Positions 1-64,000 of a stretch of 64,000 nt of DNA are shown here, piece after piece (position 1 is the first letter of the stretch; every line of letters starts with the position of its first letter). The position numbers were made by a program, and so were the translations under genes. Origin of the DNA: Linum tenue (taxonomy: Eukaryota > Streptophyta > Magnoliopsida > Malpighiales > Linaceae). The DNA lies in assembly GCA_946122785.1 (NCBI GenBank), contig CAMGYJ010000010.1, positions 46,025,134 to 46,089,133 of the forward strand, given 5' to 3'. The notes under the pieces are model-generated. The model was not told the origin of the DNA. It worked only from the letters and a program-made list of their open reading frames with translations, and searched no databases.

Positions 1-215
1 GTCTCCAACTCTCGTAGCTCCGCCTCGTGCTTTTCGCTTAGCACCCTCCATCTCTTTTAACTTCGCATCTTGTTCTTCCTGTCTCCTCCCTCGACTTGTG
101 CAAGACATAAGTCCTATTCCTTTCTTACTCTCCATTTTACCAATGCTTTCGACTCCTCGTACTTCTCCTCGTTCACTCCTCTCATCTCATCGGCTGCTTC
201 TCCTGATTTGACATG
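1..215 (-). pseudogene. Degenerate coiled-coil relic of the array family
   Basis: Read on the minus strand, this stretch contains pieces of the charged coil seen in the intact neighbours, for example GVNEEKYEES (compare GVSKEKYEEL) and LSEKHEAELRELE (compare ASEKHEEELRKSR). The pieces lie in different frames with stops between them, and no N- or C-terminal domain is visible. It is probably the end of another decayed family member, cut by the window edge or by decay. Confidence 0.6.
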
Positions 216-396
216 GTTTACTTACATACAAACCGCTGCGATAAAACAAAAAATGACAGTTTTATACCAACCAACACAAAGAAATTAAATTCCAAAATAT
301 GAAATAAAAAGTGATTTTTATTGAATGCAGTTTCCATTGTGACAAAATCTATATAATAAAAATAAAAAAAAAGTGCAAAACCAACCCAGCCTGCGA

Positions 397-2313
397 TTAG
401 TCTCGATACATGAAAGCAAGCTTGAATTCGCCGTTCAAATAAATCATGAAGAAAATCGTGTTTGTCAACATAACAGACACCCTACGAATTGGAAGCCGGG
501 TAGGATAACCTCTGAAGCCAGGAGTATAGCTCTCATCCCCGTCGTAATATGCCAACATGATATCGCCGCCATCCGGATGGGATATCTTCACAAACCACCA
601 GTTGCTACGGTCGAATGATTCGTTGCTCATAAAACATATATCAATTCTAGGGGGAGCCGGCCAATCTTTGGTGTCTTCATCCACCACTTGAACTGAAATG
701 TTTCCCTGAAAGAAACCCGTGAAGTCCGCCGTCATATTGTTCTCATAATAGTATACAGATTTCATACTACCGGTGGACCAAGTATTTGGTGGCACCGCCC
801 GTCTTTTGCTTTTATGGACTACCCAATCATTGGTGTACTGTGTCGTAGGTGGGTGCGCCCACGATTGCTTCCGACGTTGCTCCAGCTCAAGTTGCTCCAG
901 CTGGTCGCTCAGCCTTCTCGTTTCAGCTGCATTCTCTTTCGTCGTTTCTTCCTGCTCTTTCTTCAGCTTTTCGAGCTCGGCATCCTTTTCGTTGATCAAC
1001 CTCTGCAATGATTCATCTTTGTTCTTTCGCTCACTTTCGAGCACTTTTGCCATCTCCTCCTCCTTCTTTGCTGCTTTACCCGCTTCATCATCCCTAGTCC
1101 TTCTCAGAGTTTCTACCTCCTCTCTCAATTTTTTTAGTTCCTCGTCCTGCTCTTTGCTCGACTTTGCTCCCTCTTTTGTTTCTCTTTGCAATGCCTCTAT
1201 TTCTTCATCTTTCTCCTTTCTCCCCATTTCTATCTTTTCTTGCATTTCCTCTCTTAGCTTTCGCAATTCCTCGACCTTCTCCTTCCTCAAATTTTGCAAG
1301 TCGTCGCTCGCCCTTTTGAGCGTCTGCTGCACGCCGTCGTTTCTCTTCAACTGCTTTTGCACCTCGTCCTTTTCCTTTCTCGACTTTCGCAGCTCCTCCT
1401 CGTGCTTTTCGCTTGCATCCTCCATCTCCTCTTTTAGCTTTCGTATTTCCCCATCTTTTTCATCCCTAAGTTTTTGTAGATCTTCTTCCGACTCCTCCCT
1501 CAGCTTCTCTAGCTCCTCGTCCTTCTCTCTGGCCATCCTTTTCAACCCCTCGTATTTCTCTTTGCTCACCCCTTCGGACATCATCGGTTTCGGACGCTTC
1601 GCCTCATCCCTTTGTCTCTTCACCTTTCGTAGCTCCGCGTCTTTCTTTTCGATCGTCTCTTCCATCTCTTCTCTTAGCTTTTGTAGCTCTTCTTCTTTTT
1701 TCTCCGTTAATTTTTGTATCTCGTCTTCCATTTCGTTGGTTACCTTCTCCAGCTCCTCATCCTTCTTGCTCAACATCCTTTTCAACTCTTCATACTTCTC
1801 TTTGCTCACCCCACCTCCCACCATCAGTTGCTTTGATATTTTCTTTTTCCTTGACACGGTGTACTTCAACTCCAACCGCGACCACATGGTAATCCTCACC
1901 AACTCAATCCCGTGATTGGCCCAGCTGAAGAGATCGTTCAATCGGAGATAGTGAGCCTCAGAGTCTCTGTGCTCTCCCAGCTCAGTCACGTCTTGAAAGC
2001 AATACCCTCCAGGGTTCACAATCAGACCCGACCGAGTGAGGTGTCGGGCTAGCTTGGTGAGGGCTTCCTGTCCCTCGATCTTCCCATGGCCATCGAAAAA
2101 CAACAGCCCGTCGTAGTACTGCTCTTCCGCCAAGTCTTTGTCGTCTCCATTATCATCACTATCGAGGATGATGATGGTGCCAACTTCCTTCCAATGAGTC
2201 TTTCGGATATAGGAAGGGTGAATAGTAGGATCGCTCAACTCACATACTCTAATGGCGGTTTCGTCAGAGGAGGTAACGAAGTGTTTGTCTGACTTGAAAT
2301 CAAAGAAAACCAT
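397..2313 (-). CDS. Array family member A: coiled-coil protein, 638 aa, unknown function
   Basis: Single-exon gene starting at the ATG that all family members share (MVFFDFKSDKHF) and ending in the shared AFMYRD terminus. Residues 1 to about 165 form a conserved N-terminal domain with YYDGLLFFDGHGKIEGQEAL, an acidic stretch of about 15 residues before it, and LRLNDLFSW. Residues from about 170 to 480 are a Glu/Lys/Leu-rich coiled coil with the module GVSKEKYE.LKR....KDEELEK present twice. The last 140 or so residues are a second conserved domain with VPPNTWS, VVDEDTKDWPAPP, NWWFVK and MLAYYDGD. No signal peptide or membrane segment is visible. I do not recognise the family. The upstream region differs from that of members B to E, so its expression may differ. 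The frame is intact, so it may be functional. Confidence 0.85.
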   Translation of the reverse strand: MVFFDFKSDKHFVTSSDETAIRVCELSDPTIHPSYIRKTHWKEVGTIIILDSDDNGDDKDLAEEQYYDGLLFFDGHGKIEGQEALTKLARHLTRSGLIVNPGGYCFQDVTELGEHRDSEAHYLRLNDLFSWANHGIELVRITMWSRLELKYTVSRKKKISKQLMVGGGVSKEKYEELKRMLSKKDEELEKVTNEMEDEIQKLTEKKEEELQKLREEMEETIEKKDAELRKVKRQRDEAKRPKPMMSEGVSKEKYEGLKRMAREKDEELEKLREESEEDLQKLRDEKDGEIRKLKEEMEDASEKHEEELRKSRKEKDEVQKQLKRNDGVQQTLKRASDDLQNLRKEKVEELRKLREEMQEKIEMGRKEKDEEIEALQRETKEGAKSSKEQDEELKKLREEVETLRRTRDDEAGKAAKKEEEMAKVLESERKNKDESLQRLINEKDAELEKLKKEQEETTKENAAETRRLSDQLEQLELEQRRKQSWAHPPTTQYTNDWVVHKSKRRAVPPNTWSTGSMKSVYYYENNMTADFTGFFQGNISVQVVDEDTKDWPAPPRIDICFMSNESFDRSNWWFVKISHPDGGDIMLAYYDGDESYTPGFRGYPTRLPIRRVSVMLTNTIFFMIYLNGEFKLAFMYRD

Positions 2314-3288
2314 CGCTACGAATTAATTTTATTTTGAGACAATGTGAATGATGGAAAAATGAGATCAGTTATATTACAAATCTCTTTGGAAACACGCTAT
2401 TGAGCCTTATAAAATCAATTAGAGACTTTGATTAATAAAATAGTAAACTGTAGTCATTTTTAATTGTTTTCGCGTTTACTAAGCCAAGAACCCTGATAAT
2501 TACACAATTAAGAAAGACTTTAGTATAACCAATTAAATGAATATAATTCCAGTGACAAACTGACAATGGCATCTATCCTAACGTGCCAACAACCTTCATT
2601 ATTCTTTGTCAAGTATTATTTCCTGTTAAAGTCTTTTTTTGTAATTAAAATAATTTCGCATAATTTCACCAGTTGACTATAGTAGTTTTATTTTGGAAAT
2701 AAGTCAACTTTTTATAAATTCTTCATTTTGTATAAAATAGTGTAGATGACAACTACCATGTACCAGACCCCAAACGAAGTTAAGTAAATCAAATTTCAGT
2801 GGACAACTTATTATTAAGCATAAGAATAAAGAGCTTTAATTATCGCATCACCATATATCAGCCGATAAAAAACCACTTGGAATTGTCATTTTTCTTACTA
2901 TTTAAATATGGCTAGCTGCATCAAGTCCGATCCATTTGGATGGACAAAGCTAAACTTTCATTAATAATGGCGATATATGTTTATGTAACTGAGATTTAAA
3001 TTTGAGACTTCCAGGTTCAAGAGATCAATGGATCAAATACACTAGATCAAACATTTGTTCGCACAAAGCTAAAAATTCAAACTAATATGGAGTTTCGAAA
3101 TTGTTCAAACTCTCAATGCCCTTCATCTTGATTTCGAAAACAATTGTGGATTTGTCTCCCAAATAGGTAGGATTCATATCAATTGGATTGTTTAATCAAT
3201 TTCATCGCTGGAAAACCAAAATGACCCCGACAAAAGCAAAAACGACCAACTTGCAGATTACCTATACATATATAGACAGTAGTTATAA
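2314..3288. other. Intergenic, AT-rich
   Basis: AT-rich spacer between members A and B. I see no ORF with support, no TIRs and no trace of the TATA-containing upstream block shared by members B to E. Confidence 0.5.
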
Positions 3289-5649
3289 TTAATCCCGATA
3301 CATGAAAGCAAGCTTGATTTCGCCAAACAAATGAACCATGAAGAAACTTGCGCTTGTGTATATACTACAGCTCCTAGGAAACGGAAACCTGGTAGTATAA
3401 CCCCTGTAGCCGTCACTATAGCTTCGATCGCCGTCGTAATACGCCAACATAGCAAGGCCGCCGCCGCCGTCCTGATCCGGATGTTCCATCTTCACAAACC
3501 ACCAGTTGTTCTTGTCGAATGTCTGCTCCATCCCAGTATATACACAAATCGAAGGAGGAGCCGGCCAATCTTTCGTGTCATCGTCCACCACGTGCACGTT
3601 GAAATTCCCGTACGAGAACGCCCAGCAGTCCGGCGACCTCATACCATTCTCGTGGCCGTAGAAGATGCCGCTCTGCTTGGACCAAGTATTTGGTGGCACC
3701 GGCCGTCTTCTGCTCTTGTGGGCCGTCTCGTGATCGGCGGTGATGTACTTCGTCGTAGGTAAGCGCGTCCACGATTGCTTCCGACGTCGTTGCTCGGCCT
3801 CGTGTTGCGACAGCTGGTCCCTCAGCTTTCTCGTTTCTTCGTCTTTCTCCTTTCTGGCCTTTTCTATATCCTCTTGCATTTCCTCTCTTAGCTTTCGCAT
3901 TTCCTCGGCCTTCTCCTTGCTCGGCTTCTTTTGCATATCGTCGCTTTCCCTTTTGAGCGTCGGTTGCACGCCAGCGGTTATCTTCAACCGATTTTGCAGA
4001 TCGTTCTTTTCCTTTCTCGACTTACGCGGCTCCTCCTCGTTCTTTTCGCTTGCAATATCCTCCATCTCCTCTTTTAACTTTTGTATTTCCCGATCTTTTT
4101 CGTCTCTCAGCTTTTGTAGATCTTCTTCCGACTCCTCCCTCAGCTTCTCTAGCTCCTCGTCCTTCTCTCTCACGATCCTTTTCAACCCCTCGTACTTCTC
4201 TTTGCTCACTCCTTCGGGCACCGGTTTCAGACGCTTCGCATCATCCCTTTGCCTCTTCACCTTTCGTAGCTCCACGTCTTTCTTTTCAATTGTATCTTCC
4301 ATCTCTCCCCTCAACTGTTGTAGCTCTTCTTCCTTTTCCTCTCTCAATTTTTGTAGATCTTCTTCAGACTCCTCCCTCAACTTCTCTAGCTCCTCGTCCT
4401 TCTCTTTGACGACCCTTTTCAACCCCTCGTATTTCTCTTTGCTCACGCCTTCGGGCATCGGTTTCGGACGCTTCGCGTCATCCCTTTGCCTCTTCACCTT
4501 CCTTAGCTCCGCGTCTTTCTTTTCAATCGTCTCTTCCATCTCTTCTCGCAACTTTTGTAGCTCTTCTTCTTTTTCCTTCTTTAATTTTTGTATTTCATCT
4601 TCCATTTCGTTGGTTACCTTCTCCACCTCCTCATCCTTCTTGCTCAACATCCTTTTCAACTCTTCATACTTCTCTTTGCTCACCCCACTGCCAACCATTG
4701 GTTGCTTTGAGATTTTCTTCTGCCTTGGCACGATGTATTTCAACTCTTCTTTCTTTTCAATCGTCTCTTCCATCTCTTCTCTCAACTTTTGTAGCTCTTA
4801 TTCTTTTTCCTCCTTTAATTTTTGTATTTCATCTTCCATTTCGTTGGTTACCTTCTCCAGCTCCTCATCCTTCTTCCTCAACATCCTTTTGAACTCTTCA
4901 TACTTCTCTTTGCTCACCCCACCGCCAACCATTGGTTGCTTTGAGATTTTCTTCTGCCTTGGCATGATGTACTTCAACTCTTCTTTCTTTTCAATCGTCT
5001 CTTCCATCTCTTCTCGCAACTTTTGTAGCTCTTCTTCTTTTGCCTCCTTTAATTTTTGTATTTCATCTTCCATTTCGTTGGTTACCTTCTCTAGCTCCTC
5101 ATCCTTCTTGCTCAACATCCTTTTCAACTCTTCATACTTCTCTTTGCTCACCCCACCGCCAACCATCGGTTGCTTTGAGATTTTCTTCTGCCTTGGCACG
5201 ATGTACTTCAACTCCAACCGCGGCCACATGGTGATCCTTGCCAACTCAACACCGTGACTTGCCCAACTGAAGAGATCGTTTAATCGGAAATAGTGAAACC
5301 CAAAGTCTTTGTGCTCTCCCAGCTCAGTCACGTCTTCAAAGCAATACCCTCCAGGGTTCACCATCAGACCCGACCGAGTGAGGTGATGGGCTAGCCTGGT
5401 GAGGGATTCACGTCCCTCAATCTTCCCATGGCCATCGAAAAACAGCAACCCATCATAGTACTGATCTTCTTCCAGGTCATCGTCACCATTATCGTCACCA
5501 TCGACGATGATGGTGCCAACTTCCTTCCAGTGAGCCTTTCGGATATAGGAAGGGTGAATAGTAGGTTTGCTCAACTCACAGACTCTAATGGTGGTTTCAT
5601 CAGAGGAGGTAACAAAGTGTTTGTCTGATTTGAAATCAAAGAGAACCAT
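3289..5649 (-). pseudogene. Array family member B: longest coil, interrupted by an in-frame stop
   Basis: The same frame runs from the family ATG at 5649 to the family terminus AFMYRD at 3289, 787 codons including one internal TAA at 4798-4800. The stop falls at a Glu position (KEEKE-stop-ELQKL), which looks like a single GAA to TAA change. As it stands the gene would give a 283-aa product with the N-terminal domain and two coil modules; the downstream 498-codon ORF keeps three more modules and the complete C-terminal domain. Five copies of the GVSKEKYE module occur in total, the most in the array, three of them from a 234-bp tandem repeat. Both end domains look well preserved, so the stop may be recent, a sequencing error, or an allele. 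I call it a pseudogene with moderate confidence. Confidence 0.7.
4516..5217 (-). repeat. Three tandem copies of a 234-bp coding unit
   Basis: The start of the motif accat(t/c)ggttgctttgag recurs at 4694, 4928 and 5162, exactly 234 bp apart. Each unit encodes 78 residues: a KYI.PRQKKISKQPMVG linker, then the VSKEKYEE.KRML.KKDEE coil module. The unit carries the last residues of the N-terminal domain (ELKYIVPRQKK) into the coil. The length keeps the frame. The middle unit bears the stop at 4798-4800 near its border with the distal unit. Confidence 0.85.
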
Positions 5650-5750
5650 GTTTGCTAGCCAGTGGGAGCCTAGGATAGGAGGGATAGATAGATGAGAATT
5701 GAGATGGGGTGATATGTTTGTGTTTGGGTGATGTATCTATATATAATGCC
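5650..5750 (-). promoter_or_regulatory. Putative core promoter of member B
   Basis: On the minus strand a TATATATAG box (5737-5745) lies about 90 bp upstream of the ATG at 5649. The block between box and ATG is recognisably shared with the same interval of members C, D and E (a GATA-rich patch, gagaattgagatgggg read on the plus strand, then tgatatgttt). Position and conservation suggest a core promoter with a short 5' UTR; this is inference. Confidence 0.5.
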
Positions 5751-5902
5751 TCAATGTGGCCATCTCTCACCAAGAACCCCACTTAACTTAAATTAATATG
5801 TAACTTTGTCTAAATAGGTTTCCTGGAAATTGCATCGACTCGGAGTCATTCTTTTGTTTGATGAAGAACAGTACTATGGAGAGTCTTTGTTTAACTATAA
5901 AG

Positions 5903-6344
5903 TAGGGGTGGCTATACGGTCCGGTCCGGTTAAATTGGCCCAAATTGATCCGGTCCAGTCCGGTTTTTTTGAAAATATAAGGACCAAAGATTGGATTGGA
6001 TACAGTCCGGTCTTGATCCGGTCCGGTCTTAACCCGGTCCGGTCCCAATTCGGTCTTGATTTTATATTGAGATTGTGGGAATTTGAGTGGCCTAAGGCCT
6101 AAAAGGGTGAGGAGTTGGTTAAGTTTTGTACTAAGTGCAAAGGTTTGTGACCGTTTATGCAAATTACCCTTAAGTTTTGGGTGTTAAGCTCTCTTATCCG
6201 GTCTTTATCCGGTTTTTTACCTCAAATCTAAGCCCAAAGATTGAATTGGATTGTTTACTATCCGGTCCCGGTCCGGTCTCGGTCCGGGTTATACGGTCCG
6301 GTTTCCAGTTTTTTATTCGGTCCCGGTCCAAATAGCCAGCCCTA
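5903..6344. mobile_element. hAT-like MITE rich in GGTCCGGT words, 8-bp TSD
   Basis: Imperfect terminal inverted repeats, TAGGGGTGGCTAT at the left and ATAGCCAGCCCTA at the right, are flanked by an exact 8-bp duplication CTATAAAG (5895-5902 and 6345-6352). An 8-bp TSD is typical of hAT elements. The interior is a low-complexity series of GGTCCGGT-type words in both orientations and has no transposase. Confidence 0.8.
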
Positions 6345-6396
6345 CTATAAAGGAGAGTCTTTTGTCTCTTGTATTGATGAATGATTATTATATATA

Positions 6397-6730
6397 GGGT
6401 AAATACAATATATTAGCCACAATTATTATGAAATGGGGAATTATAGTCACAACTATGTAAAATTCAAATTATTAGCCATAACTGGTCAAGATATGGCTAA
6501 CAGTCTGTTACTATTATTGAATTTTTAACGGAGACCGTCACGTCATCGGCCACGGCAGCAGCCACGTCAGACTGCTTTTAACTTATAACTTTAAAACATA
6601 AAAGTTTAGTCAGCATTACTAACAAAATTGTTAACAGAGAGTTAACGTTTGGCTAATAATTTGAATTTTCATAGTTGTGGCTATAATTCCCCGCTTCATA
6701 GTAGTTGTGACTAATATATTGTATTTACCC
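6397..6730. mobile_element. 334-bp TIR element (MITE), superfamily unassigned
   Basis: The ends are long imperfect inverted repeats: GGGTAAATACAATATATTAG at the left matches the reverse complement of the right end, which reads CTAATATATTGTATTTACCC. The repeat continues inward through GCCACAA and a GGGGAATTATAG(T/C)CACAACTA block. The flanks show only a TA dinucleotide duplication, which would fit a Tc1/mariner-like element, but the TIR is not the Stowaway consensus. Confidence 0.7.
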
Positions 6731-6732
6731 TA

Positions 6733-8662
6733 ATTCAGATCGTGTCTTTGTTTAATCATAAAGAGAGTCTTTGTCCTTAATTTGTCTTGATGAATAATTA
6801 GTATAAGCAGATCAGATAACGTCTTTGTTTAATCCTGCCAATTTTCTAACTTTGTAAAAAAAAATTAGAAACTGTTTAGATTAACAAAAGGTATGTTAAT
6901 CTGTTCATACTAGCTATTTGTAACCATTTACGCATACGATACACACCAAATTTAAACATACACTAGAAATTATCCGCACCTTGCTACGGCCTATAAAGAA
7001 AACAATGAAACGGATTCATTAGTCAATACCAGCTGTCAGTAGATAGGAAGTAAGAGGAAAATAGTAAAAAATTGACGGAAAATAGTAGAAGTTAAAAAAA
7101 AAATCAAACAACTTTTTTAGTGAAGATAAATCAAAGAGCTGTAGAATTATAATAATGATTTTTTTTCTTCAACCCTTAACCACTCCTATGCACCTTAATA
7201 ATAATTGAGCAACGACCCTGTTCTTTTCTCACAAGTTGTGGATTGTGATGGAAGGGGGTTTTCTTTTATCTAATCAAACGTATTATTAGTCTCAGTTGTA
7301 ATGAATAAACAACTGGCATCATAATAAGAAGCACGTATTCTTAATCAACTTGCATCACAATATAACTGCGCCAGACCCTTAAACCTTCGAAATTCAAGGG
7401 TAGTATAGGATCAGTCGAGAAAATCATTCATTTGATCGAGTATGTTTTTAGAAATATTTACCTCTAATTTTAGTGTGCTCTCTCGGAGGAGCACGGATGC
7501 AAGTAGGAAGTTTAACCTTGATGCATATGGTGAAAATATCATCGGCTTTGCATGATTATCAGTTAATTGAAAATTTTATTTTATTTATCGATCATTACAT
7601 TTTCAGGTATTTATACCCTGAATATGGGTTAGATCCCCTTCTTTGGTTATTTTTCTCTAGTATTTTACTAGGACAAGGCCTGGCCTGCTGGCCGGTAGAG
7701 TTCGTTCGATGGTTATATAATTTATGTGTATCATTTACACTAATATTGTGTGTTTTGTTTGGTATTTGATCATGGATGAACTTTCTAGTCAAAAACTCAA
7801 ATTACTTCAAGGATGCTAATTAGAACGTATTGATAACATGAGAAAGTCAATCTGCCTAACAAAAGAATTATTTTTTCAATTTTTATCTTGTTTGTTGATC
7901 ATGCATGAATAATATATTACATATAGTATAGGAACATTGACATATATTTTTGAACTTGTTACCATTTTCAGTGTGAATGAGTGAAATGAATTAGCTCTCT
8001 ATTCGAACAAAAGTTTACAAATCATTGGCATGTAATTGTTTTTTAACATTTCCATTTGTTGCTATAGTATAAGTTTAACATGCGTACTTGAGATAGTAGT
8101 GGACAAATAACTGATTTATTATGTTTAAGTATATAGATTCAACACGGGGATACATGTGATAAGTTTTTAATTACCATAACAGAGAGACAAACATAAGAAT
8201 TTGATTCCAAAAGTTACGAAAATGGGAAGTGATTTTATTCAACATGTATTAGGCAGAATACAACATTTTTTTATTTGTTTTAATCACAGAATGCGACGGA
8301 TTTTAGGGTTTCTGCGACGCTTTTGTTCCGTCGCAGAAAGTGTATTTTCTTGTAGTGTGATTTATACTTAATCTCACATTTTTGTTGAGATTTATTATCT
8401 ATAGTAGTTCATTTCATGTATAATCCATGCATTCTTCTATCTTTTCCAGACAACGCATTCTTAGTATATATACACATAATCTTAATACAGTCATTCTTGT
8501 AATACACCATTTCTATAATCAATGGTTTCAAACGGCCCCATAGTTGGTTTCCTTTTTGTGACTATAAATAGAAAGGGAGGGTAGGGATGGAAAAGCAAGC
8601 AAAACAACAGTATTGCTGCACGATGCAGAGAAGAGAAGGTTGGCCAACCAACCTGCGATTAC
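6733..8662. other. Intergenic, AT-rich, with transposon scraps
   Basis: About 1.9 kb between the TIR element and member C. Apart from the CACTA-type end at 8291-8357, I see no supported gene. A minus-strand motif ending TTTCTAGT at about 6963 with an imperfect GC-rich hairpin beside it could be a decayed Helitron 3' end, but this is weak. Confidence 0.4.
8291..8357 (-). mobile_element. Fragment of a CACTA (En/Spm-like) terminus
   Basis: Read on the minus strand from 8357 the sequence begins CACTACAAGAAAAT, the classic plant CACTA terminus, followed by sub-terminal repeats of the word TGCGACG/CGTCGCA (TTCTGCGACGGAAC, GCGTCGCAGAAA, CCGTCGCA). No opposite terminus was found, so this is an end fragment. 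Confidence 0.65.
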
Positions 8663-10474
8663 CTATAGTGAGTCCCGATAGTGGAAAGCCAGCTTGAATT
8701 CGCCAAACAATTCAATCATGAAGAAAACTGTGCTTGCTGATATAAAAGTGCCCTTACCAAATGCAATCCGGGTAGTACGGCCGTTACCGTTGTTGGTAGC
8801 AGTGTAGCTTCGATCACCGTCGTAATATGCTAGCATGGTATGGCCGCCATCCTGTTGTCGCTGTACCTTCACAAACCACCAGTTGTTCTGGTCGAATGCT
8901 ACATTTCCCCCACACTGTACATGAATCGTGGAGCTGGGAGCCGACCAATCTTTGGTGTCTTCATCCACCACAAGGACAGAACCTCTTTCAAGGAACCCCA
9001 TGAAGTCCGAGTTCTTATTGTTCTCATAAAGGTATGTGAAACCCCAACCATTGACGGACCAAGTACTTGGTGGCACCGCCCGTCTCCTGCTTTTGTGGAC
9101 TGTGGGATCAGTGGTGTACTTCGTCGTCGTAGGTAGCCGCATCCATGATCGCTCCCGACGCAATGCTCCGTCGTCCTTGTTGTTCTTTCGCTCATTTTTT
9201 GGCACTTTTTCAATCTCTTCCTCCTTCTTCGTCGCTTTACCTGCTTCGTCGTCCCTAGACCTTCTCAGAGTTTCTACTTCATCCCTCAATTCTTTAAGTT
9301 CCTCTTCCTGCTCTTTGCTCGGCTTTGCTCCCTCGTCTTTTCCTCTTCGCAATGTCTCCGCCACTTCTTCGTCTTTCTCCTTTCTCGCCTTTTCCGTCTC
9401 CTCTTGCATTTCCTCTCTTAGCTTTCGCAATTCCTCGGCCTTCTCCTTCCTCGGCTTTTGCAAATCGTCGCTCCCCACTTTGAGCGTGTGCTGCACGTCA
9501 TCGTTTTTCTTCAACTGCTTTTGCAGCTCGTCCTTTTCCTTTCTCGACTTTCGCAACTCCTCCTCGTGCTTGTCGCTCGCATCCTCCATCTCCTCTTTTA
9601 ACTTTCTTATTTCCCCATCTTTTTCATCCCTCAGCTTTTGTAGATCTTCTTCCAACTCCTCCCTCAGCTTCTCTAGCTCCTCGTCCTTCTCTCTGGCCAT
9701 CCTTTTCAACCCCTCGTATTTCTCTTTGCTCACTCCTTCGGACATCATCGGTTTCGGACGCTTCGCCTCGTCCCTTTGCCTCTTCACCTTTCGTAGCTCC
9801 ACGTCTTTCTTTTCAATCGTCTCTTCCATCTCTTCTCGTAGCTTTTGTAGCTCTTCTTCTTTTTCTTCCTTTAATTTCTGTATCTCGTCTTCCATTTCGT
9901 TGGCTACATTCTCCAGCTCCTCATCCTTCTTGCTCAACATCCTTTTCAACTCTTCATACTTCTCTTTGCTCACCCCACCGCCAACCATTGGTTGCTTTGA
10001 TATTTTCTTCTGTCTTGGCACGATGTACTTCAACTCCAACCGCGGCCACATGGTGATCCTCGGCAACTCAACACCGTGACTGGTCCAGTTGAAGAGATCA
10101 TTCAATCGAAAGTAGTGAGCGCCAAAGTCTCTATGCTCTCCCAGCTCAGTCACGTCTTGAAAGCAATACCCTCCAGGGCTCACCATTAACCCCGACCGAG
10201 TGAGGTGTCGGGCTAGCTTGGTGAGGGCTTCCTGTCCCTCGATCTTCCCATGGCCATCGAAAAACAACAGCCCGTCGTAGTACTGCTCTTCTGCCAAGTC
10301 GTCGTCGTCTCCATTATCATCACTAACGATGATGATGTTGCCAACTTCCCTCCAATGAGTCTTTCGGATATAGGAAGGGTGAATAGTAGGATCAGTCAAC
10401 TCACAGACTTTAATGGTGGTTTCGTCAGAGGAGGTAACGAAGTGTTTGTCCGACTTGAAATCAAAGAGAACCAT
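8663..10474 (-). CDS. Array family member C: coiled-coil protein, 603 aa, unknown function
   Basis: Intact single-exon member. It starts with the family N-terminus (MVLFDFKSDKHFVTSSDE), has the acidic SDDNGDDDDLAEEQ stretch and the GLLFFDGHGK core. A coil runs from about residue 170 to 455, with two VSKEKYE modules. It ends with the C-terminal domain (VPPSTWS, VVDEDTKDW, NWWFVK, MLAYYDGD). The terminus is AFHYRDSL, two residues longer than in the sisters. A TATA-like box lies about 100 bp upstream. Its upstream flank (10475-11320 plus 13746-14965) is duplicated upstream of member D, so C and D came from one segmental duplication. Function unknown; a cytoplasmic or nuclear structural or scaffold role is only a guess from the coil. 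Confidence 0.85.
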   Translation of the reverse strand: MVLFDFKSDKHFVTSSDETTIKVCELTDPTIHPSYIRKTHWREVGNIIIVSDDNGDDDDLAEEQYYDGLLFFDGHGKIEGQEALTKLARHLTRSGLMVSPGGYCFQDVTELGEHRDFGAHYFRLNDLFNWTSHGVELPRITMWPRLELKYIVPRQKKISKQPMVGGGVSKEKYEELKRMLSKKDEELENVANEMEDEIQKLKEEKEEELQKLREEMEETIEKKDVELRKVKRQRDEAKRPKPMMSEGVSKEKYEGLKRMAREKDEELEKLREELEEDLQKLRDEKDGEIRKLKEEMEDASDKHEEELRKSRKEKDELQKQLKKNDDVQHTLKVGSDDLQKPRKEKAEELRKLREEMQEETEKARKEKDEEVAETLRRGKDEGAKPSKEQEEELKELRDEVETLRRSRDDEAGKATKKEEEIEKVPKNERKNNKDDGALRRERSWMRLPTTTKYTTDPTVHKSRRRAVPPSTWSVNGWGFTYLYENNKNSDFMGFLERGSVLVVDEDTKDWSAPSSTIHVQCGGNVAFDQNNWWFVKVQRQQDGGHTMLAYYDGDRSYTATNNGNGRTTRIAFGKGTFISASTVFFMIELFGEFKLAFHYRDSL

Positions 10475-10580
10475 GTTTGCTAGCTAGCTAGTGGGTGACT
10501 TGAATAGGAGGGATAGGTAGATAGATGAGAATTGAGATGGGGAGATATGTTTGTTTTTGGGTGATATATCTATATATATA
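10475..10580 (-). promoter_or_regulatory. Putative core promoter of member C
   Basis: A TATATATATAG box (10570-10580, minus strand) lies about 100 bp upstream of the ATG, within the block shared with members B, D and E. Confidence 0.5.
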
Positions 10581-11323
10581 ATGCTTCAATGTGACAATTT
10601 CTCACCAACTACCCGTCTAAACAACTTAAACTAATAGGCAACTATTTGTCATAATAAGTTTGCTGGCCATTTGCATTGATTGGTTATTCTGACCGCAGCA
10701 ATTACGATTGGCGACACTAGTGCGTAGAAAAAGATAAAAAAACAAAGGATTAAGAAATACTTCTTTTTGTCATATAGAAGGAATTATGTTTCTATTAACG
10801 TGATAAAAATAACCTCGTTTACAAACTCAATCTTTCAAAGGAAGAAAGTAATTAAGATTATTTACAAATTCAATTTTTTCAATAGTTCAAAAACTTTATG
10901 TGGTATTGAACTATGTTTGGAGAGTCTTTCTTTTATTTGATGAATAATACTATGGAGAGTCGTTGTTTAATTATAATGATGAGAGTCTTTTGTCTTGAAT
11001 CTTGATGAATAATTAGTATAAGTAGATCGAGTCTTTGTTTAATTGGAAAGGGAGAGTCTTTGTCTTAATGAATAATTATTAAATATTGGAAGATTGAGTT
11101 TTCGTTTAATCATAAGGAGAGTCTTTGTATATTTCTCTTAATGAATAACTACAAGAAGATTGAGTCAATGTTTAATTATAAGGAGTCTTTTTCTTTTGTC
11201 TTAATGAATAATTATGGTTTGGGTTAGGTTACAAAACCTTATAGTTTTATAATACTACAAAATCATAATATGTCAAAGTCCTACCATCGTTTAGAAAATA
11301 GAGAAATGTATATATATGGTGAT
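10475..11323. repeat. Segmental duplication, proximal part, copy 1
   Basis: Long stretches match 18091-18890, for example gaccgcagcaat, catatagaaggaattatg and the run ggtttgggttaggttacaaa followed by accttatagttttataatac. The match ends where the composite insertion begins at about 11324 and resumes at 13746, so the original unit was continuous. Confidence 0.8.
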
Positions 11324-11923
11324 GACTGGTGTACGTCAGGCGTATAGCATACGTCAGGTGATCTAGCCGTTAGATGTAGTTAGATGAGCTCCGGCCGATC
11401 TCAACGGTCAACTTTTATTTTTCATTAAATCAAACTTCGGGTTAGGGTTTAGAAAACCGGTGCCTGGGGTTTATCCATTACAGGTTAGGGTATAGTATCA
11501 TACCCCAGACTTTGGTAACCAGAGCGTGGAGCAGGAGCGAGAGCGGGAGCGGGAGCGAGAGCGTAAGAGCGTTAACTTTTGAAGAATTCAATATTGAAAG
11601 CGTGTATAGAGCGTCAATATTATATTAATATATTAAATAAAATAAGAGCAATTTTCACAACTTAATGTTAAAAAAAAAGTTTATGTGATGTGAATAATTG
11701 CATATTAGTATTACTATTACTTGTTCTATGATACACCACCACTACCAATGTAGTTGCAGTTTGTGAAAGAACAACTCCAATATAGTCAGCATATCTACTA
11801 ATATTCACCAGCTAAACAATTGGAATAATTATAGAATTATTATTATAATATGAAAAGAAGTCCCACAAACTAGAGAAACGTCTCTCTTCTCTCTTCGCAT
11901 CTTTCCTCAACCCACCATTTTCT

Positions 11924-13041
11924 GGAAAAAATCCCAAGTTACACATGTTTTTAAAAAACAATTCTCAAAATACACACGTTATGAAAATAATTCCCAATCT
12001 ACGTTAGTTTGGGCCATCACCGCTGTCGACGAAGACAGTGATTGCATCACTGTTGTCGACGATTGCATCACCGCTGTCGACGAAGACAGTGATTGCATCA
12101 CCGCTGTCGACGAAGACAGTGATTGCATCACTGCAGTACACGGCCGCGGTGAAGGCCTGACCTGCGTCGAAACTTTAAACAAACGTAACTTTGTGCTCGG
12201 TTATCCGATCGTAGCGAAATTTTTTTTGATTCCGCATAATTTTTCGAGATCTTGCAAGCCGCAAATTGACGTAGGCGGTTTGGTCCCGCCTTCGTCTCGA
12301 AAATATGTCGTTTGCTACCCCGAACGAGCCTTTTTTCGATTTCGTCAAACTTTGAACGACCATAACTTTGTGCTCCACAATCCGAAAATCATGAATTTTT
12401 TTTTATTTCGCATAACTTTTTAAGGACTACAATTTGTATCATAGACATATTTTCGGAATGTACTTGGATTCCTGAAAAGGAAGGTAAAGTTATTCCCAAA
12501 ATCTCTTATATCCATAAATAATTCATTTTTTGAAAATTCTCTCCTACTAAATATTGTAGTCCTTAAAAAGTTATGCGAAATCTAAAAAAAATTCATGATT
12601 TTCGGATTGTGGAGCACAAAGTTATGGTCATTCAAAGTTTGACGAAATCAAAAAAAGGCTCGTTCGAGGTAGCAAACGACATATTTTCGAGACGAAGGCG
12701 GGACCACACCGCCTAAGGCAATTTGCGGCTTGTAATATCTCGAAAAATTATGCGGAATCAAAAAAAATTTCGCTACGATCGAATAACCGAGCCCAAAGTT
12801 ACGTTTGTTTAAAGTTTCGACGCAGGTCAGGCTTTCACCGCGGCCGTGTACTGCAGTGATGCAATCACTGTCTTCGTCGACAGCGGTGATGCAATCACTG
12901 TCTTCGTCGACAGCGGTGATGCAATCACTGTCTTCGTCGACAGCGGTGATGGCCCAAACTAACGTAGATTGGGAATTATTTTTATAACTTGTGTATTTTG
13001 AGAATTTTTTTAAAAAACATGTGTAACTTGAGATTTTTTCC
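11924..13041. mobile_element. Foldback Mutator-like element, 9-bp TSD
   Basis: Two arms of about 500 bp (11924 to about 12436, and about 12550 to 13041) are inverted copies of each other. The ends read GGAAAAAATCCCAAGTTACA at the left and the complement of GGAAAAAATCTCAAGTTACA at the right. Both sides are flanked by CCATTTTCT (11915-11923 and 13042-13050). A 9-bp TSD with long TIRs fits Mutator-like foldback elements. About 115 bp of spacer separates the arms, and no transposase is present. Confidence 0.8.
12014..12135. repeat. 30-bp minisatellite in each foldback arm
   Basis: The unit containing caccgctgtcgacgaagaca is repeated about four times in the left arm, one copy shortened by 9 bp. 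The inverted counterpart lies at about 12858-12955 with three full copies. The two arms therefore differ in array structure, showing slippage after the arms formed. Confidence 0.8.
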
Positions 13042-14323
13042 CCATTTTCTGCTCTCTCTCTCTCTTCCCCCTTTACCTTCCTTCCTCTTCTGGAACAGAA
13101 CAATTAAAGTGATAAGAACATCTCTTTGATTCAATCAAGCAATCACCGATGAGGAAGGTAAGAAATAAATTTTAGAAACTCTCTATGCAGATTATGGTGA
13201 GAAGCCCTCTCCGCTCACCTTTCCTTTTACCGATCGGGGCTCTCCACCCAATTGCAGGATCTACTATCCAGAAACGCAGAACTATAAGAAGCTCTCCCCT
13301 GCCTCATCATTCGACCACAAACAACAAATTCCAAGCAGCACTTCCCCACTGTTGGCTTTGGTGTTGCTGCATGCAGCTCTAACGCCAAGGAATCATAGAA
13401 CTCGCAGATTTCCTTCTCCTCTTTCCTCTTGATCTATCTTTCGAGACCAGAGAGATTTGTCCCAATAGCTGAACAGAGTCTTGGTCGTGGCGATTAGGCT
13501 CAAAATGTAATTCAAGTGGACAAACAACAAGAAGAGGAAGAAGATCAATGTTGTCCTTCCGAGTTCGTCGAGAGAACGCGCTCTCAAAATCCAAAGTCGC
13601 GCTCTCATGAAAAGTAGTTCGCGGTTTTTTGACGAACTCCCGAAAAATCGCGTTTTGGCGATTTGGAGCGGGGACGTGAAGGGCAGAGGGGCGAATTGGG
13701 TGACCTAACCCCAGACTGGTGTACGTCAGGCGTATACTATACGTCAGGTGAAATTCGGGTACCACATACCTCTAGTATGAAAACGCTATCTAGATCTCGA
13801 ATTAGCAGAATTTTTGGACATGATACTATACTCTAGCCCTTAATGAGTGAACAATAGGTCCTAATTATCTAAATCATAAACTATAAACCCTATGATGGTG
13901 TGTTCATTTTTTGCCTATATTTGGACGAATCACAAACGTTGATGATTGTTTCTAATTAAATTGATCTTGGGGTATAAGATTTAGAGAATTAAGACTTAGA
14001 TTTTGATCTTGAAGGGTGAGAGTATAATATCATGTCCGAAGATCAGTCAATTCTAGGTTTGGATAACGTTTTCATACTCAAGGTATGTTGTACCCAAGAT
14101 TTCACCCTGGGTACCGTAGAACTCGCCATATATGTATGAAGGGTGAATAGTAGGGCCTCTCAAGAGTCCAGTCTCTTGGCATCTCTAGAGACAAAACATC
14201 TTATTCGTGCATTTTTTTCTTCCATTTCATCATGTAAATTTGAGCTTATTCATGCCACACTGGCTTTATTCACACAACCAATAATGTTTAGTCACGCAAC
14301 ATTGTGTTTATTCACGTGCATAT

Positions 14324-14601
14324 TGTAACATCTCGAACCTTTTTTTGACAAGATACTGTCCGCTTTGGGCCTCTACATTCGCACGGATTTCGATTTGGGG
14401 TGCAATTCACGGTGATTTCCCATAAGGTCACCCATCCTTGTTGTACTCCACACTGAACACGTTTAACTTCAGATCGAGTTCTCACAAGAACTCCTCCAGT
14501 TCACCCCAAAACACGTCTTATCAGTTAAGGTCGGTTTCCTACTTATGAACCATGGATCTCTCCCGTGCTTTGTCGATGTGGGATTTGCCTAAGGTGTTAC
14601 A
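14324..14601 (-). mobile_element. Cassandra TRIM solo LTR carrying a 5S rRNA-derived segment
   Basis: The 278-bp element starts TGTAACA and ends TGTTACA and is flanked by the 5-bp duplication CATAT (14319-14323 and 14602-14606). On the minus strand it contains words of plant 5S rRNA: GAACTCGATCTGAAGTTAAA (5S: GAACTCCGAAGTTAAG) and GGATGGGTGACCTTATGGGA (5S: GGATGGGTGACCTCCTGGGA). LTRs carrying 5S rRNA sequence are the hallmark of Cassandra elements. No second LTR is adjacent, so it is a solo LTR. Confidence 0.85.
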
Positions 14602-14783
14602 CATATTGTTATTTATTCATGCCGTTATAAAATCAAATTTTTACAACTTTCAAAATAGATGTCATTGTGTAGAAGATTATGATCAGTGCAACACATTTTT
14701 ACAGAAATTAATTGAAAATCCCAAATTTAATTTCGCAAAATATAGCCAATAAAAATTATCAGGGGGAAAAAGTGTGAATTTCC

Positions 14784-14965
14784 TTATAGGCGCGAGTAAC
14801 TTACACTCTTACATGAATAAGCAAGCATAGTATTACGTGATGAATAAACAAATAAACCAGGCAATGGCATATTTGAGCAAACATAATCGGGGTAACCATT
14901 GGGGCTCGTTAAACAGCTCCGATCCCCGTCGTAATATGCCAACATCGTCAGGCCAACTCGATGGT
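14784..14965 (-). pseudogene. Relic of the family C-terminal domain, copy 1
   Basis: The minus strand reads GLTMLAYYDGDRSCLTSPNG and then a diverged tail ending AYSCK, aligning with the last 60 or so residues of members A to E (MLAYYDGDRSY, PIPRNC, LAFMYRD). No upstream part of the gene remains. The same relic is present in the partner copy near 20.1 kb, so it predates the segmental duplication. Confidence 0.7.
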
Positions 14966-15060
14966 TAAATGATGCCATTCGGTAACTTGCAGTTTCATTT
15001 GCTCTTAGCCAAATTAACTAAAGAAACCCAACTTAAACAAACTGTAAACTAGCAGTGTTA

Positions 15061-15422
15061 GAGCATCCACATTGGTATTGCATTCTCAATTGCAAAATGA
15101 CATGGCATAGGTGTTTGCAATTGCAAAACCAATTGCATTGATGTAGCTACCAATTGCATATATGCAAACTTGCAACAAATGCAATTGCATATGTAAGTCA
15201 AAAAAGCCTAAAAAAGGGGACTTTTTATTTTATATTGTTTTCTTTTCTCTTTTACTTAATTTTCTATAATTTAAATATAATATTTAATTACATTTGCAAT
15301 TGCAAGTTAATTGCATTGATGTAGGTGATTGAAATGAATGTGATGTGGATTGCAAAAAAATTGAGTTAACAATAAAAAACATAAATGCAATTTTTTTTGC
15401 AATTGCATTGATGGAGATGCTC
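15061..15422. mobile_element. PIF/Harbinger-like MITE, TTA target duplication
   Basis: The ends GAGCATCCACATTGG and its imperfect complement at the right (GATGGAGATGCTC) are flanked by TTA on both sides (15058-15060, 15423-15425). The interior is rich in the words ttgcaattgca and gcattgatg. A TTA duplication and TIRs of this type fit Tourist-like MITEs. Confidence 0.65.
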
Positions 15423-15545
15423 TTAGGTGGATTTTTTCGCTAGAAATGCTTTTTTACCAACCTCTCGTAATATTTGAATGATAAACGAAAGAAATAGACT
15501 TAATCAAAGCGAAGAGAATTAAATGAAAGAAAGCTACAAGAAAAC

Positions 15546-16423
15546 TGTTGGAATTTTGGGTACTGTGTTTTTGGTTCATGATACATCTCACCCTTGTGAT
15601 GGGTGGCTCATATCCCCATTATTAGAGAATGGGTAGTAAAAGTAGTATTATGGATGTCAATCCAACCCGTAACCATGGGTACCCTACCCGACCGTAACCG
15701 GTCAACGAGGGTAATTACCCGCTTTGACGGGTTAAGGGGCGAGTACGGGTAATACTCGGTTTCAAAATAAAGGGTAGGGTACAAGTATGGTAATCGATAA
15801 TACCCGCCCCGTTATACCCGCCCCGCTAACTAAATAGTCAATTTCCCTTGAGAAATTTATTTTAGCTTGAGAAATTGAGTTTAGCTACCATTATTGATGA
15901 TGAAGATGTAGACAATTATTATGTTTGTGTGAACTGTAGAAGCAAGAACAATTATTATGTGTTTGCTGTTTTTATTTGTGTGGATTGTTGAAGCTAGAAC
16001 AGTTACAAGTATTGAGAATTTTTAATGGACAACAGTATGTATGTGCATATATGTGTATAAGTTCATAGTTTAGGATTCGTACCCATGGTTACCGGAATAC
16101 CCGTGGTTACCCGGTGGGTAGGGTATGGTTATATAATTTTCATACCCGGTGGTTATTTGATCGGGTATTTTAGAAAGCTCTACCCGGCGGGTTAGGAGTT
16201 GGTATAGGGTAAACCCGCACCCGACCCTACCCATTGCCATCCCTAAGTAGTATTATGGTACACTACTGTTATGTAATTGGACGTAGTTATATTCTTTATC
16301 ATATTCATATAAGTTAGGTATTTTCCTTATTAGTATTAGAGTTATTATAGGAGTAAGTTATTATACTCTATATAAACTCTATGTGATTTCAGTAATAAAA
16401 CACAACAGTTTTCAGATTTACCA
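15546..16423 (+). mobile_element. Copia-type LTR with primer-binding site, split by a nested MITE
   Basis: The sequence starts TGTTGGAATTTTGGG, has a TATATAAA box at about 16373, and ends TTTACCA just before ATATGATATCAAAGC, a decayed version of the methionine-tRNA primer site TGGTATCAGAGC. Without the nested hAT-like element (15649-16245) the LTR would be about 270 bp. No coding part follows, so only the 5' end of the element remains. Confidence 0.6.
15649..16245. mobile_element. hAT-like MITE of the ACCCG type, 8-bp TSD
   Basis: The termini TATGGATGTCAATCC and its counterpart GCCATCCCTA are flanked by exact copies of AGTAGTAT (15641-15648 and 16246-16253). The interior is low-complexity in acccg and cgggta words, with inverted halves. 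It has no ORF. Confidence 0.8.
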
Positions 16424-16436
16424 ATATGATATCAAA

Positions 16437-17115
16437 GCTTGGTTCAAAAACATAATTGGAATAACCCCTAGACTTCATTTTCTTCTATACTCCGTCTACG
16501 ACGAAGATCCATACTAGATCTGCTCTGTCTGATCCTTGCCTCGCCCACCAATTCACATCTCATCTCGAAACACTGTTGGCGGAATCCCGAGTTGTCTTCT
16601 CTTCCTCCACAATTTTCAATTGTTGCCACCGAATTTTTGGCATTGTTAATTCCGTTTTCCGGTAGCTTAACAGCCTATTGCACTTTTTTAAAAAATAAAA
16701 AATCAAAACATTCCGAACAATTTCAAATCCTCCTTCCATTAAATTAATCACTCTCATCCCAAACAACATATTATGTTTTCACTTTTCGGTGAACATTCAA
16801 ACTATTACTCTTTTTTATTTTATTTTTTTATTAATGGCATGTATTATTTCATTAACCGGTTGAAAATAGTACACGAATTAAACTATTACGCTTTAAATAT
16901 ACCGTTTTCGCCAACACGTATAGCACCAGCGAGCAGGCTTATGCTGATACATACATACATATAATTAATAGTCTCCCTTTTCACATCCTTGTCTCCTCCC
17001 TAGACCCAACCCAATCTCAAACCCTAAAATCCTCTTTCCTACGTATTTAGAACAGGAGAGAAAGAGAGAGAGGTGACAAACCCTAATTATATTCTCCCTT
17101 TTTCCACCAAGCTAG
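16437..17115. other. Intergenic
   Basis: The first part resembles the untranslated leader of the broken copia element. The rest is AT-rich; I see no supported gene. Confidence 0.4.
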
Positions 17116-18090
17116 CTAGTCTCGATAGAGGAAAGCAAGCCTGTACTCGCCAAACAAATAAACCATGAACAAACTCGTGCTTGTCCACACACTGCAGTTC
17201 CTAGGAATCGGAAACCGAGCAGCAGAACCTCTGTAGCCATCAGCACTATATCTTTGATCCCCGTCGTAATACGCCAGCATCGTCAGGCCGCCATCTGGAT
17301 GGACGATCTTCACAAACCACCAGTCGTTTTGGTCGAATGGTTCACCGCCCTCACAATACATAAGAATCATGGAGGGAGCCGACCAGTTCTTGGTGTCTTC
17401 ATCCACCACTCGAACTTTGAAGCCTCCCCCAAAGAACGGCAGGAAGTCCGCCTTCACATCGCTCATGTAAAAGTACGTGGAAGCTGATATGTCGTCCGAC
17501 CAAGTATTTGGCGGCACCGGTCGTCTCCTGCTTCTGTGGACCATCTCATCATTGGTCGTCGTGGGTAAAGGCGGCTGCGGCGTCCTCCTCCATGATTGCT
17601 TTGATGTTTTCTTCTGCCCTCCTGGCAATACGGTGGTGTACTTCAACTCCAAGCGCTGCCACGCGGTGTTCCTCGCCATGGCAACACCATGGCGAGGCCA
17701 GCTGAAGAGATCGTTCAATCGAAGGTAGTGAGCCCCAGAGTCTCTGTGCTCGCCCAGTTCAGTCACGTCTTGAAAGCAGTACCCTCCAGGGCTCACCATC
17801 AGACCCGACTGACTGAGGTGTCGGGCTAGCTTGGTGAGGGCTTCCTGTCCCTCGATCTTCCCATGGCCATCGAAAAACAACAGCCCGTCGTAGTACTGCT
17901 CTTCTGCCAAGTCGTCGTTGTCGTCTCCATTGTTGTCAGTGTCGACGATGATGGTGCCAACTTCCTTCCAGTGAGTCTTTCGGATATAGGAAGGGTGAAT
18001 AGTAGGGTCGTTCAACTGACACACTCTAATGGCTGTTTCATCGGAGGAGGTAACAAAGTGTTTGTCCGACTTGAAATCGAAGAGAACCAT
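17116..18090 (-). CDS. Array family member D: coil-less short form, 324 aa
   Basis: Intact single-exon member with the complete N-terminal domain (MVLFDFKSDKHF to WQRLELKYT, about 165 residues) and the complete C-terminal domain (RRRPVPPNTWSDD to LAFLYRD), joined by only about 40 residues. The coil is absent. The join reads QKKTSKQSWRRTP, where the sisters have KKISKQ before the coil and RRKQSW after it, so the coil was lost precisely between two KQ-coding stretches. The shared upstream region pairs it with member C. If expressed, it would act without oligomerisation through the long coil, or compete with the long forms; this is inference. Confidence 0.85.
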   Translation of the reverse strand: MVLFDFKSDKHFVTSSDETAIRVCQLNDPTIHPSYIRKTHWKEVGTIIVDTDNNGDDNDDLAEEQYYDGLLFFDGHGKIEGQEALTKLARHLSQSGLMVSPGGYCFQDVTELGEHRDSGAHYLRLNDLFSWPRHGVAMARNTAWQRLELKYTTVLPGGQKKTSKQSWRRTPQPPLPTTTNDEMVHRSRRRPVPPNTWSDDISASTYFYMSDVKADFLPFFGGGFKVRVVDEDTKNWSAPSMILMYCEGGEPFDQNDWWFVKIVHPDGGLTMLAYYDGDQRYSADGYRGSAARFPIPRNCSVWTSTSLFMVYLFGEYRLAFLYRD

Positions 18091-18190
18091 TAATGCAAGC
18101 GTTTGAATGTTTTCTAGCTAGTGGAAGAGTTGGATACATAAGAATTGAGATGGGGTAATATGTTTGTGTTTTTGGGTGATATATAATGCT
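18091..18190 (-). promoter_or_regulatory. Putative core promoter of member D
   Basis: An ATTATATATC motif (about 18178-18187, minus strand) sits about 90 bp upstream of the ATG within the block shared with members B, C and E. Confidence 0.45.
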
Positions 18191-19496
18191 TCAATGTTTG
18201 TGTTCGTCTTGGTTAAGTTTCTTGGCAATTTGCATTTGATTGGTTATTCTGACCGCAGCAATGACGATCGATCACGCTAGTACGTAGAAAGAAACACAAA
18301 GGATTAAGAAAGAGACTTGTGTTTGTCATATAGAAGGAATTATGTTTCTTTGATAAAATAACATTATTTACAAATTCAGTCTTTCAAAATGAGAAAGTAA
18401 GATTATCTACGAATTCAAAATTTTCAGTAGTTCAAAAAAAATTTGAACTATTGAACCATGTTTCTATTAACTAGATAAATTTCTGGAGAGTCTTTCTTTT
18501 ATTTGATGAATAATAGTATGGAGAGTCTTTGTTAATTATAATGGTGAGAGTCTTTTGTCTTGAATCTTGATGAATAATTAGTATAAGTAGATCGAGTCTT
18601 TGTTTAATTGGAAGGGAGAGTCTTTGTCTTGATGAGTAATTATTAAATATAAGAATATTGAGTTTTCGTTTAATTATAAGGAGAGTCTTTGTATTTTCTC
18701 ATAATGAATGACTACAAGAAGATTGCGTCTTTGTTTGATTACAAGGAAAGATATTGTGTTTTGTCTTAATGAATAATTATGGTTTGGGTTAGGTTACAAA
18801 ACCTTATAGTTTTATAATACTACAGAATCATAATGTGTCAAAGTCCTACCATCGTTTAGAAAATAGAGAAATATATATTGCCTTTTACAGTATCACGGGT
18901 GAAATTCGGGGTATCACATACCTCTAGTATGAAAACGCTATCTAGATCTCGAATTAGCGGAATTTTTGGACATGATATTATACCCTAGACCTTAATGAGT
19001 GAACCATAGGTCCTAATTATCTAAATCATAAACTATAAACCCTATGATGGTGTGTTCATTTTTTGCCTATATTTGGACGAATCACAAACGTCAATGATTG
19101 TTTCTAATTAAATTGATTTTGGGGTATAAGATTTAGAGAATTAAGGCCTAGATTTTGATCTTGAAGGGTGAGAGTATAATATCATGTCTGAAAGATCAGT
19201 CAATTCAAGGTCTGGATAACGTTTTCATACTCAGGGTATGTTGTGCCCAAGATTTCACCCTAGGTACCGTAGAACTCGCCATATATGTATGAAGGGTGAA
19301 TAGTAGGGCCTCTCAGGAGTCTAGTCTCTTGGCATCTCTAGAGACAAAACATCTTATTCGTGCATTTTTTCTCCCATTTCATCACGTAAATTTGAGCTTA
19401 TTCACGCCACACTGGCTTTATTCACGTAAGAGTATTAATTATTCATACAACCAATACTGTTTAGTCACGCAACATGGTGTTTATTCACGTGCATAT

Positions 19497-19862
19497 TGTA
19501 ACATCCCGAACCTTTTTCCGACAAGATATTGTCCGCTTTGGGCCTCTACATCCACAAGGATTTCGATTTGGGGTGCAATTCAGGGTGACTATCCCGAACC
19601 TTTTTCCGACAAGATACCGTGCGCTTTGGGCCTCTACATCCGCACGGATTTCGATTTGGGGTGCAATTCAGGGTGACATCCCATAAGATCACCCATCCTT
19701 GTTGTACTCCACACTGAGCACGTTTAACTTCAGATCGAGTTCTCACAAGAACTCCTCCATTTCACCCCAAAACGTGTCTTATCAGTTAAGGTCGGTTTCC
19801 TACTTATGAGCCATGGATCTCTCCCGTGCTTTGTCGATGTGGGATTTTCCTAAGGTGTTACA
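19497..19862 (-). mobile_element. Cassandra solo LTR, copy 2, with an 88-bp internal duplication
   Basis: Same element, same CATAT target duplication (19492-19496, 19863-19867) and same flanks as the copy at 14324, so one insertion was copied by the segmental duplication. It is 366 bp rather than 278 bp because 88 bp (19504-19591) are repeated in tandem at 19592-19679. The repeated part covers the LTR end and the 5S-derived TGAATTGCACCCC end. Confidence 0.85.
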
Positions 19863-20039
19863 CATATTGTTATTTATTCATGCCGTTGTAAAATCAAATT
19901 TTTACAACTTTCAAAATAGATGTCATTGTGTAGAAGATTATGATCAGTGCAACACATTTTTATAGGAATTAATTGAGAATCCCAAATTTAATTCCGTAGA
20001 ATATAGCCAATAAAAATTATTAGGGGAAAAAAGTGTGAA

Positions 20040-20225
20040 TTTCTTTATAGGCGCGAGTAACTTACACGCTTACATGAATAAGCAAGCATAGTATTACGTG
20101 ATGAATAAACAAATAAACCAGGCATAATGGCATATTTGAGCAAACATAATCGGGGTAACCATTGGGGCTCGTTAAATAGCTCTGATCCCCGTCGTAATAT
20201 GCCAACATCGTCAGGCCAACTCAGA
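20040..20225 (-). pseudogene. Relic of the family C-terminal domain, copy 2
   Basis: Duplicate of the relic near 14.8-14.96 kb; the minus strand again contains LTMLAYYDGD. It is broken, with no N-terminal part. Confidence 0.65.
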
Positions 20226-20324
20226 GGCTTGAAGTTTGCACAGGCTCACCATACCTTGTGCTTTAATCAACTGTTAATATTGGGGGTCGTGGAGATTCGA
20301 ACACACAACCACTTGATCACACCA

Positions 20325-20340
20325 GGCTCTGATACCATGA
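20325..20340 (-). mobile_element. Copia primer-binding-site relic
   Basis: The minus strand reads CATGGTATCAGAGCCTGG, an LTR end (CA) followed by the initiator-Met tRNA primer site of plant copia elements. No matching LTR pair or gag/pol was found nearby. Confidence 0.45.
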
Positions 20341-20724
20341 CAAAAACCAGTTGATCCCAATAACTCGAGAGTTGTTAGAAGACTGGAAAAACCAAATGCA
20401 TTGCTATTTTGTGGAAAGTTGTTCCAACAATATATTGTTAATGCATATGCATTGGTTGAGGCGGAGCGTTTGAATTTGATTAAAAGTAATCAAATAAAAT
20501 TGAGACAACATTACTACATAGGTCTTTTGGATTCTTACTTGAGTGATAATACAGATATATCAGTTTGAGTGGAAAACATGTGATTTTAGCTTCATAGCAT
20601 ACATGTAGTCCATGATATAAGTATGAAAGCTTCCAGAATGCTATGTCAGTTCTTAGATGGGTAGGGTTTCCAAATATTTTCATTACATTAAGGTAACCCT
20701 CTTTGGTAGGATAGTTAACTAATT

Positions 20725-21105
20725 AAATGACCTCATTGCAATTGCGGGTGATCGCCCTCTCATCCAGAGATTGCAAGTTGATGTGGCAAGGTGTTGCAAT
20801 TGCAACCTTGAATGACATTAATGTGGGAAACTATTGCAAAGGTGTAATTCAAAGGGACCCCGCTAGTGGACCCTTTTTATCCTTTATAATATACTTTAAT
20901 GATTTAAAATGATAGAGATGATATATAAATGATTTAATAGTAATAAATAATGTGTTGGTCTCACTCATTGAAATTGCAATTAGATTGCATTGATGTAGGA
21001 AGGATGGAAATTAGAAGCGTTATCTTCTCAAAGTTGTAGAGATGGAAGTAGGGACCACCTACGAAATTGCAAATGAATTTCATTGTTGGAGATGCTCTAA
21101 ATGCA
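20725..21105. mobile_element. Degenerate relative of the 15.06-kb MITE
   Basis: The right end reads gttggagatgctctaa and the interior has attgcaattgc and gcattgatgtagg words as in the Harbinger-like MITE. The left terminus is not clear. Confidence 0.4.
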
Positions 21106-21479
21106 CATAATTCCATTGTTTTTGTTATTAAAAAAAATTCATTGCACATCACTTATTATTAATTAATTATATTAATTGGCAAGTTTAATTCACTGTAGCA
21201 TACGACAAAATAGCTTAAAACTCAATTTTATCGGAAAACTATCACAAGTTACTGTTCACAATTAAAGAATTTATAATCTGTGGTCCGGTCTATAATAGAC
21301 CCTAATCCCCGTTGAAAATTGTTTTTTTGGCTACCGCGTGTACAGCTATCCAACTTGGCATGGGGCTGACAGTTTATTTTCTTCCTTTCCACATCTGGGT
21401 ATTCAGAGGTAAAAGGATCTTTACATTATGAAGTGGGGGTTTGTTTGTTAGAAATTAGAATAACACTACACATTAATGA

Positions 21480-21900
21480 TACCTAACTATTTGTTGGTAA
21501 TTTTGGATAAGAGCATAGCTTATGAGATACATTTTATAACTTAATTTTATTATTATTATTAGACCATAGACATACATTATGTAAGATTTTTATAATATCA
21601 TTCTATAAAAATTACTTAAATTAACTTAATTTTATTATAGACATACATTACGTAAGATTTTTATAATATCATTCTATAAAAACTACTTAAATTATAAAAT
21701 CAATAATGTAAAACTTACAGATTGGATGGATAGTTATTTATTATGAGATACATTTTATAACTTAATTTTATTAATTTAATTATTAGACCATAGACATACA
21801 TTACGTAATATTTTATAATATCATTCTATAAAAATTACTTAAGTTATAAAATCAATAATGTAAAATTTATAGATTGGATGGATAGTTATTTATTATGTAC
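21480..21900. repeat. AT-rich imperfect direct repeats
   Basis: The phrase ccatagacatacatta(t/c)gta, followed by atttttataatatcattctat, recurs three times (about 21565, 21645 and 21790), together with gagatacattttataactta twice and gattggatggatagttattt twice. This is an unequal tandem expansion of unknown origin. The surrounding 21.1-22.7 kb is AT-rich without a supported gene. Confidence 0.6.
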
Positions 21901-22779
21901 CAATTGAATAATAGTATATTATGTAAGTTTTTTCGTAATGATTGCAACACTACGTATAAAAACATATGGATAGATAGTTATTTCTTTTGGATAAGTTAAA
22001 CAAAACGTGATACAAATGTATTGTAAAAGTATCCCGTAATATAATTTAAAATGACAATTATTTTACAATCAAGTAAATTATTGACCATGTTACATATAGG
22101 TTTTGTAAAGTTAGTTAGTATTTAATTTTTTAATCAAATATGATACTTTTATAAATGAATTTTTTTTGTTAACTAAAAATTTCATTATTATTACTCACAA
22201 TAGTTAACATCCCATTAATTTTCAAGCTTATAACAAAAATCTCATCAATTTGTATTACACAAAGGTTGTTTAAGGTATGTTAAATTTTACATAATAGTTT
22301 ATTTAAATATAGTGGCAGACGGAGAAAGTACCTCAAGGGTATTGAACTATAACAGAAAATCATCAAGAAGTGTCATATAGTTTTAAGTTCAAATACAACC
22401 ATCACTACAAGTCTACAATACAATTCTGCAAATGTATTTTGTCCCAAAAGTGGATTAAGGTTTGTCAATTGACAACCAACCTAGGTCCGCTTCTGATAAA
22501 ATGTGATACTTTTGTGTAACTTTTATCATTATATCACAAACCATAAGATTTATGTAACACCGTTCCTAAAATTGTTACGTAAATTACAGATATATTGCTT
22601 AAAAAATATGAAGATATAGTAAATCTTAAGTATCAATTAAATGAACGTATTACGTAAGTTTTTCATAATGATTAAAAAATATGTAAAGCTTACGAACTAT
22701 CTTAGCTGAACTATTTTGTGAGTTATTTGATTTCAACTAAATGATTAAACGAGTAGATCAAATTTTAAATATAATTTAG

Positions 22780-22816
22780 TTTCTTACCGCTGCAAAGCGC
22801 GGGCCAAAAAACTAGT
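22780..22816 (+). mobile_element. Possible Helitron 3' end
   Basis: ccgctgcaaagcgcgggcc followed by a short A-run and CTAGT resembles the GC-rich hairpin plus CTRR terminus of plant Helitrons. The hairpin is imperfect and I could not find a matching 5' TC end. Confidence 0.35.
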
Positions 22817-22888
22817 ATTGTATAATGGGACACATATTCACCTCTTCCTCGTATTCCTTTCGATACAAAAAAAAAAAAGGCATACTAG

Positions 22889-24574
22889 CTAGTCCCGATA
22901 CATGAAAGCAAGCTTGAATTCACCAAACAAATAAATCATGAAAAAAATCTTGCTTGCCCACGTTATAGTGCCCCTACCAAATGCAAGGCGGGTAGGGTAA
23001 CCTCTGAAGCCGGTAGTATAGTTCCGATCCCCGTCGTAATATGCCAACATAGTCAGGCGACCGCCATCCGTCGGATGGACCATCTTCACAAACCACCAGT
23101 TGTTCCTGTCGAATGCTTCACTCTCCCAAGAGAATACGGTAATTTTAGGGGGAGCCGGCCAATCTCTGGTGTCTTCGTCCACCACTTGAAGGTTCAAAAT
23201 TCCTTGAAAGAAACCACAGAAGTCCGCCTTCATGTTGTTCTCGTAACGGTAGATCATGTAACTATCCTGTTCGCTGGACCAAGTAGTTGGCGGCACCGCC
23301 CGTCTTCTTCTTTTGTGGACGGCCTCGTCGGTGGTGACTTGTGTCGTAGGTAGCCGGGTCCATCTCAGAGTTTCTACTTCATCCCTCGGTTTCTTTAGTT
23401 CCTCGTCCGGCTCTCTGCTCGGGTTGGCTCCCTCGTCTTTTTCTCTTTCCCATGCCTCCACTTCTTCTTCGTATTTCTTCTTTCTCGCCTTTTCTATCTC
23501 CTCTTGCATTTCCTCTCTCAGCTTTCGCAATTCCTCGGCCTTCTCCTTCCTCAGCTTTTGCAAGTCGTCGCTCCCCCTTTTGATCAGCGTCTGTTGCACG
23601 CCATCGTTTTTCTTCAACTGCTTCTGCATCTCGTCCCTTTCCTTTCTCAACTTTCGAAACTCCTCCTCGTGTTTTTCGCTTGCGTCCTCCATCTCCTCTT
23701 TTAGCTTTCGTATTTCTTCGTCTTTTTCATCCCTCAGCTTTTGCAGATCTTCTTCCGAATCCTCCCTCATCTTCTCTAGCTCCTCGTCCCTCTCCCTCAA
23801 TATCCTTCTCAACCCCTCGTATTTCTCTTTGCTCACCCCTTCGGTCATTGGTTTCGGCCGCTTCTCCTCGTCCTTTCGTCTGTTCGCCTTTCGTAGCTCC
23901 ATGTCTTTCTTTTCAATAGTCTCTTCCATCTCTTCTCTTAGCTTTTGTAGCTCTTCTTCTTTGTTCTCCCTCAATTTTTGTATCTCGTCTTCCATTTCGT
24001 TGATTGCCTTCTCCAACTCCTCATCCTTCTTGTTCAATATCCTTTTCAACTCCTCGTACTTCTCTTTACTTACCCCGCCACCTACCGTCGGCTGCTTTGA
24101 TATTTTCCGTTTCCTTGGTATTGTGTACTTCAACTCCAGACGCTGCCAACTGGTGATCCTCGCCAAATCAACACCATGACGAGGCCAGCTGAAGAGATCG
24201 TTCAATCGGAGGTAGTGAACTCCCAATTCTTTGTGCTCTCCCAGCTCAGTCACGTCTTGAAAGCAGTACCCTCCAGGGCTCACCATAAGACCCGACCGAG
24301 TGAGGTGTTGGGCTAGCTTGGTGAGGGCTTCCTGTCCATCGATCTTCCCATGGCCATCGAAAAACAACAGCCCGTCATAGTACTGCTCCTCCGCCAGGTC
24401 GTCATCATCTCCGTTATCGTCACTATCGACGATGATGGTGCCAACTTCCTTCCAATGAGCCTTTCGGATATAGGAAGGGTGAATAGTGAGATCTCTCAAC
24501 TCACAGACTCTAATTGTGGTTTCATCAGAGGAGGTAACGAAGTGTTTGTCTGACTTGAAATCAAAGAGAACCAT
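22889..24574 (-). CDS. Array family member E: coiled-coil protein, 561 aa, unknown function
   Basis: Intact single-exon member with the family start (MVLFDFKSDKHF), acidic stretch, GLLFFDGHGKIDGQEAL, LRLNDLFSW, and a coil from about residue 170 to 400 with two VSKEKYE modules. Its C-terminal domain has VPPTTWS, VVDEDTRDW, NWWFVK, MLAYYDGD and LAFMYRD. The distal coil is shorter than in A and C: DEVETLR is joined directly to WTRLPTT, so roughly 40-100 codons present in the sisters are missing. A TATA-like box lies about 100 bp upstream. A (GATA)n tract follows the ATG on the upstream side. Function unknown. Confidence 0.85.
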   Translation of the reverse strand: MVLFDFKSDKHFVTSSDETTIRVCELRDLTIHPSYIRKAHWKEVGTIIVDSDDNGDDDDLAEEQYYDGLLFFDGHGKIDGQEALTKLAQHLTRSGLMVSPGGYCFQDVTELGEHKELGVHYLRLNDLFSWPRHGVDLARITSWQRLELKYTIPRKRKISKQPTVGGGVSKEKYEELKRILNKKDEELEKAINEMEDEIQKLRENKEEELQKLREEMEETIEKKDMELRKANRRKDEEKRPKPMTEGVSKEKYEGLRRILRERDEELEKMREDSEEDLQKLRDEKDEEIRKLKEEMEDASEKHEEEFRKLRKERDEMQKQLKKNDGVQQTLIKRGSDDLQKLRKEKAEELRKLREEMQEEIEKARKKKYEEEVEAWEREKDEGANPSREPDEELKKPRDEVETLRWTRLPTTQVTTDEAVHKRRRRAVPPTTWSSEQDSYMIYRYENNMKADFCGFFQGILNLQVVDEDTRDWPAPPKITVFSWESEAFDRNNWWFVKMVHPTDGGRLTMLAYYDGDRNYTTGFRGYPTRLAFGRGTITWASKIFFMIYLFGEFKLAFMYRD

Positions 24575-24690
24575 GGTTCCTAGCTTGTGGAAGACTGGGA
24601 TAGATAGATAGATGGATGGATAGATAGATAGATAGATAGATGAGAATTCAGATGTGGTGATATGTTTGTGATATATAATGCAATTGATGG
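24575..24690 (-). promoter_or_regulatory. Putative core promoter of member E with GATA microsatellite
   Basis: An ATTATATAT motif (about 24671-24679) lies about 100 bp upstream of the ATG. Between them a gata/gatg tetranucleotide tract (about 24599-24642) is the expanded form of the short gatagata patch present at the same place in members B and C. Confidence 0.45.
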
Positions 24691-25104
24691 GGTGATAAGT
24701 TTCCTGCCAATTTCATTTTCTCGCAGCCAAGTTTGAGTCATTCTTTTATTTGATGAAGAACACTATGGATCGAGAGTCTTTGTTTAAGGAGAGTATTTTG
24801 TCTGCTGTCTTGATGAATAATTATCATATATATTAACAGATCGAGTCTTTGTTTAGTTATAGGGTGAGTCTTTGTCTTTTGTTTTGGGTTAAGAAATAGT
24901 ATGCTAATATATGTATAAACTATTTGTAACCATTAATGAAGACATCAGCACAACAACCAATTTTTTTTTATAATGCAGCACAACAACCAATTAAGTTGTT
25001 TTCTTCTAGCCTTAGTCATTACTCATTAGCCATAAAAAAAAAATAATGACAGAATTATTTAAGTAAAATGACAAAAAAATAGTGATAACATAATGGATAA
25101 TTGA

Positions 25105-26211
25105 GGGTAAAATACCTCGGATACCACTTAAGTTTTAGAATTGGGGCATGCATACCACTTAAGTTTGAATAGGGCGTCGGGTACCACTGAACTCAATTAT
25201 TTGTGCACCCGGTACCACTTAAGTTTAATGTTAAGTGCATTCCGTTAAAGTTAACAGAATATTCTGTTTTCTAAATTTCTTAATTGGTCCTTCTACTTTT
25301 CTTATTGTAAAAAATTATTTTTGACTTATGAAAAACATCAATTTTTATTATTTAATGGGTATCCTCTTTTGAAAACTTGATACCAAATTTATTTTTGAAT
25401 AGAAAATTTAAAATCAATTATTATTATAAGTATTTTCACTTATTATTATGTTTTCTAATAATTGAATTATTCTCTTTTTCTTTATGATTTTGATACCAAA
25501 CCAATTTTTGAATAGGAAATGTAGAATCAATTATCATTATAAGTACTTTAAATTATGTGTTATAATAGTCGAATAATTTGCTCAAGCAAATATATCCTAT
25601 GAATTCTATATCGATATAAATAATATGAGGATGTTATATTTAATTCTCGTACATCATCTGGATGTTGTATAATTTTCTTGGTTACTTTCGTTCTATTTTC
25701 GTTCTAAATTTTCTTCAATTACTGTAATATGTTTAATTCTTTCTAACTATGTTCCATTTATCATTCTTTGGTTTTGATGTATTGATGATCGATTAGATTC
25801 TATTTTAACTATTTTTAATGGTACTTCTTATCGGATTAGTGATTTAAATAGATCTTCTAATATTGATTTTAAATATGTATTCTTATATTCTATATATTTA
25901 TTCTTCTTCTTGATATTTGTTTATTATTTTTACTAACTTATCTATTTTATTGAAATTTTGATTAGTCATTTTAGTAATATTATGTTTAGAAGGTTTTTTA
26001 ATTTCTATATTAGATAAAAACTTGTTGAAATATAGTTTTGGATATTTTTAAAAGTTTTGGGTACCAAAAAGTAATTAAAATTTTGGGTTGGATGGAAAAC
26101 TAGACGGATGCACATTTTGGTGACTTTAATGGTATCCGGCGCCCTATTCAAACTTAAGTGGTATGTCTGCCCCGATTCTCAAACTTTAATGGTACCGGAG
26201 GTATTTTACCC
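25105..26211. mobile_element. 1.1-kb non-autonomous TIR element with 10-bp TSD (Mutator-like)
   Basis: The ends are GGGTAAAATACC and GGTATTTTACCC, extended by imperfect inverted copies of accacttaagtttgaatag. The exact 10-bp duplication GGATAATTGA flanks them (25095-25104 and 26212-26221). A 9-11-bp TSD points to the Mutator superfamily. The interior is AT-rich without an ORF. Both termini carry several copies of the taccacttaag word. Confidence 0.8.
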
Positions 26212-26554
26212 GGATAATTGAATCTAATTAGTTGCACCTATTTTAAGTTTTCATTTTGTGATGGTATGATTTAAGAAAAGCATTGCTTCTGTGATTACCA
26301 AACTCAAAAACTAAAGCATTGAAGAAAACATGGAACTGGAAAACAGATCAGCCAGAGAGCAGTACTGTTCGGGATCCTATGTACTCTAAACCATAGCAGA
26401 GCTTGCGCGCGAACTTTTACGTCGCAGTCTCTATTCCGAACAAGCTGCTTAACGTACAAAATACGTCAAATGTCCTGGGAGATCATCTACATTTTTTTTG
26501 CTCGAGCAACATTCTGTTCTAGTCTAACTGGCAAAATCTTCAGCTCTGGCTCCC

Positions 26555-27779
26555 TCAGTACTCCCTAGCACTTGAATGGTTGGCAATCTCATCCTACAAA
26601 CAGAATTAAGAAGAAGAACAATCAGGATCATTGAATGCCTTTACTTTGCTTACTACATAAATCTGTTCAATTATCTATGACACAGAAGCCTCTCAAGTCA
26701 AGGAAGTGGCAGCAATATTCCATACCTCAAATGCAGTTCTCAAGTGGTCGAGTTCCTTGTCGAGATCATTGATGGCTACGTTATAAGCCTGCATCGGCGA
26801 AGACTGACTGGTGGTGTGAATCTACAAAGCAGCATCAAGCTGGTTAGAACCCTAGAAAAGTCATTGAACACCACACAGAAACATTCGCCATCGTCCAACA
26901 AAACTTCGTCATCCGATCCAACTCTAAACAGAAATGGAGGTGGGGTGCTGGGACAGAGGAGGGTTGAGAACTGAACTTTGCACCAATAGGATTTTCATCT
27001 ACAACCAACCCATCCATTCTCTTCAACAAACCGCAAGGATAACAGAAGAGGATCAACTGGGAGGTGCAGGCCCTTATTCTACTCAGATTATGTAATCAAA
27101 AGCCTTTGCTTCCACTGAACAGCAGAAGCAACATGGATAAAATTTCCCTCAAGTAGCACCAGAACCATTAACAGCATATCGCATATCGAAGCTGTGAACA
27201 GAAACTGGATTCAGGAATTCGACAGATGCCTGTTGCCGTCTCTACCCATTAAGCCAAATCCTAACCCCACGAGGAAGAGAAATGAAAGGCACAATCTTTC
27301 CTCTAAATCAATCACAGAACGCACTTACCCTGACAATGATTTTGTACTGCAGAGGGTGAGGGAGCTTGTATCCAGCAAACAAAACATTCTCGTCCAGGTG
27401 AAGCTGCCTGCTCAGCCATAAGGAGAAGGCAACACTGAGAGCTCAAGCAAGACAATGTAAAAAGAAGAGAGAAAAAGACATCAAGATTTCTACAACTCCA
27501 GAGAAAAGTGAAAAGCTTACATGCGCAGTATGTTGCCGATTGTGTGCTCCTCCCTCTCTATAATGAAGGAGGCGGCATTGATGATCTTGGTGTCCCTCTC
27601 GTATGAAACCCTAGAAGATCAGCAAACGAATAAGAAACGAGAGAGAAATTACAGTCGAATTAAGAGAAAGGGGGTTTTCAGGAGAGATTCGGAAAGAGAG
27701 TGGAGAAGGGTATTCGAAAAGATTACTTCTTGGTGCCTTCGGGGACGACGAATCGCTCGTAACGATCGGGTGCGTTCAT
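26555..27779 (-). CDS. NRPB11: DNA-directed RNA polymerase II subunit RPB11, 118 aa, five exons
   Basis: Exons (minus strand): 27779-27727, 27610-27521, 27407-27329, 26821-26726 and 26593-26555, all with GT-AG borders and continuous frame. The product reads [18 protein letters not shown], then [43 protein letters not shown] and [18 protein letters not shown]. These are hallmark stretches of plant RPB11, the small subunit that pairs with RPB3 in the assembly platform of RNA polymerase II. Length matches the family (about 116 aa). The last exon ([12 protein letters not shown]) is the least certain part; alternative 3' splicing could change the tail. The gene is bracketed by two related TIR-element sequences. 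Confidence 0.9.
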
Positions 27780-27949
27780 GGCTTCTGCTCTACGACCCTT
27801 CTTTCCGCTTCCTCTCCCTCTCTTCTTCTGCTTTGGTGGAAGGGGGGAAATCCTGAAACACAAAGATGTAAGAAAAATACAAAAAGCCAATCAAAAGCCA
27901 CTGAAGTTGTGAAAATTTACAAAAAAGCCTCCTTTCAACAAGATTTATC

Positions 27950-28135
27950 TAATTTATTAAATATAGTTTTAGATGTTCTTAAACGTTCTGGGTATTAAAA
28001 AGTATTTAAAATTTTGGGTTGGATGGAAAAGTAGACGGATGCACATTTTGGTGACTTTAATGGTACCCGACGCCTTATTCAAACTTAAGTGGTATGTCTA
28101 CCCCAATTCTGAAAGTTAAGTGGCACCCGAGATAT
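27950..28135. mobile_element. Truncated copy of the 25.1-kb TIR element
   Basis: About 185 bp match the right end of 25105-26211 (ttttgggttggatggaaaa, gacggatgcacattttggtg, cttattcaaacttaagtggt), ending in atattttaccct. The left part is missing. Confidence 0.75.
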
Positions 28136-29002
28136 TTTACCCTAAAACCAGTGGCAAATTTAGAAAATACAATATTCGGTAAAGCCTTAGTCCTCTCTCT
28201 CCAATTACCAAGATTCGCATTAGCTTCCTCTCATTCAAATTTATGGCTCCGCCACCGATATTTGATAGTATATACAATTATGTTATGATGATATGAAAGG
28301 ATACTATGATAGTTCGAATATATTGTAGTCTTAATAATGGTTGTATCTATACTTGTATTGTATTATAGATGATATGAGTGTCTGATCAACCACACTGGTC
28401 GCTCAAGTCTTTATTTATTTATCTCAATTGCGTTGAGTATTAGGGTTATTGGCTTAGTAAACGCCAAAAATAATTAAAAATGACTGCAATTTACTATTTA
28501 TTAATCAAAGTCGTTATTATTGTTTTTGTAAGGCCCGTGTTTCCAAAGAAACTTATAATGCAACTAATTTCATTATTTCGATGGTTGACTCGTCTTACTA
28601 TAAATTTAATCCTGCAAATTTATACTTGGCCTATCAATATTATCACTAAATTTCGACACTCCTATATATTGATATGGTGGGCACGTTACAAATTATGCAA
28701 GTATCCCTCACCTACATCTCACCTTGTTACCGAATTAACATCCCAATCTTCCACCAGGCATCAAGATCGATCGATCGATCTTATGGCTCTCTTTGATTTC
28801 AAGTCAGACAAGCACTTCGTTGCGAGTTTTTTCCAATAATAGCACCCTAAAAAAAAAATTACAAAACTAGCACACATATGAAAAAATTGACACAAATAGC
28901 ACCTATATTTATGGAACGCACCTCCAAGATGCGTTTTATAAGTAAACCGCACTTGAAGGATGCGGTTTACATATAAACCGCATCTTGGAGGCGCGGTCTC
29001 CG

Positions 29003-29884
29003 TTACGAAACGCATGCCAGCAATGCGATCCGCGCCAGCTGCGGAACGGTTTTCAAGCCGTTGGATGGAGGCGCGATCGGGCGGCTGAACGCTTGCCAGG
29101 GGAGCGATCCACGGTCAGGAGCCACATCATGATCATTATCTGAATTTGAATCTGGTGCTGAATCATCAGCACCTTCAAGAGGGTCTGAGCTGTCTGCACT
29201 GACGTTGTTCTCTCCTTCTTCATCAGAGGGGTCGCTGACTGGTCCTGGTGTGGCAGCCTCCGTATGATCCTGCTCATGAAAGGCACCTGCATCAGCTCCA
29301 TAATGGTAGTTGTGAAAACTACCGCTGCCTGTCAGGAAGTTGTACTGGGCTTGGTTGGGGATGTCCGGTTGAACTTCTTCTTCATATGACGAGAAAGATT
29401 GATGATGGCCTGCACCTTGCCCTCCATCTTGGTACTGAAAATAGGAATGAGGATCATGGTAACTTTGGTAGGGATGATCGTCATATAATTCACCACCACC
29501 ATGGATACCAGATGTTTGACCGTGTCCAGAATGACCTCCAACACTAACGGCTGGCTCGGTGTAAACGAACATCTCGGCTTTGGCCAACTTGTTGGACCTC
29601 AAGAATTCGAGCATGGAATCTACGTCATCTTGAGTGGTTATGGTATATTCCTCATGCCACAATGACCCAGTTGCTCTGTTTGGGTATCGGTACACCATAC
29701 GATCTACCCTCCTCGTGCCATCCATGCAAGTAACGTCAGTGCATATTCGATGGAGGTCTTCAAGCTTCGGTCTGGTACCGACCGTTATTTTCTGAAAATT
29801 GCCACCGACGTAGGTGGCCCCCTTTCCGGTGTCTTCCGTGTAACCATTCCACCGTAAGCCAAGCAACAACTGACGGAATGCCAT
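29003..29884 (-). CDS. ORF inside the MULE, resembling the N-terminal part of MuDR-type proteins
   Basis: About 293 codons from the ATG that directly follows a splice-acceptor-like TTTGTGTGCAG. Residues 1-110 or so (FRQLLLGLRWNGYTED, VDRMVYRYPNR, TQDDVDSMLEFLRS, KAEMFVYTEP) resemble the N-terminal region found ahead of the catalytic domain in plant MuDR-type transposases. The rest is low-complexity (Gly/His/Tyr, then Asp/Ser-rich acidic). The reading frame ends in the element's repeat-rich border. No zinc knuckle or catalytic triad is present. Most likely a truncated transposase gene; this assignment is by resemblance only. Confidence 0.5.
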   Translation of the reverse strand: MAFRQLLLGLRWNGYTEDTGKGATYVGGNFQKITVGTRPKLEDLHRICTDVTCMDGTRRVDRMVYRYPNRATGSLWHEEYTITTQDDVDSMLEFLRSNKLAKAEMFVYTEPAVSVGGHSGHGQTSGIHGGGELYDDHPYQSYHDPHSYFQYQDGGQGAGHHQSFSSYEEEVQPDIPNQAQYNFLTGSGSFHNYHYGADAGAFHEQDHTEAATPGPVSDPSDEEGENNVSADSSDPLEGADDSAPDSNSDNDHDVAPDRGSLPWQAFSRPIAPPSNGLKTVPQLARIALLACVS

Positions 29885-29943
29885 CTGCACACAAACAAAC
29901 CATAGTTTTAGTTAATATCATAAAAATCACAGATCACAAATAA

Positions 29944-30163
29944 CAATAAAAAGTAACACAAAATAAACTTACGAGTTAATGTTAATGCAATAAAAAGTAA
30001 CACAAATTAAAGTTACGAGTTAATGTTAATGCAATAAAAAGTAACACAAAATAAAGTTACGAGTTAATGTTAATGGCATAAAAAGTAACACAAAATAAAG
30101 TTACGAGTTAATGTTAATGGCATAAAAAGTAACACAAAATAAACTTACGAGTTGATCTTAATG
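29944..30163. repeat. Five tandem copies of a 44-bp unit
   Basis: The unit starting ataaaaagtaacacaaa and containing ttacgagttaatgttaatg is repeated five times at 44-bp spacing (first two starts at 29944 and 29988) with few differences. It lies just upstream of the MULE ORF, in what would be its 5' intron. Confidence 0.85.
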
Positions 30164-30264
30164 GCAAACACACTAAATAAATATAGATATACAACAGAAA
30201 AATGAAAGAGAGAATGAGAGGTGTGAAGAGTTGAGGTTTTCCGGCAAGTCTTATATAGGGAAAA

Positions 30265-30650
30265 AATTGTGAAAACCGCACCTCTAGGGTGCGGTTTTAG
30301 TCTGCATGCAGCCCTACGTCCATAATCCTCTGCATGGTGTGTCGGGTGTCGGAAAATTATTGACATGTAAACCGCACTTGGGGGGTGCGGTCTACATGTC
30401 AAAACCGCACCTTAGAGATGCGGTTTGTTCTTGAACGCAGAAACCGCATCTCTAAGGTGCGGTTTAGGTAGGTCAGGCCTAAACCGCACCTCGGCCATGC
30501 GTTTCATGTAGGCCAGACATGAAACCGCATGGCCCAGATGCGGTTTAGGCCCACAATTATTGACCGCACCCTCCAGATGCGGTTTACATTTAAAACGCAC
30601 CTGGGGGATGCGTTTTATATGTAAACCGCACCTGGAGGGTGCGGTCAATA
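30265..30650. repeat. Clustered aaaccgca/tgcggttt palindromes in the MULE border
   Basis: At least ten short inverted or direct copies of the pattern aaaccgcac-ct-n-ggtgcggttt lie here, with three more at the other end (28917-29000). Each is a small hairpin of about 25-30 bp with a variable loop. Sub-terminal repeats like these often bind transposase; that role is inference. Confidence 0.75.
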
Positions 30651-31975
30651 AAAAAAGGTGCTAGTTTTGTAAATATTTTTGGGCGGGTGCTAGTTTTGTA
30701 ATTTTTTTTTTTTAAGGTGCTATTTCTGGAAAAAACTCCTTCGTTGCTTCCTCCGACAAAACTACCCTCAAAGTCTACGAGCTGACCAACCCCACCATCC
30801 ATCCTTCCCACATCAGAAAGACCCATTGGAGGGAAGTCGCCACCATCGCTCCTGCTCCAGATCGCGATGGTGGCGACGCCGCCCACGAAGTCACGAAGAC
30901 GAGGAGGAGAAGTCTTACAACGGGCTGATGTTCTTTGATGGTCACGGGAAGATCGAGGGACAGGAGGCGTTGACCAAGCTAGCCCAACACCTCACCCGGC
31001 TGCAGTTGAGGGTGAGCCCCCAGGGGCACAGTTTTCAAGACGTCGAGTTGGGAGAACACAAAGACTTTGGAATTCACTATCTCCGACTGAACGATCTTTT
31101 CAACTGGCCGGATCACGGGGTGGGCATGGCGGGCGTTAGCATGTGGCAACGCCTCGTGCTGAAGTACACCGTACCGAAACGGGAGAAGCGGGCGGTGGCG
31201 GCGGCGAGCGGAGGGGTGAGCAAGGAGAAGTACGAGGATTTGAAGAAGACGGTGAACAAGAAGGACGAGGAGTTGAGAAAGCTGAGGGCGGAGATGGAAG
31301 AACAAGAGAAGGAGATACAAACGTTGAGAGATGAGAGGGACGATACAACCGAACAGCAGGAGGCGGAGATACGAGAGCTGGAGAAGGAAAAAGACGAGGA
31401 GATCGGGGAGCTGATGAAGAGGAAAGACGACGAGTTACGAATGCTGAAAAAGAGGAAGGACAAGGAGATACAAACGTTAAAGGAAGAGAGGGAGGAAGCA
31501 AGTGAACGGCACGAGGAGGAGCTGCGGAAGGTGGAGGAGGAAAAGGACGAGGAGCTGAGAGTGATGATGAAGAGGAAAGACGACGAGTTGCAGATGCTGC
31601 AAAAGAGGAACGACGAGGAGTCGAAGCAAAAGAACGATGAATTGAAGACGCTGAAGAGAGAAAAAGAGGATGGAGCCAAGCTGAGCAAAGAGAAGGATGA
31701 GGAGGAGGTAAAAACATTGAGGGAAGAAGTGGTGAATTTGAGAAAGGCTAACAAAGAAAACGAAGCTGCTGCTGGGAAAGGGAAAATACTGGTGAATGGT
31801 GATGAATGGCACAAGTTGAAGAATGATAACGAAGCACTGCGAAAGTCGATGAACGAGAAGGATGCCGAAACGCGCAAGCTAAGGGACCAAGTGGCTCAAC
31901 TTCAAGAGCAGGAGCAACGTCGCAACCAACCATGGGCATGGACGGGTGCGATACGGTTCCTCGGCGAGTACGTAG

Positions 31976-32883
31976 TGTTGAGAGAAGCAAATCGATGCCA
32001 GCCTGTATAGCCTTGAGGATTGGCAACAGCAAAAAGAAAGAAATTGATTGCGTGATTCAGGAGGATTCAAGGCAATATGGAAATAGAAGGAAATGAAATC
32101 TTGCCGGGAATGAATGCAGCATATTTGGCAAGTCAAGATTTCCCTTCAACGGCTCTGGTGTACCACTATAAGGAGGAGTCTGATTGAGTCGTGATAGAAG
32201 TTTTTCCCTTGTGATTCTGATAGAGAAAAAGTCATAGCGTGTGAAGCTAGAGTCTTTTAGAAGCAATCAGTAGTGCTATTCAGGGTGATTAGCTGGGAAA
32301 ACCGGGGTGTTTGTTCAGGAAGATTGTTTATCAATAGCGAGCGTGGTAGAACTGCTGGGAGCAGAGTAGAAGCTTGCCGAGTCCTGTAAAACACCGAGAC
32401 ACAGATATAGTGCTTACGCAGGAGATCTCAAGAGGAGAGTCTCCTACCGTGGATTAGTCGATATTGGGATCCTCATTCTCCCAATATCGGATACCACGTA
32501 AAAATTCGGTTTGTGTGTGTGAATGAGTTTGAATTTGATATTTGCACTTTGTTGTTAGCTAACTCTGTTTTGCAGGAACAGAGTTCTGGGAAGAAGTCTT
32601 CACTTCACCACGAAGAAGAAGACTCAGTGTTGTGGGCTTAAACTTCTGGCCCAAGTTGATTTGTTTAAGTCACTGCTGCATTTTAGATATAAAGCCCAAT
32701 TCGGCCCGTTTCACTAACAGATTAAAGTTTGAGAACCTTGGAATCAAAATACATCTTCTTCCTCTTACTGAATATTTCCATCACTCGATTCTTTCACTTG
32801 ATCTGAGATTGCAGTTTTAGGGTTTATCCGAAGGAGAAACAACCGAAGAAAAATCTCATCGTCTCGCGCTCAACGATCCATCA
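31976..32883. mobile_element. 908-bp solo LTR inserted in member F, 5-bp TSD
   Basis: Starts TGTTGAGAGAAGC, ends GATCCATCA, and is flanked by CGTAG on both sides (31971-31975 and 32884-32888). Removing the element and one CGTAG rejoins the family frame as EYVVRTTRRPVP, matching the sisters' VVHKSRRRPVP. There is no internal region, primer site or second LTR, so it is a solo LTR left by recombination. Confidence 0.85.
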
Positions 32884-33670
32884 CGTAGTACGCACAACAA
32901 GACGGCCGGTGCCACAGGATACTTGGCGCAGTGTCAAGATTGAATCGCCGCCTGACTGTCATTATGTTTATGATCCAAGTACCAACGAGAGCACCTCGCC
33001 ATTTCCGATGGCAAATTGGTTGGTGGTGGATGAAGAACACAATGAATGGCCTCTTCCTCCTAAGATCGGCGTGCGCTGTGTGCCTGACCAATTCGACAAA
33101 GATAACTGGTGGTTCGTGAAGGCAGCCCACCCAGATGGCCGCTTGGCGATGATGGCTTATTACGACGGCGGCCGGAGTTCTTACACTACCCCGAACTATC
33201 GGTTCCCTGTCCGGCTTCCCTTTCCGAGGAACTGCAAATTTTACACAACTACACAGTTCTTCCTGATTGGGCTGAACGGCGCCAACAAGCTTGCTTTCTC
33301 GTACCGGGACTAGCTTAAGGGAAGATCGAGGGCTGGCTATAGTTTCTAAACTAGTTTCAGAATCATTTCGATCATTCAGACTCGTTTCGAAATGATTTTA
33401 ATCCTGCAAATGTGAACCTGGTATAGCAATATCGTTACTAATTCGCAAATATATATATATCGATTGTGCTATGGAAGTTTGCTTGCACACCTGCAGAATG
33501 CAAACCAGGTTCAGGACAATGCTGATTACAGGGAAGATATAGATGCGGAGTGCACTGCATCGTATTGCAGAGAGTTCTATCCAGAAACAAAATCATGGAA
33601 ATTTCACGAACTCAAAAAGGGTGACGAATAACACAACCAAGCTTTCATTCTAGAGGTCCGAAAAACTAAC

Positions 33671-35099
33671 TCAATTCCTCTCGATCGTCACTTCCATCTC
33701 ATCACGGGAGATGAGCTTGAATCGGCAGACATCCCCTGGTTTCAGAGAGTTGTCATTACGGAATGCTGGCCAACCACCAGCGAAGCGGCCCAGTCCACGT
33801 CCAGGTCCCCGTTCGCTTTTACTTCGTTGGTTGAAGACAAAGGACAAGAGCCATGCGCCCGTCCCATCATCACTGTAAACCATCCCAGTGCTTTTCTCGA
33901 GCTTCATATGTTTGAACACGAAACCAGTCGGCAGATTCTGCATATTTAGTGATAAAGAATGGAGACTATCAAATTTTGTTGAGTGAAGCCTGCTTAAGAA
34001 AAGGTTAGATTGGGTTGATGGAAAATGAGTGAACCTACCGCATAGCGATCATTCATGTTAGTCTGGTTTATGGTAATGAAGAAGCTTGGACTGATCGAGC
34101 TTGTGGAGGTATTTCCCCTCCCTGGCTCTGGCATTCCTGCATTCCATCGGGTCGATATGAAGATCAGGCAATTCTGAATTTCATACACTAACGTTACACT
34201 TAGAAGAATAAATCACACTTCAGTTTGACAAAAAAGAAATGAACCTTCAACATGTTCAGCCTTGGCTGGAATGCGTGAGGTCTCAGCCTTATCCTTACCA
34301 AACTGGTTCCTCTTACCACTCTGTCCACCATCAGCAGTTCTCCCCTTCCCTGCAGTAATTGATGAAAGGATTATCAAACTTGTGATCCTTTCTCCCTTTT
34401 TCTTATGTTCGAAGCATAACCTACACTCACTAGTAGCCATGAAAGCTTTTTGCTTGGCATTCTCTGCAAACCGCGGCCGGGCTGGCTGCCCCCCACCACT
34501 TCCAGCCACAGGTGAGCCTGCGAAAAATCATCATAATGGCAAGTCAGATAAACCCAAAACTTAAAAGAGATTTATAGTGACAAGGGCAGAGTCTGTACCC
34601 CTGGCCTCTTCGTCCTGCTCAGCCTCTCTAAACTCCAGGTTTCGATTCGAGCCCACATTGTGGAAGCTGGAAGCTGGACACATCACGTCCACCCCATTTG
34701 CTCCAAACATCACAAGCTTGAACCTGGAGAAGCTTTTGTACTCGAACAACACATAGTGTCCATGAGTGAGAGAATTGCGATCTGCAAACTCCTGCCAGCC
34801 ATTTCTCAGCCAAAAACCCCTGGCATCCTCGTAGAGCTCCACCTCCACCTGTGGTGGATCTCCAACAGTTGGTTCCAGAACTACCGGGTTGGTCAAATTT
34901 GCCCTCCCGCAGTTACTAATGAACTCTGGTGGAATCAGCTGCATACAGAAAAGGACAGGCAAAAGTACGACAGTAGGTAAGTTCTACAAAACCCTAACTG
35001 GAATCTTGAACATGAAAAAGGACACAACTTTTAAAGGGCTCTTACCAGTTTCTTGAGTGCCATTGTCTCCTCAGTGAGATGCTTCAGGAAATAGGCCAT
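33671..35099 (-). CDS. Two-B3-domain DNA-binding protein (REM-type), 316 aa, six exons
   Basis: Exons: 35099-35046, 34938-34599, 34517-34431, 34349-34245, 34136-34039 and 33937-33671, in continuous frame with GT-AG borders. The first B3 domain spans about residues 1-100 (LIPPEFISN, GFWLRNGWQEFADR, SLTHGHYVLFEY, FKLVMFG). The linker is Gly/Lys-rich (GSGGGQPARPRFAE, GKRNQFGKDKAE). The second B3 domain spans about residues 205-315 (FFITINQTNMNDRYA, LPTGFVFKHM, GWPAFRNDNSLKPGD, CRFKLI). GW..F and L..GD..F are standard B3 signatures, so this is probably a nuclear transcription factor of the REM/reproductive-meristem class. The first B3 domain starts close to the N-terminus and may lack its first strand. 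Confidence 0.85.
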
Positions 35100-36220
35100 G
35101 GTTGAGGTTGGTTTTCAGGCAGCCGAGATCTCAAACTCTGGAGGATAAACACTTGTAGCTTGTGTAGGGTTTGGAGAAGGGAAAGGAGAAGGAGAAAACT
35201 TGCTAGAGGAAAGACAGAGAAAGCTTGGTTTTCTAGCACAAACCTGCCTGGTGCAGTTGAGGAGCTACTTGCTCTCTCTTTCTCTTTGCTGACAATGGTT
35301 AAAGGAACTGTTTGGGTAAGAGGTTTGTGCTGCATCCTTAGCTTGTAATTTAGCCATTTTAGGATGCTTAATTTTTACCCTCACTTTTTACCACCATCAC
35401 TTTTTCTGTTTTTCGGCTTTACTCCCTTTTACCCAAGGGGCAATAACTTCATTATAGTGGGTGTATAATGAAACAAAGGAAAATGAGCTTTTGAGTTCTT
35501 TTCGACAGCAAATTCATCAGTGTATCCTTCCATTAATGCCAAAACTGAAACCTCTACATAAAGAAACAGGCTTTAACCCAAAGCTAGGAGCCAGTCTTCA
35601 AAATAACACCAAAAAGGAAATACCGAACTCCCAAGTCTTTTATTCAGTATTGAAATGGAAAATTTTCTACTCAGTTTTCCTATATTTTCAGTATCCAGTA
35701 TCTTTGTTTAGAAGCCAAAATCTCAACTAGTCACTTTTAAGAAAAAGTGAGCATTCATATAGAATCAGTGCATAACAAGTCTAAATAATAAAGCAATTAA
35801 GCAACAATCTTTAAATTAAACCAAATTTAATTAGACTAACAAAAAGGCATTTCCCAAAGCCTTCGGACTACCTAAATCAGATAACATTATCCCATTAATC
35901 CCTTCAACTAAGTACCAGCAGTCTCATAATCTTTATAACCATACATAACATAACCACTCGAAGTGACACAACACATTCTCATTTTAAAGTTCCAGAAACT
36001 CCAGCAAATCAGCTGGCCTTAACCCCTCCAAATAGTCACTTTCAGTTGGCCGCTGGGACAATTTGGATCGACTAGGGACATCGGACGCCTACAATGTATG
36101 TAGCCTTTAATCCAAGAATTTGTTTTTTTTTTTTTTTACAAAAACTAACATTCAAAATCTGCAGGTGTTTGATACAATTTAGTTAGGAGTTATTACTCTT
36201 TTAATCCTCTGGTTGCTATT
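35100..36220. other. Intergenic: B3 gene promoter and 3' flank of the next gene
   Basis: Contains the upstream region of the B3 gene and the 3' side of the 36.2-38.1 kb gene. I see no additional gene. Confidence 0.4.
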
Positions 36221-38110
36221 TTAACTTTCTTCGTTGTCATCTTCAGCATCGCCTATAAGAGCACCCCTTACTCTTGTCCTGAGCACAAATATATAGCATG
36301 TTATTGATCTAAATCTAATACGAGAAATTTTCTAGCCAAGTCCAAACCAGGGAGATTATAGTCAAAATTCAAGTACCTGCGATGTGCTGGCACAACGCGA
36401 TTGATAACTTTCTTTGGTGCTGCAGTATCTCGAGCTGGTTGCTTGTCTATTAGAAAATGGGAAGAATTAAAAATTTTGTCCCCCCCTTATTAAGATTCCT
36501 AGTATTAAGCTTTAAAATGCAGATATGTTTTCAAGATAATGCAAACCAAGGACTAGTATTAATGGTGGAAGTGAACTTATCGAAATGCCTTCATGGCTGC
36601 AATATTTTGTAAAATTCAAGGATCACTTCAAATAGAGTTTTACTGATTGTGCCAGAAGAAATAAATTTAAAATGGCACACAACAATCCAAACTCCAAAGA
36701 GTTCGTCCAAATGAAGCATTCACAGTATATTACATAATAATAGTAAATAAGATGCACTTGTTGTAGCTCATACATCTCAATGCAGATGCTGGTTATGCCA
36801 TGCCACTAAGCTAGCAGTAAAGATGAATGCTTACCTGGCGAATTATGTGAGCCATTGCTGGAAACACCTTCTTTGTTGAAAGCATCCACATTTCCCAGTT
36901 TCTGCCTCTTTTCCAATTGGCTCTTGAGTTGGTTCTTTTGCTGACAGATAGAAAGGTTGACATCGGATAAAGGTGCATGCATAATCAGTGGCAGTCACCA
37001 AGCAATAGAATGCTATGCGTAATCATTCGCCGAATTCGCTTCATACGATACTTTAATGAGCTGATTTCTGTGATCATGTCAGCATCATACAAGAAAATCT
37101 GCAAAGCAATACCTTTTCATCTGTTGCTACTCCTTTCATCAACTGCGAAGAATACCCTTCCCCTGGAAAACCCCGAAGTTTTTTAAACACCATCAACTCG
37201 AAATTCAAAAGAAAACAGTGCACTCCTGACTTCCTGATGCTACCAATTCTGCAATCCTTCTATATCATTAGACCTCGAACTTACTGAATCAAATCTTTAC
37301 AACTTGATGTTACAATCAACAGACACCCAGCATATATATATATAACAAGTTGCAGACAGAATCACAAAACCAGTAAATAGGTTCAAAAGAAGAGAAGAAT
37401 ACACTGATTCCACAATGACCCACCTTGACCTTGTCTCGTCATCTTTGGAGGACACTTGAGCGTCTTGAAGAGGCCAAAAGAGATATCTGCCATGACATCC
37501 TTTGCATCACAGTCCAAAACTCTCCTGAGAGAAATGGAGATCAAAGGCATTCCTTTTGTTTTCTGAGAAACCAATCTTGCCGATGCAGCACCTGAACCAA
37601 AAAGAAGTTCAACCACAGCACATTTACATCAGCAGCAAGACTGAAACTTCTGAGTACTCTTAACCAAAAAAATCGATTTCAGTTACCATCACCACCCGAA
37701 TGCTTCTCCAGCACAAGCTTGACATCTTCAGATTCAAGTGAAGATATAAAGTAGTCCACAAACTCAGACCATGAGCCACCAATTCCAATGCTATCTTGCT
37801 GCCAAAACAACCCAAAAAAATGACCAACCCCTCCCTCCAACACGAAAACAGTTCAAAAACGCAGAAAGGACAGGGAAAAAATCAAATTTCCTAAGAGGCT
37901 TACCAAGTCTTCCAGCTGCGTAATGGACTTATTAGCTTCAAAAGTGTTCGAGCTGTAATCGGTTGCTTGAATCTTGAGGTGGTAGTAGTCTGGAGCAAAA
38001 ACATGCATCATGAATCTCCGGAGAGGAGCGGCAGAACGTCCGAAGTCGGAGCTCTTCCCCCATTCTGCTTTCGGTTCGCAATAAATGGGTTCGAACTCTT
38101 CAAACCCCAT
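36221..38110 (-). CDS. Conserved unrecognised protein, 256 aa, seven exons
   Basis: Exons: 38110-37904, 37798-37687, 37591-37424, 37162-37113, 36940-36835, 36446-36377 and 36278-36221, in continuous frame with GT-AG borders. Start MGFEEFEPIYCEPKAEW. Residues 1-150 look globular (LKIQATDYSSNTFEANKS, DSIGIGGSWSEFVDYF, VKLVLEKHSGGDGAASA, PLISISLRRV). A Lys/Gln-rich segment likely to be helical follows (QQKNQLKSQLEKRQK), then a basic tail (KQPARDTAAPKKVINR, RVRGAL) ending DAEDDNEES. Globular head, short coil and charged tail recall XRCC4-superfamily proteins such as PAXX, but I cannot confirm this by eye; treat it as a hypothesis. Likely nuclear from the basic tail. Confidence 0.75.
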
Positions 38111-40210
38111 TTCCTCCGCAGTCACTCACACTCACTAAGTCAAGTTTCAGTCCAGCGTAAGAATACAGAAGCTAGCAATTTCCGAATGCAATCATTCGAT
38201 TCTTGTTTCCTCAGCAACCCAAACGCGAAGGATTCCCAGGGAATTTTGAAGAAACAAAGAGCTACGAGAATTGGAGATGAACTTCCCACTTCCCAGGACC
38301 AGAATCAGAATCAGAAGAATCGCCGTGAAGAGTGTAACTATGAGCTGACGAAGGAACGGAGAAACTGAGAAAAGAAGGAGGAGAAGAGTTGCCGGAGAAG
38401 GCAAGTAGAATGAACGGACGGGAAAGCGAGGAGGAGAGGTCTGGCGATCAGTACGGTCGAAGGAACCGCGAAGGGAATTGAACAAGAGTAGCGGTGCTGT
38501 TTTATTTCGGAAAGAAGACGATCCCCTTGGCGACGGAAGTGGATGATGGGCCGGCGGCAAACTGGCTACTGTTTTCCCGTTAAGAAATTTGGGCTGGGCT
38601 TCCTGGCTGGGGCAGGCTTGCCGGAGAATTGGGCTCGTGGACTATTGAAGGCCTTGCTTTTCCTTTAACGAGACAACAATTAGCCCATCCGTAGTAAGAG
38701 ATGTGGAGCAACTAGCAACAGTGATCTGGTGCCCAGCAAGATGCTGCTTTGCCATTTGCCAAACCATGGTATCCAGCTACGGAAGCAAAAACTGCTCACT
38801 GTTGCTGCAGCAGCAGCATATGCACTAGCTGTAAATAGGGCTGCAAATGAGCCAAGCCGCTCGCGAGCAACTCGACGTTCGAATCGGAAAAAACTCGTTC
38901 GACACTCGACTCGTTATTTAACAAGCCGGCTCGCGAGCCAACTCGTTAGTTAACGAGCCAAGCCTGAGCTAGACCATGCTCAGCTTGATAAGCTCGCGAG
39001 CTAGCTTGATTCGGTGGCTTGTCGAGCTAAGCTCGCGAGCTGCCTTGTTTTGAGCTTGTGGAAGGATGAATTACTCTTTTAAACATGAACATTGTCTTCT
39101 AATACAGATGTGTATGAAATTTAGATGTTATTTATAGTTTCTAGTGTTCTTTCTATCATTTAAATTCTTTATGTTTATACATTTTTCCAGCAAAAATGAT
39201 TTTAAATCGAGCTCATCTTGAGCCGAGCTTGTACTCAGCTTGACAAGCTATGTTAATGAGCATTTATCGAGCTCTACCGAGTCGAGCTCGAGCTAGATTA
39301 TTCTTATTCAAGCCGAGCTCGAGCTCGAGCTGGATTATCAAAATTCGAGTTCGAGTCGAGCTCGAGCTGAAAAATTAATAAACGAGCCGAGCTCAAGCTA
39401 AGCAAAAACTCGACTCGACTCGGCTCGTTTGCAGCCCTAGCTGTAAACAACATCGATGAAAATTCGACGAAAGGAGGATTCGTGGAACACAATCATACAT
39501 GGAACTAATCCGAGCAAAGTACTTCATAAACTGTAGCAGAGTTTCTTCTCCAAGTGGAGGGTAAGTTACAACAACAGAATTTGTTTTTATGTATTCCATT
39601 TGATGGAGATATTACAGTGGGAGACACAACTTACACATCTGAGCATCTCGTGGTTCATAAGACGATGATTCCGGTGCAGTAACTACATTCTACAGCCTCA
39701 CCAAATATACAACACACACTAAGAATAATGTTAATATGGACATGCCGTTGATTTCCCTGCTCCCACACAACAGTCTCAGTAGTCTAACCTTATGCTTAGA
39801 CTCTTCTACCATAGGATTGGCCTCTAGAGGGGGGGAACTCTCAAAGAGACTACAACAACAATCGCCAACCCGTAACATTTGGATATGTTTGACAGGACGA
39901 GATGAACGTCTAGTGCTGATGCACTCCTAATCGTGGGAGGGAAGAAGAAAGAAAAGGAGGGTTGCTTCAGAATTGGGGGAGTGAGTAGACAGACTTACAC
40001 AGGGGGTACTGTCCTGCGGATCATGGCTTGAAAATGGTGGGCAGGTTCACCCCACTGCAGAATCGTCACGCTCAAAAATTGGCCATCCTTCCAACATTCG
40101 CACATCTGCAAAACACGGCGAGGGATGGGAATGAAACAAATAGATCTACACACAAAGGTCTCGACTATTTAAGCAGTGAGTTGTGAGTAGACCGCTGCTT
40201 GCTTACCAAT
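38111..40210. other. Intergenic with an hAT-like MITE
   Basis: Two kilobases between the unrecognised gene and ABC1K8. The middle is the MITE 38836-39439. The rest (promoter of the unrecognised gene, and 39.45-40.2 kb) shows no supported ORF; part may be 3' UTR of ABC1K8. Confidence 0.4.
38836..39439. mobile_element. hAT-like MITE of the GAGCTCG type, 8-bp TSD
   Basis: TAGGGCTGCAAATGAGCC at the left and GGCTCGTTTGCAGCCCTA at the right are inverted repeats, flanked by exact GCTGTAAA copies (38828-38835 and 39440-39447). The interior alternates gagctcgagc and gctcgcgagc words. Confidence 0.85.
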
Positions 40211-43200
40211 TTAAGCAGTGCCTGTAATTAATCGTTCTCGTTGGTCTAACTTCTTCACCTTTACAATTCCTATCAGAACTTTTAAGCTAAAAAAGGCGCA
40301 TACAGCATATGCCATCGTAGCTGGTACCTACACAGGAAGTCGTCAATGGATTAGCAGAAGAAGCAAGATGGAAAGAGTAGGCACAAGTATTTTAGTGGAT
40401 CATCTTACTCTCATAGCATTGAAATACAAAATTGTTGCAAGGTTAACTAGACTTCCTGCAGCTACAGCCTGTTCAATTGCCAGAACAAAACATATTGAGA
40501 ACGTTGCAAAAATCATCTAACGAAACCAAAGCTGCAACAAAATATGGTTGCTCCGGTTAATCAGTCACAACCAGTCACATGAAAAGTAACAAGATTCTTT
40601 CAATAACATTTAAATCCCATAACAAGGGAAAGAACCAAATCATAGTAGATCATCGGGCAAAAGGACTCACACTTCCCACTGTAGTTTGAACAGCAGCAAC
40701 GCGCTGGAAAGCCCTCTCAGCTTCCAGTGTTCGAACTCGAAGCTTCAAATCACCTTGCTCCTGAAAATAGTGCCAAGACTCCAAACTGTTTCAAAATGAT
40801 TAAACTAAAAACTTGAATCGTTCGTCCAGAATCATTCGAGCCTCCTACCAATCGTTGGATAGTTTCTGCAAGCTTTTCAACTCTGTCGGCCTGCCTAAAC
40901 AAGTTGTAGAACGCACGGGACTGCCTATCCCATCTGTTTCTGAGGTCCTGCAAACATTCATACACGTGAGTGCTAGTAGGGTAGCAAGACTCATAAGAGG
41001 GGGTACAGAAGCAAATGATTTTACCTTCACCGCTACTTCAACCCCAGCTTCCCGGAACTTCAACAGCTCTAGCGCATAGCTGGCAGGATTAACAACAAAG
41101 GATGTGTCAAGCACCAAGATTTCTAGAAGTTCAAAATCAAAGTAGTTTGAGTGAGAGAACTGCCAACCAAAAAGGACTCACGGTTTGGCGATTTCTGTAA
41201 TGTCGAAACGAGGGTCGAGGCCTTTTCCAATCCCATCCAATACTGTGAAGGAAATAAGTTAAAGGTAAGAGATATATGCTATGCACAAAATCATATACTA
41301 CTATTGACCGAGTTAATTAACCACACGATTATACCTGAAAATGCTCTTACAACAAATGTGAAAGTGGCAGGGAATCGGAAAGGTTGATCTCCAGCGATGG
41401 ATAATAAATCTTCCCCTGTTCAGAAATTATAGAAAGAGTCACTTTAGTGTTTTCTACTGAAATAAAGAGGAAAATAACCGCTACTTGCATGGCTCAATCA
41501 CAATGGAAAAACTAGCAAGTGAAAAAACCTTTCCTTGAAATTCAAAATACAAAGAATAATTATAATAAAATTCACTATAGATTACACACTATCGTAGAGA
41601 CAAAAAAACAAAAGCTTAACCAAAGAAACAGTAATTCGTCTACTGGATTGCAATGCAAGCTTACAAAAGCTTAACCAAAGAAAACATAATTCATCTACCG
41701 GAGTGCAATGCGAACTTACCTATTGCCGCCAAACGCTCTTTCTTTTTAGCCAATTTTTCCTCCTTGGATAAAGGCTTTTTAAACCCAAGCTCTGCTGTCG
41801 CCATTTCCCTCTCCCGTCTTTGTGCAGCAAGACGTTCTTGGAAACTGCACGTTTAATTAGAAGTTACAACTGTATGGTTGCTATTATTTGGAAATGGAAG
41901 CATACTCTTACTTACACAAGCCGATTGCCACATAATTTTGACACCATTTTAGTCACACTACATATTTCAGGATATAATTAATACTATCAGGAAATATAAT
42001 GGGCAACAGCTTCCTGAAAACTAAACTTCTAGATGTCCAAAGGATCTATTACACAATCAATATGCTATTTGCAAGTAAAAAATTTATTCCCAAGCACATA
42101 GACTGAGAATTATTTGGTAGAAAATCATTATATGACAGAATCAACCAGAAACTACCTACATCAGCACATTAGGCACTCGTCCAATTGGCTGAACAATATT
42201 ACCAGAAAAAAGTAGCAGAAGTGAAGAATTTTTATCAACTAAACGAACCCACCTGTTAAGGAAAAATTGTGCAGTTCTTCTGACAGCTGTCATATCTCCC
42301 GTAGGCACAAGGACACCCATTTGGACCATTGCCTCAAGAATCTACACATGATCAGGAAGAGATAACAAAAAGGTATGAGCATGTGTGAAGTTGAAAGTTT
42401 GAACTCCATACTATAATCAAGGAGTCTCCATATTACTTAAGATATACATACCTTTTCTGCATCCTTTTCATAAACTCCATAAAACACTTCCAGCAACCCT
42501 TCTCTGATGTTTGGACTGATACTATAATACAGCAATAGCCAAAAGAAGTTCAACTCTGAGATGTCAACAAAAGCGAATCAAGTTCAATACTTACAGCTAT
42601 AACGAAACAGATTGACAAGTAAATACCTTCCCATCATTCCGAAATCATAAAAGATCAGTCTTCCGCCATTGACATCATCTACGGCAATATTTCCTGGGTG
42701 CTGCAAAGAGAATTGACCATGGGCACATGATAGCAATTACAAAACTGGTACACCAGGCTAGACCTATCCTCCAAGGTGGCATGTTGGAACAAATTAAAGA
42801 GCTTAACACTATGTGAATGAACTCACAGGATCAGCGTGGAAAAAGCCATGAGAAAGAATTTGTTCCAAGTAAGATTCAACAGCATACCGGCCCAACCTGC
42901 ATAAACCAATAAAAAAGAACTGTGAACATATTTCACCGAAGAGCATACTAAAGAACAAGCATGTGTCTCCTGCATTATCACGTTAAAATAACTAATCAAG
43001 GTTAAAAGCTGAGATTATCAAACCTTTTGCGATCCAGACCCAGCTTATCTAAAGCCTCTACTTTATTTATTTTAATCCCAGGGACGTACTCCATTGTTAG
43101 TACCTACACAGAAGATACTAGAAAATAAGCAGCCATATGTTTCAATCAAGAGATAGAGGGTCTGAATTTGTTCGTTGGTTGTGATTACTGAAAGAAACCT

Positions 43201-45373
43201 GAGGTGTGGTGTATTCCCAATAAATATTTGGCACTTTTACGTAATCCATGTCCTTGAAATTACTAGCAAAGAGCTCTGAATTTTCAGCTTCCTTGGTGTA
43301 ATCAATCTCCTGAAATTGTTTATGCCCATTAGCACGAGTGTTAGTAATTTCAACTACATAGCTGTTGGTATAGGCCAGCAAGCATGGAAATGAGTGCAAA
43401 AAAATCTCAGTTAAAAGAAAGTACGGCTCTTTCTTGGGCCATCAACCATTATGTTGATGTAGAAGCCAAATAAAATGGGAAGTTATTGATGATTTTAACA
43501 ATGACCCAGGAAAGTCAAGTGGCAGTACCTGATACAGTACGCTTGCACACTCGTCGTAAATTGCAACCCAATCTCTCTTTGCCCCATCCGACTTTGGATC
43601 GATCTTCTGAAGATATTCTGCTATTACCTGAAAAAGAAGGCTATCAAGTTCATTGATGTCTGATAAGAACAACCAAAATGGGGTGCCACCATTGAGAATA
43701 CCAACCCTCAAATTCTTGAGATCAATGTCGAAAAGATCCTTGAGACCAGGCCGTTGTACTTTAATAACTACTTCCTGTCCTTTGAGTCTTGCACGGTGAA
43801 CCTGACCTGAACACCCATTTAATAAATAAGAAGAAGCAGGCGCGGGGATGGCTTGGTTTTCCTATCTTGGAGACAAAAATAATTTGAAAGGAAATATAAT
43901 ATTACCAAGACTTGCTGCCGCTATTGGCTCGAAATCAAACCGCTCAAAGACATCCTCCACAGGTGCTCCAAGCTCTTCTTCGACTATAGAAAGAGCAGTC
44001 TCAGATGGGAAAGGAGGAACTTGATCCTGCAGAAAGGCATCAACTCAGTAATTTTGCTACGAATGTACGACGTTAAGGAAAGATTATCATCCAATGCAAT
44101 TTCCTTAAGACTTTTAAGACTCACTTAAGGCTTCCAGTTAAAAGTTTATAATGAAAAGTGTCAAGAGGGTTAGAAAACCCTCACTTACAAGTAAAATAAG
44201 TATTCAGATAAAGAACGCGAACAACAATCCACAGACCTGAAGTTCTGACAATTGGTCAACATATTCTTGAGCGAGAATGTCCACTCTTGTGGAGAACTGC
44301 TGGCCAATTTTGATGAATGTGGGACCAAGTCTGAGTATAGTATCCTTCAGCCACTTAGCCAGTGCCTTCCTCCTCACAACTTTCTTCTCCTCCGTCATCC
44401 CCCCTGCTCATCAGAAAGAAATCTCAAGTATGAGAAAATGACCAGCAGAGAGCATCAACTAGATCAAGCAAACTCGAGCCGTAACCGAAATCATAATTAA
44501 CACTGGACCAAGTATGTTGCCTTCTAGTATAGCATATGCATTATTCATAGAGTTCAGGAAAATAGGCTTCGTTAGAAAATGGGTAGGAGAAGCAGACCTC
44601 TGTAAGAAAACTTCTGACTGTTCAACCAAGCCTTGAAGACGAATGTAAAGACAGATCCCCAAATTTCCACAGTTCTTTGAATGGTGGAATAGGTTTTGAA
44701 CCTATTCCATCTTCCCCCGGGCGCAACAGAAACCTGCAGAGGCAATACACTGTCATCATAAACGGCTAAAACATGGTCTCCACTGGCTCCTATTTCAACA
44801 TTTCCCCCCGACTACACAGGTAGCTCAATCGCCATTTCCAAGTTAGTGACAAACCAACTCAACCGAACCCGAAAATTCAATTTCGTTTACCTCAACCTCC
44901 CCCGGACCAGAGCGCTTAAACCACGCATCTTCCTTCCCAACCTCTTCAATCCGCTTCTTCCTCCCGTCCTCCGCCGTCTCCGCCGCGGAAACACCGCCAT
45001 TCCCATTCACGTACTTGTTCAATCGACCGTTACTCCCACCATTCACCTCGCTCTCCACCGCAACCAAACTTCCATTACTAAGCGATCCGTTACCCCCGTA
45101 CTTTCCTGCACTACCACCAGCAGCTCCGTTCCCGTTCAATTTCCTCAACAGCTCCCTCTCCTCGATCACCGCGCCGGCACTCTCTTCCTTGCCAGCTCGA
45201 ACTCGAGTCCGGAGCCGGAGAGACCTGTAGCTGTAGCTGAGCTGAACACTCCGTCTAGAACACAAATTGAGACCGCAACTGCGTCCGGAAAGTGAAACGC
45301 GGCGCTTGGAGACAGTACTCGGAGATAGGAACGACGAAGAACAAGAAGCAGCGGCAGTCGTCGGAGTGGCCAT
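40211..45373 (-). CDS. ABC1K8: Plastid atypical kinase ABC1K8 / OSA1
   Basis: A large multi-exon gene. Exon 1 (45373-44891) encodes a Ser-rich N-terminus like a plastid transit peptide (MATPTTAAASCSSS) followed by an Asn/Gly-rich stretch. Exon 2 is 44733-44598. Downstream exons encode the ABC1/ADCK signatures: LGPTFIKIGQQFSTR, EPIAAASLGQVH (Ala-rich nucleotide loop), VIKVQRPGLKDLFDID, EIDYTKEAENSE, HGFFHAD|PHPGN, LIFYDFGMMG. These are followed by KPLSKEEKLAKKK, FPATFTFVVRAFSVLDG, and a C-terminal part with two hydrophobic segments (AVAAGSLVNLATILY, MAYAVCAFFSLKVLIGIV) ending RERLITGTA. The KxGQ, AAAS and DFG motifs are all present, so it looks catalytically competent. The closest family I recall is Arabidopsis ABC1K8/OSA1, a chloroplast envelope protein linked to oxidative and metal stress and lipid or quinone homeostasis. 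Confidence 0.9.
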
Positions 45374-48222
45374 CGTAAAACGTAGGAGTACTGCAATCCC
45401 TTCACAATCGATCAATTCGACAAAACCCTAATTCTCAAGGCCTGCGGAGAGCCACGCGGGATTTTTCGCGGCGGAGAAAGAACGAAAGAAGAAGACAGAC
45501 GAATAAGCGAGACGGACGACAGAAGGAAGAAGAAAGGAGAAAGCACAGAGAGAGTGTAGAGTGAGGGATAGCCGGAGATTTTTATTATTATTATTATTAT
45601 TAAATGATCGGTGGAGGTGGGGAGGACACGTGGCAGGAGGTAAGATGAGAGCGCGGGGGATTGCGGGGCTGTGATTGGCTGTGGGGGTATGGGAGAGAAG
45701 ATAGCTTGCGCCCGTGTTGAAATCATTTGGACGCTTTTTGGCTGACGTGGCGGAAAGCCAATTGTTTAAATCTAAAAGGGAAATCAACGATCGGGTTGCG
45801 GGTCGGGCCGTGTTTGTGGCTGGAGGAGAATGACGCCCGCAAGCCAAACTAATGGGCCTGAAAGTTTGGGAATGGGCTGGTCCAAGTTGGGTCATCCTTG
45901 CAAAGCTTTTGAGCGTAGCCCACAAAATCACCCAACTCATCTTTTATTCGCGTGGTTGAATTCAGCTATTGAATTTAACCGTAAGAAAGAATTTCGGTTG
46001 AGTCTCATTAAAAAAAAATGGTTATGATTGTTGGTTAAAAAAATCAGACCTTATGTATGGTGAACATTATTATGGTCACACTGTCAGTGAATTGATCCCT
46101 TGAAGTTTAAGTCATACACCAAGTTAACTAATCAGAAGAGATCACATAAACTAGCTAGTGGCTTATCGATTCCATCGTGTTAGATTGGTAAACAAGAAAG
46201 CATGACAATCGGGTCTAGATACTGATTGAGTACTTATATCATCTCGTGTCCTTCTTTAAACTCAGAACTCACTTTAGTTATATTCTCGTATATATACAAT
46301 CGAGGATTGACACTCTTTTTTCTTCTTCTCGCCACAAGCGTTTAGTAAAATTTCTTCTTCTCGAGTTTTCAACCAAATAGACCGAATTTAGTTTCTAAAG
46401 AGTATAGTCAGACCAACACTAATGCAATAAGCTACTTTCGATACTTGGGGATCAAACATTTTCAAGTGATAAAAATACTCAAATAGTTATGTTTTTTCAG
46501 AAGTTATAGCATTGCATTGTTATAGAAGCAAAGTTTCAAAAAAATTAATTACTTTTTGTTTAGAAAAAAAGTTGAAAATCGGATGACAACCTCACATATA
46601 GTTTCAACAATAACATATATACTAGCACAAATTACCATACAAACAATCGTATAAATTGACGTATCAAGACGATAATTTGGTGCTTTATGTTTCTCATAGA
46701 TAGGGGAGATTTTGAGCCAATTGTCTAGCGCTAGGAGTCTCTCTCTGTTACTTTTGTATTGCACTTAGTTTCTCAAACAAAACTCTCTAAAATACTAAAC
46801 CAGATTATATGGAGAGCACAGTGTAGCAGCTTATCTTATGTGTTCCAGCCTTGTCCAGTAATTAGGAGGCTTTGGTGTTTAGACTTATATTAAGGGGACA
46901 GCAAGCTACAGACAGCAAGACAGATACACTATTATTAATTAATTATAATTAAGAGACCAATTTGTAAATTAATGATTGTTTATTAACCTGGAAGGAACAG
47001 AGGCTAGTTGCCAAGAAGCCACTTGGCATTATGATGTTAGTGCAATTTTTTCCACCAAAAACTGTCGAGAGAAATAAAAAGAAAAGAAAACAGTATTACC
47101 TGGAGGTAAGGATGGCAAAAATATCCGTAATTGTGGATATCTGCCCGAATCCGACCTAATCGGATAGGGTAAACCCGAACTCGAAGACCTTTTAGTGAGT
47201 ACGGGTAAAATCCGAACCCGCATATTATGGGTATTGGGTGGGCATGGTTTTTTCACTATCCAACCCGAACCCGCCCGTTTATACACATGCATATGTATTT
47301 TGTCTACAAATAATCAATATTTTTCTCTGACATATGTTATATTTAGCATATAAATATAATATTTTTATAAAATTGTGTTGTTTTAATTAATTTTCTTCAT
47401 TCTAGTGAATTATTGTCGTACTTTTCGTCTTACGTAACGTGAGAATACATGTGAATATTAACATATTGGTTGGAGTTATAAAGAGAAACTATTACCCATG
47501 GATACCCAAAACCGAACGGGTATGAGCACGGTTTGGATTTTCTACCCGTTTTTCATGTGGGTATGGGTATGGGTAAAACCCGAACTACTTTGAATAAAGT
47601 AACGGATATGCACTATCCGTCCCCGACCCGACCCATTGTCATCCCTGGGCATGGAGGTGACATTTCTAACTGTGCAACTTATAACTTGATGGTTTTTCTA
47701 AAAGGTGGGTTTTTTTAAGAAGGGATACCACGTGGTTAAATAAATTGCTAATATCGGGGTTGAAATTTGTACAAATCGAACATAACATGTTATTAATTAA
47801 ATCAATTATAAATAACTCGAATTGTAAGAAGACGAGGTCCGCTCACGAATCTTAATTATACCACTTCCTTACTAATTAATCAGAAAATAATTTAGCTTTT
47901 ATTTTGCATATCTTGATCATAATACCTTGTCTTCAACTAACATCTTCCATTTGATATTATCGGAACTCAAAACATATGATCTATAACATCTTGCAACCGA
48001 AAACTATTCTTTTCCAACAATGGCTCCAAAACTCTCCCCGTTTCCCTCATCTCAACATTTTTCCTGAGATTTTATGTCTCCATCAAACCGCCTTCCCATC
48101 TTACATAATCTCTTCCCTCCACAACCATAAAAAGCCCTTCCAAAAACCAACAACAGAAGAAGGAGCTTATTACCAACCTAGCAAAGAGAAAGGAAAAGAA
48201 AAAAAAAAACTATCATCACAAA
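45374..48222. other. Intergenic between ABC1K8 and NF-YB
   Basis: Divergent promoters of two genes, including an (ATT)n tract at about 45583-45602 in the ABC1K8 upstream region and a MITE at about 47104-47652. The ORFs at 45412-45940 are unsupported and lie in the ABC1K8 5' region. Confidence 0.4.
47104..47652. mobile_element. hAT-like MITE of the ACCCG type, imperfect TSD
   Basis: The left end TAAGGATGGCAAAAAT and the right end CATTGTCATCCCTGGG are weak inverted repeats. The flanks cctggagg and catggagg match at 7 of 8 bases. The interior is rich in gggta and cccgaa words, like 15649-16245 but diverged. Confidence 0.55.
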
Positions 48223-49026
48223 ATGGCGGGGAAGAGAAACCAGAGCCGCGGCAGCAGCCCAACCTCCGGCAACTTCTCCGACGACGACGGGGGCTCTTCC
48301 ACGGCCGCCGCCGCCAACAAGGACCAAGACAGATTCCTCCCCATAGCCAACGTGAGCCGGATCATGAAGAAGTCCCTCCCGGCCAACGCCAAGATCTCCA
48401 AGGAGTCCAAGGAGACCGTCCAGGAGTGCGTGTCGGAGTTCATCAGCTTCGTCACCGGAGAAGCCTCCGACAGGTGCCACAGGGAGAAGAGGAAGACGGT
48501 CAACGGCGACGACCTCATGTGGGCCATGACCACCCTAGGGTTCGGGAGCTACGTCGGCCCGCTCAAGGTCCACCTCGGCAAGTACCACAAGACCGAGCAC
48601 GAGGATAACGTCGGTTCCACCGACGCTAGTCATCAACCACAGCAACAGCAACAACAACAACGACGACAGTTCGAGAACTCCGTCACTGTTGCTGCTACTG
48701 CTGCGAGCCCCACACAGGCCGTCTCTATTATCGGTAATAGAGACGGTCGTGATTTTGCGGCTGGTGGTAAGCACCACCGCCAACATTACCATGGTTATAT
48801 GGATGTTGGTGGTGATCAAATGATGAGCGGGCCCATGTTTTCATTGGGCCGGCCTGCTCATCAGGATTTGGGTTTGCAAGGGTATGATGGGCCGCCGGCT
48901 GGTACGGCGTCGTCGTTGGTGTACACGCTTGGAGTGTATCCTCATCAAGCGGCGGCCGTGAGTGCGGCGAGGCTTCTCGGTTACGGTAACGGCGGCGGGA
49001 GAGCCGTGGCGCATCAGTTTAATTAA
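48223..49026 (+). CDS. NF-YB: NF-YB subunit of the CCAAT-binding complex, 267 aa
   Basis: Intronless. Residues 35-130 are the histone-fold core: [77 protein letters not shown] pairs with NF-YC and then NF-YA to bind CCAAT boxes. Core residues are of the non-LEC1 type (for example [13 protein letters not shown]). After the core, the usual DYxxPLKxYLxKYRE is changed to [20 protein letters not shown], followed by a Gln-rich and a Gly/His/Ala-rich tail of about 130 residues. The start is the first ATG after a CA-rich leader, directly preceding [10 protein letters not shown]. High GC in the first half is normal for this class. Exact orthology within NF-YB is not settled. Confidence 0.92.
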
Positions 49027-50127
49027 CGGGGAAGAAATTGGAGATGAAGGGAAGTTGGTCCATTGGAGACTTGGGCAATTGACGGAGTAAAGAACTCATT
49101 AAACTAATGAGTAATGACCATGGAATTTTTCTAATGATTTATTCATGCTAGAAATTAAGCTTCATTTTTGCTTACTACAATGACTACGTTGTTGCTTTTT
49201 TTTCAATTTAATTAACGATCAAATTATTAGAGTCAAGATATATATTTTGGCTTAATAAATTATTTCGGGGTTAATGAAGTTGTTAACTTAATTAGGGTTT
49301 AATTGCTTATTTTATTGTTGTAACTCATCATGTAATGGAACATCCCCCTGTTTAATGTGATCCATTTGGTTTTAATTTTGTTCTAGTGAAATTAAATACA
49401 ATTTACTCAGTGCATGCACACTCCTTGAGCTTAGAGGTGAAAACATAGATTGAATTGCGGATCGGTGGATGTAATTTGTGGACTGTAAGGATTCATGTAA
49501 TCAAGTTGCTTTTAATTTCTAAACCATTTGATAATTTCAAGAGTTTGGGTACTAGAGTATTATACTAAAAAAATTGGATACAAAAGTGCAATTTTTTATA
49601 AACAATTTTGATAAAATATCACAGTTTAGGTACTGAAATGAAATATAGTTTCAATTCTGGACCGCATGTTTTCCTCTGAACCGGACAGGAGTCCAGCCCA
49701 ATTGGTTTCCTTTCAATCAATTGAGGCTTTGGCACAAAATTCAGATAAATCATTAAGGCTATGATACCATGAACCTTTTGGCATCAACACCTGCAGCAAT
49801 ATGCATGTAAGTAAGTAACAACTGAATAACAAGACCTTGCAGGAATAGGAATCTATAAACTGAAAATTATGGCAAGTGAGAGCTGCTTTCTATGTTTCTA
49901 TCCAATAGATCACATCAGAAAGTAGAAGAAAAACAATGACATTGCGACGAAAACAAACACATCTTTCCCCAAATTCGACACACTTATTCTCAGCAATCTC
50001 ACCACAATCCTCAGTAACTACAGTTTTGGAAAGCTGTACCACTTATTCTCAGCAGTCCCGCCACAATCCTCGGGTAACAAACAGTTCTGGAAGTGGTGCT
50101 ACCACCACTTCCGAACCCAACCTTCTC
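49027..50127. other. Intergenic between converging NF-YB and SDH3
   Basis: 3' flanks of both genes. AT-rich, with no additional gene that I can support. Confidence 0.4.
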
Positions 50128-50667
50128 TCATCTCCTAAAGGAAACCCCGGAGAAATCCTTCAACAGATGACGAACCCCAGCATACACATGATAGGACATG
50201 GCCAAGGCAGCAAGCTCAGCGGAGACCAGGGTGAGTTTCGACGAGTAAAATAGGAACTGGTAGAAGTTCTCAAAGGTGAGGCAAAGAGGACCTGTCTTCA
50301 AGCAAAGAAGATAGAAAACCAGTACATTGCCGGTCAGGAAAGCCCCCGAGATTCTGTTGGAAATGGAAGACGTCGAGCTAAGCTGTGGCTTGTAAACGGG
50401 GAGATGAGGAGATAAGGGGCGGAGGACGTGCTTCTCGGCCGGCGACTGCGAGCCAATCGTGGTGTTTGGACCTGCAGCAGTTGCCATTGACCTGGTGAAG
50501 TCTCCACCCTGCAGGGACATGAAAGTAGGGATGATACGGTGGCTGGAAGCAGAGCCTATGTAGTGATCAAGAGGAGTCCCAGCTCTTCCAAAGCGCCCGA
50601 GATTCGCAGCCCTACCAGCTTTCACCCTACTGACAATGTCAAACAAGATCTTCGGATTCTTCGACAT
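50128..50667 (-). CDS. SDH3: Succinate dehydrogenase subunit 3 (cytochrome b560), mitochondrial, 179 aa
   Basis: A single coding exon starting MSKNPKILFDIVSRVK and ending VSFRR. Residues 80-179 hold the SDHC signature: RPLSPHLPVYKPQL, ISNRISGAFLTG, three hydrophobic segments, and YHVYAGVRHLLKDF, with the haem-ligand His region. It anchors complex II in the inner mitochondrial membrane and helps form the ubiquinone site. The Arg/Ser-rich N-terminus fits a mitochondrial presequence. The splice acceptor-like CATTCTTGTAG lies 14 bases upstream of the ATG, implying a 5' UTR intron whose donor is probably at about 52295 (GATCTAAGAAG|GTAAGA). A 5' UTR exon there would make the intron about 1.6 kb. 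Confidence 0.9.
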   Translation of the reverse strand: MSKNPKILFDIVSRVKAGRAANLGRFGRAGTPLDHYIGSASSHRIIPTFMSLQGGDFTRSMATAAGPNTTIGSQSPAEKHVLRPLSPHLPVYKPQLSSTSSISNRISGAFLTGNVLVFYLLCLKTGPLCLTFENFYQFLFYSSKLTLVSAELAALAMSYHVYAGVRHLLKDFSGVSFRR

Positions 50668-51220
50668 CTTGTTCGAGATCTACAAGAATGATCATCAAAA
50701 TAACCATTTCAAATCCCAGACTCATCCATTAAGGAAAAAACATGTTAGAAAGTCAATGGCAGCAGCTAAATAGTGAACGAAGGTCTTTGCTCTGACAACA
50801 GATTGAGGCTGTTCTTGTAACTTGTTTGAGGCCTTGTTCTAAATTAAAAGAGATGTCATATGCATGGAGAATTGCTAAATTGTTATTGCAAACCTTCAAT
50901 GGAAGTTGCGCCAACTTCGACACCCTTGCTCTGCAAATTGGCAATCTAGCTAGCTAGCACACAAACTCACTGCCGAAGAATCGCTTCAAAAGCACGGATG
51001 CATCCCATTTCTAGAACACACATTTAGGGTTCACAGTAGGAGAAGACTAAAGAAAGAAGAAGAGGATAGAGGTAGGAAGGAGATTGTTTGTATTCAGTTA
51101 GTTGTATGTTAACTATTAACCAATTATTCGATTATCAGTTACACTACAAACTCATCGCTAAAAGGGTCACTTCAAAAGCCGTAATCAGCCCATTTCTATA
51201 ACGCTCTTTGTTTTTACATC

Positions 51221-52150
51221 GCTCATTCTGGTAAGAAGATCGTGCATTTCATCCTCGTGTAGTCTCACAATAGCAATTCATCCCATTATGTAAGACCCAA
51301 ATCACAATTCTTGCAACAAAACAATATCATTTGACATTACACTACAATCATACCTTTAAAATCCACATGAGTCCTTTAAATCTATGCATTCGCTATTGCT
51401 CTGCAAATTGGCTATTCTCAAAGACAGTATCAATAAGTAAAAACTGATAAGGAGCTCACTTATGAGAGGAGATGGCCATTAATCGGGAAATCAAGCGAAA
51501 GATTGTTCATCAATCCATGAGTAACAAACACAAGCCTACACTCGAGCAGAAAATTCGAGGGGTTCCTAGACTGACATATAGATTAATTGATTTCGCACAA
51601 GCTTTGAGCTCACAGTTCAGCGACAGGACAAACAAGCCTTCTATCGTTTCTTTAAGGCATACAAATACAAGCACCCATAATCTTCTCGTAAGAAGATTAC
51701 CAGAACACATACTTTATTAAACTCGTTCTGGTAAGAAGAGAAGATCGTGCATTTCATCCTCGTGTAGTCTCACAATAGCAATTCATCCAATTACGTGAGA
51801 CCCAAATCACAATTCTTGCAACCCAACAATATCTTCAGACATTACACTACAATTCCGCCTGTAAAATACACATGAGTCCTTGAAATCTATATATTCGCTA
51901 TTGCTCTGCAAATTGGCTATTCTCACAGACAGTATCAATAAGTAAAAACTGGTAAGGAGCTAACTTATGAGGGGGGGACAGCCATTAATCGGGAAATCAA
52001 GCGAAAGATTGTTCATCAATCCATGAGTAACAAACGCAACCCTACACTCGAGCAGAAAGTTCGATTTGGCTCAAGGGGATTCTAGACTGACTAATTTATA
52101 TAGATTTATTGATTTTGCACAAGCTTTGAGCTCACAGTTCAGCGACAGGA
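51221..52150. repeat. Tandem duplication of about 500 bp within the SDH3 leader intron
   Basis: Blocks such as gatcgtgcatttcatcctcg, gtctcacaatagcaattcat, ggctattctca plus agacagtatcaataagtaaa, and tttgagctcacagttcagcg occur twice, about 500-505 bp apart (51.2-51.65 kb and 51.72-52.15 kb), with roughly 90% similarity by eye. Some blocks (ggctattct, acactacaa) also occur a third time near 50.9-51.1 kb and 52.6 kb in fragments. Confidence 0.75.
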
Positions 52151-52295
52151 GCACGGCTCGTGCAAGCCTTCTTAGATCGGTGCTTTACGGCGTACGAATA
52201 CAAGCACCCATAATCCAACAGAGTCTTAAGGAACTAAGCGACGAACGGAAGAGCACACAGAGAGAGGGAAAGGAGGAGCGAAGTGTTCGATATCT

Positions 52296-52440
52296 TACCT
52301 TCTTAGATCGGATCCGGTTGTGAGAATGGTGATGCGATAGAAGGAACGTCAGGGAAAATGGATTTTAGGGTTTGATCTTACGACAACGACACCCAATTCG
52401 CTATCTCCAATCCTCCTAAAGAGCGAATTCGATGGAGGCA
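52296..52440 (-). promoter_or_regulatory. Likely 5' UTR exon and promoter of SDH3
   Basis: On the minus strand this stretch reads through aaaccctaaaat into the donor-like AAGAAG|GTAAGATA at about 52296. It is the natural partner of the acceptor upstream of the SDH3 ATG. The next 800 bp up to CPR5 would be a shared divergent promoter region. Confidence 0.45.
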
Positions 52441-53261
52441 AAACGAGACCTAAAAAGGAAGGAAGGTGAACTTCTCCCCGTTGTGGTTTTTACTTCTCAA
52501 TTAATTGGACACGTGTCACCCAGTGGACGTTCGGTAAAAGTCGACTAATCAGCAGTTAGTTGTATGTTAACTATTAACCAACTATTCGATTATCAGTTAC
52601 ACTACAAGTCATTTCAATATAACCATAACCGCTTCACTTTTTTTTTTGGACATAGATAGGATGTAATAAGTAGTCAAAGAACAACACACAACCAAACCCG
52701 ACAGTCGACAAATTGTCGAACTGTCGATAAAAGGACCTTTTGTGTCACTAAATGGGCAGCCCAGCCCTGTTGTACTTGCGAGGGTAAAAATACAGTTGAA
52801 AAGTGAAAAAAAAAGAAAATGACCAACCGAATCTCCTCCATAATCGCACCACCAAATTCATGCGCATCACTTACTTTACTTATAATCAATCAACGGTACC
52901 ACCGACTATGAATTGATTTAATGATTTAACGACTAACCGGCTAACGCAATATCACCCCTATCAAATGTCATGAAAAATTACCGTTGAACCATTATTGTGC
53001 TAATCTATGAACAAAATAGGAATTGGTGGTTTGTTGATTTTAATTTTATTCACTATATTCACTATTCAGCCATCGTTTCGGAAAAAATTTATTCATTAAT
53101 GTGTAACTTCTCAATTCTCGCCCATTACCCAGAAGAATAAACTTTTCCTGCTCCTTGCCGTAAAGGCGTAAAGTCGTAAACACACTATCCCTCTCCGTCC
53201 CAATTTTTATGCACAATTTTCAAATCGGTTATCCGGTCACTATCCTCCGCGGCCGCCGGCC

Positions 53262-56200
53262 ATGAGCACCCTTCTTCCGGCCGCCGATTCTTCCCCGATT
53301 ATCCCAACTCCTCCGCAACAACTCGAGAACGACAATCCAATCAGAATAAAAAACAATAAGACGAGGACGAAGAAGAAGAAGAAGAATAAATTATTCTCGG
53401 TAGACGAAGCTTCATCCTCGTCCTCTGCAACTTCATCTTCCTCCTCTTTCAGCTCCGCCCAGAGAAATTCGGGGCCCGCCGGCGTACCCCGTCGCCGGAA
53501 GTTGGTGGTTGCTCCGTTACGGCGAAGTCGCGGGGATGGCAATCGTGGGGAGAGCTTGGACGCCGTTGCTCTTCCTCTCGGCATGTCGTTTGCCGCCGTC
53601 ATTGTGCAGGTTCGTCACAGAAAGTGGGAAAAAAATCTCTGCTTTGTGAGGTTTTTTGTAGCTTCAAAGTCCGAATCTTTAAGAGAATCCTTTCTTTGTG
53701 AGCGGTTTGGTATTTCTCCGCAGAGAAGAACAATAAAGTTTGGATTTTTATTGCTGATTAGCTGCGAACAGTTTAATGATATGTGTTCTGCTGTAATGAG
53801 TTATGACGTTGTGGAACAGCTAGTCTGTGGTTGATTTAATCACTGAAAGCTGCATTATCGAAAGTTGGTTGTGAAAATTTGCGACTCAGAATTGAATTGA
53901 TGGTATCTTTAAACTGATCTTCTTATCTCACTCTAGCTTATGTGTAAGATTGAAGGTAATTAATTTGTTGAACCTGAAATTACAGTTTGTTTTAGATGCA
54001 TGCAAGAACTGTTTGCAGTGGTGTCTTCATTATGTTGTTAAGTTGTTGATATTCATTCAAATATCTCTACTTTAATGGTTAATTTAAAATGGCTCGTTAT
54101 TTGGCCAACATCTGCTGATACCTCTGTCATTCCAGAGGTAACAGTTTCTCCCAGTTCTGGCTTTCTCAAACTGGAGCGAAAACTCCTTTCACAATCTTGG
54201 TTATCTCTGAACATCAAAGGTGTGGAAGGTAATGCATTGACACTGCAAGCTCCATAGATATGCTGTAGCCAGGAGACTGGTTTTATGAATATACCTAATC
54301 TTTCATATGAGTGTTTTGGATTTGTTGATGATAATGGAGTGATTGATTTGGGTGTGGTGCTCCTGCTATTGTTGTTCTCTATCTATCACCCTAGGTTTTG
54401 GAGAGGAAAGATGCTGAAGGCGAAAGAATGATGTCTGCAGAGCTCCTTTCAGCGGTAACATTCAGGCCTTCCGCCATACTCACGATACATTTTGTTACCA
54501 TCTCTCACTGGTCTTTCTTCTGTGTTCCAAATGCTATCCACCTTTACTTTGTGGAAAATTCATTAGTATCATGTAAAATTCAAATGGGCTAACATTATTT
54601 TTTACTTCATGCTAAACATATGCTAATAAGTGCAACGATAGTGTGATAGCATTTGTGATCTAGGTTTCTTATGATGTCATTTTCTCAGTTACGTCAATTT
54701 GGAATGCAGTTTGAATTGAAGATCACAACTAAAGATAATTATTTCCTTACCTGCAGATATGCACCACTGCCGTCAGAGAATCTTTAGCAAATGTAAGGGC
54801 CTCTTTGTGTATGTTGAGGTGGTGGGATAGAAGACTTCTAGAAAAGGGATACAGACAAGTATGCTTGATCTAACTGCCTATGTTATGACAGGTTTTCGGC
54901 AATGAATTTGAATTATTCGCTAACAACTTCCATCGGTCATTTCGGAGCACATTGAGGACTCTTCGAGTGATCAATGAATCATCTTTCCATAAAGCTGATC
55001 ATAATTTGAGCCACCTGAATAGCAATAATCTCAGTCCTGATGAGTCGCACTCGCCAGTCAGTTCAGTACACAATCAATTGCATTCAGCTGAAGAAAAAGA
55101 AGGCCAGCTGCCAACAATTTCCTTGACCGGGGAACTCACCCTGTGTGGTCATGACAACCAACTGACTTGTACTCCTGGCTCATTTAGTTCAAGGATGGAG
55201 CTGAGCACCATAGAGAGGTCTGTCATGGAGCAATCTCGTTTCAATGACCTAAAGGCATTGGAGATTGGTCTCTCGATGAGGAGACTAAAGTTGAAAGAGG
55301 AACATATAGCTCTTGGCTTGGATTCCAATCGACTCGAGAGGTCTAAACTAGCAATGGGCGTTGAGAAGGCTTCTTTCAGAGCAGAAAAGTTCAAAACCCA
55401 ACTGGAAGACACAAGGCATGCTGAGCTGCTTCGCAATTGCACAGACTGCCTTGTTGCTGGTTTGTTTTTCATGTCAGGATCCCTCTCATATGGGGCATAT
55501 GTTTATTCCTATAGAAGGATTGCAGAAGCTACTGAATCTTGTACCACTCCTTTTGAGGTCAGAATCCTTTTCTCTTACCCCAGTTTGAATTGTTTTTGGT
55601 TCATTGTATGTTGCAATATTAGCACCAAGAGGGTCTTCTATTGCTGTGAACGTTATAGGACAATGGAAAACTAAGTTGCCGATCTTCTTTTAGTTTTGGA
55701 GTCATCAATTTAGGGTTCTGTAGGAATTTGTTCATTGTGACTGTCAAAATGTGGATTTTACCTAAAATTGGAGGAAGTACTGGAAATTCATAAGCATAAA
55801 GATCAAATTGGTCAGTAGCAACACGGAATTGATGGTTGAGACTATGAATGAAAGTTCTTTAAACTTAAGAATCTTCTGGGTGGCTGGTCTTAATCTTTAC
55901 CATTTTCATCCGTAATACCAAACATCCAATTCGTGATGGAATAATAATTCAAATGGTTTTGTGATTGCTCTGAGATGGCTATCTTCTAGAATCATTAATA
56001 AGTTGCTTTTTTTTTATCCCTTTGCAGGAAACCAAGTCATGGTGGGCCCCAAAATCATTCTCTTCCTTCAACGCCAACCTCCACACTCTCAAGTGCCAAG
56101 TCCAAGTGGTGAGCCGAATGTTGTTCGGCCTGCTAATGATCCTTTCAGTTGCTTACCTCCTCCTCCAACGGTCCACCACCTCACAACGGTCGACAATGCC

Positions 56201-56633
56201 AATAACCTTCATCCTACTTCTGCTCGGAGTCATGTGCGGCTTTGCTGGAAAACTCTGCGTTGACACACTAGGAGGGGACGGCCTCCATTGGCTCTTTTTT
56301 TGGGAAACTATATGCTCTCTCCACTTCCTCGCCAACATGTTCACATCCACCGTGTATCGTGTACTCTGTGGGTCACTCGACGTCTCCACAGGAGGGTCAC
56401 GACCTTGTCGGAGAATAATACTATGGCCGTACTGGTTTCGACGAGTAGTTTTCTACACCATCTTGCTGCTGGTCTTGCCATTGTGCTGTGGGCTACTACC
56501 ATTTGCCAGGTTTGGAGAGTGGAAGGATCATTTTGTAATTCTTGCTATGGATCTTATGCCACAAGGTGGACAAAGCCTTGCTACCACCATGATAATGTTA
56601 AATGACGAAGGTTTTTGCCCGATTCGTTGGTAA
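53262..56633 (+). CDS. CPR5: CPR5, nuclear-envelope/nuclear-pore protein, 571 aa, five exons
   Basis: Exons 53262-53609, 54395-54454, 54757-54792, 54892-55557 and 56028-56633; all borders are GT-AG and all lengths are multiples of three. The product has a basic N-terminal nuclear-localisation-like run (KTRTKKKKKNK), a Ser-rich stretch, and ICTTAVRESLANVFGNEFEL. A coil follows (NDLKALEIGLSMRRLKLKEE, FRAEKFKTQLEDTRHAE). A C-terminal block of about five hydrophobic segments then carries GKLCVDTLGGDG and GLLPFARFGEW, both hallmarks of CPR5. Length fits Arabidopsis CPR5 (564 aa). CPR5 is a transmembrane nucleoporin that restrains effector-triggered immunity and cell death and affects trichome and endoreduplication control. 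The last 35 residues are unlike what I recall of the Arabidopsis tail. Confidence 0.93.
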
Positions 56634-57721
56634 TGTATAACATAAAGACTTCTGCCTTGGGGATGGATGTTGGCCGATGTGGTGAGGCTTTGGCTCAGAA
56701 CATGTTGGCTGCTTTGCTGGATGAAGATATAATCTTTCGAGCTGGGATGTGAGTTAGTTTTAATTTATTGCTTTGCTGATGTTTTCCCACTAACTTGGTT
56801 TCTGCTTTTTTGATCTTCTACCAATTGTCACTCGGTGTTGTGTAGGTAGTTAGTGCATTCCCTGGTTTGATTTGCATATATATGGCTTGTTTTATGTAGG
56901 TAGTTAGTGCATTCCCTAGTGTCATTTGTCTCTTCACTAACAGTGACCAGAAATTTTGTGTTTTGGATAATTTCAGGCGCCTTGGAGACTCCTCTTATCT
57001 ATCATGGAACAGAAGTCCTGGAGGACGTTGAGTGGAAGAGAGGCGAAACCTTTCGAAGAACGAACCTGATGGGGCGAACCCGAATATGCTTTGATGTATC
57101 CATTTCATGTTGTTTGAGAGAGACGTTAAAGGCCACCTTGTTCGGTGTAATCTAATCTATTTTCTTTGTTCTGTGACGACTAGGAAAACATGTATCATTT
57201 CCAGAAACAGAGATGGTAGAATTTTATTCAGAGTATCCATCCTGCAACACATACATTTCTGAAAAAAAAAGCAGAAACTGAAAGGCTTGGAAACGATACT
57301 CTAGTTCAACTTGTAAAGCAGCTAAGTAAACGTTAAATTGACCAAGTCTTCTACACTATCGATTCTCGTTCTGATAAGTTGCTCTGAGGACAGAGTAGGA
57401 AGTTGACGTCCTTAACCACGACCATGCTCATGAACTCGAGCAAAAGGACTCGATAGATCCTCTCCTCTAAATCTAGAAGAGTGCTCCCACCACAATTTGA
57501 CAAAGGCAAACCCCAAACCCTTCTAAGATCCAATACAAGCAAGCGAGAAGCAATCCATCTAGGTCCAAAGAAAAACACTCGTAACTACAACTCTTCCAAA
57601 AGCATCCCTATGGAATTGGCGCCAAATTCAATTCTTCATCAGTTCAAAGATGTTGATGATCTCCCCTCTAACCCATCCTTCCGTCACCAGCATATTCGCC
57701 AAAGCTGCAGCGCTTGAAAAT
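56634..57721. other. Intergenic between converging CPR5 and IMPDH
   Basis: Holds the 3' flanks of both genes. A small duplicated phrase (gtgttgtgtaggtagttagtg and tttatgtaggtagttagtg, about 56840 and 56895) is present. No further gene is supported. Confidence 0.4.
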
Positions 57722-59584
57722 TCAAAAGCTTTTCTTCACGAAAGAATGCAGGCTGTGAACTCCGCCTTCATTTATCGCTGCTCCAGTCCGGACCTGCACA
57801 TAGACGTCCCAATTTCGCTCTTTAATTCCGTGCATGCCATCGAAGGAAATTCAAGAAAGAAACAACTAGTAAAGAGAGGGGCGCAAGACATACCTCGAGC
57901 CTCAGAGTTTGGGACCTCAGCAATTCATGCGCCGAGGGCAGAGAAGAGGCACCCAGATCCTGAAACCCTTGCTTTACTGCTTGCATGGTGTAAGGTATGA
58001 ATTCCAATACAGAGCCTTTATCCGGCATTGCTCCGACGACTCCCTGTGCAATCTTCAGCTTCGACTTGTCCCCCAAGTACCTCTGATCGCTCCCTTTGCT
58101 CATCGCCTCCAGTGAACCCATCCCTCTATACTTCTTCACCCTAGTCCCATCCTGATGCATGCCCAACAGAGTAAAGAAACAGTAAGGAAAATATACCCTC
58201 ATCAAAACTACATAGACAGTTCTGAATCCCTAATTGAACACACATCCAGGAACTGCAACCTCTTCTCCAAAGAACAAGTCATTGTAAAATTACCATACCT
58301 TGTTCACATACTGGCCAGGAGCTTCAGTACTTCCAGCTAAAAATCCCCCCATCATCACTGTAGATGCTCCCAGGACCAGTGCCTTCACAATCTGCCCAGA
58401 ATATTGAATCCCACCATCTGCAATTACAGGGACACCGCTCTGCGAAGCTACAGAAGCAACTTTGTAAACAGCCGTTGCCTGCAAGTCAGCAAAACACTCC
58501 ATTAGCACAACAAACAGTATGTAACAGAAGATCTAGCTTAACAGTAGTGATAAAAATCCGGCCTTTAGTACTTCACCTGGCCACGCCCAACCGCGCAAAC
58601 CTCCTGGGTAGTACAAATCGAACCAGACCCCATTCCAACTCTCAATCCATCGACACCCGCAGCAATCAAGTTCTGAGCTTGACTCATCGTCACCACGTTC
58701 CCGCCAATCACATCAAGCTGCGGATAAGTCCGCTTCACGTACTTGATCATCTCAATCTGGTAAATGGAGTTCCCCTGAGAGCTATCGAGGACCACAACAT
58801 CAACCCCTGCCTTAACCAAAAGCTCCAGCCGTTCCTTGTCGGAGTCTCTAGTACCAATCGCCGCTCCAACCATCCACGATCCGTCGGAGCTCACCGTCCC
58901 CTTCCCCAGCTTCGGGTATCCCTTCACCTTCTCCACATCCTCCTTGGTAACCACATCCACCACTCCTCCTTCCTCCGCCAGCACCGCGAAATCCCGCTCC
59001 CGCTCCTGCTGCTTCAGGTGGGAATCCAGCTTGTCCAGGTCGTAATTGGACGGCACGACGAGCGATTCGTCGGCGGGTCTCATGTAATCGGAAAGCTTTG
59101 CTCCCTGCTTCTCGCCGGACCAATCGGACCGGGCGACGTAGCCCACGAGCTTCGAATTGGGCTTGCCGGATTCGGTGACGAGGACGCAGGGGACGGCGGG
59201 ATCGTCGAATTCGTTGACGATTCGGGAGTCAGGGGAGAAGATGATTGGACTTGATTGAATCGGGACGCGACGGGATTTGACTGACCGGATGAATGCGGCC
59301 TGGGCAGAGGGAGTTGTGTTGTAGTGGACGATGCCGATTCCCCCGAGGGCGGCCATGGCGGCCGCCATGTGGGACTCGGTGACCGTGTCCATGGGAGAGG
59401 AGACGCAAGGGATGGAGAGCGGGATGTTGCGGGAGAGCTTGGTGGAGAGGGAGACGGCGTCGGTGGGGAAGTCGATGTAGTGAGGGAGGAAGATGACGTC
59501 GTCGTAGGTGTATGAGAAGCCCTGATTGAAGAGCTTCTTGGCGCCGAAACCGTCCTCTTCTTCCATGGCTATGTTGTTGCTCAT
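57722..59584 (-). CDS. IMPDH: Inosine-5'-monophosphate dehydrogenase, 505 aa, four exons
   Basis: Exons 59584-58577, 58478-58299, 58151-57894 and 57793-57722; frame and splice sites are continuous. It oxidises IMP to XMP with NAD, the first committed step of guanine nucleotide synthesis, in the cytosol. Seen: [34 protein letters not shown], a CBS-pair subdomain (about residues 110-225), [10 protein letters not shown], and the catalytic loop [13 protein letters not shown] with its Cys. Then [28 protein letters not shown], and the flap [13 protein letters not shown]. The C-terminus [20 protein letters not shown] carries the usual terminal helix. The ATG at 59584 gives [13 protein letters not shown]; the second Met seven codons on is an alternative start. 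Length agrees with plant IMPDH (about 503 aa). Confidence 0.96.
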
Positions 59585-59784
59585 TGTTGAGTGTCGGGGA
59601 GCAGCGGTGGCTTGGCTCCGGCGAGAAGCGGAGGAGATGAGCGGCGCTGCTGGGGAAGAGAAGGATTTGACGGCGGAGAAGCAGAGTAGGATTTGGGGGA
59701 AGAACAGAGAGAGGTTGGTTCGGAGACAAACGAGCCAACTAGGGTTTGGGTGGAGTGTGGCGATAGGGTTTAATTTATAAAGAG

Positions 59785-60235
59785 TGGATTAGGGTTGTGA
59801 GTAGTAACTCGGATCGTTTATGAAAATGAAAGTTTGAGTTCGACTCGAGTTCAGCTCGTCAAATAACATTAAAGAGTCCAAAATCGAGTTCAACATATAA
59901 AAGGTTCATTGTAGTTCAAGATTGAGTCAAAATTGAGCACACAATCACATTCAAATTTGTAGTAAAGTCTAGCAAAACGAAACACAATATTTATCTCGAT
60001 TTCAATAGATAAAATCCATGAATCTCAATCCTTTATTATACCAAACCGTTAAATGAGCTTGTTCGCGAGCTTTCGAGCTGAACATGGTATGGCTCGAGTT
60101 CGCCTCGTTTAGTTAATGAGTTTGTTCGCAAGCCAACTCGATTAAAACGAATCGAGTGTCGAACGGGTTTTTTTCGAATCGGACGCCGAGTCATTCATGA
60201 CCGGCTTGGTTCATTAACAAGCCTAGTAGCAAGTA
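59785..60235. repeat. Degenerate GAGCTCG-type hAT-like sequence
   Basis: Contains the same word family as 38836-39439 (gagttcgactcgag, gagcttgttcgcgagctttc, cattaacaagcctag), but termini and TSD could not be defined. Confidence 0.45.
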
Positions 60236-60945
60236 GTGGAAATTGGTACGGTCGAACCGCACTAAGTCGCCTCAGGGTCAACCCAAATTGGACCAACAAA
60301 TTAGCGATATGAGTTGCGGTTTGAAATTGATGGCTTTCCTTGAAACCTGCAGTTTGACGATTTTTTTTTTAGTGTTTACAAAGCTCTCTTTTACTTGGTA
60401 AGTCTAGTCTTGGATACTCACTAATTCGAGCCGGTTAAATTCTGAGTGTCTCGCTTTGTTTATCGTGTCAGTTTAATGTCGGGTCTTTTTTTATCCAGTA
60501 AGGGTTTGGTAGGATTAATGGTGCGGATTATTTTTTTGTCTTATTACACATAACAACAACTAGTGATATGTCATTTCTCATACCAATACATTAGACCTGT
60601 TTATAACGTTATAAATTTTAGGTACTAAAGGTAAAAAATTATAAAGGTACTAGATGTAATTTTACCACCAAAATTTCTTGACCTTCTTGTAAAAAAAGTT
60701 AGATACTAAAATATAATAAAAAATAAATTTGGGTACCAAAATAAAATTATGAAAAACCGTGTGTTTATTGATATGAGTCAACCGGTCGGCTCGATCCAAC
60801 CCTACCTATACAGATTACAGACCAGACATGGCTATGCTAAAGAAGAATGGAATCGGGCCGGATCAAGTTGAATGCAACCCTATAAAATCGAGGTTTTTTA
60901 GAGTAATGACAAGTGAGAGTTGGATTTGGCATAATTTCACCCCCT

Positions 60946-61135
60946 AGTTGTCAATTTAGGGGTGAAACTGGGCCAAACCCAGCCCTGACCCTGTCACTAC
61001 CCAAAAAAACCCAACCCTGTATGCTGGAATATTTGGCCCGACCCGACCCGGCCCTATTCTCATTTGGCCCTGTATGGCCCTGTTGGGTCGGGCTGGGCCG
61101 GGTCGGGCCATAGGGTCGACCCAACTTCTTTTTAT
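60946..61135. repeat. GGCC/GGGTCGG-rich low-complexity fragment
   Basis: Begins tttaggggtgaaactgggcc and runs through repeated ggcccgacccgacccgg and gggtcgggctgggccggg words, resembling the interior of another hAT-like MITE group. No clear right terminus or TSD. Confidence 0.4.
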
Positions 61136-61295
61136 ACAATATTAGCCCACTTAATTATTTAATATCAAATTAAATTTTAAAAAATTGTAGGTATATACTA
61201 GAAAATTTAAATGAGTTCATAACAAAAATAATCTAAATTAAATAAAAAAATTATTTAAACTAATTCAAAAAATAAAAGTTTGATTACAAAAATTC

Positions 61296-61597
61296 TGTTG
61301 AGAATTATTGAAGGGCGGCTGGCTGTTCATTGAGCAGCCGTCCCCAAAAACGTGTATACAGGACTGCATAGTATCTGCATAGTAACTTTTCCTTTTCTAT
61401 AAATAGCTGAGATTTCTGATTTCAGAATTCATTCAGAGAGATGTTCGTGAGAAGAGAGAATTTCTCTCTATGTATATACTCTGTTGAAAGAAATAGAAGA
61501 GAAAGTGTTTTATATCTATTTTGTATCTACTTTGTCTATTATATCTCATATTGTCTTATTTCATAGTCTATACGTCTACATACCAAAATTCACAACA
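61296..61597 (+). mobile_element. 5' LTR of a Ty1/copia element
   Basis: A 302-bp unit starts TGTTGAGAATTATTG and ends TTCACAACA, with TATAAATAG-like promoter motif at about 61399. It is followed directly by cgttatcagcacgagcgctc, the leader type seen in plant copia elements with a TTATCAGCACGA primer site. The 3' LTR would lie beyond the window. Confidence 0.7.
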
Positions 61598-62695
61598 CGT
61601 TATCAGCACGAGCGCTCTACCTACTCAAGGTCCTGCAAGTCAAAAATTGTTTTTGAGGTAGATATTTTTCATCATCAGGTACGCATACCCTCTTTTCTAT
61701 AAAAAGCTCAAACAAACAGAGCCTTAACTATTTTGCCATTATGCACAGTATTTGCACAGTTTTTTTTAACGTAATGTTGCAGGGTCGCTTTCATCAAATA
61801 GTAAAATTACTATGCATATACTATTTGTGGAGCCCATGACATTATTATTATTGTTTTTATATGATATTATATTGAATGATGGGCACCGCTATGCCACTGA
61901 CTTTCTAACACACTAATCGTATTATTATTACTCTTACAATTATTGTTATATGCTATGTTAAAGTGATAGCAAATTAAAAGGAATCAGAGTAAATTCCTGA
62001 AATTGATAGGTTCCAGAATGATAAAAGCTAAAGTGAATAGCTAAGGTCAAATGACCTATGGATAAATGGGTTATCCGAATTATGAGAAATCCTCTGGACG
62101 TAATTCCATTCCCGGAAGTGAATGTGAAAAAGGACAAGGTTAAAATACCTAAACCTAAATTGGTTTGTTCTAATGATGAGAAATTCCAACAGTAATAAAT
62201 TTTCACCTGCAATGAAAAATGGGATAGTAAAGAAATTTCCTATAAAGGACAAAGATGTTACCGTACAAGTAGTACGTGAAATGGATTTAAAAATGGACAA
62301 GAACAAGGATATTGGTCATATTCTGTACTTATTGTACATGATGTTCATGATGATGATTTTATATTCATTGTGGTGGAACTGTGGTCGGTACAATCCGCAT
62401 ATCCCATAAGTGAATTAAAGTATATGATTAGTTAACCACCTGTTACAAGGAATCAATTATGTATGGTCGACTTTTACCAAGAATCACTTGAACGAAATGT
62501 TCAAACCGGGAGATAATTTTATGACGAAAAGTGATTCGCGACATGGCCAAGTTTGAACCCATGAGATTTAATTTATATGTCCATTTGTTCCATGAATACC
62601 GAAATATCAATAGGTATATATCTGTACGGAAGAATCCAATAAAGTTATCTGGTTGGATTGGATTTGATCCCAAAATTTTCATATATATATACTAT

Positions 62696-62935
62696 GGGAG
62701 TTCCACACGGCCATGCCAAAAATCCACACGCCCGTTTGGAAATGGCCTTTGGCCGTGTGAAGGCTCGGCAATTCCCATACGGCCAGGAGTGCAATTTCAC
62801 ACGGCAGTGTGAAAATCCTCGGCCAGCCAGTGTGGTTTTCTCGGCCACACACGGGCAAATGTATACTTCACACGACCGTGTGGCTTGCCCGTATACCGAG
62901 CCTGAAGCCTATAAAAAATGACCCACACGGCCGCG
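62696..62935. repeat. Cluster of CACACGGCC/GGCCGTGTG words
   Basis: About ten copies of cacacggcc, ggccgtgtg or one-base variants lie within 240 bp, in both orientations and irregularly spaced. Not a simple tandem repeat. Confidence 0.7.
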
Positions 62936-63694
62936 TTGGCCAGAAAAAATCCGAATCACATTCGGTGATTTCATCACATTGGTACTCAATAAGTACCTCA
63001 TATAGTCGATACAAAAGGGAAGTATTCAAACTTGAATTTATTGATAAATTTGATTTATAAATCAAGCAGGATACATTGTATGAGATCTATCGATCTCTTC
63101 ATTTTTCATACTACCATATATGGAGCAAAGACTAGAAAATATCTAGTCATGCTTATGATCCTCGCGTTTGTGTATCGAAACGTAGCGTTCATGATTGCGA
63201 TAGTGTATATCTAGCAATATAAGTATTGCAATCAGAAAGAAAATCATAAAGATCCATGACACCCAAATCAATATTAGAAAGGAAGAGATTTCTTCGGCCA
63301 TTGCTTCACCCGAACTCGATAAGATCCCTGAAGCGACTTATAACGAGAAGAGTTCTCAAGAAGGGAAGAAGAATGATGGAATTGAGAGATGATGTATGAT
63401 TTTTCGGTTTGAGTATAATGAAATGAAAAGGAGGAAAGTTGTTGTTTTATAGCCGAAATTGGGGATAAGATAAGGATGTTGATGTGGTAGATATTGAGAG
63501 ATTGTGGTTTGAAATTTTGAAAAAGAAAATAGATATTGTAGTGTATGTCGGCCGCCATAACACACAGAAAGTGCCAAAAAGCAGATCGAATTTACCAGGT
63601 AATTATAGTTGATATTATGCTGTATGTTCTATCTAACAGTTCTCTTTTGGTGAAACAAAAAGAATAGGGTTCGAAATCTGGCGTCAATGGAGCT

Positions 63695-63755
63695 CGAACC
63701 TACGACGTTCCAGGTGAGGGCAAAGAGCCGTACCACTTCAGCCGCGTCCCCTTTT
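63695..63755 (-). repeat. tRNA-like relic (possible SINE head or tRNA-derived sequence)
   Basis: On the minus strand GCGGCTGAAGTGGTACGG resembles a pol III A box (TGGCNNAGTGG-like) and GTAGGTTCGAGCTCC a B box (GGTTCGANTCC), about 35 bp apart. A full cloverleaf is not evident. Confidence 0.35.
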
Positions 63756-63870
63756 TGTATCATTCTTAGATTATTTCATAATATATATTATTGTGATTTA
63801 GACAACGGATTAATTCTCGTGGTTAATTATTATTTAAGAAAGAAGCAATCAAGCAAATGCAACAGTAAAC

Positions 63871-64000
63871 TTGAAGTTTACATTACGTGATAAATTGATT
63901 GTTTGGCATGACCGGTTGGGCCATCCCGGATTAATTATGATGCAAAAGAAAATTGAGAATTTATGTGGACATTTGAAGGAATTCCACAAGACAGTTTTAT
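63871..64000 (+). pseudogene. GAG-pre-integrase segment of the copia element (cut by window)
   Basis: The plus-strand frame starting at 63871 reads RDKLIVWHDRLGHPGLIMMQ and then KIENLCGHLKEF. W-H-x-R-L-G-H-P-G followed by an MM..I motif is the pre-integrase zinc-binding region of Ty1/copia polyproteins. Upstream frame continuity is not seen, so the polyprotein is at least partly broken. Confidence 0.7.

What the first reader, a model, noticed from the sequence alone, without database searches (positions are those of the whole stretch)
1..33313. Undescribed clustered gene family: conserved ends, elastic coiled-coil middle
Seen: at least six related intronless genes in 33 kb plus three relics, all sharing MV(L/F)FDFKSDKHF at the start, GLLFFDGHGKI.GQEAL in the N-terminal domain, and NWWFVK...MLAYYDGD in the C-terminal domain, while the central Glu/Lys coil ranges from none to more than 400 residues. 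I cannot match either end domain to a named family. Inference: the two end domains are the functional parts and the coil sets spacing or oligomer state. Clusters with many dead and re-assorted copies are typical of genes under diversifying or dosage selection, such as defence, reproduction or selfish functions.
Basis: partly seen in the sequence, partly recalled or inferred. Interest (0 to 1): 0.85.

Follow-up and report, generated by a model that had tools for sequence, protein, structure and literature searches.

The report
Flax-genus genes with fast-evolving tails
A wild flax chromosome carries a cluster of six related, so far unnamed genes, two of them broken, whose front part stays nearly constant while the tail changes fast, a pattern often seen in genes that recognise something changeable, though their job is not known.

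Summary
In 33 kb lie six loci of one family: four intact single-ORF copies (A, C, D, E), one with an in-frame stop (B), one cut by a 1.9-kb Mutator-like insertion and a frameshift (F), plus two short C-terminal relics. All 172 relatives listed by three protein searches are Linum (window: L. tenue); unlisted rows went unseen. Neither end matched Pfam above its cut-off; PDB matches by sequence or fold were only weak. The C-terminal part is predicted as a confident beta-rich domain; the N-terminal model is poor. The 5' half looks exchanged between neighbours: A's C-domain pairs with an L. trigynum protein, but its N-domain is slightly closer to neighbour C. The coil grows by 78-80-residue tandem units, 0 to 5 per copy. 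Best reading: a constant module joined by an adjustable rod to a diversifying binding module, probably for recognition (defence or reproduction). That function is inference; no expression data were available.

The parts
397..2313 (-). Copy A: intact 638-aa ORF. N-domain 1861-2313, coil with two unit starts, C-domain 400-816
3289..5649 (-). Copy B: one frame with one in-frame TAA near 4798 (ORFs 4798-5649 and 3289-4773), five coil unit starts; N-domain 5203-5649, C-domain 3292-3720
4097..5214 (-). Tandem coil-unit arrays of copy B: 234-bp unit x3.0 at 96% matches (4514-5214) and 237-bp unit x2.5 at 84% (4097-4683)
8663..10474 (-). Copy C: intact 603-aa ORF, two coil unit starts; N-domain 10025-10474, C-domain 8672-9097
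14889..14951 (-). Relic of a C-domain (21 residues)
   Evidence: E 7e-5
17116..18090 (-). Copy D: intact 324-aa ORF without coil; N-domain 17638-18090, C-domain 17119-17538
20080..20217 (-). Relic of a C-domain (about 45 residues)
   Evidence: E 2e-5 to 2e-4
22889..24574 (-). Copy E: intact 561-aa ORF, two coil unit starts; N-domain 24125-24574, C-domain 22892-23317
28783..33313 (+). Copy F: broken copy in opposite orientation; start 28783, N-domain resumes 30740 with a frameshift, coil ORF to 32010, C-domain 32891-33310
28824..30738 (.). Insertion in copy F: about 175-bp terminal inverted repeats (77% identical) and a 9-bp target duplication (28815-28823 and 30739-30747); called Mutator-like from this anatomy (the rule is recalled, no element family was matched)

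Best explanation
This is a multi-copy gene family of the genus Linum. Each protein is a constant N-terminal module (about 150 aa), a helical E/K-rich rod whose length changes by gain and loss of 78-80-residue units, and a fast-evolving beta-rich C-terminal module (about 140 aa). Shown here: the anatomy, the rate difference between the ends, the tandem units, and differing 5' and 3' histories that suggest exchange or gene conversion of the 5' half between neighbours. Inferred: the C-domain binds a changing partner, the N-domain does the shared job (assembly or signalling), the rod sets reach, and the cluster stores binding variants, as in plant recognition gene clusters. Defence recognition is my first guess (about 0.35), a reproductive or conflict role second (about 0.2).
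For: dN/dS in the N-domain is 0.17-0.40 in 10 of 10 pairs among A-E, and in the C-domain 0.42-0.81 in 10 of 10 pairs; dS is lower in the N-domain in 10 of 10 pairs, for A-C 0.157 against 0.421. C-domain windows reach about 1.0 in three stretches. Across 60 non-redundant relatives the C-domain is less alike than the N-domain in 1745 of 1770 pairs, mean identity 0.36 against 0.63. A and L. trigynum P0002: C-domain 0.849, N 0.830; A and neighbour C: C-domain 0.561, N 0.868. Site patterns differ between 5' and 3' in A, C, E (p 1.4e-4). Pieces of the 600-bp upstream flanks align for all six pairs among B, C, D, E, while 3' flanks align in none of the ten pairs of A-E. Tandem units. C-domain model with 10-residue block pLDDT of 78-93 over residues 221-324.
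Against: No expression, localisation, partner or phenotype is known. No window shows dN/dS clearly above 1, so the faster change could be relaxed constraint. Third positions alone give only p 0.046. The pairing of A with P0002 rests on one L. trigynum protein, N identities differ little (0.868 and 0.830), and the N-tree forks that join A, C and P0002 are weakly supported (84/49 and 85/0). The mosaic pairs seen among relatives (15 pairs) could be gene-model chimaeras. Two of six copies are broken, so part of the cluster is decaying.
Confidence: 0.4

Rival explanations
1. Structural or housekeeping helical-rod family (cytoskeletal or storage-like) in which mainly the rod and N-domain matter; the C-domain is loosely constrained and drifts.
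For: C-domain dN/dS 0.42-0.81 fits relaxed constraint; rod length is tolerant, 0 to 5 units.
Against: A C-terminal core (F252 D253 W257 W258 Y275 G277 in D numbering) is invariant in 59 aligned sequences, and all four intact copies keep the C-domain, so it is under real constraint. Copy D lacks the rod but keeps both ends in an open frame.
Confidence: 0.25
2. Selfish or conflict genes (killer-like drivers, or a supergene-linked role in this genus with distyly) that expand by duplication and decay quickly.
For: Copies on at least seven L. tenue contigs, broken copies, and only Linum among the listed hits.
Against: No poison-antidote arrangement was seen, and linkage to the S-locus was not tested. 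A word search of one Linum distyly paper (PMC12371154) found no laminin, coiled, unknown function, uncharacterized or tandem; that is weak evidence.
Confidence: 0.15
3. Gene copies spread as cargo or remnants of a transposable element, with no host function.
For: Copies on several contigs; single-ORF genes; a Mutator-like insertion in F shows active elements nearby.
Against: Purifying selection on the N-domain; no transposase domain in the copies; shared upstream DNA of B-E looks like local duplication. The copies' surroundings were not examined exhaustively for element termini.
Confidence: 0.08

Closest known systems
G8GJ78_LINUS, an uncharacterised L. usitatissimum protein, and unnamed L. 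tenue, L. trigynum, L. perenne and L. grandiflorum proteins
   Same: Same N-domain, coil and C-domain order; members of the same family
   Different: None carries a described function in the tables; some are called laminin or Plec, which I take to be naming by the coil alone
Plant MATH and coiled-coil proteins (RTM3-like; recalled, not fetched)
   Same: Clustered plant genes joining a beta domain to a coil; possible way of working
   Different: No Pfam MATH match at E up to 1
Plant NLR clusters (recalled)
   Same: Clustered copies, relics, exchange between neighbours, a variable recognition end
   Different: No NB-ARC or LRR match at E up to 1

Membership tests
MATH and coiled-coil (RTM3-like) | MATH domain | tested here: not met
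   No Pfam MATH hit at E up to 1 in the 7 family ORFs given, nor in 17 members of alignment A3. By sequence only; the fold comparison was inconclusive.
NLR immune receptors | NB-ARC and LRR domains | tested here: not met
   No such Pfam hit at E up to 1
WD40 proteins | Repeated WD40 blades | tested here: not met
   No Pfam WD40 hit at E up to 1; only a 25-residue weak profile match to a polyadenylation factor chain (recalled as a WD40 protein), E 0.31
Myosin, laminin, plectin or other long coiled-coil proteins | Their domains beyond the coil | tested here: not met
   Window ORFs: only sub-threshold matches, all within the coil; PDB profile hits to such proteins are coil-only and weak
Linum family of G8GJ78 | Shared N- and C-domains at significant E-value | tested here: met
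   P0044, E 4.6e-66 and 1.5e-121; both domains align
Distyly S-locus genes | Location in the S-locus | not tested
   Position of the window in the chromosome is not known

The most novel reading that the evidence does not exclude
A genus-restricted recognition system with unassigned folds at both ends, in which conversion keeps a shared 5' signalling half uniform while the 3' binding half is left to diversify, and unit-wise rod changes tune its reach.
Probability: 0.18. Interest if true: 0.8.

Novelty: new variant of a known kind. Interest (0 to 1): 0.5.

Why it matters
If the C-domains recognise something, Linum has a recognition repertoire built on none of the domains matched here, in a genus that includes a crop (flax) and models of distyly. 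It also offers a natural case of one gene half being homogenised while the other diversifies. If not, it is still an uncharacterised multi-copy family that annotation sometimes calls laminin.

Full report
What is there. Translation and tblastn of the window show six loci of one family between 397 and 33313. A, C, D and E are single open frames of 638, 603, 324 and 561 codons. B is one frame with a single in-frame TAA. F lies on the other strand and is broken: after about 14 codons it is interrupted by an insertion with inverted terminal repeats and a 9-bp target duplication, then it shifts frame, and its C-domain is separated from its coil ORF by 0.8-0.9 kb. Two C-terminal relics lie in two blocks that are 92-95% identical to each other.

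Where it is. The hits place the copies on a contig of 53,513,329 bases that also carries named Linum tenue proteins, so the window is taken as L. tenue. Three protein searches found 140 proteins (E up to 0.01), 247 (E up to 0.1, only the 7,996 candidates sharing most words scored) and 230 (E up to 1); each listed only its best 120. The union of listed ids is 172; four are the window's own (P0001, P0021, P0151, P0159) and the other 168 bear Linum names (tenue, trigynum, perenne, grandiflorum, usitatissimum). The unlisted rows were not seen, so absence outside Linum is not shown.

Domains. Pfam gives no hit to either end in the seven family ORFs, only sub-threshold matches inside the coil, and only single stray matches in 17 coil-free members, best E 0.0055; NCBIfam likewise. 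PDB sequence searches gave nothing significant. A model of D with 59 sequences has mean pLDDT 70.8; 10-residue blocks from residue 221 to the end average 78-93, with many beta strands, while residues 109-129 and 134-171 are under 50. The first 50 residues had block means of 70-81 there, but the N-domain modelled alone gave mean pLDDT 45.6, so its fold is unresolved and no statement on its novelty is made. Foldseek and VIA-align gave no convincing relative for the C-part. Invariant residues across 59 sequences include G69 F72 F73 D74 G75 in the N-domain and F252 D253 W257 W258 Y275 G277 in the C-domain.

Coil. Tandem Repeats Finder shows 234- and 237-bp units in B, one array at 96% matches. Counting the SKEKYE unit start gives 2, 5, 2, 0, 2 and 1 in A-F, spaced 78-80 residues where there are two or more (F only over its 30928-32010 ORF). 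In 40 relatives with coils of 180 residues or more, 34 had the strongest shuffle support (rounded p 0.01); their strongest hydrophobic period has median 3.59. Of the 34, 18 lie at 3.57-3.64, 6 at 3.65-3.70, 7 at 3.55, 1 at 3.74, 1 at 3.46 and 1 at the heptad value (3.47-3.53). So the rod is mostly not a plain heptad coil; no known heptad coil was run as a control.

Selection. By Nei-Gojobori counts, all 10 pairs among A-E (broken B included) give dN/dS 0.17-0.40 in the N-domain and 0.42-0.81 in the C-domain. Twenty-codon windows in the C-domain reach 0.99, 1.02 and 1.03 and fall to 0.18 around MLAYYDGD. Two N-domain windows also reach 0.96 and 0.84, on few synonymous changes (pS 0.05 and 0.11). 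Positive selection is therefore not demonstrated. In 60 non-redundant relatives C is less conserved than N in 1745 of 1770 pairs.

Mosaic history. Trees of the two ends differ. A's C-domain pairs with L. trigynum P0002 (100/98 support), so these C-domain lineages seem to predate the species split. A's N-domain is slightly closer to neighbour C (0.868) than to P0002 (0.830); the N-tree forks joining A, C and P0002 are weak (84/49, 85/0). Among A, C and E, shared-site patterns (A-C, A-E, C-E) favour A-C in the 5' part (99, 54, 52) and A-E in the C-domain (35, 59, 31), p 1.4e-4; third positions alone give p 0.046. dS is lower in the N-domain than in the C-domain for all ten pairs. Pieces of upstream DNA align among B, C, D and E; A shows no match to those, but shares upstream DNA with F (2322-2513 and 28610-28422, 77.7%); 3' flanks align in none of ten pairs. 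Gene conversion or exchange of the 5' half is the simplest reading; selection on both ends adds to the contrast.

Mechanism. A constant module, a rod of adjustable length and a variable module fit a recognition protein whose binding end varies. The step from pattern to function is inference. Relaxed constraint on the C-domain is the main rival.

Novelty. The listings of eight paper searches show no paper that I could recognise as being on this family, within an open-licence library only. Genus-restricted clustered families with constant and variable parts are a known kind (recalled); this one has unassigned domains and an unusual rod.

Noticed in passing
window 12061-12926: Large near-perfect palindrome: arms 12061-12403 and 12584-12926, 97% complementary, 180 nt between; could fold into a long hairpin.
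   Followed up: partly
window 13747-14959 and 18898-20222: Duplicated block (pieces 92% and 95% identical) that carries the C-domain relics.
   Followed up: partly
window 29003-29884: 293-aa ORF inside the insertion in copy F, no Pfam match; presumably a protein or remnant of the element.
   Followed up: partly
window 33671-33988 and 34561-34944: Two B3 DNA-binding domain matches (minus strand) next to the cluster.
   Followed up: partly
window 48253-49026, 50128-50676, 58565-59587, 43442-43861: Ordinary neighbours: NF-YB-like histone fold, succinate dehydrogenase membrane subunit, IMP dehydrogenase, ABC1 kinase-like fragment.
   Followed up: partly
window 50811-50931: snoR86 H/ACA snoRNA on the minus strand.
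   Followed up: no
P0051 group (LINGRAHAP2_LOCUS8140): Fifteen protein models with the same C-end from one locus tag differ in the acid-rich N-domain loop and in coil length: either real splicing inside repeats or an annotation artefact.
   Followed up: partly
window 51222-51682 and 51722-52215: Direct duplication of about 0.5 kb at 85% identity.
   Followed up: no
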